Of a DNA stretch of 64,000 nucleotides, positions 1 to 64,000 are shown piece after piece. Position 1 is the first letter of the stretch, and each line of letters opens with the position of its first letter. The notes below the pieces were generated by a model that was not told the DNA's origin, did no database searches, and saw only the letters and a program-made list of their open reading frames with translations. Origin of the DNA: Membranipora membranacea (taxonomy: Eukaryota > Bryozoa > Gymnolaemata > Cheilostomatida > Membraniporidae); assembly GCA_914767715.1 (NCBI GenBank), contig OU612065.1, forward strand, positions 248,001 to 312,000, read 5' to 3'. The translations under genes were made by a program, and so were the position numbers.

Positions 1-1509
1 TCGCAATTTATCGCTGCACACAAGGTTATCTAATCTGCAATATTAAAATCGAAACCAAAGTTTTATTCAATGTCAAATCAGGGCCAAGAAATTCAAAACC
101 AGATAATTTATATTCTAAATCAGTTTAACACAATACATGGTGTGCTTATAATCCATTGTTACGTTGTGTCATTTTTTGATGTTTTTGTGAGTTGATGAAA
201 ACTTGAATATTCCGGCTGCTATTTTGAGTCAATGACCAGTGTTTAAAATTTCCAGGATGATATTAAATGAGACCTGTAGTGAATCTGGTCAGACAAATGT
301 TTTCAGCACTGTAAGCAGAATTATTTAATTAATTTTGCCTAAATATTTGACACTTTTGTCATAAGGATCCCTGCCTTTGCCTTACAATAAATATGAATTA
401 TACATCTAAGATTGGGTCCCTCATGGAAGCAAAATTCACATTTCGTAAAGGTTTTACCAATGTATGTATCTGTATCTAGCTATGATTGAGTTTTCTAACT
501 GTCAAAATTCTTATGTGGATCATGTTGAAGCTGTCATGAAAGAAAATTCTAAAAATTAAACTTTACTATTGGGCATCTATTATTTGAATCAGCAATCCGT
601 AAGAAAACTTGATCTCTTGTTTTTCGTTTGGTTTCGACAGATATTGGGTTACTTTTTGTTCTACTTGGATTTGTTCCCCACCGAACCACCGATCCTATTT
701 AACCGGATTGTAAAGACTATATAATACTCAATAACTGGTGACTTACTTTAACGAAGGAGCTCCTGAGAGTAGCGGCTGGCAGGTGGTTCTCCATCACAAG
801 TGTATAATATTGTCCTGTAATCACAATAAAACAAAAACATTCAATAATTATGATCCATCTCAATTCATCAATATGAGCTTAGGGTTAAGCTCTGGCTACA
901 CACGCCGTACTATCCATATATGAGCTTAGGGTAAGTGGAATTCACCACTTCACAGAGCTGCCAAGCTTCTTTTGTTTGCTTTTGTCGAGTTGCGCATATG
1001 ACTATTATATAAACATGGCATTACACATCTATATTTATGTCTATTCAATCTTGCCTAAGCGTGGTGTTCTGGGATATCATATGTGTTATATTATCACTGT
1101 TAGATACAGTAAGTTAGACTGAGGATAAGAGGAAAGGATTAAGGGCGTAATCCTCACTCATATTATCCTCAGCGATCTAATGTCTGAATTATTTATTTAG
1201 TGATTATTATGATTGGATTTATGATTCACAATCTGATGTTAGCAGGGGGACCACCCTGGTCTGATGTTAGCAGGGGGACCACCCTGTTCTGATATCAGCA
1301 GACGGACCATCTTGGTCTGACCATGTGTGAAATTATGTAAACTGATATCGATGTAGGTGATAGAGTAAGGACCAATTATCCTCCTAACTTATAATGGTTA
1401 ATCGCTAAAACTCTAGAGATAATGTTGTTTCCTAGGGTTTGCTGAGTTTGACATGAACTTTCTAATTAAAAATAGGAAATGAGGCGATGGGCTTCACACA
1501 TATACACAC
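1..1509. other. Probable intron of the Grainyhead-like gene
   Basis: No exon was found here on either strand. The preceding Grainyhead exon ends at 1510 with a clear donor, so this stretch is most likely the start of the next intron. It contains a three-copy 28-bp repeat (1233-1316) and an imperfect hairpin at about 1115-1181, whose arms carry GAGGATAA and TTATCCTC. No open frame looks coding. Confidence 0.5.
1233..1316. repeat. 28-bp tandem repeat, 3 copies
   Basis: Two nearly identical copies start with CTGATGTTAGCAGG and a third diverged copy follows. The array lies in presumed intronic DNA. Confidence 0.8.
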
Positions 1510-4500
1510 CTTTATTGAGATAAGTCATACGATCATCTTCTAGTTTGGCACCACATGAAGTCGCTGCTTCTAATTTCACTCTGTAACCCGCCATGTCATC
1601 AGCTCTGTAAAATAAAACCCCACACAGTTATACGTTAAGTATATGAGGAGGAGCTAGTGAGTATCTGTGTGTAAGGTGAGGAGAAGTACTTACAGGTTAA
1701 TCATAAACTCATTCTGAACACAGGCGAGAATAACTGCTCAACTTGTCAATATATAGTCCATGCCGCTGTCAGCGTAGTGCTCAAGGCTAAACTGAGATGG
1801 CACTAGATAAGGATGTACGTATGTACGTATGTGCGCATGTACGTATGTACGCACGTACGCACGTACGAACGAACGTACGCACGCACTTACGTACATACAT
1901 AGCGAGGGTAAGCGGAGAGAGGTTACTGGAGCTCTCATTGCTGCGCTACTGGTTTGTGGGTCAGGATCACAAAGCTCAATCATGTCAAGGTAAGTTTAAC
2001 TTTATATAATGTTTGAGAACAGAATAAATGTGCAGATAAAGCTGGAGATGATCAGTCAAGTAATGGGATTAATCACAGCTCTAATACATGGTGCAACTTA
2101 TAATTAATGGGAGGTTAGAGATTGAGCAATAAGGAGTTTGTATAGGGGGAAGGGCCGGAGCGAGACGGCAGCTATCATCATCAGTGATTCACTGAAGAGA
2201 CAGCAATCAGTGAGTGTAAACTAGTCACCACATGTCACACCCTAATAACCAATATAAAAACCTACTATGAATAAATATACAATATAAACCAGTAACAAGT
2301 AACAGGTTACTCCTTGTATAAAAAAAAAAAATAATTATAGAAGCAAATAAATAAACGATAAATGAGCAAATAAATGAGCAATTAAACGATGATATTAATA
2401 AGCAAATAAATAAATGATAATATAAGCAAATGTAAAAATAGTGTAAGCAAATAAATAAAAAACAATAAAAGCAAGTAAATAAATGATAATACAAGCAAAT
2501 GTAAAAATAGTGATATCAGCAAATAAATAAATCACTAAATATAACATACCGTTTTGCGTAAGCCATGTGGTTGATTGCAGAGTTTGAGTTATTACTCGCT
2601 GCTTTAGATGTACACTGGCGGGCGAATGTACACATTGAGGCTCTTCTCCTTTTAACACCAGTACTAAGGGTGGATACAGCTGTCTCACTGGAGGGGGAGC
2701 AGGGATTACTTATACACACCTGTCATATAGAACCTTACGATTATTATAACAGCAACATCAAGTCAAGTGGATCAGAAATAACACAGAAATAAACACCATG
2801 TTATAACAATTATAACGAACATTGAGTACTTTGAAGATTGAGAGAAATGACTGTAATTAGGAGAAATGGTATTCAGATTATAGCTGTACTATAATTACAA
2901 GCCACCTGATCAACTTCCATCACTCTCAGTCTGATAACGGCGGCAGTATTACCAGTTATATAATATAACCTAGATTCAACGGTACTCTAGAGAGGCCTCA
3001 CTCTATAAGACCATAAGAAGCAGCACATGGTGACACACTCATACACCCACTCACACACACAGACGAGTACTCGGCGAGTGACACACGCCAGTACTCAGCA
3101 AGTGTCACATACTAATTCTATGCAAATGTCACGCATCTCATGAAATGTTTAAAATACGGTAAAGATCTCCGCTTACTTTTAAATGTGGCAAGGCAGAAAA
3201 ATTAATGTCACATATCAAATTGAGACAATATCGAGCAGAATGATAAGTAATGGTTGGGGCTCAAAGAATAGAGACATAATAACAGTATGATTATAAGATG
3301 ATATGTATTGTCTCTCCTCTTATGGTCCCATTAACTGTGCATCACAAGCCTCTCATATCAGAGTCAGGTAATTAATACAGTAGAGATATACCTACATACA
3401 CACTTACCTCACTCTCAGAGCTACATGGGGTAATCTCTGTCTGATTCTCATCAAACCCGCTGTCTGGTGACTTTAGATGAGCTGCTGCTGTTGTCATGGC
3501 TGTCGCTGCCGATGAGGGCTGTGCCTTGGTCGGCAGCGCCGGTACTGTAGTAGCTATATTATGTTTGATGTTAGATAGATTACAGGCCTGCTGCAGAGTA
3601 TCTACAGTATGTTTAACTTCTAATGCTGAAGAAGGTCTCACAGATGAGCCTTTAGAAGTGAGCACCGAAGCAGGAGTGTATTTAAGCTCATCACTAGGGG
3701 TAGATACTGCTGCTGTTTGGTGCTGAAGCTGATGTTGCATTCTCAGCTGTTGACAGACAGGCATGCTGCCACTGAACCTCATGGGTGGAGCGATCTGAAG
3801 GGGTGGGACAGGCAGCACTGCTGCTGAACAAGTAGAATTAGAATTAGTCTCTCCTGCTGACACGACAGCGGGGGTGGTGCTGCTTGCTAAAGGTAAAGCT
3901 GCAGGTGTGGTGTTCAGCGCACCAGGCTGAACTATACCAGGCTGAATAGTACCAGGCTGGAAATTACCAGGCATGGCAAACGCCGGTCTCATCATATAAA
4001 AGTCAGTTGGGGCACAATACATGGCAGGTGCTGGTAGACGCATAGATTCAGTACCCATCATTCTACACCCGATGTTATAAGGGTAGAACTGAGGACCCCA
4101 GGCCATACCGATAGGGGGACGCTGCTGCTGCTGTATAACAGCTTGAGGACGACACGGTGTAACTTGAGTTATACCGAACTGTCCGTTGTGTATAAATGGT
4201 TGGACCTGCATTGGCCCAGAACTTGTTTGTACTATCTGTAGAGGCATGAGTTGAGGCAACATGGGATATGTTAGAGGCGTACCTGCACCAGGTGGTGGTA
4301 GTGGAGTGTTTGGTATTGAGGCTGCAACAGGGATAGGAGTTGAGGGGAGAGCGGTCGGTGTGTGAGAGGTTGTCGTAGTTGTTGTCGGACACTGTAATGT
4401 ATGATTAGGTTGCTGTTGTTGTTGCTGTTGTTGTTGCTGTTGTTGTTGCTGTTGTTGTTGCTGTTGTTGTTGCTGTTGTTGTTGCTGTGATAGTTTATTT

Positions 4501-7500
4501 AGTGATACATGATGAGGTATGGCAGGCGGAGGTGTCTCAGCTTTAATCGGGATTCTGTTGATCATCATTTGTCGAGGATCGTTGGATATCTGAGGGGGAG
4601 AAACTGGCTCTAGCTTCGGGGATGAATGTTGCATAGGGCTCAAGTCCATACACAAATCTTCATCATTCTAAAATCATAAATCATGAAAGTAACAGAACTA
4701 ACAATAACAAAACAATCACTACTCTATTGTATCTCAGAGAAACATACATGTGTGGTAAGAAATCATTAAGGCAAATTTTTGCTGATAGAAAATCATTTTA
4801 ATGGATACTCTGCTAGTGAATATTTAACCATTACTCGGAAAATAATAGTGAGAAAAGAAACAAAGGAGGGACAGAAGGGGATTACTGTGTAGCTCAGTGA
4901 GATATAGCAGCTATGAGACAGCTGACGAGCAGACCTCCTATCTTATCATCATGTCAATCATGTATTAATTATTATCAAATAAAACACCAGAAGGAACAAA
5001 CCATTCTGTAACAGTCTCTACTGCAGTGAGACTACCACTATAGGGCAGCTAATGAATAAATAATACCTGAGTATGTTCAGAGTTGGGTGGATGAGTTGGA
5101 GGCTGCAGGTTTTGTTGAGTATTGAGGTAATTATGTAAAAGTTCATCAGTGCCCATCTCATTATGAGCTGCTGCTGACGCTGTCACTGCTGTCACACTGT
5201 CAGGTCGGCTGACTGTGTGGCCGACAGGCAGATTTCGGTCGTCACCATTAGAATGTGGCTGTTTGTAATGTTCGCTATTATGTTCGTAATGTTCGTTATT
5301 ATGTTCGTAATTCTGTTCAAAATGTTCGTTATTATTGTCTGTCAGCAACTCATCCAGTATCTCATTATTATAATCAGCTCCGAATGTGTCACAGAGGATA
5401 TTATCTGTGTCAACATCCTGTAAAATAAAACGGTCAATAATTAATTAGCTTCTCAGTCTTATAATTATAATGATTTTACTATTATATATTATAATGATAG
5501 TCTTAATAATAATATGTATAATAATAAGGGGTAATAATTGGTAATAATTTGTCAAAATATATCAGACAAATTTTATTTCATCAATTTACAACAAACAATA
5601 CCTGTATAAGATAGCCTTACATTAGTGTGAAGATCTTGAGTTCTGAACACATCAAGTCTGGAGATGTTAGAAGCTGCGCTGCTGCTGCCGGAATGGTTAT
5701 CTGGATGGGTCACAGTACATGTACTTGTTAACAAAGCTGCATCCTTCACCAACTTCTCAAAATCATCCTAAAACAAAAATATCACATCATGACACTTAAC
5801 TCATACAGTAATAAAACCAAATAATTCAAAATAGTGTACACGATGTGTAACTTATGTAGAAAACGATAGCCATGAATTGTTGTGCGCCTGTAGGATTATG
5901 GACAGTGTAGTATTGAGTGTTGCAGCTCGTATACACAGCACATTATTTTGTTGGATTTGGAATATCTATTTATATTTTACTCTCTGGTGCAATAGATGTG
6001 TATATTATTGTTTCATCCCATAAATTAAGACAGCATCTGAGACTTAATAGTATTATAAAAATTAAAATGTAAAATTGTGAAAATCATCAAATGTGAAAAC
6101 GAGAATTTTTTTCTGTGCTCTATACGCTTATAAAAGCTGCGCTGGCTGTAGGATGGCGCTGGCTGTAGGAGGGCGCTGGCTGTAGGAGGGCGCTGGCTGT
6201 AGGAGGGCGCTGGCTGTAGGAGGGCGCTGGCTGTAGGAGGGCGCTGGCTGTAGGAGGGCGCTGGCTGTAGGAGGGCGCTGGCTGTAGGAGGGCGCTGGCT
6301 GTAGGAGGGCGCTGGCTGTAGGAGGGCGCTGGCTGTAGGAGGGCGCTGGCTGTAGGAGGGCGCTGGCTGTAGGAGGGCGCTTGCTGTAGGAGGGCGGGTG
6401 GGCGAAAGCACTCTAAGCATTCCATTACCTCTAATGTAAAAGAATTTAATCCCTGCTCTCTGATTAAATCTTTGAGACAGATCTCCTCTTCAGCATTGTT
6501 ACTGTTATTATCCTCAGCTCCGCTGTCACAGCAGTCTAAAGAATTCATATTTATCCTCAGGATAATCTTAGCTGCAGATCTATCTCAATAGAGTATTGAT
6601 ATTGGAGCTGTTTGTTATTGAAGCTGAGAGCTTGTCACAGTAATGGTAGATATGTAGAGATGTCACAGTAACTGTGTAACTGTGTAACTGTGCAGCACAC
6701 AGATTATAGCTGCTAATACTAACAGTGATTATATAAGTATTACTGCTGCACTGTAGCTGATCCCCTCAGTAGCTGATCCCCTCAGTAGCTGATCCCCTCA
6801 GTAGCTGATCCCCTCAGTAGCTGATCCCCTCAGTAGCTGATCCCCTCAGTAGCTGATCCCCTCAGTAGCTCATCCCCTCAGTAGCTGATCCCCTCAGTAG
6901 CTCATCCCCTCAGTAGCTGATCCCCTCAGTAGCTCATCCCCTCAGTAGACGTTGTTAAAGGTCGGCTCGGCCGGCGATGGAGCGCGATTTCCGAGTTTAT
7001 GAGGTGTGTGTGTATCTGGTGATGTATCTGGTGATGTATCTGGTGATGTATCTGGTGATGTACCTGGTGATGTGTGGTATATACGCCGACGAGAAGCGCA
7101 GAGACATGTGTACACTCTGATAGTACGCTCGTTAATGAACTCTAACATTTAATATCGTCACTGCTAACTTTTGATGCTCCGCCGCCGCCGGTTTGCGCAC
7201 ATGAGCTGAGGTATAAGTGAGGAGCACAATGAAGCCAGCCCAACTGAGATGTGTTTGAGATTTGGTGTTCAAAGCATGTAATCAATTCACTCATAGCCAT
7301 TCATCATTAGTGTGACAAATCATGGCTTTCCGCTGTCTAGCTTTCCAACACCAGCCCCATCAGCCAACGCTAATTATTACAGAAGCAAGCTCTATATTGT
7401 TGCACCTTGTAAAGCCAGTAACAACGCATTGATTGTGGCTGCTGCTGCGTCTATGATTGTGGATATGCTTGTTTCTATTAATAACACCAACATTTCTTAT

Positions 7501-9618
7501 TCACAAAAAAAACAGATAAAAAGACCAGATATGGCTGTCGTGGCCCGAGTAGAGAGAGGAGGTTTATTATCCGACGTAAAGTCTCCTGTTACTAGTTTCA
7601 CCTCAATTAAATTTAATGATAGCAAACGATGAATTTAGATCTTAGATTAAGAACTTATATAAGCTGGTGGGTAATATGTAGTTTTTATGTAGCCTTGCCC
7701 TTGCTGCTCTCTGGTTTTCTGTGAGACTTCTGCATATCATCATAGTATTAGAAGTTATCTTTCCTTTAATATTTGATTTTATTCTGATATCATTTTCAAA
7801 TGAGTTATCATTGCCATGTATTCTACGAAATGTTAAGTTTTACACAAAATAGCTCAAAGGTGTTAGCTCTGTTCAGATTTACTTTTCAGGATAGACACAC
7901 TTTTTTGACATTCTATAACAGACGTTTGGATATTTAGTAACAGGAAAATAAACAAAAGCTCTTGGAGACAGGCAATCTTACACCATGATGTGAATGAGGA
8001 GAGATAAGCTAGGATAGAGGATAGAAGTTAGAGTAGAGGTGATTACCTGGTCATGAGAAGGTAGGCAGCATGTATCTGTCTTATCCTCCTCCTCCTCCTC
8101 CTCCTCCCCACTAACTGGAGGGTTAGGCAGCAGCTCATTACGTCGTTCACTAAGCTGACAACGCTGACTGAGCTCACTACGCTGACAGGATGTAAACATA
8201 TAATCATCTAATATACCAGAGCTGCCCACTCCTACTCCTCCATCCTCTCCTCCGCTCTCACTGCTGCAGCTGTAATAATAACACAAGTTATACTGTATTA
8301 CTGTCTCAGTCAGGTCTCATGAGATGAGATATATCATACTTAGCAGGTAGGAATGATCCTACATCGTACCTCAAAAACAAAATATCGAAAATGTTCGGAT
8401 GCGGACAAGAGATTGGAGAATTTAGATTAAGATAACTAAATGTGAAGGACTGTGTCTGGCCTCTATGCATTGAGCAGCTATTTATGCTACAGCTGTATCA
8501 TCTGAAATAATACAAAACGCTAAACTCTCTACAGATTTTTGACACCGAAGCTCGCTCACTTATTCACTTCCACTACCATAGATTTAATATACTATATAGT
8601 CTATCACTAAATACCTACAGAATTGAGGGAAGGCAACCTACTACATACATTCATTAGGGTAGGCAACCTACTACATACATTCATTAGGGTAGGCAACCTA
8701 CTACATACATTCATTAGGGAAGGTCCACTACTACATACATTCATTAGGGAAGGTCCACTACTACATACATTCATTAGGGAAGGGCCTCTATTACATACAG
8801 ACATTAGAGAAGGCCCACAACTAGTGATCATCTCTCAGCTTAGCTTGATAAGAACACATCGCAAGCATTTTATTGTTTGTATGCTCAGCCCAAGAAGTGG
8901 CTCTTTAATTTGTTTACATTTGTGCAGTTCTTATCTTAAGCTGGATCTGATTTGTAAAAGTAACGCTAAAATAGAGACATAGCCTCTATCTTATCACTGC
9001 TAAGAAGCGTAACTACTCAGAGGAGCGTAGGCGTGCTGTGCTCTCTGTAAAACATTGTAACTTGATTTAGTGGAATGTTTTTCTTGGCGTACCAGTCGTC
9101 TGGGGTCTAGTAGATATGTCTGCATGTTTGGCTTATTTTGATGAGAATTGCTAAGGCTAAGCACTGAAAGAGGCCAGCTTACAATATCCATATTTCCAAG
9201 AAAATATGTTGTGCCATTACCCCACTCACATTTAAAATAAAATACATACTGTTTAGTTTTGATTAAAACAAGTCCAAGACTAACAGGAAAGGGAAGACAA
9301 TCGTTATTGTCAGCAAACATGCCAAAAAGCCACATTGAAACTGAAGAGCACATCATGATAGTTTTACTGATTGGGATCAGGGAGGGTGCGATAACTACAA
9401 TGAGTTGGGTGATACCTGAGACTGGAGCAGGAGTTGTCCTCACTACCATGTAGAGTTTTATCTATGGCTGGTAGACTTTTATATTCATGTAACAAAGCCA
9501 GAGCTCCCGAGTCATCGTTATGAAAGCTCGAATTTAGAGGATGTCCGAAGAAAGCTTTAAGATCCTGTGGAACCTCATTGTCTACCTGAGCAGCAGCTGA
9601 TGATATAATGTGTACCAT
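1510..9618 (-). CDS. Grainyhead-like (GRHL/CP2 family) transcription factor, 3' part cut by the window
   Basis: Sequence-specific nuclear transcription factor. Exons in transcript order: A 9416-9618, B 8047-8269, C 6429 to about 6566, D 5621-5767, E 5067-5417, F 3408-4667, G 2550-2719, H about 1694-1733, I 1510-1604. Phases agree from A to G and from H to I, but not from G to H, so a small exon is probably missed between 2550 and 1733. Two parts support the family. Exon A (DLKAFFGHPL, then DDSGALALLHEY) matches the short conserved N-terminal motif of GRHL proteins. Exon I (MAGYRVKLEAATS, then MTYLNKG) matches the start of the Grainyhead/CP2 DNA-binding domain. Between them lie about 800 residues of low-complexity activation region, with an Asn/His repeat in E and a run of about 26 Gln in F; this is much longer than in vertebrate GRHL. 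The start used is the ATG at 9618. The frame stays open upstream to an acceptor-like site near 9735, so a 5' exon is possible. The rest of the DNA-binding and dimerisation domains lie beyond position 1. Confidence 0.8.
1800..1905. repeat. ACGTAC-rich simple repeat
   Basis: Degenerate run of GTACGTAT and GTACGCAC words. It is self-complementary, which explains the short open frames on both strands. Confidence 0.8.
2283..2323. mobile_element. 27-bp palindromic insertion with 7-bp flanking repeat (imperfect)
   Basis: Insert 2290-2316 ends in GTTACTCCTTG and starts CAGTAACAAG. It is flanked by TATAAAC and TATAAAA (6 of 7 identical). It belongs to the short palindrome family best seen at 13186, 13861 and 55717, and is one of the weaker members. 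Confidence 0.5.
2325..2535. repeat. AT-rich degenerate repeat (AAATAAATAA)
   Basis: An A-run is followed by repeated AAATAAATAA and GCAAATGTAAAAATAG words, including a roughly 65-bp imperfect duplication (about 2402 and 2470). Intronic in the Grainyhead-like gene. Confidence 0.7.
4410..4490 (-). repeat. CAA/CAG repeat encoding polyglutamine
   Basis: Alternating CAA and CAG codons in Grainyhead exon F encode about 26 consecutive Gln, adjoining Pro/Thr-rich sequence typical of activation domains. Confidence 0.9.
6138..6396 (-). repeat. 17-bp intronic minisatellite with acceptor-like units
   Basis: About 15 copies. On the coding strand each unit holds CCTCCTACAG, a good 3' splice-site look-alike. 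The array begins about 30 nt after the exon C donor and ends before the exon D acceptor at 5767. Confidence 0.9.
6756..6947. repeat. 16-bp tandem repeat (CAGTAGCTGATCCCCT)
   Basis: About 12 copies with a recurring G-to-C variant (CTGATC or CTCATC). Intronic, between Grainyhead exons B and C. Confidence 0.9.
7018..7071. repeat. 12-bp tandem repeat (GGTGATGTATCT)
   Basis: Four to five copies in a Grainyhead intron. They make a short open frame on the minus strand (SPDT repeats) that I do not consider an exon. Confidence 0.7.
8621..8822. repeat. 30-bp tandem repeat
   Basis: About 6.5 copies containing CTACATACATTCATTAGGG. Because 30 is divisible by three, frames stay open on both strands without being coding. 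Intron between Grainyhead exons A and B. Confidence 0.85.
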
Positions 9619-9734
9619 GTCTGAGCCGAGGTCTGAGCCGAGGTCTGAGCCGAAGTCTGAGCCGAAGTCTGAGCCGAAGTCTGAGGCGCTGTCTGCGCCG
9701 TGGTTTGAGCCGATGTCCGAGCCGACAGCCGATC
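9618..9734 (-). repeat. 12-bp repeat, possibly coding (FGSD/LGSD)
   Basis: On the minus strand this reads in frame into the Grainyhead ATG at 9618 as repeats of Phe/Leu-Gly-Ser-Asp. It follows an acceptor-like TTGATTGTAG near 9735. Either an extension of the first identified exon or 5' UTR. Confidence 0.5.
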
Positions 9735-10137
9735 TACAATCAACAATTTATATATATTATATTTTAATAAAACATCTATATATCTATAGTCTGAGCCCCC
9801 CCAGACTTTTGCCCCCCACCCGACCGCCCCCGGGCGAGGGAAATATATCTAGAGAATATATCACTTTTTACTATTTTTCTGTTCAACAATATAAACTGAC
9901 TTATCATAAAGAAAATCATCAGGGAGAATAACTAACAATATATCAAATATGTCAAAATGGTGATGATCATTGTCATGATATTTCGATGTACCATTGCAAA
10001 CTGGCTGCTAAATTAGATTTTATTTATTTCTATGGTATGTTATAATTCAGTGGTAATTAGCAGATGGGACAATATGTAATGTATATTTACAGATCGGCAA
10101 AATGTACACCGTAGATACAGATGATAAGATCACAGAA

Positions 10138-10621
10138 GTAGGGATTTGTAGGGATTTGTAGGGTTTGTTGGGATTTGTAGGGATTGTAGGGATTGTAGGG
10201 ATTTGTAGGGATTGTAGGGATTGTAGGGATTGCAGGGATTGCAGGGATTGCAGGGATTTGTAGGGATTGTAGGGATTGCAGGGATTGCAGGGATTTGTAG
10301 GGATTGTAGGGATTTGTGGGGATTTGTGGGGATTGTGGGGATTGTGGGGATTGTGGGGATTGTGGGGATTTGTAGGGATTTGTAGGGATTGTAGGGATTT
10401 GTGGGGATTTGTAGGGATTGTAGGGATTGTAGGGATTTGTAGGGATTGTGGGGATTGTGGGGATTGTGGGGATTGTGGGGATTGTGGGGATTTGTAGGGA
10501 TTTGTAGGGATTGTAGGGATTTGTAGGGATTTGTAGAGATTGTAGGGATTGTAGGGATTTGTAGGGATTGTAGGGATTGTAGGATTTGTAGGGATTGTAG
10601 GGATTGTAGGGATTGTAGGGT
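10138..10621. repeat. G-rich array of GGGATTGTAG / GGGATTTGTAG units
   Basis: About 50 units of 9-11 bp (GGGATT followed by GTA or TGTA), with blocks of a GGGGATTGT variant. Strong G/C strand asymmetry. Confidence 0.9.
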
Positions 10622-11720
10622 CATCCTATATAACAGTATGTTACTGATGAGCACACTCACATGCTTGCTCACACTCACAGTCAGCAGTAGAATCATTATA
10701 CCGCTTATACAATAAGTAATGTCTGCTCTGTACACACTGTGCATGATATACCATCATTTTATCACTTCATCCTTTCACATATACTTAATTTAAGAAATTC
10801 AATCATATGTGGGGCAACAAATTCTAAAACTCTTTACATGGATGGTGATTTCTTTGTCATAAAAATGTTTGTTAGGTTAGTAATAACACCCCCAGCTCTA
10901 TTGCGACCATAAAACATAACGCAATAGTTCATCAGCTAGTGTCCTAGTGTCGCACCTACACACCTCGAATCATCATATCTTAGTTATTACACATCTCAGA
11001 TATGTATATGTATGAGTTTTGATAGAAATATTGAATAATACTTGTAATAACAAAGATCTCCCTCACCCGACCTCGTTAGGCACATCCACTTACTACTAGT
11101 ATATATATATATATATATATATACACACCGATACAACATTACTAATAATACTTTTACATGTACACAATAAATGTTAGACAAAATTGCGTATTTTTGAGGT
11201 GAGACGAGCAGAAAGGCTGATACAGTAACAAAACGACAGAGGCAGCGGATTAAGATTTATAGAAGGACAAGCATGATGTCAATATAACTTAATGTATACA
11301 CTCAACAGTCTATAAGTCCACCTCGGATATGAGAACACTTACTGACTTACTTACTTACTGAGAGAGGTATAAGGTTATACATACTAGATATGATTAATAA
11401 TATCAGGACATACCCTCAGTTGACTATTGATATCAGTGAGCCGGTGATCACTTTATGTGCTCATATCAAACACTTATAGTCAGCGCAATACTACATAATA
11501 AACTCTCACTATCCCCTGTGTGCAGCATTTATTTACTCAAGCTCATTCACAGAATGGAGCACATAATACTATCAGCGTACTGTGTACTATCAATGCTCTA
11601 TAATACTTCCCTTCAACAAATTTGCAGGCCAACAATGCAGCAGTGTTTAATAAGTCGGTATTAGCCCAAAGTGCACATAATATGGGTCTTATGTACTAAA
11701 TGAGCTTTCTTTCTACTATA

Positions 11721-11766
11721 CTACAAGCAATGAACTCCCTCTTCAGAGGGAGTTCATTGCTACAAG
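11721..11766. mobile_element. 32-bp perfect palindromic insertion with CTACAAG direct repeats
   Basis: Insert 11728-11759: arms CAATGAACTCCCTC and GAGGGAGTTCATTG around TTCA. Flanked by identical 7-mers CTACAAG at 11721-11727 and 11760-11766, as expected of a target-site duplication. Confidence 0.75.
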
Positions 11767-13178
11767 AGACCAAAATAAAACACCAATAGGCCTGATCTTA
11801 GCCCTTATTTGTAATTTAAGTATTCTGTTTAATTTAAATAATGACCTCTCATCCCACTTATTCTCTACATCGCTGATTTTGGTATAATCCAAAAACCCAA
11901 AACATAAATTTCCAAAAATAGATGTAATAGACATAATTTATAATATGAATACATTAGAGAGCTAAATAATTTTTCTCATATATACAGAAAAGCCGACACT
12001 TGTATGGTTTGAGATTATTTTAAGTTCTCTAATCACATCACCTTGATCAATACTGAAGGAGGTCACAACGTCACAACCAAAACCTCCCTAAAAGAAGAAT
12101 ATGAATCGCCACCCCTGCAGCCAAATGCATCCCAACCACAGAGTAATAATTTATTTAATATTTATTATAGTCTATCAAGTCAACCCATCTCTGTAAATAA
12201 TCTGAAAGGGTTTTAAGGAACTTTTTATCACCAGAACAAGAGAACTAGCGTGAAATGTAACAAGCATTTCACATTTTAATTGACAGGGATGGCAATGGGA
12301 TAATAATATTCTTCAAATTGACCAAATTCATTGAGTTCAAAGAAGCAAGATTCGTTTATAAAAACTTTCCATAAAGAATTGTCATCAAAGAAAACGCAAA
12401 CACCTATATTTACCACCAATGACTGCAGGTAGCGAAAGTTTAGTGGTTTAATCATCCTGTTATCAATAACATGGAGAGCTCAACCACTCCTCTTAGGCTA
12501 ACTGTACCCACTCGATACTGGCCACAGGAACCCACAGAGAGCAGCTTATTACTCAAACTGGCTTCATAGATGTGACTGACGATCTCCTATAATTAATAAA
12601 CTCACTGTACCAAACAAAAGATAAGGTAAATAAGTAATGAGAGAATTCAACCTTATATGATGTAAATGATCAGACAGGCACATACACATCTCACCGTGTC
12701 ATCACAATATCCTCAAAGGAGTCAAGAATAGCTACTGCTGATACTACGCTTATGCTTACTGACACAATATATCGATGAGCACAAAGCAAAACTGATTTTA
12801 CTCCATACATAGAACTGCCAAAGACTGGAACTGTCTACTGCCTGGTTGCCCACTGTTAACAGCCCCTGCCCCGAACCCCGGTAAGATGTAAAGCTGTTCC
12901 TTATTGGTTTACCGGTAAATGACCTGGAAACGTAAAACGATTCATGAGTTTTTCACGTTCCTGAAGTCACGACGCTGAAGTCGGCGCTAGGAGCTAAGAA
13001 TCATCAGGTGAGACATCAGGTGAGACAACAATCACCTGATATGAATGTCTATAGATATAATAAAGAGTGACTCGGCCCTTGCATTAAAGAACTATAAATG
13101 TAGTATTGCCTACCTAGTAAGTAAACAAATAACAAATAAATAACATGCTAGTGAGTATATTGGCGTCTCCTTAGCTTA

Positions 13179-13223
13179 GGTAAACCAAGGAGTTAGTCCT
13201 TGCAATGAACTCCTTGGGTAAAC
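13179..13223. mobile_element. 31-bp palindromic insertion with GGTAAAC direct repeats
   Basis: Insert 13186-13216 starts CAAGGAGTTAG and ends AACTCCTTG. Flanked on both sides by GGTAAAC. Confidence 0.75.
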
Positions 13224-13752
13224 TAAGGAGTCAGCTCATCAAAACAGTAAAGTAAGTAATGCATTCCTTTCAAGTAGAACTGAATCACTTTTGCTCTGAA
13301 GTGGTTAATATTAACTGGACCATATGCAATGAGTGCATGACTTGGTTGATCAAAACTAGCACCTACCTTGAAGCATTGATCCTGGAAATAGAACTGTTCA
13401 GTCATTTACTTTCTCATTTTCCTTTTTTCATGCCTTTGACCAACGCCCAAATTACGACATAATATACCTAGTGTGGGCATAGATACCAGTAATCAACCTT
13501 TGATAGCTTCATTTGCTTTCCCATAAGACTTTGGAGATTGATGTTGACAGCTCAATGCACCGAAAACCCTCAGGAAAACTTGATAGTTAGAAACCTATCC
13601 ATTAAATAGTTTTTGGTAGGGTTTTCGTCTTATCATTAAAAGGCATCTCACAAAACTCATGTGGTTCTTTCTGTTACCTAGACTTGTAGTTCTTGTTTGT
13701 GTAGTTCACATTTTTTACTTTCCTTGAATAATTTTTCAATTGAAGGCTCAAG

Positions 13753-13787
13753 GTTACAGCAATGAACTCCCTCTTCATTGGTTACAG
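13753..13787. mobile_element. 21-bp palindromic insertion with GTTACAG direct repeats
   Basis: Insert 13760-13780 starts CAATGAACTCCC and ends TTCATTG. Flanked on both sides by GTTACAG. Confidence 0.75.
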
Positions 13788-13853
13788 GTTAGCCGTAATA
13801 ATTTCTTAAAGTAAAATTGGAATAATATCATTTCAACGAGTTACCAACTTTAT

Positions 13854-13883
13854 CTTCAATCAAGGAGTACTCCTTGCTTCAAT
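13854..13883. mobile_element. 16-bp perfect palindrome with CTTCAAT direct repeats
   Basis: Insert 13861-13876 is CAAGGAGTACTCCTTG. It sits between two identical copies of CTTCAAT. Confidence 0.8.
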
Positions 13884-14465
13884 GAACTTGACGACTTGAT
13901 CTAGGGCCCTGGGATATCCTCTCTGTGATAGATTGAAATTTCATGTGACGCTCAGGAAAAATACACTTGAAGTCGAACTTTTGAAGGTCTCACTTTACCA
14001 TAGTATAACTATACACCTAAATCTCGCTCATTACATCATCAGGATTGAGCTTCCGATGTGTGTAAATTCATTACGCAGACCTGCTGAGAACTGGTATGCA
14101 GCAGAAATAATATATGCTGAATCCAACCCTAATTTATTTTTGATGATCATGCAGTAGGAAGTCCATACTATCAGCAAGGAATGTTTTATCACTTTAATTT
14201 TTGCAGTTATAGTCTGAGAGTTTACGCAAAGTTTGGAACAGAAAATTAAGCACAGGTTCAACCTTGCCCTCGTTATGATTGATTCTCAAATCATTTTATT
14301 TTATTTCTAAGGACGGAGTGTTTCTATAATAATAAATAAAATCCAATGCTATAATAAAGATTTATCGAATAGTGATAATGCTAGTTGTTTTGAATGACAA
14401 AGAGTTGTACGTTTGCACCTAATAATATAAGAATAAGATTCACTACCCTAAACCCATTAGAGTGC

Positions 14466-17400
14466 TCAGACTAAGAGATGATCAAATGATTGAGGGTCAG
14501 TGGAGCGACGATCAGCGGACCGACGATCAGCAGTGTGACTATGACGTCCTTTCCTGCGCCTGTCTCCTAGCATAGAACGACGCTTCTTCCTACAAGTAAG
14601 CAAAAATTACACAATTTATCACACAATCTTCATACCGACCTCTTACACCCGCTCAATCTTCACCCATCCACCACACCTACTTGTCAAAGACAGCCACAAT
14701 ACCCACCCTTACCAATCATCACTTGTCTCCCTCCCATCAGCCAATGTGCATGTAGGTAGCGTAATAACTAAATATATTGTCACAATCGGCTTTTGACCAG
14801 AATGTATAATTTGTGGTTAATTTACTATTGTATACAGTTTGGCGAGTGCACCCTTTTTTCATGGAGGCCATTCAAGGTGTTAAATCGATGAACAATACCG
14901 GGAAGAAAGTCTTACTAATAGCAGAGCTAAGCATATATTATATATTATCACTACATATTATAATACGAGTATAATGTGTTCATATATATATATATATACA
15001 TACGGTCTATCTAGATTATCACCACTGCTAGCGTCACTCTCGGTACCAGATATAAACTTTAATTCTCCATCCCTCTCATCTACTAATGCTGTCGTAGTCG
15101 TCTTTTTCTTCCCCTGTAAGCAAACTACAGTTTATTACATTCTGTTGTTATTGGGCAATATTCCACACAAAATATAAGGATGAAAACCCACATGTATACA
15201 CGCATACATATATGTATATACAAAATATATATGTGAAGGACATATTAAGTATACACATGAATATATATTCATATGTAGCATAAGTGCTTTAACAGTCATA
15301 CATAGCTCGAAGAATTCCTTTCGCTTAAACATATTGCACTATTTGAATAAAATGACCATAGCCAAACACATGTCTATGATAATGACAGAAGACCTATTTT
15401 ATTTAACACTTTTGTTGATAATATACGTCATATAAATATTGGAATGATTTCTATAATACCTAAAGCAAGGGGAAATGAAAAAAAAGATGGTTGGGATTTT
15501 TTGAACTGAAGTATCATAAAGGAACATAACAGCATAAATTTCTGCAACAGCAGCCTTTATAACTGCCACTTCCTGAGCCCCAGTATCATCGAGAAAATCA
15601 TCACAGGCTCTGAGGCACCAGGTGTCGTTATCCAGGCGTACAATGCTGATAATACAACTATTTATTTGCGAGCTGAGGAGTTTGTGAGAGGAGTTTGTGG
15701 GCTGAGTCTGAGGGAGGAGTTTGTGGGCTGAGTCTGAGGGAGGAGTTTGTGGGAGGAGTTTGTGGGCTGAGTCTGAGGGAGGAGTTTGTGGGTGTCAGAT
15801 CGGAATCTTACCTTAGGTGTTTTATAGCTCGTAGCTTGTTTGCTTGTCTGGTACTCATCGAGATTACCTGATGAATAGAATGGAAACTCATAAAATAAAC
15901 ATTATTGACAATTGGAGAGCACTCAGTTTTTTGCTTACTGCTCAGCCTAGACTGTTCATTGTTGACATAAACGTGTTATTTTACAATCTAAGAGTAAATA
16001 TTTCAGGATTTGTCACATGTGACCGACTTAATTACTCATTAATCACATTATTTGGCAGGTTCAGTGTACTTAAAGCAGGCTACTCTGAAAGAGTAGGTTA
16101 AGATAAGTAAAGTAAAGTAAAGCAATTCCAAATGCATTGGCATAAAATATAGATCGTGGCTAAACTAAAAGTGCTTCGGCTAGATGTATCAGATGGATGT
16201 ATCAGATGGATGTATGAGATGGATGTATCAGATAGATGTATGAGATGGATGTATCAGATAGATGTATCAGATAGATGTATGAGATGGATGTATCAGATGG
16301 ATGTATCAGATAGATGTATCAGATAGATGTATCAGATGGATGTATCAGATAGATGTATCAGATAGATGTATCAGATGGATGTATCAGATGGATGTATGAG
16401 ATGGATGTATCAGATGGATGTATCAGATGGATGTATCAGATGGATGTATCAGATGGATGTATCAGATGGATGTATCAGATGGATGTATCAGATGGATGTA
16501 TCAGATGGATGTATCAGATGGATGTATCAGATGGATGTATCAGATGGATGTATCAGATAGATGTATCAGATAGATGTATCAGATGGATGTATGAGATGGA
16601 TGTATCAGATGGATGTATCAGATGGATGTATCAGATGGATGTATGAGATGGATGTATCAGATGGATGTATCAGATGGATGTATCAGATGGATGTATCAGA
16701 TGGATGTATCAGATGGATGTATCAGATGGATGTATCAGATAGATGTATCAGATAGATGTATCAGATGGATGTATGAGATGGATGTATCAGATAGATGTAT
16801 CAGATGGATGTATCAGATGGATGTATGAGATGGATGTATCAGATGGATGTATCAGATGGATGTATCAGATGGATGTATCAGATGGATGTATCAGATGGAT
16901 GTATCAGATGGATGTATCAGATGGATGTATCAGATGGATGTATCAGATGGATGTATCAGATGGATGTATCAGATGGATGTATCAGATAGATGTATCAGAT
17001 AGATGTATCAGATGGATGTATCAGATAGATGTATCAGATAGATGTATCAGATGGATGTATCAGATGGATGTATGAGATGGATGTATCAGATGGATGTGTC
17101 AGATGGATGTATCAGATGGATGTATCAGATGGATGTATCAGATGGATGTATCAGATGGATGTATCAGATGGATGTATCAGATGGATGTATCAGATGGATG
17201 TATCAGATGGATGTATCAGATGGATGTATCAGATAGATGTATCAGATGGATGTATCAGATGGATGTATGAGATGGATGTATCAGATAGATGTATGAGATG
17301 GATGTATCAGATAGATGTATCAGATAGATGTATGAGATGGATGTATCAGATAGATGTATCAGATAGATGTATGAGATGGATGTATCAGATGGATGTATCA

Positions 17401-20400
17401 GATAGATGTATCAGATAGATGTATCAGATGGATGTATCAGATAGATGTATCAGATAGATGTATCAGATGGATGTATCAGATGGATGTATGAGATGGATGT
17501 ATCAGATGGATGTATCAGATGGATGTATCAGATGGATGTATCAGATGGATGTATCAGATGGATGTATCAGATGGATGTATCAGATGGATGTATCAGATGG
17601 ATGTATCAGATGGATGTATGAGATGGATGTATCAGATAGATGTATGAGATGGATGTATCAGATAGATGTATCAGATAGATGTATGAGATGGATGTATCAG
17701 ATGGATGTATCAGATAGATGTATCAGATAGATGTATCAGATGGATGTATCAGATAGATGTATCAGATAGATGTATCAGATGGATGTATCAGATGGATGTA
17801 TGAGATGGATGTATCAGATGGATGTATCAGATGGATGTATCAGATGGATGTATCAGATGGATGTATCAGATGGATGTATCAGATGGATGTATCAGATAGA
17901 TGTATCAGATAGATGTATGAGATGGATGTATGAGATAGATGTATGAGATGGATCAATGAACTCCCTCCCTGAGAGGAAGTTCATTGGATGGATTTATCAG
18001 ATGGATGTATCAGATGGATGTATCAGATAGATGTATCAGATAGATGTATCAGATAGATGTATCAGATAGATGTATCAGATGGATCAATGAACTCCCTCCC
18101 TGAGAGGAAGTTCATTGGATGGATTTATCAGATGGATGTATCAGATAGATGGACGAGAGTAAAAGTAAGAATAAGCCTGACATCATCAGGAGCTGAGATT
18201 AAATCATTAGCTGGTACTGCTGTAACTGTCCCATAACAATGTCTTAGTGCATTGTCAATTATTTATAAATCATTAATACATGTATTCGGTTATCTGTATT
18301 CTATTTGAGAATATAAAGGGAATACCCGCTAGGCAGGCAAAATTTTTGTTGAAAATTTTGTTTAATTCAAACCCAGTCAACTCATAGATTTTAGTATTCA
18401 GTTTGAACATCAATTAGGATTTTTCGTTAACCCAAACTCAATAAACTGTAATTTCATTCATTGGCCAATTTTTAGTAAGGTCATTATATTTCATGATTAT
18501 TCTATGAGGGTGCCTCTTAGTTATGGAGGCTAGTTTCACTAGTTTGGCCAGACTAGTCCCTTTAGTAATCTCATAATTATGTCTATTCTCTAGATATGAG
18601 TGTGAACGGACGGGCAGCAATGATTTATAGACCTACCTCCATCCACACTTTCCACATAGTTAGAGGGGAGGAAACCCTGAGCCCCCGTAGATTTGAGCAT
18701 GCCCATCCACCACTGTTCTGTGTCTTTATAAAGTATGGATATTATGTTGTTTTTCCTGAATGTTAACTCATCTGACCTCTGAGCCATATAATCATACAGA
18801 GCAACAACCTAAAATATAACATAGTTAAATAGAGCATTGTGTCATCATCAGATGTGTATACTACAGTCTACTACTGACCAAAAATAAAATGCAAATAAAT
18901 GGTAAAAGAGCAGTTCTGTCAGTGATTATTATATGAGATCAGCGATCAGAGTTGAATTTTCTATCATGTTATGAGGTGATTTTTACCTCGCCGATCGGCT
19001 TCATGTCATCAGCTCCCTGAAGAGTGAAACTGCTGACAGGGTTCTCCTCAGACGGCTAAAGAAGAAAACAGAAATATGATATATGATATAAGAACTCCCT
19101 CTCTCTCATTCATTGATTAGAGTGAGCAATATGAATAGTATTCATTAGAGAGAAGATAAATCCACAATTGAAACAAAAACCTAAAAGAAAGAAATGAGTA
19201 TAGTAGGAGTAAGCATAACTATCCTCCGAAGACTGCGAATCAGTTATGCCTTTAAGTTGAGGTCGACACAAAGACTCAATAATATCGAGTCTATGAGTCG
19301 ACATGCTCGGTGTAACCTGCTCTTAGTTTGCAGAAGTGTTCGTTAATCAGTGTACTACACTGGGATCTGTATTAAATCAGTGTACTACACTGGGATCTGT
19401 ATTAAATCAGTGTACTACACTGAGATCTGTATTAAATCAGTGTACTACACTGGGATCTGTATTAAATCAGTGTACTACACTGGGATCTGTATTAAATCAG
19501 TGTACTACACTGGGATCTGTATTAAATCAGTGTACTACACTGGGATCTGTATTAAATCAGTGTACTACACTGGGATCTGTATTAAATCAGTGTACTACAC
19601 TGGGATCTGTATTAAATCAGTGTACTACACTGGGATCTGTATTAAATCAGTGTACTACACTGGGATCTGTATTAAATCAGTGTACTACACTGGGATCTGT
19701 ATTAAATCAGTGTACTACACTGGGTGGGATCTGTATTAAATCAGTGTACTACACTGGGTGGGATCTGTATTAAAAACCTACAACAGTCCGTTACTCTAAC
19801 TAACTGCACTTGTGTCTATTTCCTAACTCCTATTACATGGGACTATTATCGCTTTTATAAATATATTGGTTGTTTTATCGTAGCACTTGAGAGAGTTTAC
19901 TCACCGCTGACAATGACATAATGGGTGCTCTATCAGTCCTGCTGCCCACTACAACAAAGTGAACAAATATATTCATCATTCCGAATTCCAAACAACCTTA
20001 TTCGAGCAAACAGTATATCCATATTGATAATATCATATGCTCATATAGATATGTAGGCGTAAAAGTAGGCATCAGAGTAGGCATCACAGTTGCTGACACT
20101 CAGTGTAAGAGACAGTGACACAGTAACTGTTGTTGTCTCGGTGTCCCAGTTAGTGTCCCAGTTAGTGTCAGTGATAGCGTCTCTATACCTGGTGTGAATC
20201 CTGGCCTCCATGTTCCACCACTAGCATTTTTCCTCATATATTCCATTTGAGAGGTGAGATGACTCCTCATAGCCTCTGTGTCTCCATTTTGTCGAGCGTG
20301 GGGCGACATGATTGTTGGCCCAAGTGTCTGGAAAGATATGGCTACAGTTGTCAATATTATAAACTAAAATTAATATCTCTTTAAGACTATTCACAGCAAT

Positions 20401-23400
20401 GAGAGGAAGTTCATTGCCAACATTTTAACGACCTTCATATTCAGGCAGCTTTTATACCGCAGCTGTAAATATTAAAAATGAAGGTGACAAAAATAACTAA
20501 CCGGAGCGATGTTAGACTGAGAGTAATTCGTGTCGAATGTTGATCCCCAGCCTCCAGTAGAATTCCATGTGCCAGTAGCTAATCCAGACATGGTACCTGT
20601 CACCACACCAGGGGGCGCTGTGGTCGATGACATCATAGCACTCGGGTCAGGATGTCTCTCAGTCTGTCTGCTAGCAGCTCTGTTAAACTCCTGTTGTTAC
20701 AACAAAACAAAAAAACTTAATTACATATATTAGATTATAGGTAATAGTACACTAATGTATATACATAAGAACTGTATGTCAACCATTATTAAGCAACACA
20801 CATTAATGTGTATATACTCATATTCACATTAATGTGTAAATACTCATATTCACATTAATGTGTATATACTCATATTCACATTAATGTGTATATACTCATA
20901 TTCACATTAATGTGTATATACTCATATTCACATTAATGTGTATATACTCATATTCACATTAATGTGTATATACTCATATTCACATTAATGTGTAAATACT
21001 CATATTCACATTAATGTGTATATACTCATATTCACATTAATGTGTAAATACTCATATTCACATTAATGCGTATATACTCATATTCACAAACCAGCTTACA
21101 TAGATGAGTATATCAGGCTCACAATCCACACTCAAGCAATGCATTACAAGAAGGCAGCTACACTTAGTACTTGGGACCAGTAAGACGTAACATCACACCC
21201 AGGACCTGTAAGGTGTAACATCACACACAAAACTAGATCGGGTAAAACATCTATCTGGAACAGGGAGACGTGATGTCACAAACTGGATCACTGATACGTA
21301 ACGCCACACACAGGACCAGTACAGTAGTGGTAAGGCCACACAAGTGACGAGAAGGGAGACACCACCACAAAAATTTCCCTAATCATGGGCAATGTTAGCC
21401 AGGGTTCCCAGGTGGTTGTGTTTGCTTATATATCTGAAGGATAATGCACTTGCACCCAATGGAATTACAAGTGCTGTCGTTTGTGATCTGAGCTGACAAG
21501 GATTTATTATATAATGGAGGTAGCATCTACTTAATATGTGTATAAACCCCATAGACTCAATAATAAGTATATGGTATACCCATATAAACAGAATACTTGG
21601 ACACTTATGTTTAACATGCAGTGATTTTAAGTCTAGCACAACTCAAGCCTCACCTTTGCTGTCTCTCCCTGTCAGTAAGAACAAACAAAAAATAAACAAA
21701 ATAAAATTTTTTATCACTTGCTATAATGATTGACCCTAAATGATCACCCACACCTACCACCTACTCTGACAGACCATTCACTTTTAGTGATCACAGCCAG
21801 CCTGGCTTATTAACAGAGGGCGTGTCTATGTGGTCCCTTACTGTTGTCTATGGGAATTCTTACTGTTGTCTATGGGATCTCTTACTGTTGTCTATGGGAT
21901 CTGTTCCTGTTGTCTATGTTACTGGGCTCATATATGGTTATGTAGTTATATTTACCATGACAGATTCTAGTTTTCTCATAGCTCTTTGTTTCTTAGTCTC
22001 TATGAGTAGAGATATATCTTCTCTGCCTCCTCTTCTTTGGGTCGCTGATACTTCATCATCAGACGGTAAACTGTGCAGATTACAAAAAAAACACATCAAT
22101 ATATCACATAAATACAATATAATCTATATATATATATATATCGTGATTAAATAGTACCTGGGATATAAGGAAGTATTCAAATGTAAACCAGAAAAGAACC
22201 TTGTTATGAACAGAACAAGAGAAACAGAAGCTGGAAAGATTAAAGCTTGAGCAATGAGCTGTATGAAGCTGAGTCAGAGCTGAGTTAGAGCTGAGTCAGA
22301 GCTGAGACAGAGCTGAGGGTTTAGTTGCCTGTGATGATATTTAGTTAGTAGAGTAGATAGATGTACTTTATCCTGTACTGTACATGGTACAGATCCAGGC
22401 TGTGATGTCATCAGGTACTTCATCAGCTCTCTATCTAGTTTATCTATAATTCTCTTCTCTAAAGGCTGACGATTTGTGAGCAGCTCCTTGTGACGGCTGA
22501 TAGAACAATCAATACATTTAATAGTGAGATCAGCGGAGATAGAGAGATGCTGCGCTAAGAACCCCCCTGGATGCCTATTTGGCAACCGCCGGATGTCCGC
22601 ATGGCATTCGGTGGTTGCCAAGCCTTATGCCTATTTAGCAACTGCCGAATGTCCACCGATGTTGATAACCATCGGATGCCATGCGGACATCCGGTGGTTG
22701 CTAAATAGGCATCAAGATTGGTTCGTGACAGTCACACTTTGAGACTGATACAATACAAAGTGAAAGTGATGGCCGGTTAGCAGATGGGTATTTGTCATAT
22801 TCGGATGGCCCTTTTACAGAGATGTGCGGAGAGCAGCCATTTACCGGACATGTTTTTAGCACAACAAGAGCGACGCTTATCCTATATTATATTTGCTGGT
22901 CACATGACACATACACAGGCTGACACAAGGGTTATGTGTAGTGTATATAACGTTGCTATAATGACTACATGAGATTCTTTGATGACGTGACACAGAGAAC
23001 AGGATGGAAAATGACTGAAGAGCACACCATATTATATACATACTTATCGTTAGCAGTGGCAGCTCCCCCAGATCTCGGTACTAATGTAAAGTAATTCTTA
23101 GCTTCTCTCTCTGCAAGGTTATACTCATACTTAAATATAAGCACCTTGTGATTATCTCCTCTTGAGCTGAACGCTACTATGTGATCAAGAGGATGGAACT
23201 TTACATCATTAACTGCTTGAGTGTAATTCAGCTCTGAGTATACAGCCACCTATATAATCATATCATCATATCATATCATACTATGTTATATCATACCATA
23301 TCATATCATTCTATATTACATCATATCATACTATATTATATCATTTCATATCATATCATAATAATATATGTCATCTAATACCCTATCATATGATACAATA

Positions 23401-26400
23401 TTGAATCAACTTCTGTCATATCATAAGAAACCGTATCAATATCATATGATACCAAACTACATCATTTAATATGATAACACATATCCTATCCTGCAGTTCA
23501 TAGGATATATTATGTGCATGAGTTTTGAGTTCTGTATTCATCGATAAACAAGAGAAATGTATATCATCTATGAATAAATTCTGAGCAGAAAAATCTCTTA
23601 TGTACGAGGTGTTACTCGCAGACAGGATTTCACTGCTGACAAGGTTCCTCTTCCCCCCCCCCCCCATTGATCTGATGTGACAAGACTGGACCACCTACCC
23701 TGTAATCGATTGATGTGACAAGACCGAACCACCCACCCAGTAATCAGCTGGTGTGACTGGACCACCCACCCTATGATCACCTGATGTGACTGGACTGGAC
23801 CACCCACCCAGTAATCAGCTGGACTGCCGGTTAGTTACCTGATCGCCTGTATCAGTGTTCCACACATAAGCACAGCCATCTTCACTGCCTGAGAATACGA
23901 AGGTACCACAAGGTGAGATATCACTGTGTACTAATTCTCTGAAGTTTAGAGCTCCCACATATCTCTGTGTTACTGACATCATTCTCAGATCTAACATACG
24001 TATAGTATTATCCTTACTGTGTATCAGCAACCTGCGGCCGTTAGGATGTAAACTCATATGGCTTATACTCAAATCCTAACGTAACACAGAAAATAACTTA
24101 CTCATCACAACACAGCAAACAGCTCACTCATCATCACATTACAGGCAATAAGAAGTGTCAGAGTGATCAATGGGCACATCAGCCTTATATGTATATATGG
24201 TACTAAGATGATAGAGTTGCTCGATTGTTCGGGAATATGATGACAGGGTATATGTATTATCCATATAAAGTATAGAGAGCAGCAGCTTACCTTCATCTCC
24301 TCATTATCTATAGTACTGTTTAGCTGCCAATCTCTGGTCACTCCCTTCTTAGTAGCTTTCTCAGTCACATATACATTCCATATCTTAATAATACCCATAT
24401 TATCAGCTGAGTATAACTTAGTACCCTCCTCATCAAAGCATAATGAGTTTATATATGACTCATGTCCATCTAACTCCTGCTGTAGGCTCGCTGAAAACAA
24501 GAATACAGCATCCATTACAGACTCTCGCTGTGAGAAAAACAATACCAGCGTACTCGGCATTACCATTGTTTGGTTTTGACAACCATATATTTGTTAGACA
24601 CTTTGCTCATGTTATGTGAGTAGACGAGTGAAGGTTCGGATGTGCATGAGAATGATAGGGAGGAGATAACTAACCTTGTATATCAGTGCCGTCTATATGC
24701 CACACTCTAACTGTGTTATCATAGCTACCTGTCACTATAACTTTACTAACTCTCGGGTGGAACTTAGCACTGTATACAAACGTAGGGTGTGGTAACATCT
24801 TATAACATTTACCGCTAACTGCATCCCATACCCTGTAATAATATACATCAGTATACAGATCTCATACCCTGTAATAGTATACATCAGTATACAGATCTCA
24901 TACCCTGTAATAATATACATCAGTATACAGATCTCATACCCTGCAATAATATACATCAGTATACAGATCTCATACCCTGTAATAATATACATCAGTATAC
25001 AGATCTCATACGCTGTTATAATATACATCAGTATACAGATCTCATACCCTGTAATAGTATACATCAGTATACAGATCTCATACCCTGTAATAGTATACAT
25101 CAGTATACAGATCTCATACCCTGTAATAATATACATCAGTATACAGATCTCATACCCTGTAATAATATACATCAGTATACAGATCTCATACCCTGTAATA
25201 GTATACATCAGTATACAGATCTCATACCCTGTAATAATATACATCAGTATACAGATCTCATACCCTGTAATAATATACATCAGTATACAGATCTCATACC
25301 CTGTAATAATATACGTCAGTATACAGATCTCATACCCTGTAATAATATACATCAGTATACAGATCTCATACCCTGTAATAATATACATCAGTATACAGAT
25401 CTCATACCCTGTAATAGTATACATCAGTATACAGATCTCATAACCTGTAATAATATACATCAGTATACAGATCTCATACCCTGTAATAATATACATCAGT
25501 ATACAGATCTCATACCCTGTAATAATATACATCAGTATACAGATCTCATACCCTGTAATAATATACATCAGTATACAGATCTCATAACCTGTAATAATAT
25601 ACATCAGTATACAGATAGAAGTGATTTCTGAGGCAGATACTGGAATCAGTATTGTTAAGGCGTTGTGTTAGTGAGAGGTATGTATGTATAGTTACCTGGC
25701 TGTACCATCAGATGAGGCAGTCAGTAGGAATTTATCACTCTTTGACCAGTTGATCTCATATATATTATTATAATGGCCATTTAGTGTAGCCTTTAGCTCG
25801 CCTCCTGGGATCTCATATATCAGAATAGGATTTGAGCTTTTGTCATTGCATCCACATGCCAAGAACCTTCAAATATAAACCAAGTCTATGCATGTACTGT
25901 ACTGTACTGTATTGACTGGACCGTATTCAAAGAAAACAGGTAACAAAAAAGAAGTACATCAATAATATCATCGCTTGGAAGCAGGAAATGAAATACAGCA
26001 GCAGCAGCTTGTATAACACATTGAGCCTCGAGACGTTCTCACACAGAAAATTTGTCATAGTGTTAGAAATTGTCCTCCCTGCTCATCTTTGAGGTATAAG
26101 TATGTACTGCACAAGCCCAATAAGCCCAATAAACCACTATACATAACTTTTACCCAGAAAAGCTATGCATTTTTTCAGTGTAAAAATATTACATATCTAC
26201 TCAAGAATGAGGAGCTGCGCAGGCGCGGTGGAATTCCTTTGGGAATCCCATAGTATTATTGCAGTGCTTCAGTATGAGAACTAGCTGCCAAACTATATTG
26301 CTTTAGTCTCTCTGTAGTCTTTGAAGTGTGATGTATCACTGTATGCACAAATCTTACCTGCCATTGTGGCTGTGTGATGTATCACTGTATGCACAAATCT

Positions 26401-29400
26401 TACCTGCCATTGTGGCTGTGTGATGTATCACTGTGTGCACAAATCTTACCTGCCATTGTGGCTGTGTGCTGTAGCACTGTATGCACAAATCTTACCTGCC
26501 ATTGTGGCTGTGTGATGTATCACTGTATGCACAAATCTTACCTGCCATTGTGGCTGTGTGATGTATCACTGTATGCACAAATCTTACCTGCCATTGTGGC
26601 TGTGTGATGTATCACTGTATGCACAAATCTTACCTGCCATTGTGGCTGTGTGATGTATCACTGTATGCACAAATCTTACCTGCCATTGTGGCTGTGTGAT
26701 GTAGCACTGTATGCACAAATCTTACCTGCCATTGTGGCTGTGTGATGTATCACTGTATGCACAAATCTTACCTGCCATTGTGGCTGTGTGATGTATCACT
26801 GTATGCACAAATCTTACCTGCCATTGTGGCTGTGTGATGTATCACTGTATGCACAAATCTTACCTGCCATTGTGGCTGTGTGATGTTTCACTGTATGCAC
26901 AAATCTTACCTGCCATTGTGGCTGTGTGATGTATCACTGTATGCACAAATCTTACCTGCCATTGTGGCTGTGTGATGTATCACTGTATGCACAAATCTTA
27001 CCTGCCATTGTGGCTGTGTGATGTATCACTGTATGCACAAATCTTACCTCATTACCTGCCATTGTGGCTGTGTGATGTATCACTGTATGCACAAATCTTA
27101 CCTGCCATTGTGGCTGAATTTCATAACTAGACAGCCCATTTTGCCAGCAGGTAGACTTAGTAACATACTGTTAGGTAGTTTACACATCTGACCTGGGAGA
27201 CGACTCCAGTTAGACACAGGCAAGTCATCGATAGTCCTGTCAATTATATCAGATATATAAACTAATCATAATATGGAGATGTCTCTGTATGTTTTACCTA
27301 CACAGTATGATATCCCTTGACATATAATCATAGGTCAACGTATGGGATAGGAGCACCCTACTAAAAAGAAACTGTAATAGAAAAGAACATTAGCAGGAAC
27401 ACGTAACAAATAATTCAAATAATTCTGTAACAAAGGGATTAATACTGAGCTGAGCGCTAACATTCAATACTTTTTTCTGCTCAGAGAATTCGGTTTTCTG
27501 AGACGAACTCGGACGACAGATCTGGGACGAGATCGGTGAAGAGTTCTGCGAGCTGTACCCGAGACACTACTGTGGCTGCGGGCTGCACGTGAGACACTCC
27601 TGTGGCTGCCCTCATTTCTCTGTTGTCTGTTCGACTGAACTTTCACCTTAACTCTTTTTTGGCGTCTCTTTACAGCTGATATTTTGATCTGTCGTCTTTT
27701 TGCAGCTGATATTGTGATCCGCCGTCTGAATTATGATCAACAGAATTATTGTGGGGAGCCTTATTAATATCACTCTCAGCTGACTGGACTCAATTAGAAA
27801 TATGACACACATCAATATTTGTGGCCTCTAATCTTCAATGCCCCCCATATACATGAATACATTAGACTCAGATTATTCACTTATGTAAGAATCGGAAGAG
27901 ATCGAGGGAGGGGTACTTACTTAGTCTGAGTTTTAGAGAGAGCCTCCTGTATCTGTTTCATAGTCATAGTGCCTCTCTCCTCCTGAGTAGGGAACATTGA
28001 TCTGACGGCCGGCTCCACTGTCTCTGGAGCTACTATAGACTTAATACTGACATAGAGTGATGAAGGATAACTTCTCCTCACACTGTACTTCCAGTACTGA
28101 TATACAGGTACATACTCATCTCTGTTATGACGTGAGAGACGCGGTACTTCATACAGCTGTAGTCTCAGCTGTTTATCTACATTCAGCTTACCATTAGCGC
28201 CCCGAAGCTTCAGGAAACCCCACGCCTCTTTATGCCAGCCCTCCTCACCCCTCACACCTGATCTCATTGTCTGGTTTTTTGATGCTCTATTCATACTCAC
28301 AAAATCCAGCACCTACAATGAAGATCAACCGGTAAGAGAGGCGAAGAGTAGTATCAGGATTATCAGGTATGAACCTAATGTAGGGCACCATGGAAGGACA
28401 ACTTCCTAGCAGACTGGTAAAGTTCCATACACATATAAGGATCAGAGAGTCACCTTGTAAATAAATCATACTAATCAGACATACAGACAGACAGACAGAC
28501 TAGGTCTCCAATGGAGAACTTGATGAATTTGGACATGGAATGCCACAAAATCTCAGTTGCCCATGTTACCCTATAGGAGTTTAAATTAGCTAGAGCTTAA
28601 TTTCGTGAAAATTAAAAAAAAATGTCCAAGCAGGGATTCGAACCAAGGGCATAACCCTCCATCTGATTGCAAGGCAGACACTTAGACCACTACACCACAC
28701 TACCTTGCATGCGTAATTAAGGTGTATTCCTGTATAATTGTACATTGTTTATGAAACTATGGTGAGTGAGTTTAATTTAAGATACACTAAATTTCGCTAC
28801 TTAGGCAAAAACGCGAAAAGCGAATCCTAAATGCCGCGAAAACTAAACTCCTATAGGGTAATAAAAGAGACAACAGAGTTACTCAGTTCACATACCTCAA
28901 AAAACACGATAACCTTGGGATAGTCTTGTAGCAGATAATTGAAATTTTCATTGAAGACCAGCATTTCATCCCACCAGGGTATCACTGTTCTCATTTCTTT
29001 GAAGTCAAATGCCTGAGTCATCATGGGTAGTATAGATTCTAAGCTCTGGTCTCGCTTCTGAGTCTCGTAGAATGATGTTACTGGTCTATCTCTGTAAAAT
29101 ATCACAATAATAACATTTAAGGGACACATTGTATACTAACTCAGCTTCCAAAACGAATTTCACTAGCGAATGTGAGGATATGAATAGTAAACAAATGTAT
29201 TCAGCTTATGAATAAGCTGTGAGGTGCCATGTTATGAGTTGTCATGTTGTGAGTTGCCATGTTGTGAGTTGTCATGTTATGAGTTTCCATGTTGTGAGTT
29301 GTCATGTTATGAGTTGCCATGTTATAAGCTGCCATATTAGTATTCTTACTTATCCTGTTTGTTGAGGTATTGTCCTGTTTCTGAGTCGATGATATGAACT

Positions 29401-32400
29401 CTGACTAGAGGATGCTGTAAGAGGAAGTTAGTACGTAGTTTATCAGCTCTATGTATAATCACACCTGCTATCTTATCCTCATCAGTATACTTCTCATACT
29501 CTGCTGCTGTCGCTGCCTTATGTGTGATGTCATCACCTTCAACATCAGCTGATCCACCTGTAGGTTATATATTATATAAACTGGTGTTTCATAGATTGCA
29601 TAAGGAGTTACCACCTGGATTCATAGTCATTCAAAATTCCTGCGCCAAATGTATCACAGGTACAAACCACTATTCGTCAGCCACTGAAGCCAGCGTTAAA
29701 CTGCACTGGCTACCGATTAGGTCCCTATCAAAATTCAAGTTATCAATCATGGCTCATAAAACGGTCCATCATCCCCATCTCATCCCTTCCTACATTTCTC
29801 GATCTTTCACAACTTCTAAGCATGCCCGAACCACTCGTTTCAACTAAGCCAACACTCTTGTGAGCAATTTTAAATGTAGGCTAAAAACAGTGGGTGGTCG
29901 ATCCGTTAATTCCACTTTACCAGCTGTATGGAACTCTCTACCATCTTACAATCGCGATCTCTCTTCCACCTCCTCATTTAAATCACAGTTAAAAACGTAT
30001 CTTTCCCGGGACGCATATACCCCTATATGTAGTTTTTATAGTGGATTTTAGGTGCTGGGCAGTTGCCACTTGTAGGTTTTAATTATCTTAATTATCTCAT
30101 CTTTCATCCCTTTTTTTTTCATCTCGTCTCATTGATTATTTTTATGATAACAAAATTTTAATCAATTTTACTTACTTTACCAGCAGTCTTATTTCATAGT
30201 ATATGTTTCTATTTTAACCTTTTATCAAATGTACAACGCCTAGAAATCATTGTTTTTAAACAATTTTATTAAGCGTTTCATAAATAAACTTTATTATTAT
30301 TATTATTATAATCATATCATCTAATTCTAAAGTTTAAATTTGAAGTTACACCCTAAAGTTACCTCTGAGGTTACACCTAGTTAACATGTGCATAGATAGG
30401 ATGATTAAGCCTTACTGTTTACAGACAGGACATACTAAGAGACCAGACTTTTAGTACAGACTGCAGATGTAGGTCTGTGACACTCACCTTTTGGTTGTTT
30501 GCCTTTCTTTACTTTATGGGGTTTATCTGGTGAGGGGTTCTCTTGTTCTTCAATAAGATCTTCCTTCATCTCCTGATATACAAGATATAAATTAATTTGA
30601 GGTAAAAATCCCACAAAGTTATAAGAATTACGCTGCTCAATATCTTACTTTAGTAAATAAAACTCACCTGATCTTGTTTAGTTTTTTTCTTGCCTCTCTT
30701 AGTTTTAGATTTCTTGACAGTAGCGGAGAGCTCGTCGATCGTCATTGGCTGATCAGCTCCTGTACCGGGAGGTGAGATTACTCCAGTTACTCTACGCTCA
30801 TCCTCGTAAGCTGGATTATTCACTCCACTCTGAGCTCGAGGTGGGCGACCGGACTTAGCAGACGCTAAAATAGCAAATCCTTGTCAATTCTATATTTTTG
30901 TATGCATGTATGCATTATATATCAGCTGAATAGGCTCCCTAAAGCTACACCTATATAGAGTTTTCAAATATATTGAATAGAAGCAAATCAGTTCGTCTGG
31001 CGCTTTTAAGGTAAACATGCATTGCTAGAGGGATGAAGCATTGAAAGGCCTTGACTATAATGTCCTACACCCTAACGCTGGGGAACTCAAACCCTCGCTA
31101 GATTCCATAATGCCAGCAGCAGGAAAACAGAACATATAGTTAGCTCACATTTGCTAGTGCGATCTCTGCGTTTGTTACTTTTCTCTTTACTATCATCGGG
31201 ATTGAATGTGTTTCTTTTCTCCGTCTCCTCATCTTTATCTTTCTGAAACTCGCTTGAGTTTCTCAGATTCTCCAGCTGAACAAGAATATCAGATAAATTA
31301 ATAACAATGTAGGTACAAGCGGACTTAGAAAAACTTCACTTCAATTTCATGTCATATTGTGAGACTCAATCACCATGATCGATGATTGCCAACACAATTT
31401 TAATTCTAACTCATCACATTACATTACAATACGAGGACACATAACTACCTAATAATCTAATCATATCTAACGATAGATTTGGTAACTATTGCAAGATTTT
31501 TTTCTCATTGTAAGGGAGGGCATCCCGTAACCTTTGATTTGGTGTAAGTAATTTGATGATACGGATAGATTCAATGATAGGTTTTAGTCTTTTCCTCTTA
31601 AAACAGGTAACATTTTTTGGCTTTTATATCAGAAGCTGCCCTCTGATGATAATATGTCAAGTCTCTATACACTGACCAGAACCTCCTCTCCCTCCTTCTG
31701 TTTTTTGCTTTTTGGCTTCTTAGGAGAAGATTTCCTCTCCCTGAAACATGAACAAATAAATACATGATAATACAACTACTTATAGCAGGAACTAATGGTA
31801 ACCAGAAAATAACAAAATATCTCATTAATGCATGAGCCTTTCTGCAATAAGCACAAGCACAGGATGAGATGTAGCTCTCATTGACCGTGTCTTAACTGCT
31901 AGAGATAGTCATTGAGTCGAGTAACAGGGGAGGGTATTTTAGGATAGGTGAGGATTGTTAGAACTCGCGAGCATCAGACTATGATGGAGATACGTTATAC
32001 GAGACGACCCAGTACTTGTCTACTTTGGTATTTATGTATTGTTGTCTTGCGATGGTTATATAGATTGATAACTTACCTTGCAACATTTGCCTGGGCTTGT
32101 TCCAAGTAGAGGTCAAAGGTAGCCTTTGTAGATTTCTTGATGCTATCGCTAGCTACAAAACAACAACGACAAGTCAGCTTTTGAGCCATCTACAATAACT
32201 TGGTCAGTATGTTCATGTGTAAACATCAGCAACCCATATGACCCTGTTCTTGTTCTCAATGCGTTTGACAGGCTACTAAATGTTAGGTTATGTTGACAGT
32301 CACCCATGTTGGACAACAAAATACAATAGTGTATCCCTTCAAACTTGTGACAACAACAGACTTCCTATACTCCATACTATACAATCTCGTCTTTCACACA

Positions 32401-34127
32401 AAAATTGTATGTTAATATTGAAAAGTGACCATGGACATAAAAACTCTACAACATGTGAGAGCCTGTATGACCTACAGATGACCTACAGATAATGTTATCC
32501 TGTGGATCTGCAGCCTCTGCTGCTTTTGAAGTTGACTTCTTTTTCCTTGTCTTCTTTTTTATATCTGCAATAATGAGAATACATAAATGTAAAACCTACA
32601 TATATGTAATACCCCTACATGTTTGTGATACCCAAATAAATGTGATACCCATATATAAAACAGCTAGTAATGTGATTGTAATATCCTTTGGCGTTCTACC
32701 AACATACTGATCGAGCAGCAATTCTGATTCCATAACACATCCAACAGAGTACTTGACTGTGCAATATATGGTGTCAAGAAAATCCATGCTGCTGAAAACC
32801 CCTGCTATCTGCTAGCGGCCCTCGAAAATACCTGCCTGGAAGATGATTTCTGCAGAATTTTGTTTGTTTCTATCTTATTGTAGGTTATTATTTTGAATGA
32901 GTCATTCTTTTGCAGTTTGATTACTTCGGTCCGTGTTGGTGTTTGATAATGAATCACCTCTAATAGCGTCCTAGACATAAATTCAAGTATCAACTATGTC
33001 GTATACAGAAATGTACATAATTTGGTAGTCTGAAGCAGACACAATCAACAAAACTTGAAACTGAGAACGCTGAGAACTGAGAGCGCTGCCATCCTTGCCA
33101 CCCACACATAGCCCAAAGAAAGGAAATGTGGTAGTTAGTATTTAGAGAACACTATGAGTATCTGAGTTTGTCACTTGCAACCCAACACAATATGTACCAA
33201 AGATTATCATGTTTATTTTCTGCATGCCAAAGGACTGAGTAGGCGATGTGATCTCTCTGCTTACCATGTCAGAGTGAGATTTGCCTTATTGATTGCAGTA
33301 AGAAGTTTGTTCCATGGGCCCCCGGGACTTACATGTCCTTAATTTGCCAATGTCCAGTATCAACCACCCAAAAACACCAAACAGGGTAACACACACAAAA
33401 ATATTTTTGTGTGTGTTACCCTGTTTGGTGTTTTTTGGGTGGTTGATGCTGGACATTGGCAAATTAAAGACATGTAAGTCCCAGGGGCCTATGGTTTGTT
33501 CAACTAAAAATTTAAGTTTGAGACGATGGCTGATGATGGAAAGTTCAACTGGGTCGAGATCAACGAAGTATTGAAGGCAAGACCAACATCGCATGAGTAT
33601 TTGGATTCCTTAATCAGATCATAACCGACCTATGCGCTGTCAGAGAGAGTGAACAGCCTTGAGAGTGGAACGCTTTACGCACTCTTGTCAACTTTTTGCA
33701 ATGGTGAGTGGACTGCCTGCCTTGTCACTAGCCACCCTGTCAGAACCCAGTTTCACACACATATAATCCTGCATCATCTTCTGCTTAGAACTGATGCAAA
33801 AGAACCCATTGACTTGCAAGTCTGAAACCGGTGTAAAGTATCTTTCTTCACTGCTCGTTATTTTGTAATGTAGAATCAATCATAACAGCTTGGTTAGTGA
33901 GTGCAAGGAGGAACTCCTTGGACTTGGTTGGTTAGTTGCACAAAATAATACAAATATCCTTGATTGACCACAAAATAAAAAGTTTATTGCATAAATGATC
34001 ATTGTGCAGTCTTCCCCTTTGCCCTGGGGTATTGTGAGGCCATATGGTCAGCTCCATGTCTCATTGCATTATCAGGGCTAGCATAATTTCTGTCAAAATA
34101 AAGTTACAACCAACCTGTGTCCGCCAT
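14466..34127 (-). CDS. AHI1: Jouberin (AHI1): WD40 and SH3 ciliary protein
   Basis: Adaptor of the ciliary transition zone and basal body (Joubert syndrome family). Coding exons, 5' to 3': 34115-34127, 32487-32564, 32077-32152, 31683-31740 (donor may be 6 nt further), 31149-31275, 30668-30864, 30488-30572, 29350-29557, 28896-29091, 27921-28312, 27102-27236, 25696-25866, 24675-24832, 24291-24490, 23839-24075, 23044-23249, 21956-22070, 21654-21668 (15-nt microexon), 20502-20690, 20189-20327, 19905-19948, 18987-19055, 18637-18808, 15812-15867, 15004-15113, 14466-14589. Every phase matches, giving about 1189 residues, close to human AHI1. Domains: Lys-rich N-terminus 1-211; conserved pre-WD region about 212-476 (TGQYL, FNENF, AWGFLKL-GANG); WD40 repeats about 480-845 (SRLPGQ, ASSDGTARVWD, CGTFVFSGSEDG); helical linker; SH3 about 1037-1093 (ALYDY, WWMG, GFLPSNYV); basic Arg-rich C-terminus. 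The introns carry many minisatellites and transposon remains. Confidence 0.95.
15668..15795. repeat. Tandem repeat GGGAGGAGTTTGTGGGCTGAGTC
   Basis: About five imperfect units of GAGGAGTTTGTGGG with or without GCTGAGTCTGAG. It begins within about 20 nt of the donor of AHI1 exon 15812-15867. Confidence 0.8.
17947..17993. mobile_element. 33-bp palindromic insertion in the 13-bp array, GATGGAT direct repeats
   Basis: Insert 17954-17986 starts CAATGAACTCCCTC and ends GAGAGGAAGTTCATTG. It is flanked by GATGGAT on both sides. Since GATGGAT is part of the 13-bp unit, the duplication is visible because it breaks the array register. Confidence 0.7.
18078..18124. mobile_element. Second copy of the 33-bp palindromic insertion
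   Basis: Insert 18085-18117 is identical to the one at 17954, with identical flanks and the same following GATGGATTTATC. It was most likely copied with the surrounding array rather than inserted independently. Confidence 0.7.
19347..19771. repeat. 30-bp minisatellite, about 14 copies
   Basis: Unit contains GTGTACTACACTGGGATCTG and is almost perfectly homogeneous. The last two copies carry a GGGT insertion. AHI1 intron. Long plus-strand frames here are by-products. Confidence 0.95.
20397..20416. mobile_element. 20-bp relic of the short palindrome family
   Basis: CAATGAGAGGAAGTTCATTG retains the ends of the 33-bp insertions but lacks one arm. No 7-bp flanking repeat is visible (TTCACAG on the left, CCAACAT on the right). 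Confidence 0.4.
20796..21088. repeat. 26-bp minisatellite, about 11 copies
   Basis: Unit contains ACATTAATGTGTATATACTC, including the palindrome ACATTAATGT. AHI1 intron. Confidence 0.9.
22329..22496 (-). other. Candidate AHI1 cassette exon (168 nt) with GC donor
   Basis: Between AHI1 exons 23044-23249 and 21956-22070, which splice together in frame without it, a minus-strand stretch reads RHKELLTNRQPLEKR and DKLDRELMKYL. It has an acceptor TTCTATCAG, phase 2 on both sides, 56 codons without a stop, and a possible GC donor (CACAG then GCAACT). It would add a helical segment between the WD40 and SH3 domains. The weak GC donor is the main doubt. Confidence 0.35.
22570..22713. mobile_element. 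144-bp foldback MITE
   Basis: Termini are inverted repeats of about 44 bp starting GATGCCTATTT(A/G)GCAACC. The interior is a diverged partial copy of the arm sequence. AHI1 intron. Confidence 0.75.
23240..23475. repeat. Degenerate ATCATATCATACTAT repeat
   Basis: AT-rich run of ATCAT words, immediately upstream (minus strand) of the AHI1 exon 23044-23249 acceptor. Confidence 0.7.
23640..23822. repeat. C-tract and about 35-bp imperfect tandem repeat
   Basis: A run of about 15 C is followed by four diverged copies of a unit containing GATGTGACTGGACCACCCACC, ending next to the donor of AHI1 exon 23839-24075. Confidence 0.75.
24834..25614 (-). repeat. 36-bp minisatellite that copies the AHI1 exon 13 acceptor
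   Basis: About 21 copies. On the coding strand every unit reads TATTATTACAGGGTATGAG, nearly identical to the true acceptor and start of exon 24675-24832 (TATTATTACAG then GGTATGGGATGC). The exon-intron junction itself was amplified. The unit is divisible by three, and its exon-like frame runs open through the array. Confidence 0.9.
26330..27110 (-). repeat. 48-bp minisatellite that copies the AHI1 exon 11 donor
   Basis: About 16 copies. On the coding strand each unit carries the last bases of exon 27102-27236 and its donor (CCACAATGGCAG then GTAAGATT). Only the exon-proximal donor is productive, because reading on meets the in-frame TAA contained in every donor copy (AGG TAA). Confidence 0.9.
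27460..27730 (-). other. Arg/Ser-rich open frame inside an AHI1 intron
   Basis: A minus-strand open frame runs through an internal near-duplication (SAAKRRQ and SAVKRRQ), then through SHRSVSRAARSHSSVSG to a stop at 27464. The flanking AHI1 exons join in frame without it. Alternative exon, retained-intron reading or chance; I cannot choose. Confidence 0.25.
28566..28861. mobile_element. 296-bp TIR element carrying a tRNA-like sequence
   Basis: The ends are inverted: TTACCCTATAGGAGTTTA on the left, TAAACTCCTATAGGGTAA on the right. A TA target duplication is possible but not provable here. It lies in the AHI1 intron between exons 28896-29091 and 27921-28312 and contains the tRNA-like region 28627-28704. 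Confidence 0.65.
28627..28704 (-). pseudogene. tRNA-like sequence (degenerate, Ala-TGC-like)
   Basis: On the minus strand it has an A-box-like TGGTGTAGTGG and a perfect B box GGTTCGAATCC at tRNA spacing. The loop CTTGCAA would give anticodon TGC. Acceptor and T stems do not pair well, so this is a tRNA-derived relic or SINE head rather than a working tRNA. Confidence 0.6.
29218..29336. repeat. 15-bp tandem repeat (GTTGTCATGTTATGA type)
   Basis: About eight imperfect copies in the AHI1 intron, beginning some 15 nt from the donor of exon 29350-29557. Confidence 0.8.
29562..30312 (+). mobile_element. CR1/L2-type LINE 3' fragment, antisense in an AHI1 intron
   Basis: The plus strand encodes the C-terminal end of a reverse transcriptase: LHWLPIRSLSKFKL, then after a stop near 29846 STLPAVWNSLPS and SSFKSQLKTYL. 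These are hallmarks of L2/CR1-clade elements. The copy ends in a TTA microsatellite (30288-30310), usual for such tails. It is 5'-truncated, broken by a stop, and abuts the acceptor of AHI1 exon 29350-29557. Confidence 0.8.
33313..33494. mobile_element. 182-bp foldback element (near-perfect hairpin)
   Basis: Two arms of about 91 bp meet at 33404 with virtually no loop (AAAATATTTTTG centre). Left arm starts CATGGGCCCC; right arm ends GGGGCCTATGG. Only a few mismatches separate the arms. First AHI1 intron. Confidence 0.85.
33904..33920. mobile_element. 17-bp member of the short palindrome family
   Basis: CAAGGAGGAACTCCTTG has the family ends, but no 7-bp direct repeat flanks it. Confidence 0.4.
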
Positions 34128-34360
34128 GATAGTTTATACTTAATACTGCAGATAATGTATACCTGGTCACTGATTGGCTACAAGTGATTGTATAGCAACC
34201 AGGTGAAGGAAGACAACTACTCATTGTATAATAATAAAATAATTATAACTCCAAAAATTTTTTTACTCTTTGTTCAAACTTTGCAAAATTAAACTTAATA
34301 TAATCATTAAATCCTACAAATGAAGATTAAGCCTCAATTTAGCCTCCTTAGGTTCTTTTA

Positions 34361-34579
34361 GTGCAGGAACGTAGCAAGCAGATTATGATGAGATATTACA
34401 ATGACGAGGCCCGTTTTATCCATGACTTTTTAGAGCATTCACCCTCAGGGCGTCTCAGAACCACGAAGATCCAAACAGCTTGGGCACATGACTCTTTCAT
34501 ATGTGCCATGGTAAACTTCTTGAATAAAACAATATTTAAAATTCCTGGTATTTTAATAATGATTTTTATCGACCACTGA
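34361..34579 (+). mobile_element. LINE C-terminal fragment
   Basis: Encodes ARFIHDFLEHSPSGRLR and later a leucine/asparagine-rich end. It matches the C-terminus of the element at 52028-52797 (HFIHDLLEHCPSGRLR). Only the last about 70 codons remain, 234 bp upstream of the AHI1 start codon in the opposite orientation. Confidence 0.7.
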
Positions 34580-35554
34580 ATATTTAGCACAGCACCAAGA
34601 CTTTTATCTAGGAATAAATCCATCCATCCAACCGTTCATCCTTCCACCCATTTATGCTTTTCCATGTAATGTATCACACAATTATATTATTTCTTTCCCA
34701 CATTTCCAAATTCAGTAGTCAGTGGCATGTCAACAGCAACTAAATTCTTTTTTTGGTAGCTGCTTTGAAAATTGAATTATTTGGCACAATAAACATAACA
34801 TTTGTCACATGAAGCTGCACAGTTTCCAACCTTGATGATCAGTGCTCAACTTATTGTCTACATTGAGACTAAACATTGATCACCCACTCAGAGACCGGAT
34901 GGCAACCAAACCAACTTTCAGGCCAAAACACGCAGTCAGCAGCGTACAGTCTGACTTTTATTATGCAAAGACCAAAACTGTAAAACGAAGTGACTTTAAT
35001 TTAGCTAACCAAAACAATAGTGATTAAGCCAGTTTTAACATTTTTGTGTACTTTTTTATTTTTGCATCACTATTTCGATTCCACCAAGGGAAGACTTTTT
35101 GAATTTTAATAACTGGTATTTTAGAAGGTGAATTTTTGATTGATTGTACTTCTATCACTACCGTGATCAATGTTGTGAAAAAAAGGTGTTAAATACTGAG
35201 ATGCCCGTGATATTAAAAATGATAACAGTATAACATAAATGGCTTAAAAATAGGAGTAAAAAGTCTCCATGGCTGGAAGTGATTTAACATAAATTATTAC
35301 ACTATTTTAATTAGCTTGAGTGCTGCCTGGCGTATGAAAGAATCTCTGTCCCATGTTCTTCTGTATTATATAGTTAGATACCCTCCTGATGAGCACTTTT
35401 TATGATGTACTTTTTATGATTGTAAGCATTTTCGGATGAAAAGCTACCAATTAAACAACCAAACAAAAACATTGCAAAATTAGTTGAGGTTGTGACTTGG
35501 TTCAAATTAATTTGTGTTATTTGGGAGGTTGAGTGTGAGTCAGCAATGGCTAGA

Positions 35555-35615
35555 AACCAGGAATCAAACCCTGGTCATCGCAATCTCAGGTCTGACAATC
35601 AGCTACACCATGTTG
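35555..35615 (-). pseudogene. tRNA-like relic (SINE head)
   Basis: On the minus strand, GGTTTGATTCC resembles a B box and TGGTGTAGCTGATTG an A box at tRNA-like spacing. Stems are poorly conserved. Confidence 0.4.
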
Positions 35616-36252
35616 TATGTGTATGTCCATTATCACATTTTCTACTACTGCTAAACTACCAAGACCTTTATTTTGTAGTTCCTTGCTGAATGATCAATCT
35701 AGATGTTTTATTCCAAAACTGCTAGAGAGAATTTAGTCTTTGTCAATATATATAATCATATTGACATAATAAAACTATCAAAAGATAAAATGATTTGAGC
35801 AAAGCGGTAGCTAGGATTTGACGCCAAAATCTTTATCTTCTTATCATTGGAAGACCCTAGTGTGACGACAATAATGTGAACCTTATATTGAAATCTTCCT
35901 CATAAAAACTTTGTATTGGCACTTACAAATTTTTGTTGTTCTCAATATAACGTGTTATGTTAAGTTTATTCTTTCAAAATATCCCCTGTTAAAAAACATG
36001 ACGATTATTACTGCTCATTCAATAGCATGGGGAGCCAACACATTGACCAACAAAAATTTACAATAAACTATATTTAAACATGTTGACAATATTGCTCTGG
36101 AATTGTCTGCTTTATGTCAGTGGGGAGATAATTCAGTGAATAATACCCTAACAATCAGTACAAATACACTAGCTTTCTATATCTGACCAGCTGGTGGTTG
36201 GATGTTCTAGTCTATCACATGTCTATCTTACATAATCATATCTTATGGTATT

Positions 36253-39200
36253 TTAATTCATAACCAAGAAAGACAGTATAAAGATAAGATAAGATGACAC
36301 ACAGACAGACAGGGCTGAGTTATCGTCAACAGTAGGAGGTTTGCTGTCCGGTGCCTGACATCCGGACTTGAGGAGATTAAAAGCACAAAGCTGATCATCA
36401 GTAGAAGTGCAGCAGCAGGTACATTCCTTATCTGTATATATACATTCTCCTTTACCCTCACACTTTGCTACTGTGTCATCTGTCACAGACTCGCAGCCCA
36501 TATACTGATGTGTACCATTCTTATATGACTGTAAAAAGGGCACTCGTACATGATTCTGTCTAACACTGAGGCTGCTTTAATAACTTGTTTTATGTCCAGC
36601 CATGGTCTTAAGATGTCATTCATATTATAATTAGGTAAGGGAGGAAACTGTTGAGATAAAAATCAGAGAATCTAGGAGTAGCTAATCCTTGATAGAGCCC
36701 ATCAATGGACAAAAATACAAAATCAATTGGGCTTAACAAAATGGTTTAACTTAAAGTTGTGTAGGTATGGATACTTACATGACACACCTCGTCATCGCTC
36801 ACACATTGGACAAGTTCATCTGTCTTTTTGTCTAGACAGTTGTCGTCTGCACACTTGACACACTAAAATATCCAACAGCATAACATTAAACAGGCGGAAA
36901 GTTCAATCGACCAGACCTTACACCAGACAGCAAAAACGGAAAATGGAGGAATTTGATTTTGTCGAATAATAGTAGCTGCAAAGAAATTGTGCATTCAAAG
37001 TATTTTGAAAACAAATGAATTCATTGTCTGAAATATTGATAGTCCCACCTTGGCTTATACTCCAATCAATGAGGGTTATCACGCAAGTAACAGCCTCCAA
37101 TTGTTGTCGCGTATGAAAAGAAAATTAATCAATTAAAAAATAGTCCAGATCAGAAAAAAAACTATCAATTTAGTATAAAAGGCTTTGAACATAAAAGGCT
37201 GTTCTGTTATTACCACTCACCTTGGTGTCAGCGGTTGGTGTAGTGGGTAAAGTGACTGCAGTGGATATTGAACTTATTTGTGTAGATTTTGTTGACAATG
37301 TTGGTTGTGCAGACAGGGAAGTGTTATTCACTTTATATGTTGTAGGTAGCTTAGTTGACTTTGTTGAGGTGGTCGACTGGTTATCTGTTGCAGGTCTCAT
37401 AGTTGTAGATGAGGTGCTTCTCCAAGAAGTGCTTGTTGTCTGATTTGTGTCAGAAAGTGTTGTATTTGCTGACGAGTTAGTGGTGTTTATTGGTGAGTCT
37501 GTGGTGCTTGTTGAGTTGTCTGTGGTGCTTGTTGGGGTAGCTGTGGTACTTGTTTGGTTGGCTGTGGTACTTGTTGAGTTGTCTGTGGTGCTTGTTGGGG
37601 TAGCTGTGGTACTTGTTTGGTTGGCTGTGGTACTTGTCTGTTTCGCTGTGCTGCTTGTTGTGCTGTCTGTCGTGCTTGTTGAGTTGTCTGTGGTGCTTGT
37701 TGGGGTAGCTGTGGTACTTGTTGAGCTGTCTGGGGTACTTGTTGAGTTGTCTGTGGTGCTTGTTGGGGTAGCTGTGGTACTTGTTGAGTTGTCTGTGGTG
37801 CTTGTTGGGGTAGCTGTGGTACTTGTTTGGTTGGCTGTGGTACTTGTCTGTGTCGCTGTGGTGCTTGTTGAGCTGTCTGTCGTGCTATTTGAGTTGTCTG
37901 TGGTGCTTGTTGGGGTAGCTGTGGTACTTGTTGAGTTGTCTGTCGTACTTGTTGAGTTGTCTGTGGTGCTTGTTGGGGTAGCTGTGGTACTTGTTTGGTT
38001 GGCTGTGGTACTTGTCTGTGTCGCTGTGGTGCTTGTTGAGCTGTCTGTCATGCTTGTTGAGTTGTCTGTGGTGCTTGTTGGGGTAGCTGCGGTACTTGTT
38101 GAGTTGTCTGTGGTGCTTGTTGGGGTAGCTGTGGTACTTGTTTGGTTGGCTGTGGTACTTGTCTGTGTCGCTGTGGTGCTTGTTGAGCTGTCTGTCATGC
38201 TTGTTGAGTTGTCTGTGGTGCTTGTTGGGGTAGCTGCGGTACTTGTTGAGTTGTCTGTGTTACTTGTTGAGTTGTCTGTGGTGCTTGTTGGTGTAGCTGT
38301 TGTACTCGTTGAATTAGGACTATTTGACGATGTTGATGTTTGTGAAGTTGTTGAATCTACACTCCTGACAATAATGAATATAATCGCTAAAACAAAGAAA
38401 TGAAATAAGATTAAGGCGCCAACGAAATGGCCAGAAGTAACAAAATTGTATAACCCATATTTTATAGATGATAAAAACCTACACGTGCAAAATGCGTTAG
38501 TTAGTATACCAATGTCATTCATGTTCACTGACTTCAATACTACTTGAAACAAAGCTAAAAGAAGAGCGTTATTGGTGCAAGTAAATGCAGTGCAAAAAAA
38601 ATCAGTAGTTTTCAGATGCTTTTCTAGAACAAAGGCAAATCCGCAAAAAGAAATTTGTTGTCACATTACGGCCTACGAGTGGCTAGAACAAAACCATTAT
38701 CAAGACTGTCCACTTATCAAGTATGTCCAACAGTTCTAAAGTTATAACAAAATCAGAAAGTTCTTGCCACCAACTTTTACAACACTACATAACAGCACTG
38801 GCAACTCTTGCCAGATGCATTTATTTTATCTAATTATGAAGAATAATTCTCCAATACGCTACATGAGTAGATTCAAGAATCAAACCAAGCATAACAGTCC
38901 TTATACTCTATTGCCCTGTCGTGTGTGTACAATACTGATACATCAAATTAGATCAAAGTCAAATTCCACGTCGAATACGTTGATTTTAATCCAAATTCCT
39001 TGATCTTCCCTCGGTGCCTCACCCCTATCATCAGTCAAATCAAGGCAGCCCCATGAATGATTACACGGCAACACATGAGTTCATGTTACCCGACTTTTGC
39101 AATAGCACTCCTATACCACAGAAGGAACAAACTTGTTCTAAGTCTTCACAACATTATATAAACCCTCTCAAAGTCGCCAACGCCTACATCCCTTAATTCA

Positions 39201-39555
39201 TTATCAAACCTCCAGAATAATCATTAAAATAACAAAGATCAAACCATATAGGAAATCCAAAACTGAATTACATATCCATATAACTGAACGTGACTTGACC
39301 TGATCAACCAAAACTCTTTTTACATGGCGTCATCATGCAACAAAGATAAGAAGCTCGGCTTGCATAACACTATCGATATATGTGGTATCGGGAACATCAT
39401 AAAAAGCAGCCCAATACCAAACTATAAGGTTTCTAGCTGACTAAAAGTTCAATAAAATTATTCCCAAATACAATTACTTTGTTTAGCGCATATATCAGCA
39501 GGAGATAAAACTTACCAATTAGAACACACAATACTTTGTTGCTGAAAAAACTCAT
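36253..39555 (-). CDS. GPI-anchored mucin-like protein with a Ly6/uPAR-like cysteine domain
   Basis: Exons 39516-39555, 37221-38386, 36779-36862 and 36253-36528; phases match and give 521 residues. Residues 1 to about 24 form a signal peptide (MSFFSNKVLCVLIAIIFIIV). Residues about 25-400 are a Thr/Ser stalk built from tandem units such as STTATPTSTTDNS, a likely O-glycosylation region. Residues 403 to about 485 hold a Cys-rich module (CVKCADDNC, QYMGCESV, CTCCCTSTDDQLCAFN) whose CxxC start and CC-D-C-N-like end resemble the Ly6/uPAR three-finger fold; the exact disulphide pattern is not certain. The protein ends in a hydrophobic tail (SSYLIFILSFLVMN), as in GPI-anchored proteins. It would be displayed outside the cell. 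I do not recognise a named orthologue. The stalk is minisatellite DNA, so its length probably varies between individuals. Confidence 0.8.
37480..38310 (-). repeat. Coding minisatellite of the Thr/Ser stalk
   Basis: Tandem 27-bp-based units encode STTDNSTST, STTATPTST and STTANQTST blocks, with higher-order repetition. The opposite strand is also open throughout (318 codons), as an artefact of codon periodicity. Confidence 0.9.
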
Positions 39556-40983
39556 CTTGTCTTTGTTCTGTGAGTCTTGTATATTATACAGGAGTTTGTG
39601 TGGAGCAGAAGCTCGTCAAATCGATGCAGCAGTGTCGGCTCACCAGTCGTGTAGTGAGAAAAAAGGCAGAGGATGTTTATATAAATGACGATATCAACAT
39701 CTCAAATTGAAATGTCAAAGATTATCAGTAATATGAAGCCGATATCCTCAATCGCTGTGGGTGTATTTCATGTCTGTCTGTATGTATTGATACAGATAGT
39801 GGTTATTATGACATATCACTTGAGCTTTTATTGCCACTCATGCCATGAGGATGTAATGTGATCGTTGTACCTCCTTAGATGACTGATGACATACTCTCAG
39901 GACAAGAAATCACCCCCCCTCACCCCCCCCAATCCGTTATAATTACAACGTAGAATCTGACCAAAAGTAATTATTTTACAGTGTTTCAAGCTCAGCTACT
40001 TCGTCGTTGCGTTCAGTATTGGCAGCCTAAGACAGTAACAATGGTAAGAACCCGTGCGCTGATGAACAGTTCCTAAAGTGTTGAGAATATGGATCACTTA
40101 TTGTGTCAGTGCTGCAGGAAATTTTGTCTGATAGGCATGGTTAGTTGATGAAATTTGGTTGGTTGACGTAATTGTTGATCCTTGACCTTGATTTTTTTCT
40201 GTTATCGAATATCCGATGAGTTTATTCATAATTATTTACTCATGCTAAGAGTTATCTTTAATTGGTCAGGGTGTGTATATTACTCAGCATCTTGATTATG
40301 TGGAGTGCATATTTTATGGTGCTTACAGAACTTCAAAATGATAATTTTATCTCTATTTTTCTCTGAATTGTACCATCTGTACATGTCCACAGCACAGTTA
40401 TAAAGTAACAATAAGTGGATTAGGACCTACAAGAGAGGCTGTTATCTCACTAGAGGACTAGGCTTATATACGTCAATATGTCAAGTCTGTACAGACCTGG
40501 GAGAGCCTGTTAAATATGACATATGATCCAAAGATAATCATAATGCTTTAAAAAACCTTCAGGTTGTTTCAACAGTTAAGAAGTGACAGTTTATTATAGA
40601 ATACAGAAAGGAAACTAGTAACCTGAAGTAACCAGCATCAGCCATGTGATAGCGCATCATCTTAGTCAGGTCAACATAAATTATTAGGGTATAAAAAAAT
40701 GAAAAAACACAAAGTTTAGCCTTGATCAGTAGGAATAAGGCAGGGAAGAGATTTACTTGTAGTGAGATTTTTTTTATCATTATATAATATATTATGACTT
40801 TGATATGATATACTTATGCGAATGAGAAGATGGAGGCGGGGGGGGGGGGGGGGGGGGTGTCAGGGATACTATTATCTATAAGGCAGTTAGGTTCTGAGCT
40901 AAGTGAGAGTCTGAGAAGGTTACTTATTATAACTGGAGTACTGAGTGAGTTGATTGTTGTTACTATGATTGTACCGTAGATGA
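39556..40983. other. Intergenic region 5' of the mucin-like gene
   Basis: Presumed promoter of the mucin-like gene and 3' flank of BPNT2. No open frame or element recognised apart from C-runs at about 39912-39930 and a G-tract at 40838-40857. Confidence 0.5.
40838..40857. repeat. Homopolymer G tract
   Basis: About 20 consecutive G (one strand), 126 nt beyond the BPNT2 stop codon on the transcript side. Confidence 0.9.
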
Positions 40984-43900
40984 TTACTGGGCCTGTTGAG
41001 CGAATATAGGAGCCAGCTTATCCATATAATGTTTGAGATTGCCATTCATGACAGCAAGCAGACCTTCCTCGTTAGCTGCTGGTAGATCCTTATCATAGTT
41101 AATCTCGTTATTCTTTAGAGTTCTCATCTCTCCTCCCACAGCTCTAAGTATAGCATCACCTGAGCATATATCCCACTTCTTAATAAGAGTAGTATGAGCG
41201 TATATATCAGCTTTACCTCTTACTACTTCTAATGCTTTATATCCAGCTCCTCCGGCGGGCCTCACCTTACCTACACGTATATATATATATATATATTATA
41301 TAGTTACCTGTAAGTCATCCTCATAAATAAATTAATAAGTTTGTGTTTATTATAATGTCATATTGATGGTATGTTCGTTTAGAAGTTGCTTTCCCGTTCC
41401 TCATCAGAAAAAAGTAAATTACAGCTATTAATTATTTTAATACTCTTTTTTACTTATACCCATCAAAGCTATTGTGTCTTACAAACTCATTTGATATGGT
41501 AAGAATGAAAAGCTGAAGTTGAAGTATGGATATCAGGTAGTAATAGTTTATAATAGGGAAAAGGAAGACAATTCTTTCACAAACATCCCAAACCAGTATA
41601 AACATGGAGTTATGTCCCAAACTCCCTGGTGTAAGTTTGAAAGGGTGGGGGGGGGGGCTTCAAATTAAAATCTGCCAGATACTTCATTCCCAATGCGTTC
41701 ACTGCTTGTTGCAAATCTATATCTTCCGGGTGATCAATCTGGGTATGAATTTGCCTAATTGAAGAAACTATAAAAACATTGTGGATTGTGAGGGAAGGGA
41801 TCAATATGATTTGGCTCAAAAAATTTCGCTCATTCTAATTTTATGAAACATTGAAAGACCACCAAGACAATTGTAATCTTGGTAAACTGATCAATCTTCT
41901 TGTTCAGGCATGGGCTCCCTCTGAGCACCTATTTTGTTGAGTGCCGTACCAAATGTCTTCCATGTTACAGAGTCTTTTAAAGGGCAACCAAGGTTTCGCA
42001 GCAATGCATTAATGGGTAGGATATAATGTGCTGGGCAGCATCAGCTTTGTGCATTACGCGATGCAAAACTCAAAGTAGTTGCTGACTCTAAGCTGGGTAA
42101 CACTTCAGTTTAGGGGAGGTTCCAAGACTTTGCTGTAATAATTATAGAGCACAGGCTAAATAATAACAGGAACAGGAAACTGCTATGTGGTATTCTCTTT
42201 TAGCTGAGTTTGAGTGCCTGATGGAAGAAATGTTTCACAAGAATTCTGGCTGAATAATCATCCGAATTATATTTTGTCTTTTTCCCCCTGCAGAAGGCGC
42301 AATCTGCTATTAATCAATGGCCATCAATGAGAAGTTGTTTGAAACCTTGGTTGCCCTTTAAGCTTAATAAGGCTTAGGGGTAAAAGCAAAGATGGCAGCA
42401 GTTCAGTATGAGAACAGAGCAATTCAGTGACTTTACAAATTGTTTTCCCATGACTTTTGGGCACACAATCCTTAAAGGGCAACCAAGGTTTCGCAGCAAT
42501 GCATTAATGGGTAGGAAATAATGTGCTTGGCAGCATCAGCTTTGTGCATTACGCAATGCAAAACTCAAGTAGTTGCTGACTCTTAGCTGGGTAACACTTC
42601 AGTTTAGGGGAGGTTCCAAGACTTTGCTGTAATAATTATAGAGCACAGGCTAAATAATAACAGGAACAGGAAACTGCTATGTGGTATTCTCTTTTAGCTG
42701 AGTTTGAGTGCCTGATGGAAGAAATGTTTCACAAGAATTCTGGCTGAATAATCATCCGAATTATATTTTGTCTTTTTCCCCATGCAGAAGGTGCAATCTG
42801 CTATTAATCAATGGCCATCAATGAGAAGTTGTTTGAAACCTTGGTTGCCCTTTAAATAAGTGCTGCCACAAAGGCAAATGTGTGCTTGTTGAATTATGTA
42901 TGGCTCAAAACTATTAATATGGTCTGCCATCTCAGCTTGTCAGCTTGCTCCAACTCTGTTAAAATAAACTGAAAGTTAACTTCTGGTGTCTTTTGGACTA
43001 ATAGGCAAATTTCATACCCTTATTTGGATAATCAGTTTGTGCAAATTATTTGCCAGTTAGAAGACAATTATGAGATGAAAGACCCTATTAGTTATATTTG
43101 AGCTATACAGAATTTCAATAAGCACAATCTTGATTCATGAATCAGCCCAGTTGTACCCAGACAAGCTAGGAGAATGTAGAGATAACTACCACCTAGAGAA
43201 CTTACCCTTATCTTTACCGAATGCCTTATCTACTACATCCTGAGCAGCTCCGGTGTGAGATCGGGATATCACTATCTGAGGTGTATCTGTTATAGCTGTA
43301 TTAGTCTGTGCTCCCATATTCTCTGACACGCCTTTACCCACCCACGCCCACACTGTAACATTATACAATAATATATAATATTACAAATACTACATCATAT
43401 TACATCTTACCTATTATACTTCGAACATTAATATTTGCTGGTTTTTTTGCTAGCTGAGAGAGATACTGATGGATTTTAAGGGAGGCAGCGCATAGTGAAA
43501 TGATGGGATAGATATATATATATATACTTTTATATCTGCTCACCCTACGGATTGATTTGGTCCACAGGAGACAGAATTTCTAATAACGCTACAATCAAAC
43601 TAACCTGTCTCCTTTTTATATTCCTCCGAGTAAATCGGCCTGTTGACTATTCCGATGACAGGTTTACCTTTTACAGCTACACAAACCATGACAGTGACAA
43701 AGTTATCTAGGTCCTCTGTATACTCCTGTGTGGCGTCCAGAGGGTCAATCCATATAGTTATATCTGATATATTAATTATCTCATCTGGGAGAGCGGATAC
43801 CTCTGGACGAGTTTTACTGGCAGCTTCTACAGTCATCATCTCAGGCTGTTTGTCGTGTTCTTCTGATACTATCTACAGTGTGAGAATATAAGGGTATATA

Positions 43901-45500
43901 CACTAATACCCAGTCTATATATAAACAGTCCAACACAAATACCCAGTCTATATATACACAGTCCAAGTCTATATCATAACCTTACATCTCTTTACATATA
44001 TAGTGTAAGTATATATGTCCCAATACATATACAGTGAAAGGACATATATATATACGCATACAGTATATCTGTACATGTATATCTACATATAACCAGTGTT
44101 AGTGTAAACAGTCAAGTGTACTGTAAATATATACTGACACTGATCATGTGTAGATATTCAGATTTGTGATTGACTGATTTGGTTACATGAGTAAGTACAG
44201 TAGAACTCACTCGTGAGGAAAGTGATGGGAATGTTTTATGGAATCCAGCCATGATAGCACGATGAGATTGCATATCTCCATCTGTTTTCATCTCTTTCAT
44301 GCCCTCCTTAGTCAAACCTTTACTCTCAGTGTTTAGCTTCTGATGATTAAGTTTGACCTGCTCTGTCTGCTGACCCCCTCTCTCTGATAACTCGATACTT
44401 ACTGATAATAACTCCTTCAGGTTTACCTGTAATCAGTCATCAACCATACCAATCAATACGTACAATCCAACACAGAGGTAGGCAGACAGAGAAAAAACAC
44501 TTTGGAAACAGAAGACCGTCCTAAGAAGAAAATCCCCCATATGGGAGAGAGGCAATAACGATCTGGTGATGACTATGGGTGATACAGAGCTCAGCACAGA
44601 TCAGCACAGACAGAGGGGGGAATTATGTACACAAAGAGCCAGAACATCACACAAAGAGACTTCAACCTTACCCATCATCTCCTCAGCCTTAGAACTTAGC
44701 TGAGGAGATGATGTGTCAATTATATGTCTACTCTGTAATTATGTGATTGCCTTTAGATGTTCTGTTTAGGGTGCTTAAATCCCTTTGATGTGGAATTATA
44801 GGCTTAAAACAAACAATATAAAGTTAGGTAGAAGCCAGCTGATTGTGGCTAACTTGTGACGCTATAACTGCCCTTGTGTCATGTTTAGCTATTGAAGTGT
44901 ACCACAATATGTGGGTGCTGGTGCCATGTTAAACTGTGTACAAGCAGAAATATAAGGGACCCTGAAGGCGTGGGATTTTTCACTATATACAATCATTATT
45001 TTGTAACGAAAATTTGTTTCATCTCTTCCTTTGTCTCTTCCACAAAATAAATCATTTAATCAAGGTAGTAATACCGTTGGCACCCATGGCCTGATAGGTG
45101 GTGGCTCTCCGTTTCCGCCCATTCTTGACTTATCATCACACCACCTGTAAGTGGCTGGAAGCTGACACTAGAGCCCTATGTATTGGTGGGTGATATAACA
45201 AAATGCTTTCAGATTTGAGCAATATGTTATGTCTATGATTAGTGGCCATTATCCCTCACAAGGCACAGCGCATAATCCGCTGCCGAACGAGCGGCAGCAC
45301 TTATTGTCTATTTAACTGGAAAGCTGACGCGACCGGCTGAACTGTGCAGGACAAATACAGGTTAGTTATGTATGAATACTCACAGTTCCACCTCCTACTG
45401 TCGGCGGGGTTCTGTTGTAGTAAACCTTCACAATTATAAGTAACGCGACACCCACAGTAAGTCCAAGGGCCACATAGTTTACTTTTATCGAGTTCATCAT
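40984..45500 (-). CDS. BPNT2: Golgi-resident PAP phosphatase (BPNT2/IMPAD1 type)
   Basis: Mg-dependent, lithium-sensitive-family phosphatase that hydrolyses 3'-phosphoadenosine 5'-phosphate, the by-product of Golgi sulfotransferases, to AMP. Exons 45384-45500, 44211-44426, 43605-43872, 43206-43352 and 40984-41270; all phases match, 344 residues. Residues about 8-26 form an N-terminal membrane anchor ([20 protein letters not shown]), as in the type II Golgi enzyme and unlike cytosolic BPNT1. Metal-site motifs are present: IVSEEH (112-117), [15 protein letters not shown] (152-166), and the C-terminal GGAGYK then [12 protein letters not shown] (WD at 282-283). The start is the first of two adjacent ATGs. 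Two MITEs lie in the last intron and a perfect hairpin in the first. Length and motifs are intact, so the gene is probably functional. Confidence 0.93.
41977..42361. mobile_element. MITE copy 1, 385 bp, TTAA target
   Basis: Perfect terminal inverted repeats AAAGGGCAACCAAGGTTTC / GAAACCTTGGTTGCCCTTT, bordered by TTAA on both sides. Non-coding. TTAA duplication and a G-rich end fit a piggyBac- or Kolobok-type source; I cannot say which. Confidence 0.85.
42472..42855. mobile_element. MITE copy 2, 384 bp, TTAA target
   Basis: Same orientation and about 98% identical to copy 1, 110 bp away, in the same BPNT2 intron. Its own TTAA borders are intact. Confidence 0.85.
44673..44713. repeat. Perfect 19-bp-arm hairpin
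   Basis: Arms CATCATCTCCTCAGC and GCTGAGGAGATGATG, extended by TTAG/CTAA, around a 3-nt loop, in the first BPNT2 intron. Confidence 0.8.
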
Positions 45501-45837
45501 TATCAGCCTACAAAATACACTGCAATGGTCAGCCACTTTACCACAGAGAGAGGGAGGGAGGGGGTAATTCGGTGCTTACCACAGAGGGTGGAGGGTTATT
45601 TGGTGACACATACGCATATATTCGGCAGCTTAATTCAATCACAACAAATTACGTGCCATCAAAGCAATCTAGATGCTCATACACACACACACAATTAAAT
45701 GCTGCTGCCTTTAGATGATAACAGACCACAGAGATGAGGGGAGACTTGCTTTCTTGGTGAAGATTGGTTAGCCGTACTGCTGATTGTTTTCATGTTACTC
45801 GAGTTATAGGCAGTAGTAGCACAAACTGTGGGCTATG

Positions 45838-46120
45838 GAATTTAAGAGTATCTGCACACAGATGCTAAGTGAGGTTAACATGTCTAACACAATCACTGAT
45901 TTAAGAGTATCTGCACACTGATTGATTGATTGTATTCTATCGCTAACATAAAATAATATGTTGCTAAGTGAGATTAACATGTCTAACACAACCACTGATT
46001 TAAGAGTATCTGCATAATGATGCTTAGTGAGATTAACATGTCTAACACAATCACTGATTTAAGAGTATCTGCACACTGATGCTAAGTGAGATTAACGTGT
46101 CTAACACAATCACTGATTTA
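45838..46120. repeat. About 60-bp tandem repeat, 4 copies
   Basis: Units contain AACATGTCTAACACAATCAC and TTAAGAGTATCTGCACA. One unit has an insertion (45918-45960). Confidence 0.8.
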
Positions 46121-47328
46121 AAATAATTAAATTTGTGATAAAGTTCATAATGGAATGCCAGTGTGTTGAGATTATAATATTTATGAAGATTTGATCACCA
46201 CAAGTCATCAGTCACAGGGTCTGTCGCTGATTACAAGCTGTGGCAGGTGCTGTCAACCAGTTCTATTTTTGCAAGTCAAGTCACGTGTAAAGTATTGTCA
46301 TTGATTGACTCAGGTTGCAGTTTGGGAGGCTTTCAATTAAAAACTACCAAAATCACCATCCCCTAACTGGGTAAGGGAGACCCGCCGGGGTCCTGCTAGG
46401 GGTCCTGCTAGGGGTCCCGCTCGCAGATCGCTCACGCACTGGTAGAACTATACAAATTATGTGGGAATGATCCAGGAACGAATTTCGTCTCATCGTAAAA
46501 CGAAATGAGCCAGATTTGTTTTAAGAAAATCATCGTCCCGATTCAAAGACCCCTGGTCCCTCAAATCAGTGGTCAGTCAGTTGATACAACCTAAAATAGT
46601 CCCCTACTGACAGCCTCCTCCTATCTTTCATTTTCAATTCACGAAATTGGGTGGATAGAGGTTGATAGTTGATCGGCTAGATGGTAGTATTGTATCTTTC
46701 ATAATGTTGCACAATAGGCCCAAGTGGATAATTACCATAAACACTGGCATAAGGGAAAATGATAGAAGATAATTATAATATGGTTTAAATCATCCAAATC
46801 TGAATGAGCATCTCAGAATTAGTAACTGAGATAAGGCCGAAAACGGGGAGGGGGGTGCAATACCCCCGTCAACAGTCTTGTATATAACCATCATTAAAGC
46901 GATACTACTTATTTCAATTTTGCTGCCGCCAGTGGAAAACTGGCTTCGGATGATCGTAGAGATCTGATTTTGTGATGGTGGCTTGTACTGACTCCATCGA
47001 TGACCAAAAGTATTTATTTCAGCACTAAACACTTTTTTGATGTTACGTGTCTTAAACGAGTTAATTTTTGCTTCTAGCCACAATTTCCGATGTAAAAGTC
47101 AAAGACTCAATTCAGCTAAAGGAGGATGCATATATATACATCTCCTCCTCTCCGGACAATAAAATCTGAATGCAGGATCGATTGAAATGCACTTGATCGG
47201 GAAGCTCATAAATGATCAATCAATGAGTGATTGCATGAATCAAGCTCCAAATTAGATCGAACGACTAAAGCTAATTGAAATTAAAATCATATTCCATCAT
47301 CATGCATGCTCTGATCAACTTGTCACAT

Positions 47329-47386
47329 AGCCTGCCTTGACAACCCCCCCCCCCCCCCCATCGAACAAAGCTTGTCAAGACAGGCT
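47329..47386. repeat. C16 tract flanked by 15-bp inverted repeats
   Basis: AGCCTGCCTTGACAA, then 16 C, then a short spacer and TTGTCAAGACAGGCT (one mismatch between arms). Confidence 0.8.
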
Positions 47387-48634
47387 ACTTGTCGCATTGC
47401 CTTGATGATGATGAATTGAATGTACGGCAAAGAAAGAAGAATCTGTGCAGACAATTACAATTTGGTTATGGTGACGCTGCTTGGTATTTTCAATAAATAC
47501 AGTACTTACTTTTTTTTCTGAAAGTAGAAGACTAGAAGTAAATAAAGACTCAGACTGGTGAGCCTTTTTTTAGATTAGATGAGTGACTACTGACTGAGAG
47601 TGACGTGAGAGAAAACTGCAACAGTCACAGTGAGACCAGAGGTTTCCAGGCGTCTAGTTTTGCAGGTGCGTCAATCAAGATAGTTTAGCTTACTATGATC
47701 GAAAGAAATACCAATATTATTATTCGTTAAGCTGCTAGCCAATGAGTTGGCCACTAAGCTGCTGGAAAAATATTTGCTTCATTCAGCTGCTGATATGATG
47801 CTCATTCGTTGGCACCATCTCAGTAATAAGTTGAATAGTTTCACATGATACATATTGTTATGGCTAAACCTAATGTGTTAGTAGCTCTAGAGCCACATCA
47901 CTGTCGAAAATAATAGCAATACGCTTAAACAAAAACACTCATTTATGTGGCTGTAATTATTTCTAATTGAAGAAAAAAATTAATTATGCTGACTGATTTT
48001 ATGTAAATTTATAAGAAATTATGATAAACTGTTCTCTATGTGCTGCAAACCCACAGACTCTGATAAAATGCCCAGTAATATAAATCCCACTTTTCTCACC
48101 ATGCTCCTCCTTTTTCATGTGAGGCTTGCAGAGGTGAGTTGTGCAAATCTACTTGCTGTCTGTGCTATACAGCTTTTTATTGGTATAAAACATGCACATA
48201 AATGCATTGTGAATCTCTTTAGATATAAAAATACCCTTTTAATAATGAGAGATTATTTGTTTAACAAAATTCACATTGACAGACTGAGAAATTTCAACCA
48301 ACTTTTTAACGCACACAGCAGTGACAGTCACAATAATAACAATTAATGAATGAATTATCAAACTTCACAACCCATTTCAAATTTTTCTATCTAGAAGGTA
48401 GGTAGTTGGGCCTTTAGTCCGCAATCAAATAATTTCATCAATGGATAATAATAAAGATGTGTACCTGATACACATCTCACATTATATTATTATCCATTCC
48501 ATCCATTGAATCTTGATTCATTCATCAAGTTAGGTTTTAAACTGGCCACGTAACTGGGCATCATCATAGAATATTAACATAGGCCTTTACTCGGAGAATA
48601 CTTATGAGAGAAGTGATAACATTTTAGAGCAAAG

Positions 48635-50087
<1,453 letters not shown>

Positions 50088-50155
50088 CTGTAACTCTTAA
50101 TATGGTTGTGCATCATCATTTTGTTATCCTTCTAGTGATAGTGTATACTAAGGGT

Positions 50156-50161
50156 AATAAA
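50156..50161 (+). promoter_or_regulatory. Poly(A) signal AATAAA of RPS9
   Basis: First AATAAA after the RPS9 stop codon, about 70 nt downstream, a usual distance for a ribosomal protein gene. Confidence 0.7.
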
Positions 50162-50812
50162 GCGCAAGAAAACTGAACATCAGAATACGGACTAAGTGTA
50201 CTAAGATAAAGATGAAACCCCACACATACTGGCCTAAAGATTTATAAAGACATGAAAATCAATAGAGGTGGCAGCAAGTAGTAAACTTGTTGGGGCTGTG
50301 ATGTTTCGGAAAGTGCTAATTCATTTAATCTCTGACCTGCACAATTTCCAAAAGGGTTGGACATAATTTGATGGAGCAATGATTTAGATCATTTTTTCAG
50401 TTACAAACTGACAGCCTGCCACTAAACTAATTGTAATGAAAGTGACTAAAAATCCGGCACATGGCAGCCCATATGCCTTCAAATGAAGTAGGAAGCAATA
50501 CAATACTCTACTATTGGAAAGTCGGAAGAATGATATAGCCCACCTAAACATGAGAAGCATTTCATCACAGTATGGGCTATTACAATGTCTGTTATATACA
50601 TTCTGCATGATTGGTTGCAACCTTTTTTTAGAAAAAGGCAACATTTTCTATAAACTCAAAAAGGCGACAACATATTTATTGCAGGCATACAATTGAAAGT
50701 GAGGTGTATTTTAGTACTGATAGTTCTTGTAACAGGACAACATTTTGATAAAATTTGCCTTTCTTGTTCAAAAAAGTCGGGAAATGATGTTTTGGTGAAA
50801 AGATTATGACTG

Positions 50813-50837
50813 ATTTCACCAAGGAGTTAGATTTCAC
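50813..50837. mobile_element. 11-bp half-footprint with ATTTCAC direct repeats
   Basis: CAAGGAGTTAG lies between two ATTTCAC copies (or 8-mers GATTTCAC with a 10-bp insert). It equals one end of the short palindrome family without its partner. Confidence 0.6.
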
Positions 50838-51049
50838 TGTTAAATCTTCTGGGATTTTTTTTCAAATTGGAACTCTTGTAAAATATGACTGCTTCAGTAG
50901 TAATGTAACAAACAAGATATTTTTGCTTGTGAAGAGTGGCTTGGGAATTCCCTTATGTTAGCATGTGTATAGCTAAGCTACATGCATGATTCAGGATGGC
51001 CAATAATATGAAATCCCAACAATGGATTGTGCTTACAGAGGGCTATGCA

Positions 51050-51339
51050 CATTGAATTCCATATCTGGAATAGCATCATTAGCTTTCAATTGCCAAACAA
51101 TGGGGCTTGCAAAAATGGCCAGTCCCTAGTAGCATTCTGGAAAAGCTCAAATCATCGACGTTGAAGGCATTTTATTACTGTCTGCAGTTTTGTAAAGAAG
51201 TTGATTTTCCAGGCTATATAATTCATGCTCGTAGGGACAGCCAATCAGATCAATTTCAGATGAGCCCCTGTGTTAAGTGTTCTAACTGCATGATGTTATG
51301 ATACTATTTCCATTCTAAGAAAAGAAGTTAATTCTGTGG
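51050..51339. repeat. Dispersed repeat R, copy 1
   Basis: About 290 bp starting ATTGAATTCCATATCTGGAA, also present at 61749-62040 at roughly 80% identity. Non-coding; ends not resolved. Confidence 0.7.
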
Positions 51340-51439
51340 CTATGCATGAATACAACAAAACAGGAAAAAATATGTCATTTTTTTACAGTCATCAAAAAGA
51401 CCTGCATCATCACCTACATAAGAACAAACGTTTCAGTAG

Positions 51440-51470
51440 CTGTGAGCAAGGAGTAACTCCCTGCTGTGAG
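51440..51470. mobile_element. 17-bp palindromic insertion with CTGTGAG direct repeats
   Basis: CAAGGAGTAACTCCCTG (51447-51463) between two perfect copies of CTGTGAG. Confidence 0.75.
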
Positions 51471-52027
51471 GTGGATGATTGTTTCATGACAATGTTATTG
51501 AGAGTTTCTCTTTTGATATGATGTTGTGTGTGAGTGTGAGGAAACCCCAGACATGATGATGTCAGTGACTCGGACACTTCCTGTGTACATCAATCGGGTT
51601 TGTAGCTGATCAGCTCAAAAATGTCATGTGGCAAACCAATGCAAAAGTTAGTACATATCTCATGTCTATTTTCTTATGTGTCCCATTGGACTAGAAAAGT
51701 TTGTCAAGGATGGTCCCTGCTCTCGACCAGCCTTGCACGCGGCTACTTTTTGGGTCTGTAGCCACATGACAAGGCCAGCTCTTGGAGACATTCATTTTGA
51801 TACCACTGCGATCGTCGTTCCCTCGTGTTTTAAGGGTTATTTATCACTTATCTATATATAAGCATTTTAGGCAGATCCGGTCAGACATAACATAACCCCT
51901 TCGGTGGTGACAATAATCAGAGTGCCGGCTTGCCAGTTCGGCTCATAATAAAAATTGGTAGATTAGATTAATCTAATGCCCTCCCTGCTTCAACCAAGGA
52001 GGACAGGATCAGTGTAGTGATGGGAGT

Positions 52028-52797
52028 TTTGATTGATTGATTTATTAGCTATCACAAACATTAAATGTTGCGAAAAATGGATGCATATACTTTGTCATAA
52101 TTAGAGCTTGCTACCAGTGTGTGGAACTATGGACTTTTTTAAAAAAGAATCTCATTAAGTGTGATGCACATTTGCCTCAGAAAACAGTCTTTGCCCCATG
52201 AGCTGCGATATTTAATATGTCTAAGACGACCAGAAGGGCAATGCTCGAGAAGATCGTGTATAAAGTGGTCTTCATCAGAAAAACAGCACATGATAATGGA
52301 TTTAGTTCTCTGTTTAACAATGGTATCGAGATCGCCTATGTCAAGCCCTAAATTCTTGGCATCATTGAAAACTTTTCTTAGTAATTTCTTGTCCTTAGCA
52401 TATATGCTAGTGTGCAAAACAGGTAGACAATACATTAAGAGTGAAACTACAAAACTCTTGAACAGCATGGAGGCTAATGGCTTCGAACTCAGATACATAA
52501 AATTTTTAACAACATACATCCTTTGACTTGCTTTGCCAGTTATTTTATGCACATAATCTTCGAATCTTAGTTTGTTATCAATGTGTACACCAAGGTATTT
52601 TACCTTTTCACAAAATTATATATTGGTGCCATCTAGGTTCAGTTTAGGAGTGTTAGGTTTGAGACGTTGAGTAGAGAAAAGCATTTCCTTTGTCTTAGAA
52701 GCATTAAGTAGTAAATCTAAATCAGTGCATTGTTTGGAGATTCTATTAATTTCAGAAAAATAATTGCATAAGTCTAAATCATTATTGTCTTAGACCT
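52028..52797 (-). mobile_element. Non-LTR retrotransposon fragment (reverse transcriptase C-terminus)
   Basis: The minus strand encodes LLLNASKTKEMLFS and VKYLGVHIDNKLRF (end of the RT catalytic domain), then the post-RT region with YCLPVLHTSIYAKDKK and EHCPSGRLR up to a stop near 52139. A stop codon inside the RT part shows decay. A TGAT repeat (52030-52045) on the downstream side looks like the element's 3' tail. Same family as 34361-34579. Confidence 0.8.
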
Positions 52798-53206
52798 AGA
52801 AAACATAACTTCAGTCCACACTGATAAAAAATTCCCCTTATAATATTCCATATATTATATCATGTATGACTCATGTTGGGATTCTCTTCCAACTCTCCCA
52901 ATGAACAAGCTGTCAGTATGATTGGTAGAGCAAATATCAAAACTATAATTTTCCCATTCAGTACATTTTTGAGCAATTCTAGCTGTAATTTCAAGCAGAT
53001 ATTTTAGGAACAAGAATCTTTGTGCATTATATTATATAATCTCTCTCTCCCTATATATATATATATATAAATTTGTTCTAAACATATATTATATAAATAT
53101 AAAATATATTAGAACAAATTAGTTCATCATAGCAACAAGGAGACAAGTTCAAAATTATGTTTTGCACGGAATGATGAATAAACATTGTTGTTGTTGTGGC
53201 TTGCAG

Positions 53207-56200
53207 GGCTTGTCACATTTTGGAGTCAAAAAAGAGGAAGGATAGTCGAATAAGTCAACCTAAAATCTCTTCATACACAAGTGTAAGTTCGTTACTTTAG
53301 TTGTGGAGTGACTTGTGCTGGTGATTGCATGATGTCATTGATCTGCTGGTATACTGGATTTCTCACCAGTTCTAACATTGTTTATATGTTATGGTGGTGA
53401 ACCCTCTCCCCATCCCTCCCCTTTTTTTCAATTATCCCCCCCCCCTATTCCTCCCCTCGGTCCCTCCCGTTCATACCACCACAGTGATTGCGCGCCCCTC
53501 AATCCCCATCCATAGGAGTAATTCCTTTTGTCACATGGCACGACTCACTACTTTAGAGAAGCTGCTGCTAGCTTCACATTCAGTTGGGTCTCACTCACTT
53601 TTTTTCTAGGATTATGGTCCCAAATATTCTCCTAGAAGAGTTCCTATTATACCAAAGAAACATTCTGTGGAATCTTCAACTGCAATGGAGAAAGCCACAG
53701 AATTCAACCAAAACTTCACTCCAAAACAGGTTTGCTGCTGTTTTATAATATCTTAAAGCATTCCTTCAACTAGCAGTAGGAACCTCAGAAAAAAATGTCT
53801 GTACACGGTACTTCGGAAAAATCACTAAACAATACTTGGCCATGTTTTACTGCGTTCAGGGTGCTCTATGATTAATGGTGCTAACTTTAGTTGACTAGAA
53901 CTATGAATTGTAAATTTGTTGTCAGTTTTTTTTCAGAATTGACAACAAAGGGTGGGGGGAGAGTGTACCTGTTGGCTGTAAAAGTCAAGCCAACTAGCTA
54001 ATCACACAATAACTCAACTTAGAATGATGTGATGTACAGTACAATAGTATATAGAGCAATAAATCACCAATGTAGTTCCCTCTCATTTTAGAGAAAACCC
54101 AAAAAAACACTTTGGACCATAATGCTAAGCATCATTATGGTGATCACCCAAAAGGCCACTGCCAAAAAGCCACTGGTCATATGGCCACTGGTTAAAAAGC
54201 CGCTGCCCAAAAAGCCACTCGTTACATAATAAAAGTCTGATATCAACTTTCCATTGACATGTTTTTTGGGGCCCGTAAATCAAAATTCTAGCTCTCGATA
54301 TGCCATTTATAAATGATTTTTTATTTCTATTCACTGATTCCCATTTTAGTAAAGTTAGAAACGATCCCACCCACCCTTTGCAAATTATTATTTTGAATGA
54401 CTCCACCTGGACCTCTTCTCACACATGTTTTATGTACCGTAACCCCCAATCGATACATTGAAATGTATCTTGATGGACAAATAAAAGTTATCACAAGCAA
54501 ACAGTCAGCACTTTTAGATCGAAGCAATGCAGCTCTGAGAAGAGACAGCGTTGTAGCTTTTTTGATTTTGACATGCCACATGCCAAGCACAAGTGAGTTG
54601 CATACCCTACCGGGAACAACAGAAAAAGTCAGTGATCAGGTTACAAAACATTAAGCAATAGCGATCAAGTTGAGTTGGTTGGGTTTTTTGGTCATCAATA
54701 ATAAAACATTCGATGGATGCACAGATAGATCTTGGTAGAGTTTTGTATTGTTCAAATCTGATATAACCATGTGATAATCAAAATCGATCACAGGGTGCAT
54801 TGGGTAAAAGTGATACTAAAAATCTTTCCATGTGAATATAAATTATTGTCACCTTACGATGTAAAAAATCAAAAAAACTGCACAGCTGTCTCTGCTCAGT
54901 GCGGCATTTCTTCGATCTAGATGTGCTTATTGTTTAATTGTGATGACTTTAATTTGTCCATCAAGATACATTTTAATGTATTGATCGGGGGTTACGGTAC
55001 GGAAAAAGTGTGTGAGAAGATGTCGGGGTTGGGTCATTTAAAATAATTATTTGCAAAGGGTGGGTGGGATCTTTTCTAAATTTACTAAAATCGGAATCAG
55101 TGAGTAGAAATAAAAAAATCATTGAAAAAGGTATATCAAGTGCTAGAATTTTGTTTCACAGGTCCGAAAAAAACATGTCAACGAAAGTTGATATCAGACC
55201 TATATGATGTAACCATTGAACCAGTGGCTTTTTGGGCAGTGGCTTTTTGACCAGTGGCCTTATGATCAGTGGCCTTTTGACCAGTGGCCTTATGACCAGT
55301 GGCCTTTTGTCCAGTGGCCTTATGACCAGTGGCTTTTTGGCCAGTGGCTTTTTGGCAAAAAAAAATATCTGAGAATGTGATCATAACCTCAGCTTGTTCA
55401 GATGCTGACAATGTTACCCTAATTTCAGCTTGGTCAGAGGTTTGTGTATAAATTCTTGTTGATGTAACACTGTTCATCTTGTTACCCTACATTGATAATG
55501 AAGTGCAGATCAAGTTTATGATCCTGGCTGAGAGTCATGACATTATCCCAATTAGACAAGTCAATTTGATCTCCGACTATAATATATTTTCAAAACATAA
55601 CAGCAATCTCATTTGTTCCCCAAGTAGAAATATTTTAATTGAATTGAAAATTTTGCCCACATGAATTGATCAATTTTGACGTCCTGCCTTTAGCCAAGTT
55701 TATACTTGCATATAACCAATGAGTAACTTCGCTATTACTCCTTGATATAACTTGGCAATGCAACTTTTTTGTAATATTTTTTTCTGTTATCAGCTTGATT
55801 GCATTGACAACTGTAGCAAAGACAGATAAATTTGCAGATGTGCGCATAGCTGTTTTATAATATGATACAGCATGAGTAAAAAAGTTTGCTTCACTGCTGA
55901 CCGAATCCTATTATAATGTGTGGTTGATTACCAAATATGAGAGAGAGAGAGAGAGAAAGTCTCATGCTGACATATTATTCTGAGACTGAGTAACAATATG
56001 TTTTATACTAAGCCTCTTACAATGTCTGATATTTTGCAGCTGGTTTAAGATAATAATATAAAGGCGCTTTTCAATTTATTTACATGAGAGGTTTTTCAAT
56101 TAAACTCCTTAGTTACTTGTATTCATGCCTTTATTATATCATGCTGAGTTTTTGTCCTCAGTCAATATTGTAATATGTGGATAAGCTGACCTTAGTAACA

Positions 56201-59200
56201 GTGTGTGCTGCCTCTATGCTGCCTGCTGCCTGCCTTCAGTATATGAGATTAAATATAAAGTGACCTGCACTGGGATATTAAGTAGCTCATAACTAAAGCT
56301 GTGGATAATAAGTGAGAATTCATCAGGTAGGTAGTAAAGATGTGTTCTTACTATTTGTGTACTTACCCTGTGTGAACTTACCCTGTGTGTACTTACTTTA
56401 CTTGTAGGCTGATGTACCGGAGTCTTATGCACCGCTCTACAGATACACCACTCCACAACAATCCATGTTACGATCCTCTGTCTATAGAGATACATTTGAT
56501 GTAAAACCTGTAAGAAGAGATATTGATGATTTTTGTGTCATGTTTGATGATTAGGATTTATCTGTGGATGATAAAGGATTTATATCATTACGCGACATCA
56601 TAACACACTGTCCACTTCTCACTGCAGAGCATTGCTGTTGCTATGTTTATAATGATTGTAGCTAACTAAGACGATAAATTTGAGATATTTTGTATCTGTA
56701 TGTATCTCGCTGATATAACAGTAGAAGTATTATTATTATATAGCTGCCAGAGGTAGAGCGTTGGCCCGTCAGATCATACATAGTTTGTACAGGTGACCCC
56801 GAGTCAAGAGGAAGAGGAGCTGATACTGAATATACATCTTCTTATGATAAATATCTAACAGAAGACGAGATGTTGGCTGTAAGACTCGCTCCTATCAGAC
56901 AGAAGGATAATCTGCTACCCGAGCAGGGAAGTAAGATGGAGACAACTACTACTAACAAAGTGAGTAATAGCTGATTACATGTGCAAATTACAGTCGTCAC
57001 AGGATCACTCTTACAGACCAGACCAGACCAGTTATCTATCGCAGTCATAGACCTACTGATAATAGGTCTATGATCACAGTCATAGATCTACTAATAATAG
57101 GTCTATGATCACAGTACATTTTCTCCACTGAAGTAAAAATGCTCCCAGATATGGCTGTATATATGATTGGCTGTATATATTGGCTGTATATATTGGCTGT
57201 ATATATTGGCTGTATATATGGCTGTATATATTGGCTGTATATATGGCTGTATATATGGCTGTATATATTGGCTGTATATATTGGCTGTATATATGGCTGT
57301 ATATATTGGCTGTATATATGGCTGTATATATGGGCTGTATATATTGGCTGTATATATGGCTTTATATATTGGCTGTGTATATTGGCTGTGTATATGGCTG
57401 TGTATATGGCTGTGTATATGGCTGTATATATGTCTGTATATATTGGCTGTATATATGGCTGTATATATGCTGTATATATGGCTGTATATATTGGCTGTAT
57501 ATATGGCTGTATATATTGGCTGTATATATGGCTGTATATATGGCTGTATATATGGCTGTATATATGGCTGTATATATGGCTGTATATATTGGCTGTATAT
57601 ATGCTGTATATATGCTGTATATATGGCTGTATATATTGGCTGTATATATGCTGTATATATGGCTGTATATATGGCTGTATATATGCTGATTGTTTAGCGT
57701 AGCTACGTTTAACTGTAGATTATAGGGTGATAGTGCTCCAGTTTGGAACTACCGCTGCTTGCCTCTGCTTGAGTCTTACTTAAACTGAAACTAAATGTTC
57801 TTTTATAAATGCGCTTTATAATGAGTGATACAGTATGAAAGGAGGGATATAAGATATTCTTCAGCATCGTAAGGCAATATCAATGTCAGACAAATTAGAC
57901 TAGATGATAGGGAGATTGAGCCGTAACGCTACCAACTCATGCATGTGGTGACTGGTTGATGTAGGCCAGGGGGGGGGGGCTTAATACGATAAATCCTGTG
58001 TAACCTTGCCCCTCCTCAATCATCCTGAGCCAGCATGATCTTAGAGCTGCCTTCTTTTCTGTTTATGTCATTTTGTGAACATCAGTTTGCTGAAGACCAT
58101 CAAATTGGCAAGATAGTTGATTAAATGTTCAAATCAGCGAGATAAAATTGGACACACATGTAATGAAACACCCATGGGGTTTGAGCTTTATATTTATATT
58201 TTGTATACAGGGGAAATTTTGGTTAAATTGAACAAATATTAAGAACCAAGTAATGGATGTTCAGAATGTAATGTTGATAAGACCGCTGCTGCTATTCTTG
58301 ACACGAATCCCGGTTATTGATTTTGGTTCCTTTCCCAGCTTGATATATGGTCAGCTATATAAACCTTGATATTTGCTGCCTTCTTTAAACACTAGCACAG
58401 GTATGCAGTGCTTATTTCCCTTCCACCTGTACCTGTAGCTGATGGGCCGGCGGCGTGTCTATGACCTACTGGCCTGTTTACGATTGACTGCTCTGTTTAA
58501 TATCTGTTTATTATCTGTTTATTATTTTGTTTGTTTGTGAATGGTAGGAAGCTTACAAGGGGGTGAGACAAACTCCAGCTCATCTTATCAGACCAAAACA
58601 CAAACCTATAAGTGAAATGGAACCATTCCAAACAAGTACAGAAAACAGAGACTCATTCACAGCTAAAGCTATACAGCCTGTTAAAGGTATCTCATAATCA
58701 ACGGTCTCTATACACTACTATCTATACAATTATGTCATACACTAGGGTATCTCAACTTCAAAAAACAGCCAAAATGTATCAGAAAACACATAGTGCAATT
58801 TGAAGGGATCGTAGATCTAGAAGTTAGAGGATTATGAGTCACTTGGCAGATCAGACCAGGAAACCAACCATTAAGTGAAGCAGTGTGTATCCGTGTCTGT
58901 GAGTAATGATTGCTGGTATTATGAGTTGCTCCCCCTCGACCCACAAGGTTGCCCACTGTAGAATCTGAGTGACTGACCCGTAATGCAGGCCAATCGGATC
59001 AAGCTTTGCAATAAAATATGTATTAAATTAGGAATAGTTATATTAACTCACCTCATTGTAACAGCTAAAGTCACCAGCGGGAAGCTCTCGGTGTCAGCAT
59101 CTCGGGAAAGTAATTTTTAGTGGTGTCACATGATGCTATGTTATCTGTCTATGTATAACTTGGCTGTTTACGAATAACCTGCAAACAAATAATGCTAGAA

Positions 59201-62200
59201 TAAAAATTCTTATATTATCTTGGAAATAATTAAGCTTTGAATATTTATACAAAGGAGAGGAGAGGAACATTTTCTAAACATCAAACTAAAATTGCAAGCT
59301 TTTTCAAAGAGAGAAAAATTTTGGTCCATAAATTTGCTTGCAGAACAACATTGGAATCGCAGCAACCTCAACATTTTATTGATTGAGTATATGTATTAGA
59401 ATAACTTCTATGGCTGTATTTTTTGAAGGAAAGAACAATGAAGACCGTCATATTTTCTCTGCCATAACAACCTGATGGTATATCAATACATACTCGTTTC
59501 CAGTTTCATATTTTCATGAGGGGGGGTAAAATTTTTAATCTTCATCAGATTCAGTTTACATACAAATATTACATGTAAATTTTTACAGAATACATACTTA
59601 TTGTGTCCCAAATATGTCAGAAGATCAATAAGACCTATAACCTATAACCTATACCAAATAAAACAAGGTCACTAGTGAAGTCGTCAATTGTGATTATGAT
59701 TTTATCATTAACAGATCAAGGAGTTAACTCCTTGAGCAGATCAAGAGTAATTAAGTTTTCCAATCGTATACAGATGATTTTCCATGGCCGTCTCTATTAC
59801 AGCTTACAAACTAAAAGACAACGAAATAATGAGCGGTTCATTTGAGGGCAACAGTGGCTACAAAGACGACTTCAAACCAAGAGCTGCACAAAAGACACAG
59901 AGGTTTGTAAACGAAGTCATTTGTAGGTACAATAACTGAATTTATTTCTTATTCGCTTGTCATGCAGATTTTATACACTTCACATGTTTGGAATCAGCTC
60001 CCAGTTTATTCTTTCTCCGTAAAACTGCACTCCAAAGTAATGTTCATATGCTGCTTAATCAACTGGTGAAATTAAAAACTAGCGGGATTAATCGTTAAAC
60101 TAATAGATTTAGTGTCTGATTTCAAAGTGTGCTTCTTGGGAGTTTTGAAAGACTCAAATATTATCGTAAATTTTTTCATATAATTTTAAACTGAAATTTG
60201 TTTTCAAATACTAAACAATTCATGTGCAATGATACAATAGATTGAGATAATTTATTTAACTAATTTATCTGGACAGTCATTATTGGACAGGTATCTTACC
60301 GTAGGGTGATAATAGCTGTATAGAAGGAGTTTAATGTTTTATTGTATTTGAACAGTTTTGCTCCAGCTTACGAGTACAGAAGGCCTTCTGCTAAGTTTGC
60401 CAGCGAGACGACAAATCAGAGTGACTTTGTAACATATAAGGATGTGAAAAAACAGCCTAAATCAGTGATGAGCTCACACGATCACTGGAAGGAGATACAG
60501 AGAATGGGAGGTGATAATAATGTGGAGAGTACTTATAAGGTAAGTTATACTTACTTAACTATGTGTAGGTTATATCTGACTGAGCTGGGGTGGTGAGCTA
60601 TAAATAACATCATAGTGCCCCAATGATCACCTGGTACAAAATGTGTCATCTACTCTGATATGCAATCTGTTATTGTGAGTGACATGTTCTCTTACAAGCA
60701 TAGCTGTGCTGTACTTATGTATTAGGTGTACTAGATGTATTGTTTATGTATAATACTGTGTATTGATGCTGTGATACTGTGTTACTTATAGTTTACTAGC
60801 TACCGACCCTCCGTACCACAGTGTGATTGTACCTTGTTTGATGAGAAGGAATGTGTTCATGATGTGAATAATAGATGCTGTCCCACTGTACCACATATCA
60901 GAGATGTCACAACACCAAACTCTCCCTCATTCTCATCATACAATTCTACTACCTCACCACACCATCAACATGAGAGGCAGGTCCCTCGCCGTATCTTATC
61001 TGATACGCTATATCTACAAGTGCCTACTCGACCTACCTCCACCCGACCTACGTATACACGACCTACCTCCACCCGACCTACGTATACACGACCTACCTCC
61101 ACCCGACCTACGTCTACACGACCTACCTCCACCAGACCTTCCTCAACAAGACCCTCATCTACACGACGTTCATCTACACGGCCTAGAACTACCAGTCCTA
61201 CAGACTCAATGCCTTGTCACGATAGAGTAGCGACTCCATTTAGGCCATTATCAGGTCGGCTCACTCCACTATCCAAACTGAACATGGAATGTGTCAAATA
61301 CCTCCAAGCCCAAACTGCTCACCATCCCCAGGCCTTGTTTGATCCTCATTCTAATATCGCTGATCCTCCTTCCTTAAACTTCTACCCACATCGTCAGCAT
61401 AAATAACATTAAACTATCCCATTACTCCAACCACCATCAATGTCTGGAGATATTTGTCAATATCTAATGAATGACACTATTGTTGAGCCAACATATATAG
61501 AAGTTATCTGCTACTTATTGAGTGACCGATAACTTCTTATATCAATGGCAAAATGAGAGAAATTCTCGAGATGTGAATCTGTCTTAGATACGCGAAATAA
61601 ACAGTAACTGGACAACTTACTTGCTAAATTATGATAAAAAAGTTTGTTTAAGCGAAATATGCATTATTATAAGACAGAATATATATTCATTAAAATAAGA
61701 CAGATACATACTCATAACTATAAGACATGATAAGCCTTTAGGTGTAATCATTGAATTCCATATCTGGAATAGCATCATTAGCTTTCTTTTGCCAAAAAAA
61801 TGGCTCGCAAAGAAAGCCAGTTCCTAGTAGCATTTTAGGAAAACCCAAATCATCCACATGGAAGGCATTTTACCACTGTTTGCAGTTTTTGAACACAAGA
61901 TAACTTCTCAGGCTATGTTATATGTGCTAGTAGGGACAGCCAATCAGATCAATGTCAGATAAGTCCTTGTGTTTAGTGTTCTAACTCTATAAGGCTATCC
62001 TGAGATTTCCGTTCCATGAGAAGAATTTAATTCAGTGGATGTAATATCTGCCTCTTGTACTCTTCTGTCTATGAATGATTCTGTATTCATGAATGTAGAG
62101 TTGATGCATATTGCAACAGCATCGTTAGCGTTAGTACATAAAGCTGACAGATCATGTAATTGAATTAATTCTGCTCTCATCGCATGAATGGAACAATTGG

Positions 62201-63656
62201 CTGGCTGCCTCTTTTTCCCTTTATTGTGCAATGTACTCTAAGCATTTGTCAAAGACAAAGTCAAATTCAGTGATAAGGGATCACGTGTCATGCTTCAGTT
62301 CCAATGTACTTTTACCATCTCAACAATTACAGTAAGCCATTATGGCTCAAATCATTTAAATCCAGCCATGATTGTCTGTTGATGTAGCGCACCCGTTTTT
62401 TCCGATTGACATCAATACTATGACGGGTTTTTTTCGTAGCATGATTTCCCTCAAGGCCTGAAGTTTGGTGACCGGGCTGATTATCAGCCCCACTTATCTA
62501 CTCTGAAGCTTGGAAAAGAAAATGTTGAATTATCGACCAACTATAAAGATGACTTCACGTTCAAAGCACAGGGTAAGCCGAAATCTTACGCGCCACTGCC
62601 TACATTCATCAGGCCTGGTGTTAAGATGGACAGCTCCACAGAGGCTACAGATCAGTTCAAAGGTTGGTAAAGTCCAGCAGCGTTACACACTACTGTATAC
62701 ACTACTGTATACACTACTGTATACACTACTGTATACACTACTGTATACACTACTGTATACACTACTGTATACACTACTGTATACACTACTGTATACACTA
62801 CTGTATACACTACTGTATACACTACTGTATACACTACTGTATACACTACTGTATACACTACTGTATACACTACTGTATACACTACTGTATACACTACTGT
62901 ATACACTACTGTATACACTACTGTATACACTACTGTATACACTACTGTATACACTACTGTATACACTACTGTATACACTACTGTATACACTACTGTATAC
63001 ACTACTACACTATCCTCATACCGCCCAATCAATGATTTGGGATCCAGCCCTTCACTGTTTGAATCTTTTCCTAATTATCCCAGGCTGTTTGCTTATGATA
63101 AAGGGTGTAATGACACATTAGAAAACCTAAAATATCAAACCGGACCCATCGGCAATAACAAACATTTCAATTGTTCCACTGATCATTCTAACCACAGTGT
63201 GAATGATGAGCTTGAAAGATGAATAAACTATGTATGGAACGAGTACGGTGGTGTGTCCTCGTCGCTATTAGTGGCATTCCATTCATCAACCATTATCATT
63301 GTAAGTGGTTGATTAATGGAATGCCACTAATGGCGTCTAAGACGTAAATTGAAGCCTAGTAGACTTAATTTCATTGTCAGCCAGATTAATTGTCTATTCA
63401 GACACAGAACTCATTGTGACATTTCTGTTACACCACAGGTCAGTTTCAGCTTCCTCCCGCAAGTTTTCGTCCGAGATACGAGATCGACCCGGGCAGACCA
63501 CCTATGGACCTGAGCACAAACTACAGCGACTCCTTCAGACTGTTCAGATTCGTGAACGCTACACCTGATAGAACTCAGAGTGAGCAGCTGCCAAGAATGA
63601 CATCACGACAAAACAGCCAACAGCAACGCAGGATGTCTGGTCAGCACAACATGTGA
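53207..63656 (+). CDS. SAXO-like (stabilizer of axonemal microtubules, FAM154/MAP6-related) protein, 5' end not found
   Basis: Probable microtubule inner or lattice-binding protein of cilia and centrioles. Exons: 53207-53282, 53610-53729, 56408-56509, 56744-56959, 58548-58686, 59803-59902, 60356-60539, 60792 to about 61254, 62456-62662, 63439-63656; phases agree throughout, giving at least 607 residues. Repeated short modules carry the SAXO pattern of Thr/Ser-x-Tyr/Asp-Asp-Phe followed by Lys-Pro and aromatic residues: TNYKDDF, TTNQSDF, GYKDDFKP, TNYSDSF, SFAPAYEYRRP, SFRPRYE. One exon has a Cys-rich patch (CDCTLFDEKEC, NNRCCP) reminiscent of the Cys-rich start of SAXO1 proteins but placed in the middle here, then a Thr/Arg/Pro tandem repeat. 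The donor of that exon (61254, weak GTCGGC) was chosen by phase; otherwise its frame runs to a stop at 61406. The 3' end is well supported. Confidence 0.75.
54121..55365. mobile_element. 1.2-kb foldback transposon with subterminal repeats
   Basis: Two inverted arms of about 450-490 bp (54121-54567 and 54866-55365), about 80% alike, around a roughly 300-bp centre. Each outer end is an array of about 11-bp words (GGCCACTGGTC / AAAAAGCCACTGG), like Foldback or MuDR-type elements. No transposase frame. SAXO intron. Confidence 0.8.
55710..55751. mobile_element. 28-bp palindromic insertion with ATATAAC direct repeats
   Basis: Insert 55717-55744 starts CAATGAGTAACTTCG and ends TTACTCCTTG. It lies between two perfect ATATAAC copies. 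SAXO intron. Confidence 0.8.
57148..57688. repeat. GGCTGTATATAT minisatellite
   Basis: About 42 units of 12-14 bp (GGCTGTATATAT with or without TT). Mixed 12/13/14-bp lengths keep all three plus frames open for 170-190 codons; not a gene. SAXO intron. Confidence 0.95.
59710..59741. mobile_element. 18-bp perfect palindrome with near-identical 7-bp flanks
   Basis: CAAGGAGTTAACTCCTTG (59717-59734) between AACAGAT and AGCAGAT (6 of 7). SAXO intron. Confidence 0.6.
61020..61170 (+). repeat. Coding tandem repeat (TSTRPTYTRP)
   Basis: 30-bp-period coding repeat in the SAXO-like gene giving Thr-Arg-Pro rich sequence of about 50 residues. Confidence 0.85.
61749..62040. repeat. Dispersed repeat R, copy 2
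   Basis: Second copy of the 290-bp repeat at 51050, same orientation, in a SAXO intron. Confidence 0.7.
62692..63005. repeat. 12-bp minisatellite (ACTACTGTATAC), 26 copies
   Basis: Almost perfectly homogeneous array starting about 30 nt after the SAXO donor at 62662. Contains the palindrome GTATAC. The multiple-of-three unit leaves frames open on both strands. Confidence 0.95.
63268..63330. mobile_element. 63-bp hairpin element
   Basis: 25-bp arms starting TTAGTGGCATTCCATT, one mismatch, 13-nt loop. Last SAXO intron. Could be a tiny MITE; no clear target duplication. Confidence 0.6.
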
Positions 63657-64000
63657 TCCTCCGATACTCCGATACTTTGTCACTTTGGTGAACGGAGGAG
63701 AGACTTTGTCAGTTAACTGTACATATCTATGGCTAGCACCACTGAATGTATTAACACAATATTGTGGTCCATCACATTTTTTACGTGTTTAAGGTAATCA
63801 GACCGAAATCTTCCTACATCACACCTCCACATTTGATTTCATATTATTGATTTATTGTATTATGCCATTCATACCATTTTTTTCTCTTTTATTCTTTTCT
63901 ATTGAATTATGTAATGCATAGTTTTGTATCGATGCATCAAGTACAATTAAACCAACACTCTGGCTCTGAACTCATGGGTGGTCTACTGAAACAGTGCATT
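63657..64000 (+). other. 3' UTR and downstream flank of the SAXO-like gene
   Basis: Follows the TGA at 63654-63656. T-rich, with only an imperfect poly(A) signal (CAATTAAA near 63943). No other gene is visible. Confidence 0.5.

What the first reader, a model, noticed from the sequence alone, without database searches (positions are those of the whole stretch)
2283..59741. Dispersed ultra-short palindromic insertions flanked by 7-bp direct repeats
Seen directly: a family of 11-33-bp inserts with ends CAAGGAGT or CAATGA(AC/GT) and the reverse complement, each between two copies of a site-specific 7-mer: CTACAAG (11721), GGTAAAC (13179), GTTACAG (13753), CTTCAAT (13854), GATGGAT (17947 and 18078), ATTTCAC (50813), CTGTGAG (51440), ATATAAC (55710), plus one-mismatch cases at 2283 and 59710. 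Two further members (20397, 33904) lack repeats. Different 7-mers at every independent site are what a transposition target duplication looks like, yet the inserts are far too short to be normal transposons. Inference: either excision footprints of a DNA transposon that leaves both terminal segments plus the duplication behind, as P-superfamily cut geometry can do (P-type staggered cuts leave about 17 nt of each end), or the smallest MITEs known to me.
Basis: partly seen in the sequence, partly recalled or inferred. Interest (0 to 1): 0.92.

Follow-up and report, generated by a model that had tools for sequence, protein, structure and literature searches.

The report
Thousands of jumping-gene excision scars
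The tiny palindromes in this animal genome are most likely scars left where P-element-like jumping genes cut themselves out, each scar keeping roughly 20 or fewer letters of each end of the lost element between two copies of the 7-letter target, which makes the genome a natural record of how such elements leave and how the break is mended.

Summary
In the window's assembly (339 Mb, 18 contigs) CAAGGAGT-N0-30-ACTCCTTG occurs 3084 times against 4 for the reversed pattern. Of 44 sampled places 30 have exact 7-bp flanking repeats and 8 more one mismatch (shuffled pairs: 0.6 exact); 0 of 27 look-alikes in bacterial and viral contigs do. One insert sits in a 13-bp minisatellite whose register shifts by exactly insert plus 7 bp, an internal empty site. 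Elements (313-1590 bp) with the CAATGAAC end, 7-bp repeats and, in the 892-bp one, a perfect 33-nt inverted repeat exist. Sampled scars keep 17-20 nt of that end (one of 38 reaches 25, chosen for at least 17). The 17-mer end occurs 889 times, its 28-mer extension 68 times. So the inserts read as excision scars. The genome has 78 P-transposase matches and P elements with 8-bp duplications; a scar matching one of these families lies at 57046-57107. The transposase of the two 7-bp families was not found, so P-superfamily membership is inferred. The smallest-MITE reading is unlikely, not excluded.

The parts
2283..2323 (.). scar-like 27-nt insert CAGTAACAAGTAACAGGTTACTCCTTG between TATAAAC and TATAAAA (one mismatch); only the right end is of the family
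11721..11766 (.). scar, 32 nt (17 nt of one end + 15 nt of the other end of the CAATGAAC element), repeats CTACAAG
13179..13223 (.). scar, 31 nt, repeats GGTAAAC; the right flank TAAGGAGTCAG resembles the element end
13753..13787 (.). scar, 21 nt CAATGAACTCCCTCTTCATTG (17 + 7 nt sharing 3 nt), repeats GTTACAG
13854..13883 (.). scar, 16 nt CAAGGAGTACTCCTTG, repeats CTTCAAT
17947..17993 (.). scar, 33 nt, repeats GATGGAT, inside 13-bp minisatellite; shifts array register by 40 mod 13
18078..18124 (.). same scar duplicated with the array
19261..19303 (.). scar-like 27-nt insert CAAAGACTCAATAATATCGAGTCTATG, 8-bp flanks GGTCGACA/AGTCGACA (one mismatch)
20397..20416 (.). 20-nt remnant, no flanking repeat; on the minus strand it begins CAATGAACTTCCTCTCA, a variant end also seen at 17986
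33904..33920 (.). 17-nt remnant CAAGGAGGAACTCCTTG, no flanking repeat
50813..50837 (.). one-ended scar, 11 nt CAAGGAGTTAG, repeats ATTTCAC
51440..51470 (.). scar, 17 nt CAAGGAGTAACTCCCTG, repeats CTGTGAG
55710..55751 (.). scar, 28 nt, repeats ATATAAC
57038..57115 (.). scar matching P family A (each copy equals 18 of the first 19 nt of its end), 27 nt twice between three copies of ATCRCAGT (8 bp)
59710..59741 (.). scar, 18 nt CAAGGAGTTAACTCCTTG, flanks AACAGAT/AGCAGAT

Best explanation
The inserts are excision scars of P-superfamily-like cut-and-paste transposons. An element inserted with a 7-bp target duplication at a palindromic site (about TTN[GC]TNNNA[GC]NAA). Transposase later cut the two strands unequally, leaving about 17-20 nt of each terminal repeat on the chromosome as 3' single strands. 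The host joined the two tails by short complementary stretches, fill-in and templated filler, so remnants of both ends stay between the two target copies. Shown: the inserts and 7-bp repeats; elements with the CAATGAAC end and a longer terminal repeat; the upper limit on retained length; the target preference; P-transposase genes, and a scar matching the ends of one P family. Inferred: the strand geometry, the repair route, that the CAAGGAGT scars have the same origin, and that the unfound transposase of the 7-bp families is of the P superfamily.
For: Genome-wide excess 3084 against 4; exact 7-bp repeats in 30 of 44 sampled places, at most one mismatch in 38 of 44; 0 of 27 look-alikes elsewhere. 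The minisatellite register shows insert + 7 bp added to a single-copy target. Elements of 892 and 1590 bp with exact and of 1210 and 313 bp with one-mismatch 7-bp duplications; 33-nt terminal repeat. 17-mer end 889 copies, 28-mer end 68; the 16 convergent 28-mer pairs span 541-2163 bp. Retained length in 38 scar ends: 17 (22), 18 (7), 19 (6), 20 (2), 25 (1) (chosen for at least 17). Both end families share the target pattern. 78 PF12017 matches; P family A with THAP and P-transposase domains, 8-bp duplications and end CATAGACC, with a matching scar in the window. Literature: 17-nt 3' overhangs after P excision, polymerase theta in their joining (PMC2895639, passages); 7-bp GTANTAC duplications in Galileo of the P superfamily (PMC4168063, passages).
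Against: No transposase was tied to the CAAGGAGT or CAATGAAC ends. Nine P-transposase loci were fetched; ends were defined in only four of them (families A and B) and are different; in the other five no element with these ends and repeated flanks was found within the stretch fetched. Four P-transposase frames had no tblastn match at E up to 1 in the fetched CAATGAAC element stretches. No full-length element with a CAAGGAGT end was established, although that is the commoner scar. 13 of 31 sampled CAATGAAC scars are the same 21-mer, which a mobile unit would also give. Retained lengths reach 19, 20 and once 25 nt, so the cut need not be at 17. The P elements defined here make 8-bp, not 7-bp, duplications. 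6 of 44 sampled palindromes have more than one mismatch in the flanks, and 6 of 53 sampled 17-mer ends fit neither class.
Confidence: 0.86

Rival explanations
1. Micro-MITEs: the 16-33-nt palindromes are themselves moved in trans by a transposase that recognises about 8-17 nt and duplicates 7 bp.
For: 13 of 31 sampled CAATGAAC inserts are the identical 21-mer at different 7-mers; the 16-mer CAAGGAGTACTCCTTG recurs at 5 of the 51 sites compared.
Against: The other sampled inserts vary in length and middle, and many read as two truncated ends of a longer element, with shared nucleotides or filler at the joint; the recurrent 21-mer has a 3-nt shared TTC at its joint. Drosophila P elements are said to need at least 138 bp of the 5' end and 216 bp of the 3' end; Anopheles P-MITEs keep under 100 bp per end (PMC1562414, passages).
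Confidence: 0.05
2. Excision scars as above, but of another superfamily with 7-bp duplications (recalled candidates: a Dada-like or hAT-like element).
For: The cognate transposase of the 7-bp families was not found; P elements with identified ends here make 8-bp duplications.
Against: As I recall, hAT scars lose rather than keep terminal nucleotides. CA..TG ends, a palindromic [GC]TNNNA[GC] target, 17-20 nt retained, and an alike scar matching a P family point to P.
Confidence: 0.08
3. Chance or replication-slippage palindromes (quasipalindromes) with fortuitous flanking repeats.
For: Tandem arrays in the window produce many trivial direct repeats.
Against: 3084 against 4 genome-wide; 30 of 44 exact 7-bp repeats against 0.6; 0 of 27 in control collections.
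Confidence: 0.01

Closest known systems
Drosophila melanogaster P element excision footprints
   Same: 17-nt 3' overhangs after excision, end joining with microhomology in these tails or templated insertions (PMC2895639, passages); that the 8-bp duplication and parts of the terminal repeats remain is recalled.
   Different: There known from excision assays and 8-bp duplications; here thousands of places in one genome, 7-bp duplications, retention up to about 20 nt.
Galileo (P superfamily, Drosophila)
   Same: Mostly 7-bp duplications with palindromic GTANTAC consensus inside a 15-bp palindromic motif (PMC4168063, passages).
   Different: Outer motif differs (here T-rich at -3/-2, there AA); the passages seen do not describe footprints.
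P-MITEs of Anopheles gambiae
   Same: Short non-autonomous elements keeping P ends and duplications (PMC1562414, passages), comparable to the 892-1590-bp elements here.
   Different: 8-bp duplications, and whole elements rather than 11-46-nt scars.
Zebrafish Pdre2 / THAP9
   Same: Vertebrate P-like element with terminal repeats CATACCTGTCAAC and THAP9 transposase (PMC10983969, passages).
   Different: 8-bp duplication, 13-bp terminal repeat; footprint families not described in the passages seen.

Membership tests
P superfamily (for the CAATGAAC and CAAGGAGT elements) | P-type transposase (THAP, PF12017, PF21787/PF21788) encoded by an element with these ends | tested here: inconclusive
   78 PF12017 matches in the genome; 9 loci fetched, ends defined in 4 and different, not defined in 5
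P superfamily (for the CAATGAAC and CAAGGAGT elements) | 7- or 8-bp target duplication | tested here: met
   7 bp
P superfamily (for the CAATGAAC and CAAGGAGT elements) | terminal inverted repeats beginning CA, tens of bp | tested here: met
   33-nt perfect repeat in the 892-bp element; for CAATGAAC only, no full CAAGGAGT element established
P superfamily (for the CAATGAAC and CAAGGAGT elements) | palindromic target motif extending beyond the duplication | tested here: met
P superfamily (for the CAATGAAC and CAAGGAGT elements) | excision leaves about 17 nt of each end | tested here: met
   17-20 nt in 37 of 38 scar ends, one 25 (sample chosen for at least 17, CAATGAAC family only); inferred from scars, not from cleavage
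P superfamily, family A (scar at window 57046-57107) | transposase plus ends plus duplication on one element | tested here: met
   4933- and 4922-bp copies with 8-bp duplications; THAP and P domains read in the C2 copy; whether they are active was not tested
MITE (mobile short unit) | homogeneous full-length copies each with its own duplication | tested here: not met
   lengths and middles vary, although 13 of 31 share one 21-mer

The most novel reading that the evidence does not exclude
The recurrent 21-mer and 16-mer are themselves mobile: a transposase that needs only 8-17 nt per end moves units of 16-21 nt, the shortest cut-and-paste elements known.
Probability: 0.05. Interest if true: 0.95.

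Novelty: new variant of a known kind. Interest (0 to 1): 0.62.

Why it matters
As far as I recall, excision footprints are mostly studied one at a time in assays. Here one genome appears to hold thousands. For the CAATGAAC family scar ends outnumber ends of whole elements about four to one in 49 consecutive sampled places, and 17-mer ends outnumber 28-mer ends thirteen to one genome-wide. If right, the cut position, preferred end-joining products and target preference of a P-like transposase can be read from a genome alone, and repeat finders may miscall such scars as tiny repeats. It also makes testable how often germline excision is mended by end joining rather than from the sister chromatid.

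Tried and rejected
Looked for a full-length element inside the window: no candidate with matching ends and repeats. Looked for CAAGGAGTTA-N0-12-TAACTCCTTG in viral and prokaryotic collections: 2 + 25 stretches, none with 7-bp repeats of at most one mismatch. Compared fetched P loci with the scar ends: no tie to the 7-bp families, but a tie to another window palindrome. The C11/C3 P-like locus (L116, L120) is 99.4% identical over 4.8 kb and 99.3% over 6.4 kb with flanks; its ends were not resolved. A protein search with a window frame gave 3 unnamed hits and no organism. Papers: a search for 'P elements', 'sponge', 'THAP', 'transposase' returned 0; others answered were. No title or abstract start listed there mentions genome-wide P footprints; four papers were seen as passages, none whole. 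Not answered, tool busy: counts of CATAGACCTACTAATAATAAACC, CATAGACCTN{0,20}AGGTCTATG and CAAGGAGTN{31,60}ACTCCTTG. The phylum of the animal was not established; my early guess of sponge rests on recall only.
Full report
What is there. Nine have exact 7-bp flanks, two have one mismatch, two have none; at 2283 only one end is of the family and at 50813 only one end is left. In scans the exact class is above Markov controls (7 against a mean of 0.25 in 20 runs; 8 against 0 in five runs). Tandem arrays give large trivial counts for six other 3-mers. A scan that did not ask for CAA ends (7-mer repeats, 5-nt terminal complementarity) gave 75 rows, 9 after filtering, and 6 of those 9 were this family.

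An empty site inside the window. Copies at 17954 and 18085 lie in a minisatellite of 13-bp units (array 16183-18084; register followed from 17880 to about 18150). The register drops by one at each copy, which is 40 mod 13, that is 33 nt of insert plus 7 nt of duplication; neighbouring units carry one GATGGAT or a one-letter variant of it. The two inserts are identical and 131 bp apart, 40 + 7 units of 13, so the array was probably duplicated after one insertion.

Whole genome. The window is C1:248001-312000 of an assembly of 339,339,785 bases in 18 contigs. CAAGGAGT-N0-30-ACTCCTTG occurs at 3084 places against 4 for the reversed pattern. I took 44 of the 50 listed places (the listing is capped at the first places of C1; one window member and the last five left out; two of the 44 are in the window): 30 exact 7-bp repeats, 8 with one mismatch, 2 with two, 2 with three, 1 with four and 1 with seven; the one with four has an exact repeat 15 nt further on. 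Shuffled pairing gives 0.6 exact. The match is 0.89-0.93 at each of the seven positions and 0.23-0.61 in the positions beside them, the higher values fitting a shared target preference. The palindrome CAAGGAGTTA-N0-12-TAACTCCTTG in viral and prokaryotic contigs (2 + 25 stretches) has repeats in 0 of 27.

Target preference. In 51 empty sites the pattern is about TTN-[GC]TNNNA[GC]-NAA, palindromic and centred on the 7-mer. The 31 CAATGAAC scars give the same pattern, so one kind of transposase probably served both.

Full elements. CAATGAACTCCCTCTTC occurs 441 + 448 times, 0 reversed. Fetched stretches hold an 892-bp element with ATTGGCT on both sides and a 33-nt perfect inverted repeat, a 1590-bp one (CAGTCGT on both sides), a 1210-bp one (CTTACAT/CTTGCAT; only its ends fetched, as for the 1590-bp one) and a 313-bp internally deleted one (GTCTGTG/GTCTGCG). 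The 28-mer end occurs 33 + 35 times; its 16 convergent pairs span 541-2163 bp. Thus 889 ends reach 17 nt and 68 reach 28 exactly; ends that differ in positions 18-28, by decay or subfamily, are counted among the shorter ones.

Anatomy of the scars. I looked at 53 of the 889 17-mer ends: the first 49 listed and 4 of two later places. 38 are in scars, 9 in elements with at least 28 nt of the repeat, 6 in neither class; of the 49 consecutive ones, 35, 9 and 5. Among the six are the shortened end of the 313-bp element, the other end of a scar counted once, and scar-like inserts without a clear repeat. After removing double rows and limiting length to 47 nt there are 31 distinct scars, 26 with exact repeats, 30 different 7-mers; 13 share the 21-mer CAATGAACTCCCTCTTCATTG. 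Two rows with lengths 48 and 53 have doubtful ends. Retained lengths are 17 to 20, one 25; the sample was chosen for at least 17, so only the upper limit is informative. The one 25 lies where the repeat is nearly palindromic (TTCCTCAGGAA). Read against one reference end, joints show 0-3 shared nucleotides in some scars and 1-20 nt of filler in others; several large 'fillers' reflect variant ends.

P elements in the same genome. PF12017 matches at 78 places, in 0 of 14 control genomes. Two copies of family A (4933 bp on C2, 4922 bp on C1; 98.8% identical over 4666 aligned positions) have 8-bp duplications GTTAGATC and GAAATACC and ends CATAGACCTACTAATAATAAACC. The C2 copy has a frame with THAP, PF12017, PF21787 and PF21788 and a second frame with PF21789; whether the gene is whole or active was not tested. 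The window carries at 57046-57107 two 27-nt inserts, each equal to 18 of the first 19 nt of that end followed by the start of the other end, between three 8-bp ATCRCAGT copies: a scar of that family, duplicated in tandem. Family B has ends CATAGAGTTATCCCCC and 8-bp duplications GGCAAAGC and AGGAAAAC. So a P family leaves the same kind of scar; the 7-bp families are like it in what could be tested, but their transposase was not found.

Mechanism. After P excision each end carries a 17-nt 3' overhang, and polymerase theta takes part in joining them, with microhomologies in the tails and templated insertions (PMC2895639, passages). The scars here have the expected parts: target duplication, up to about 20 nt of each end, joints at short shared stretches. 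The geometry and repair route are inferred, not shown. Galileo shows that 7-bp duplications with GTANTAC occur in the P superfamily (PMC4168063, passages).

The statement on P loci was narrowed (ends defined in 4 of 9 loci), 'autonomous' was dropped where activity was not tested, and the ratio of scars to elements is given from both counts; confidence went from 0.87 to 0.86 and the other-superfamily rival from 0.07 to 0.08.

Verdict. Scars of P-superfamily-like transposons, 0.86. Known mechanism, unusual scale: a new variant of a known kind.

Noticed in passing
57038-57115: Tandem duplication of an 8-bp-flanked scar matching P family A (ends CATAGACC); the first-stage list did not include it.
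   Followed up: partly
13186-13240: The sequence right of the second GGTAAAC (TAAGGAGTCAG) equals the element end CAAGGAGTTAG at 9 of 11 positions; at 13861 the right flank CTTCAATGAACT also contains an end-like CAATGAACT. Perhaps repeated insertion near older scars.
   Followed up: no
L021 7248-8032 (C5:5067248-5068032): A 785-bp element with CAGGGAGAATGGAAGGGG ends and exact 7-bp repeats ATGTAAG; a 44-nt insert with CAGGGAGTT ends and repeats ATCATAC lies at C5:5047334. Perhaps a further related family.
   Followed up: partly
33312-33494: Inverted repeat of 63 nt whose arm has a 90% identical copy near C5:5085700 in L023: a dispersed hairpin repeat.
   Followed up: no
54262-55172: Inverted repeat with 308-nt arms, 84% complementary, 295 nt apart, edged by 15-bp tandem repeats.
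   Followed up: no
window: Many minisatellites (77 tandem-repeat rows, overlapping rows included), some with 100% matching units.
   Followed up: no
L116, L120: P-like transposase frame of 754 aa in L116, in a locus that is 99% identical between C11 and C3, with CAAGGAGT-like motifs at L116 601 and 673; ends not resolved.
   Followed up: partly
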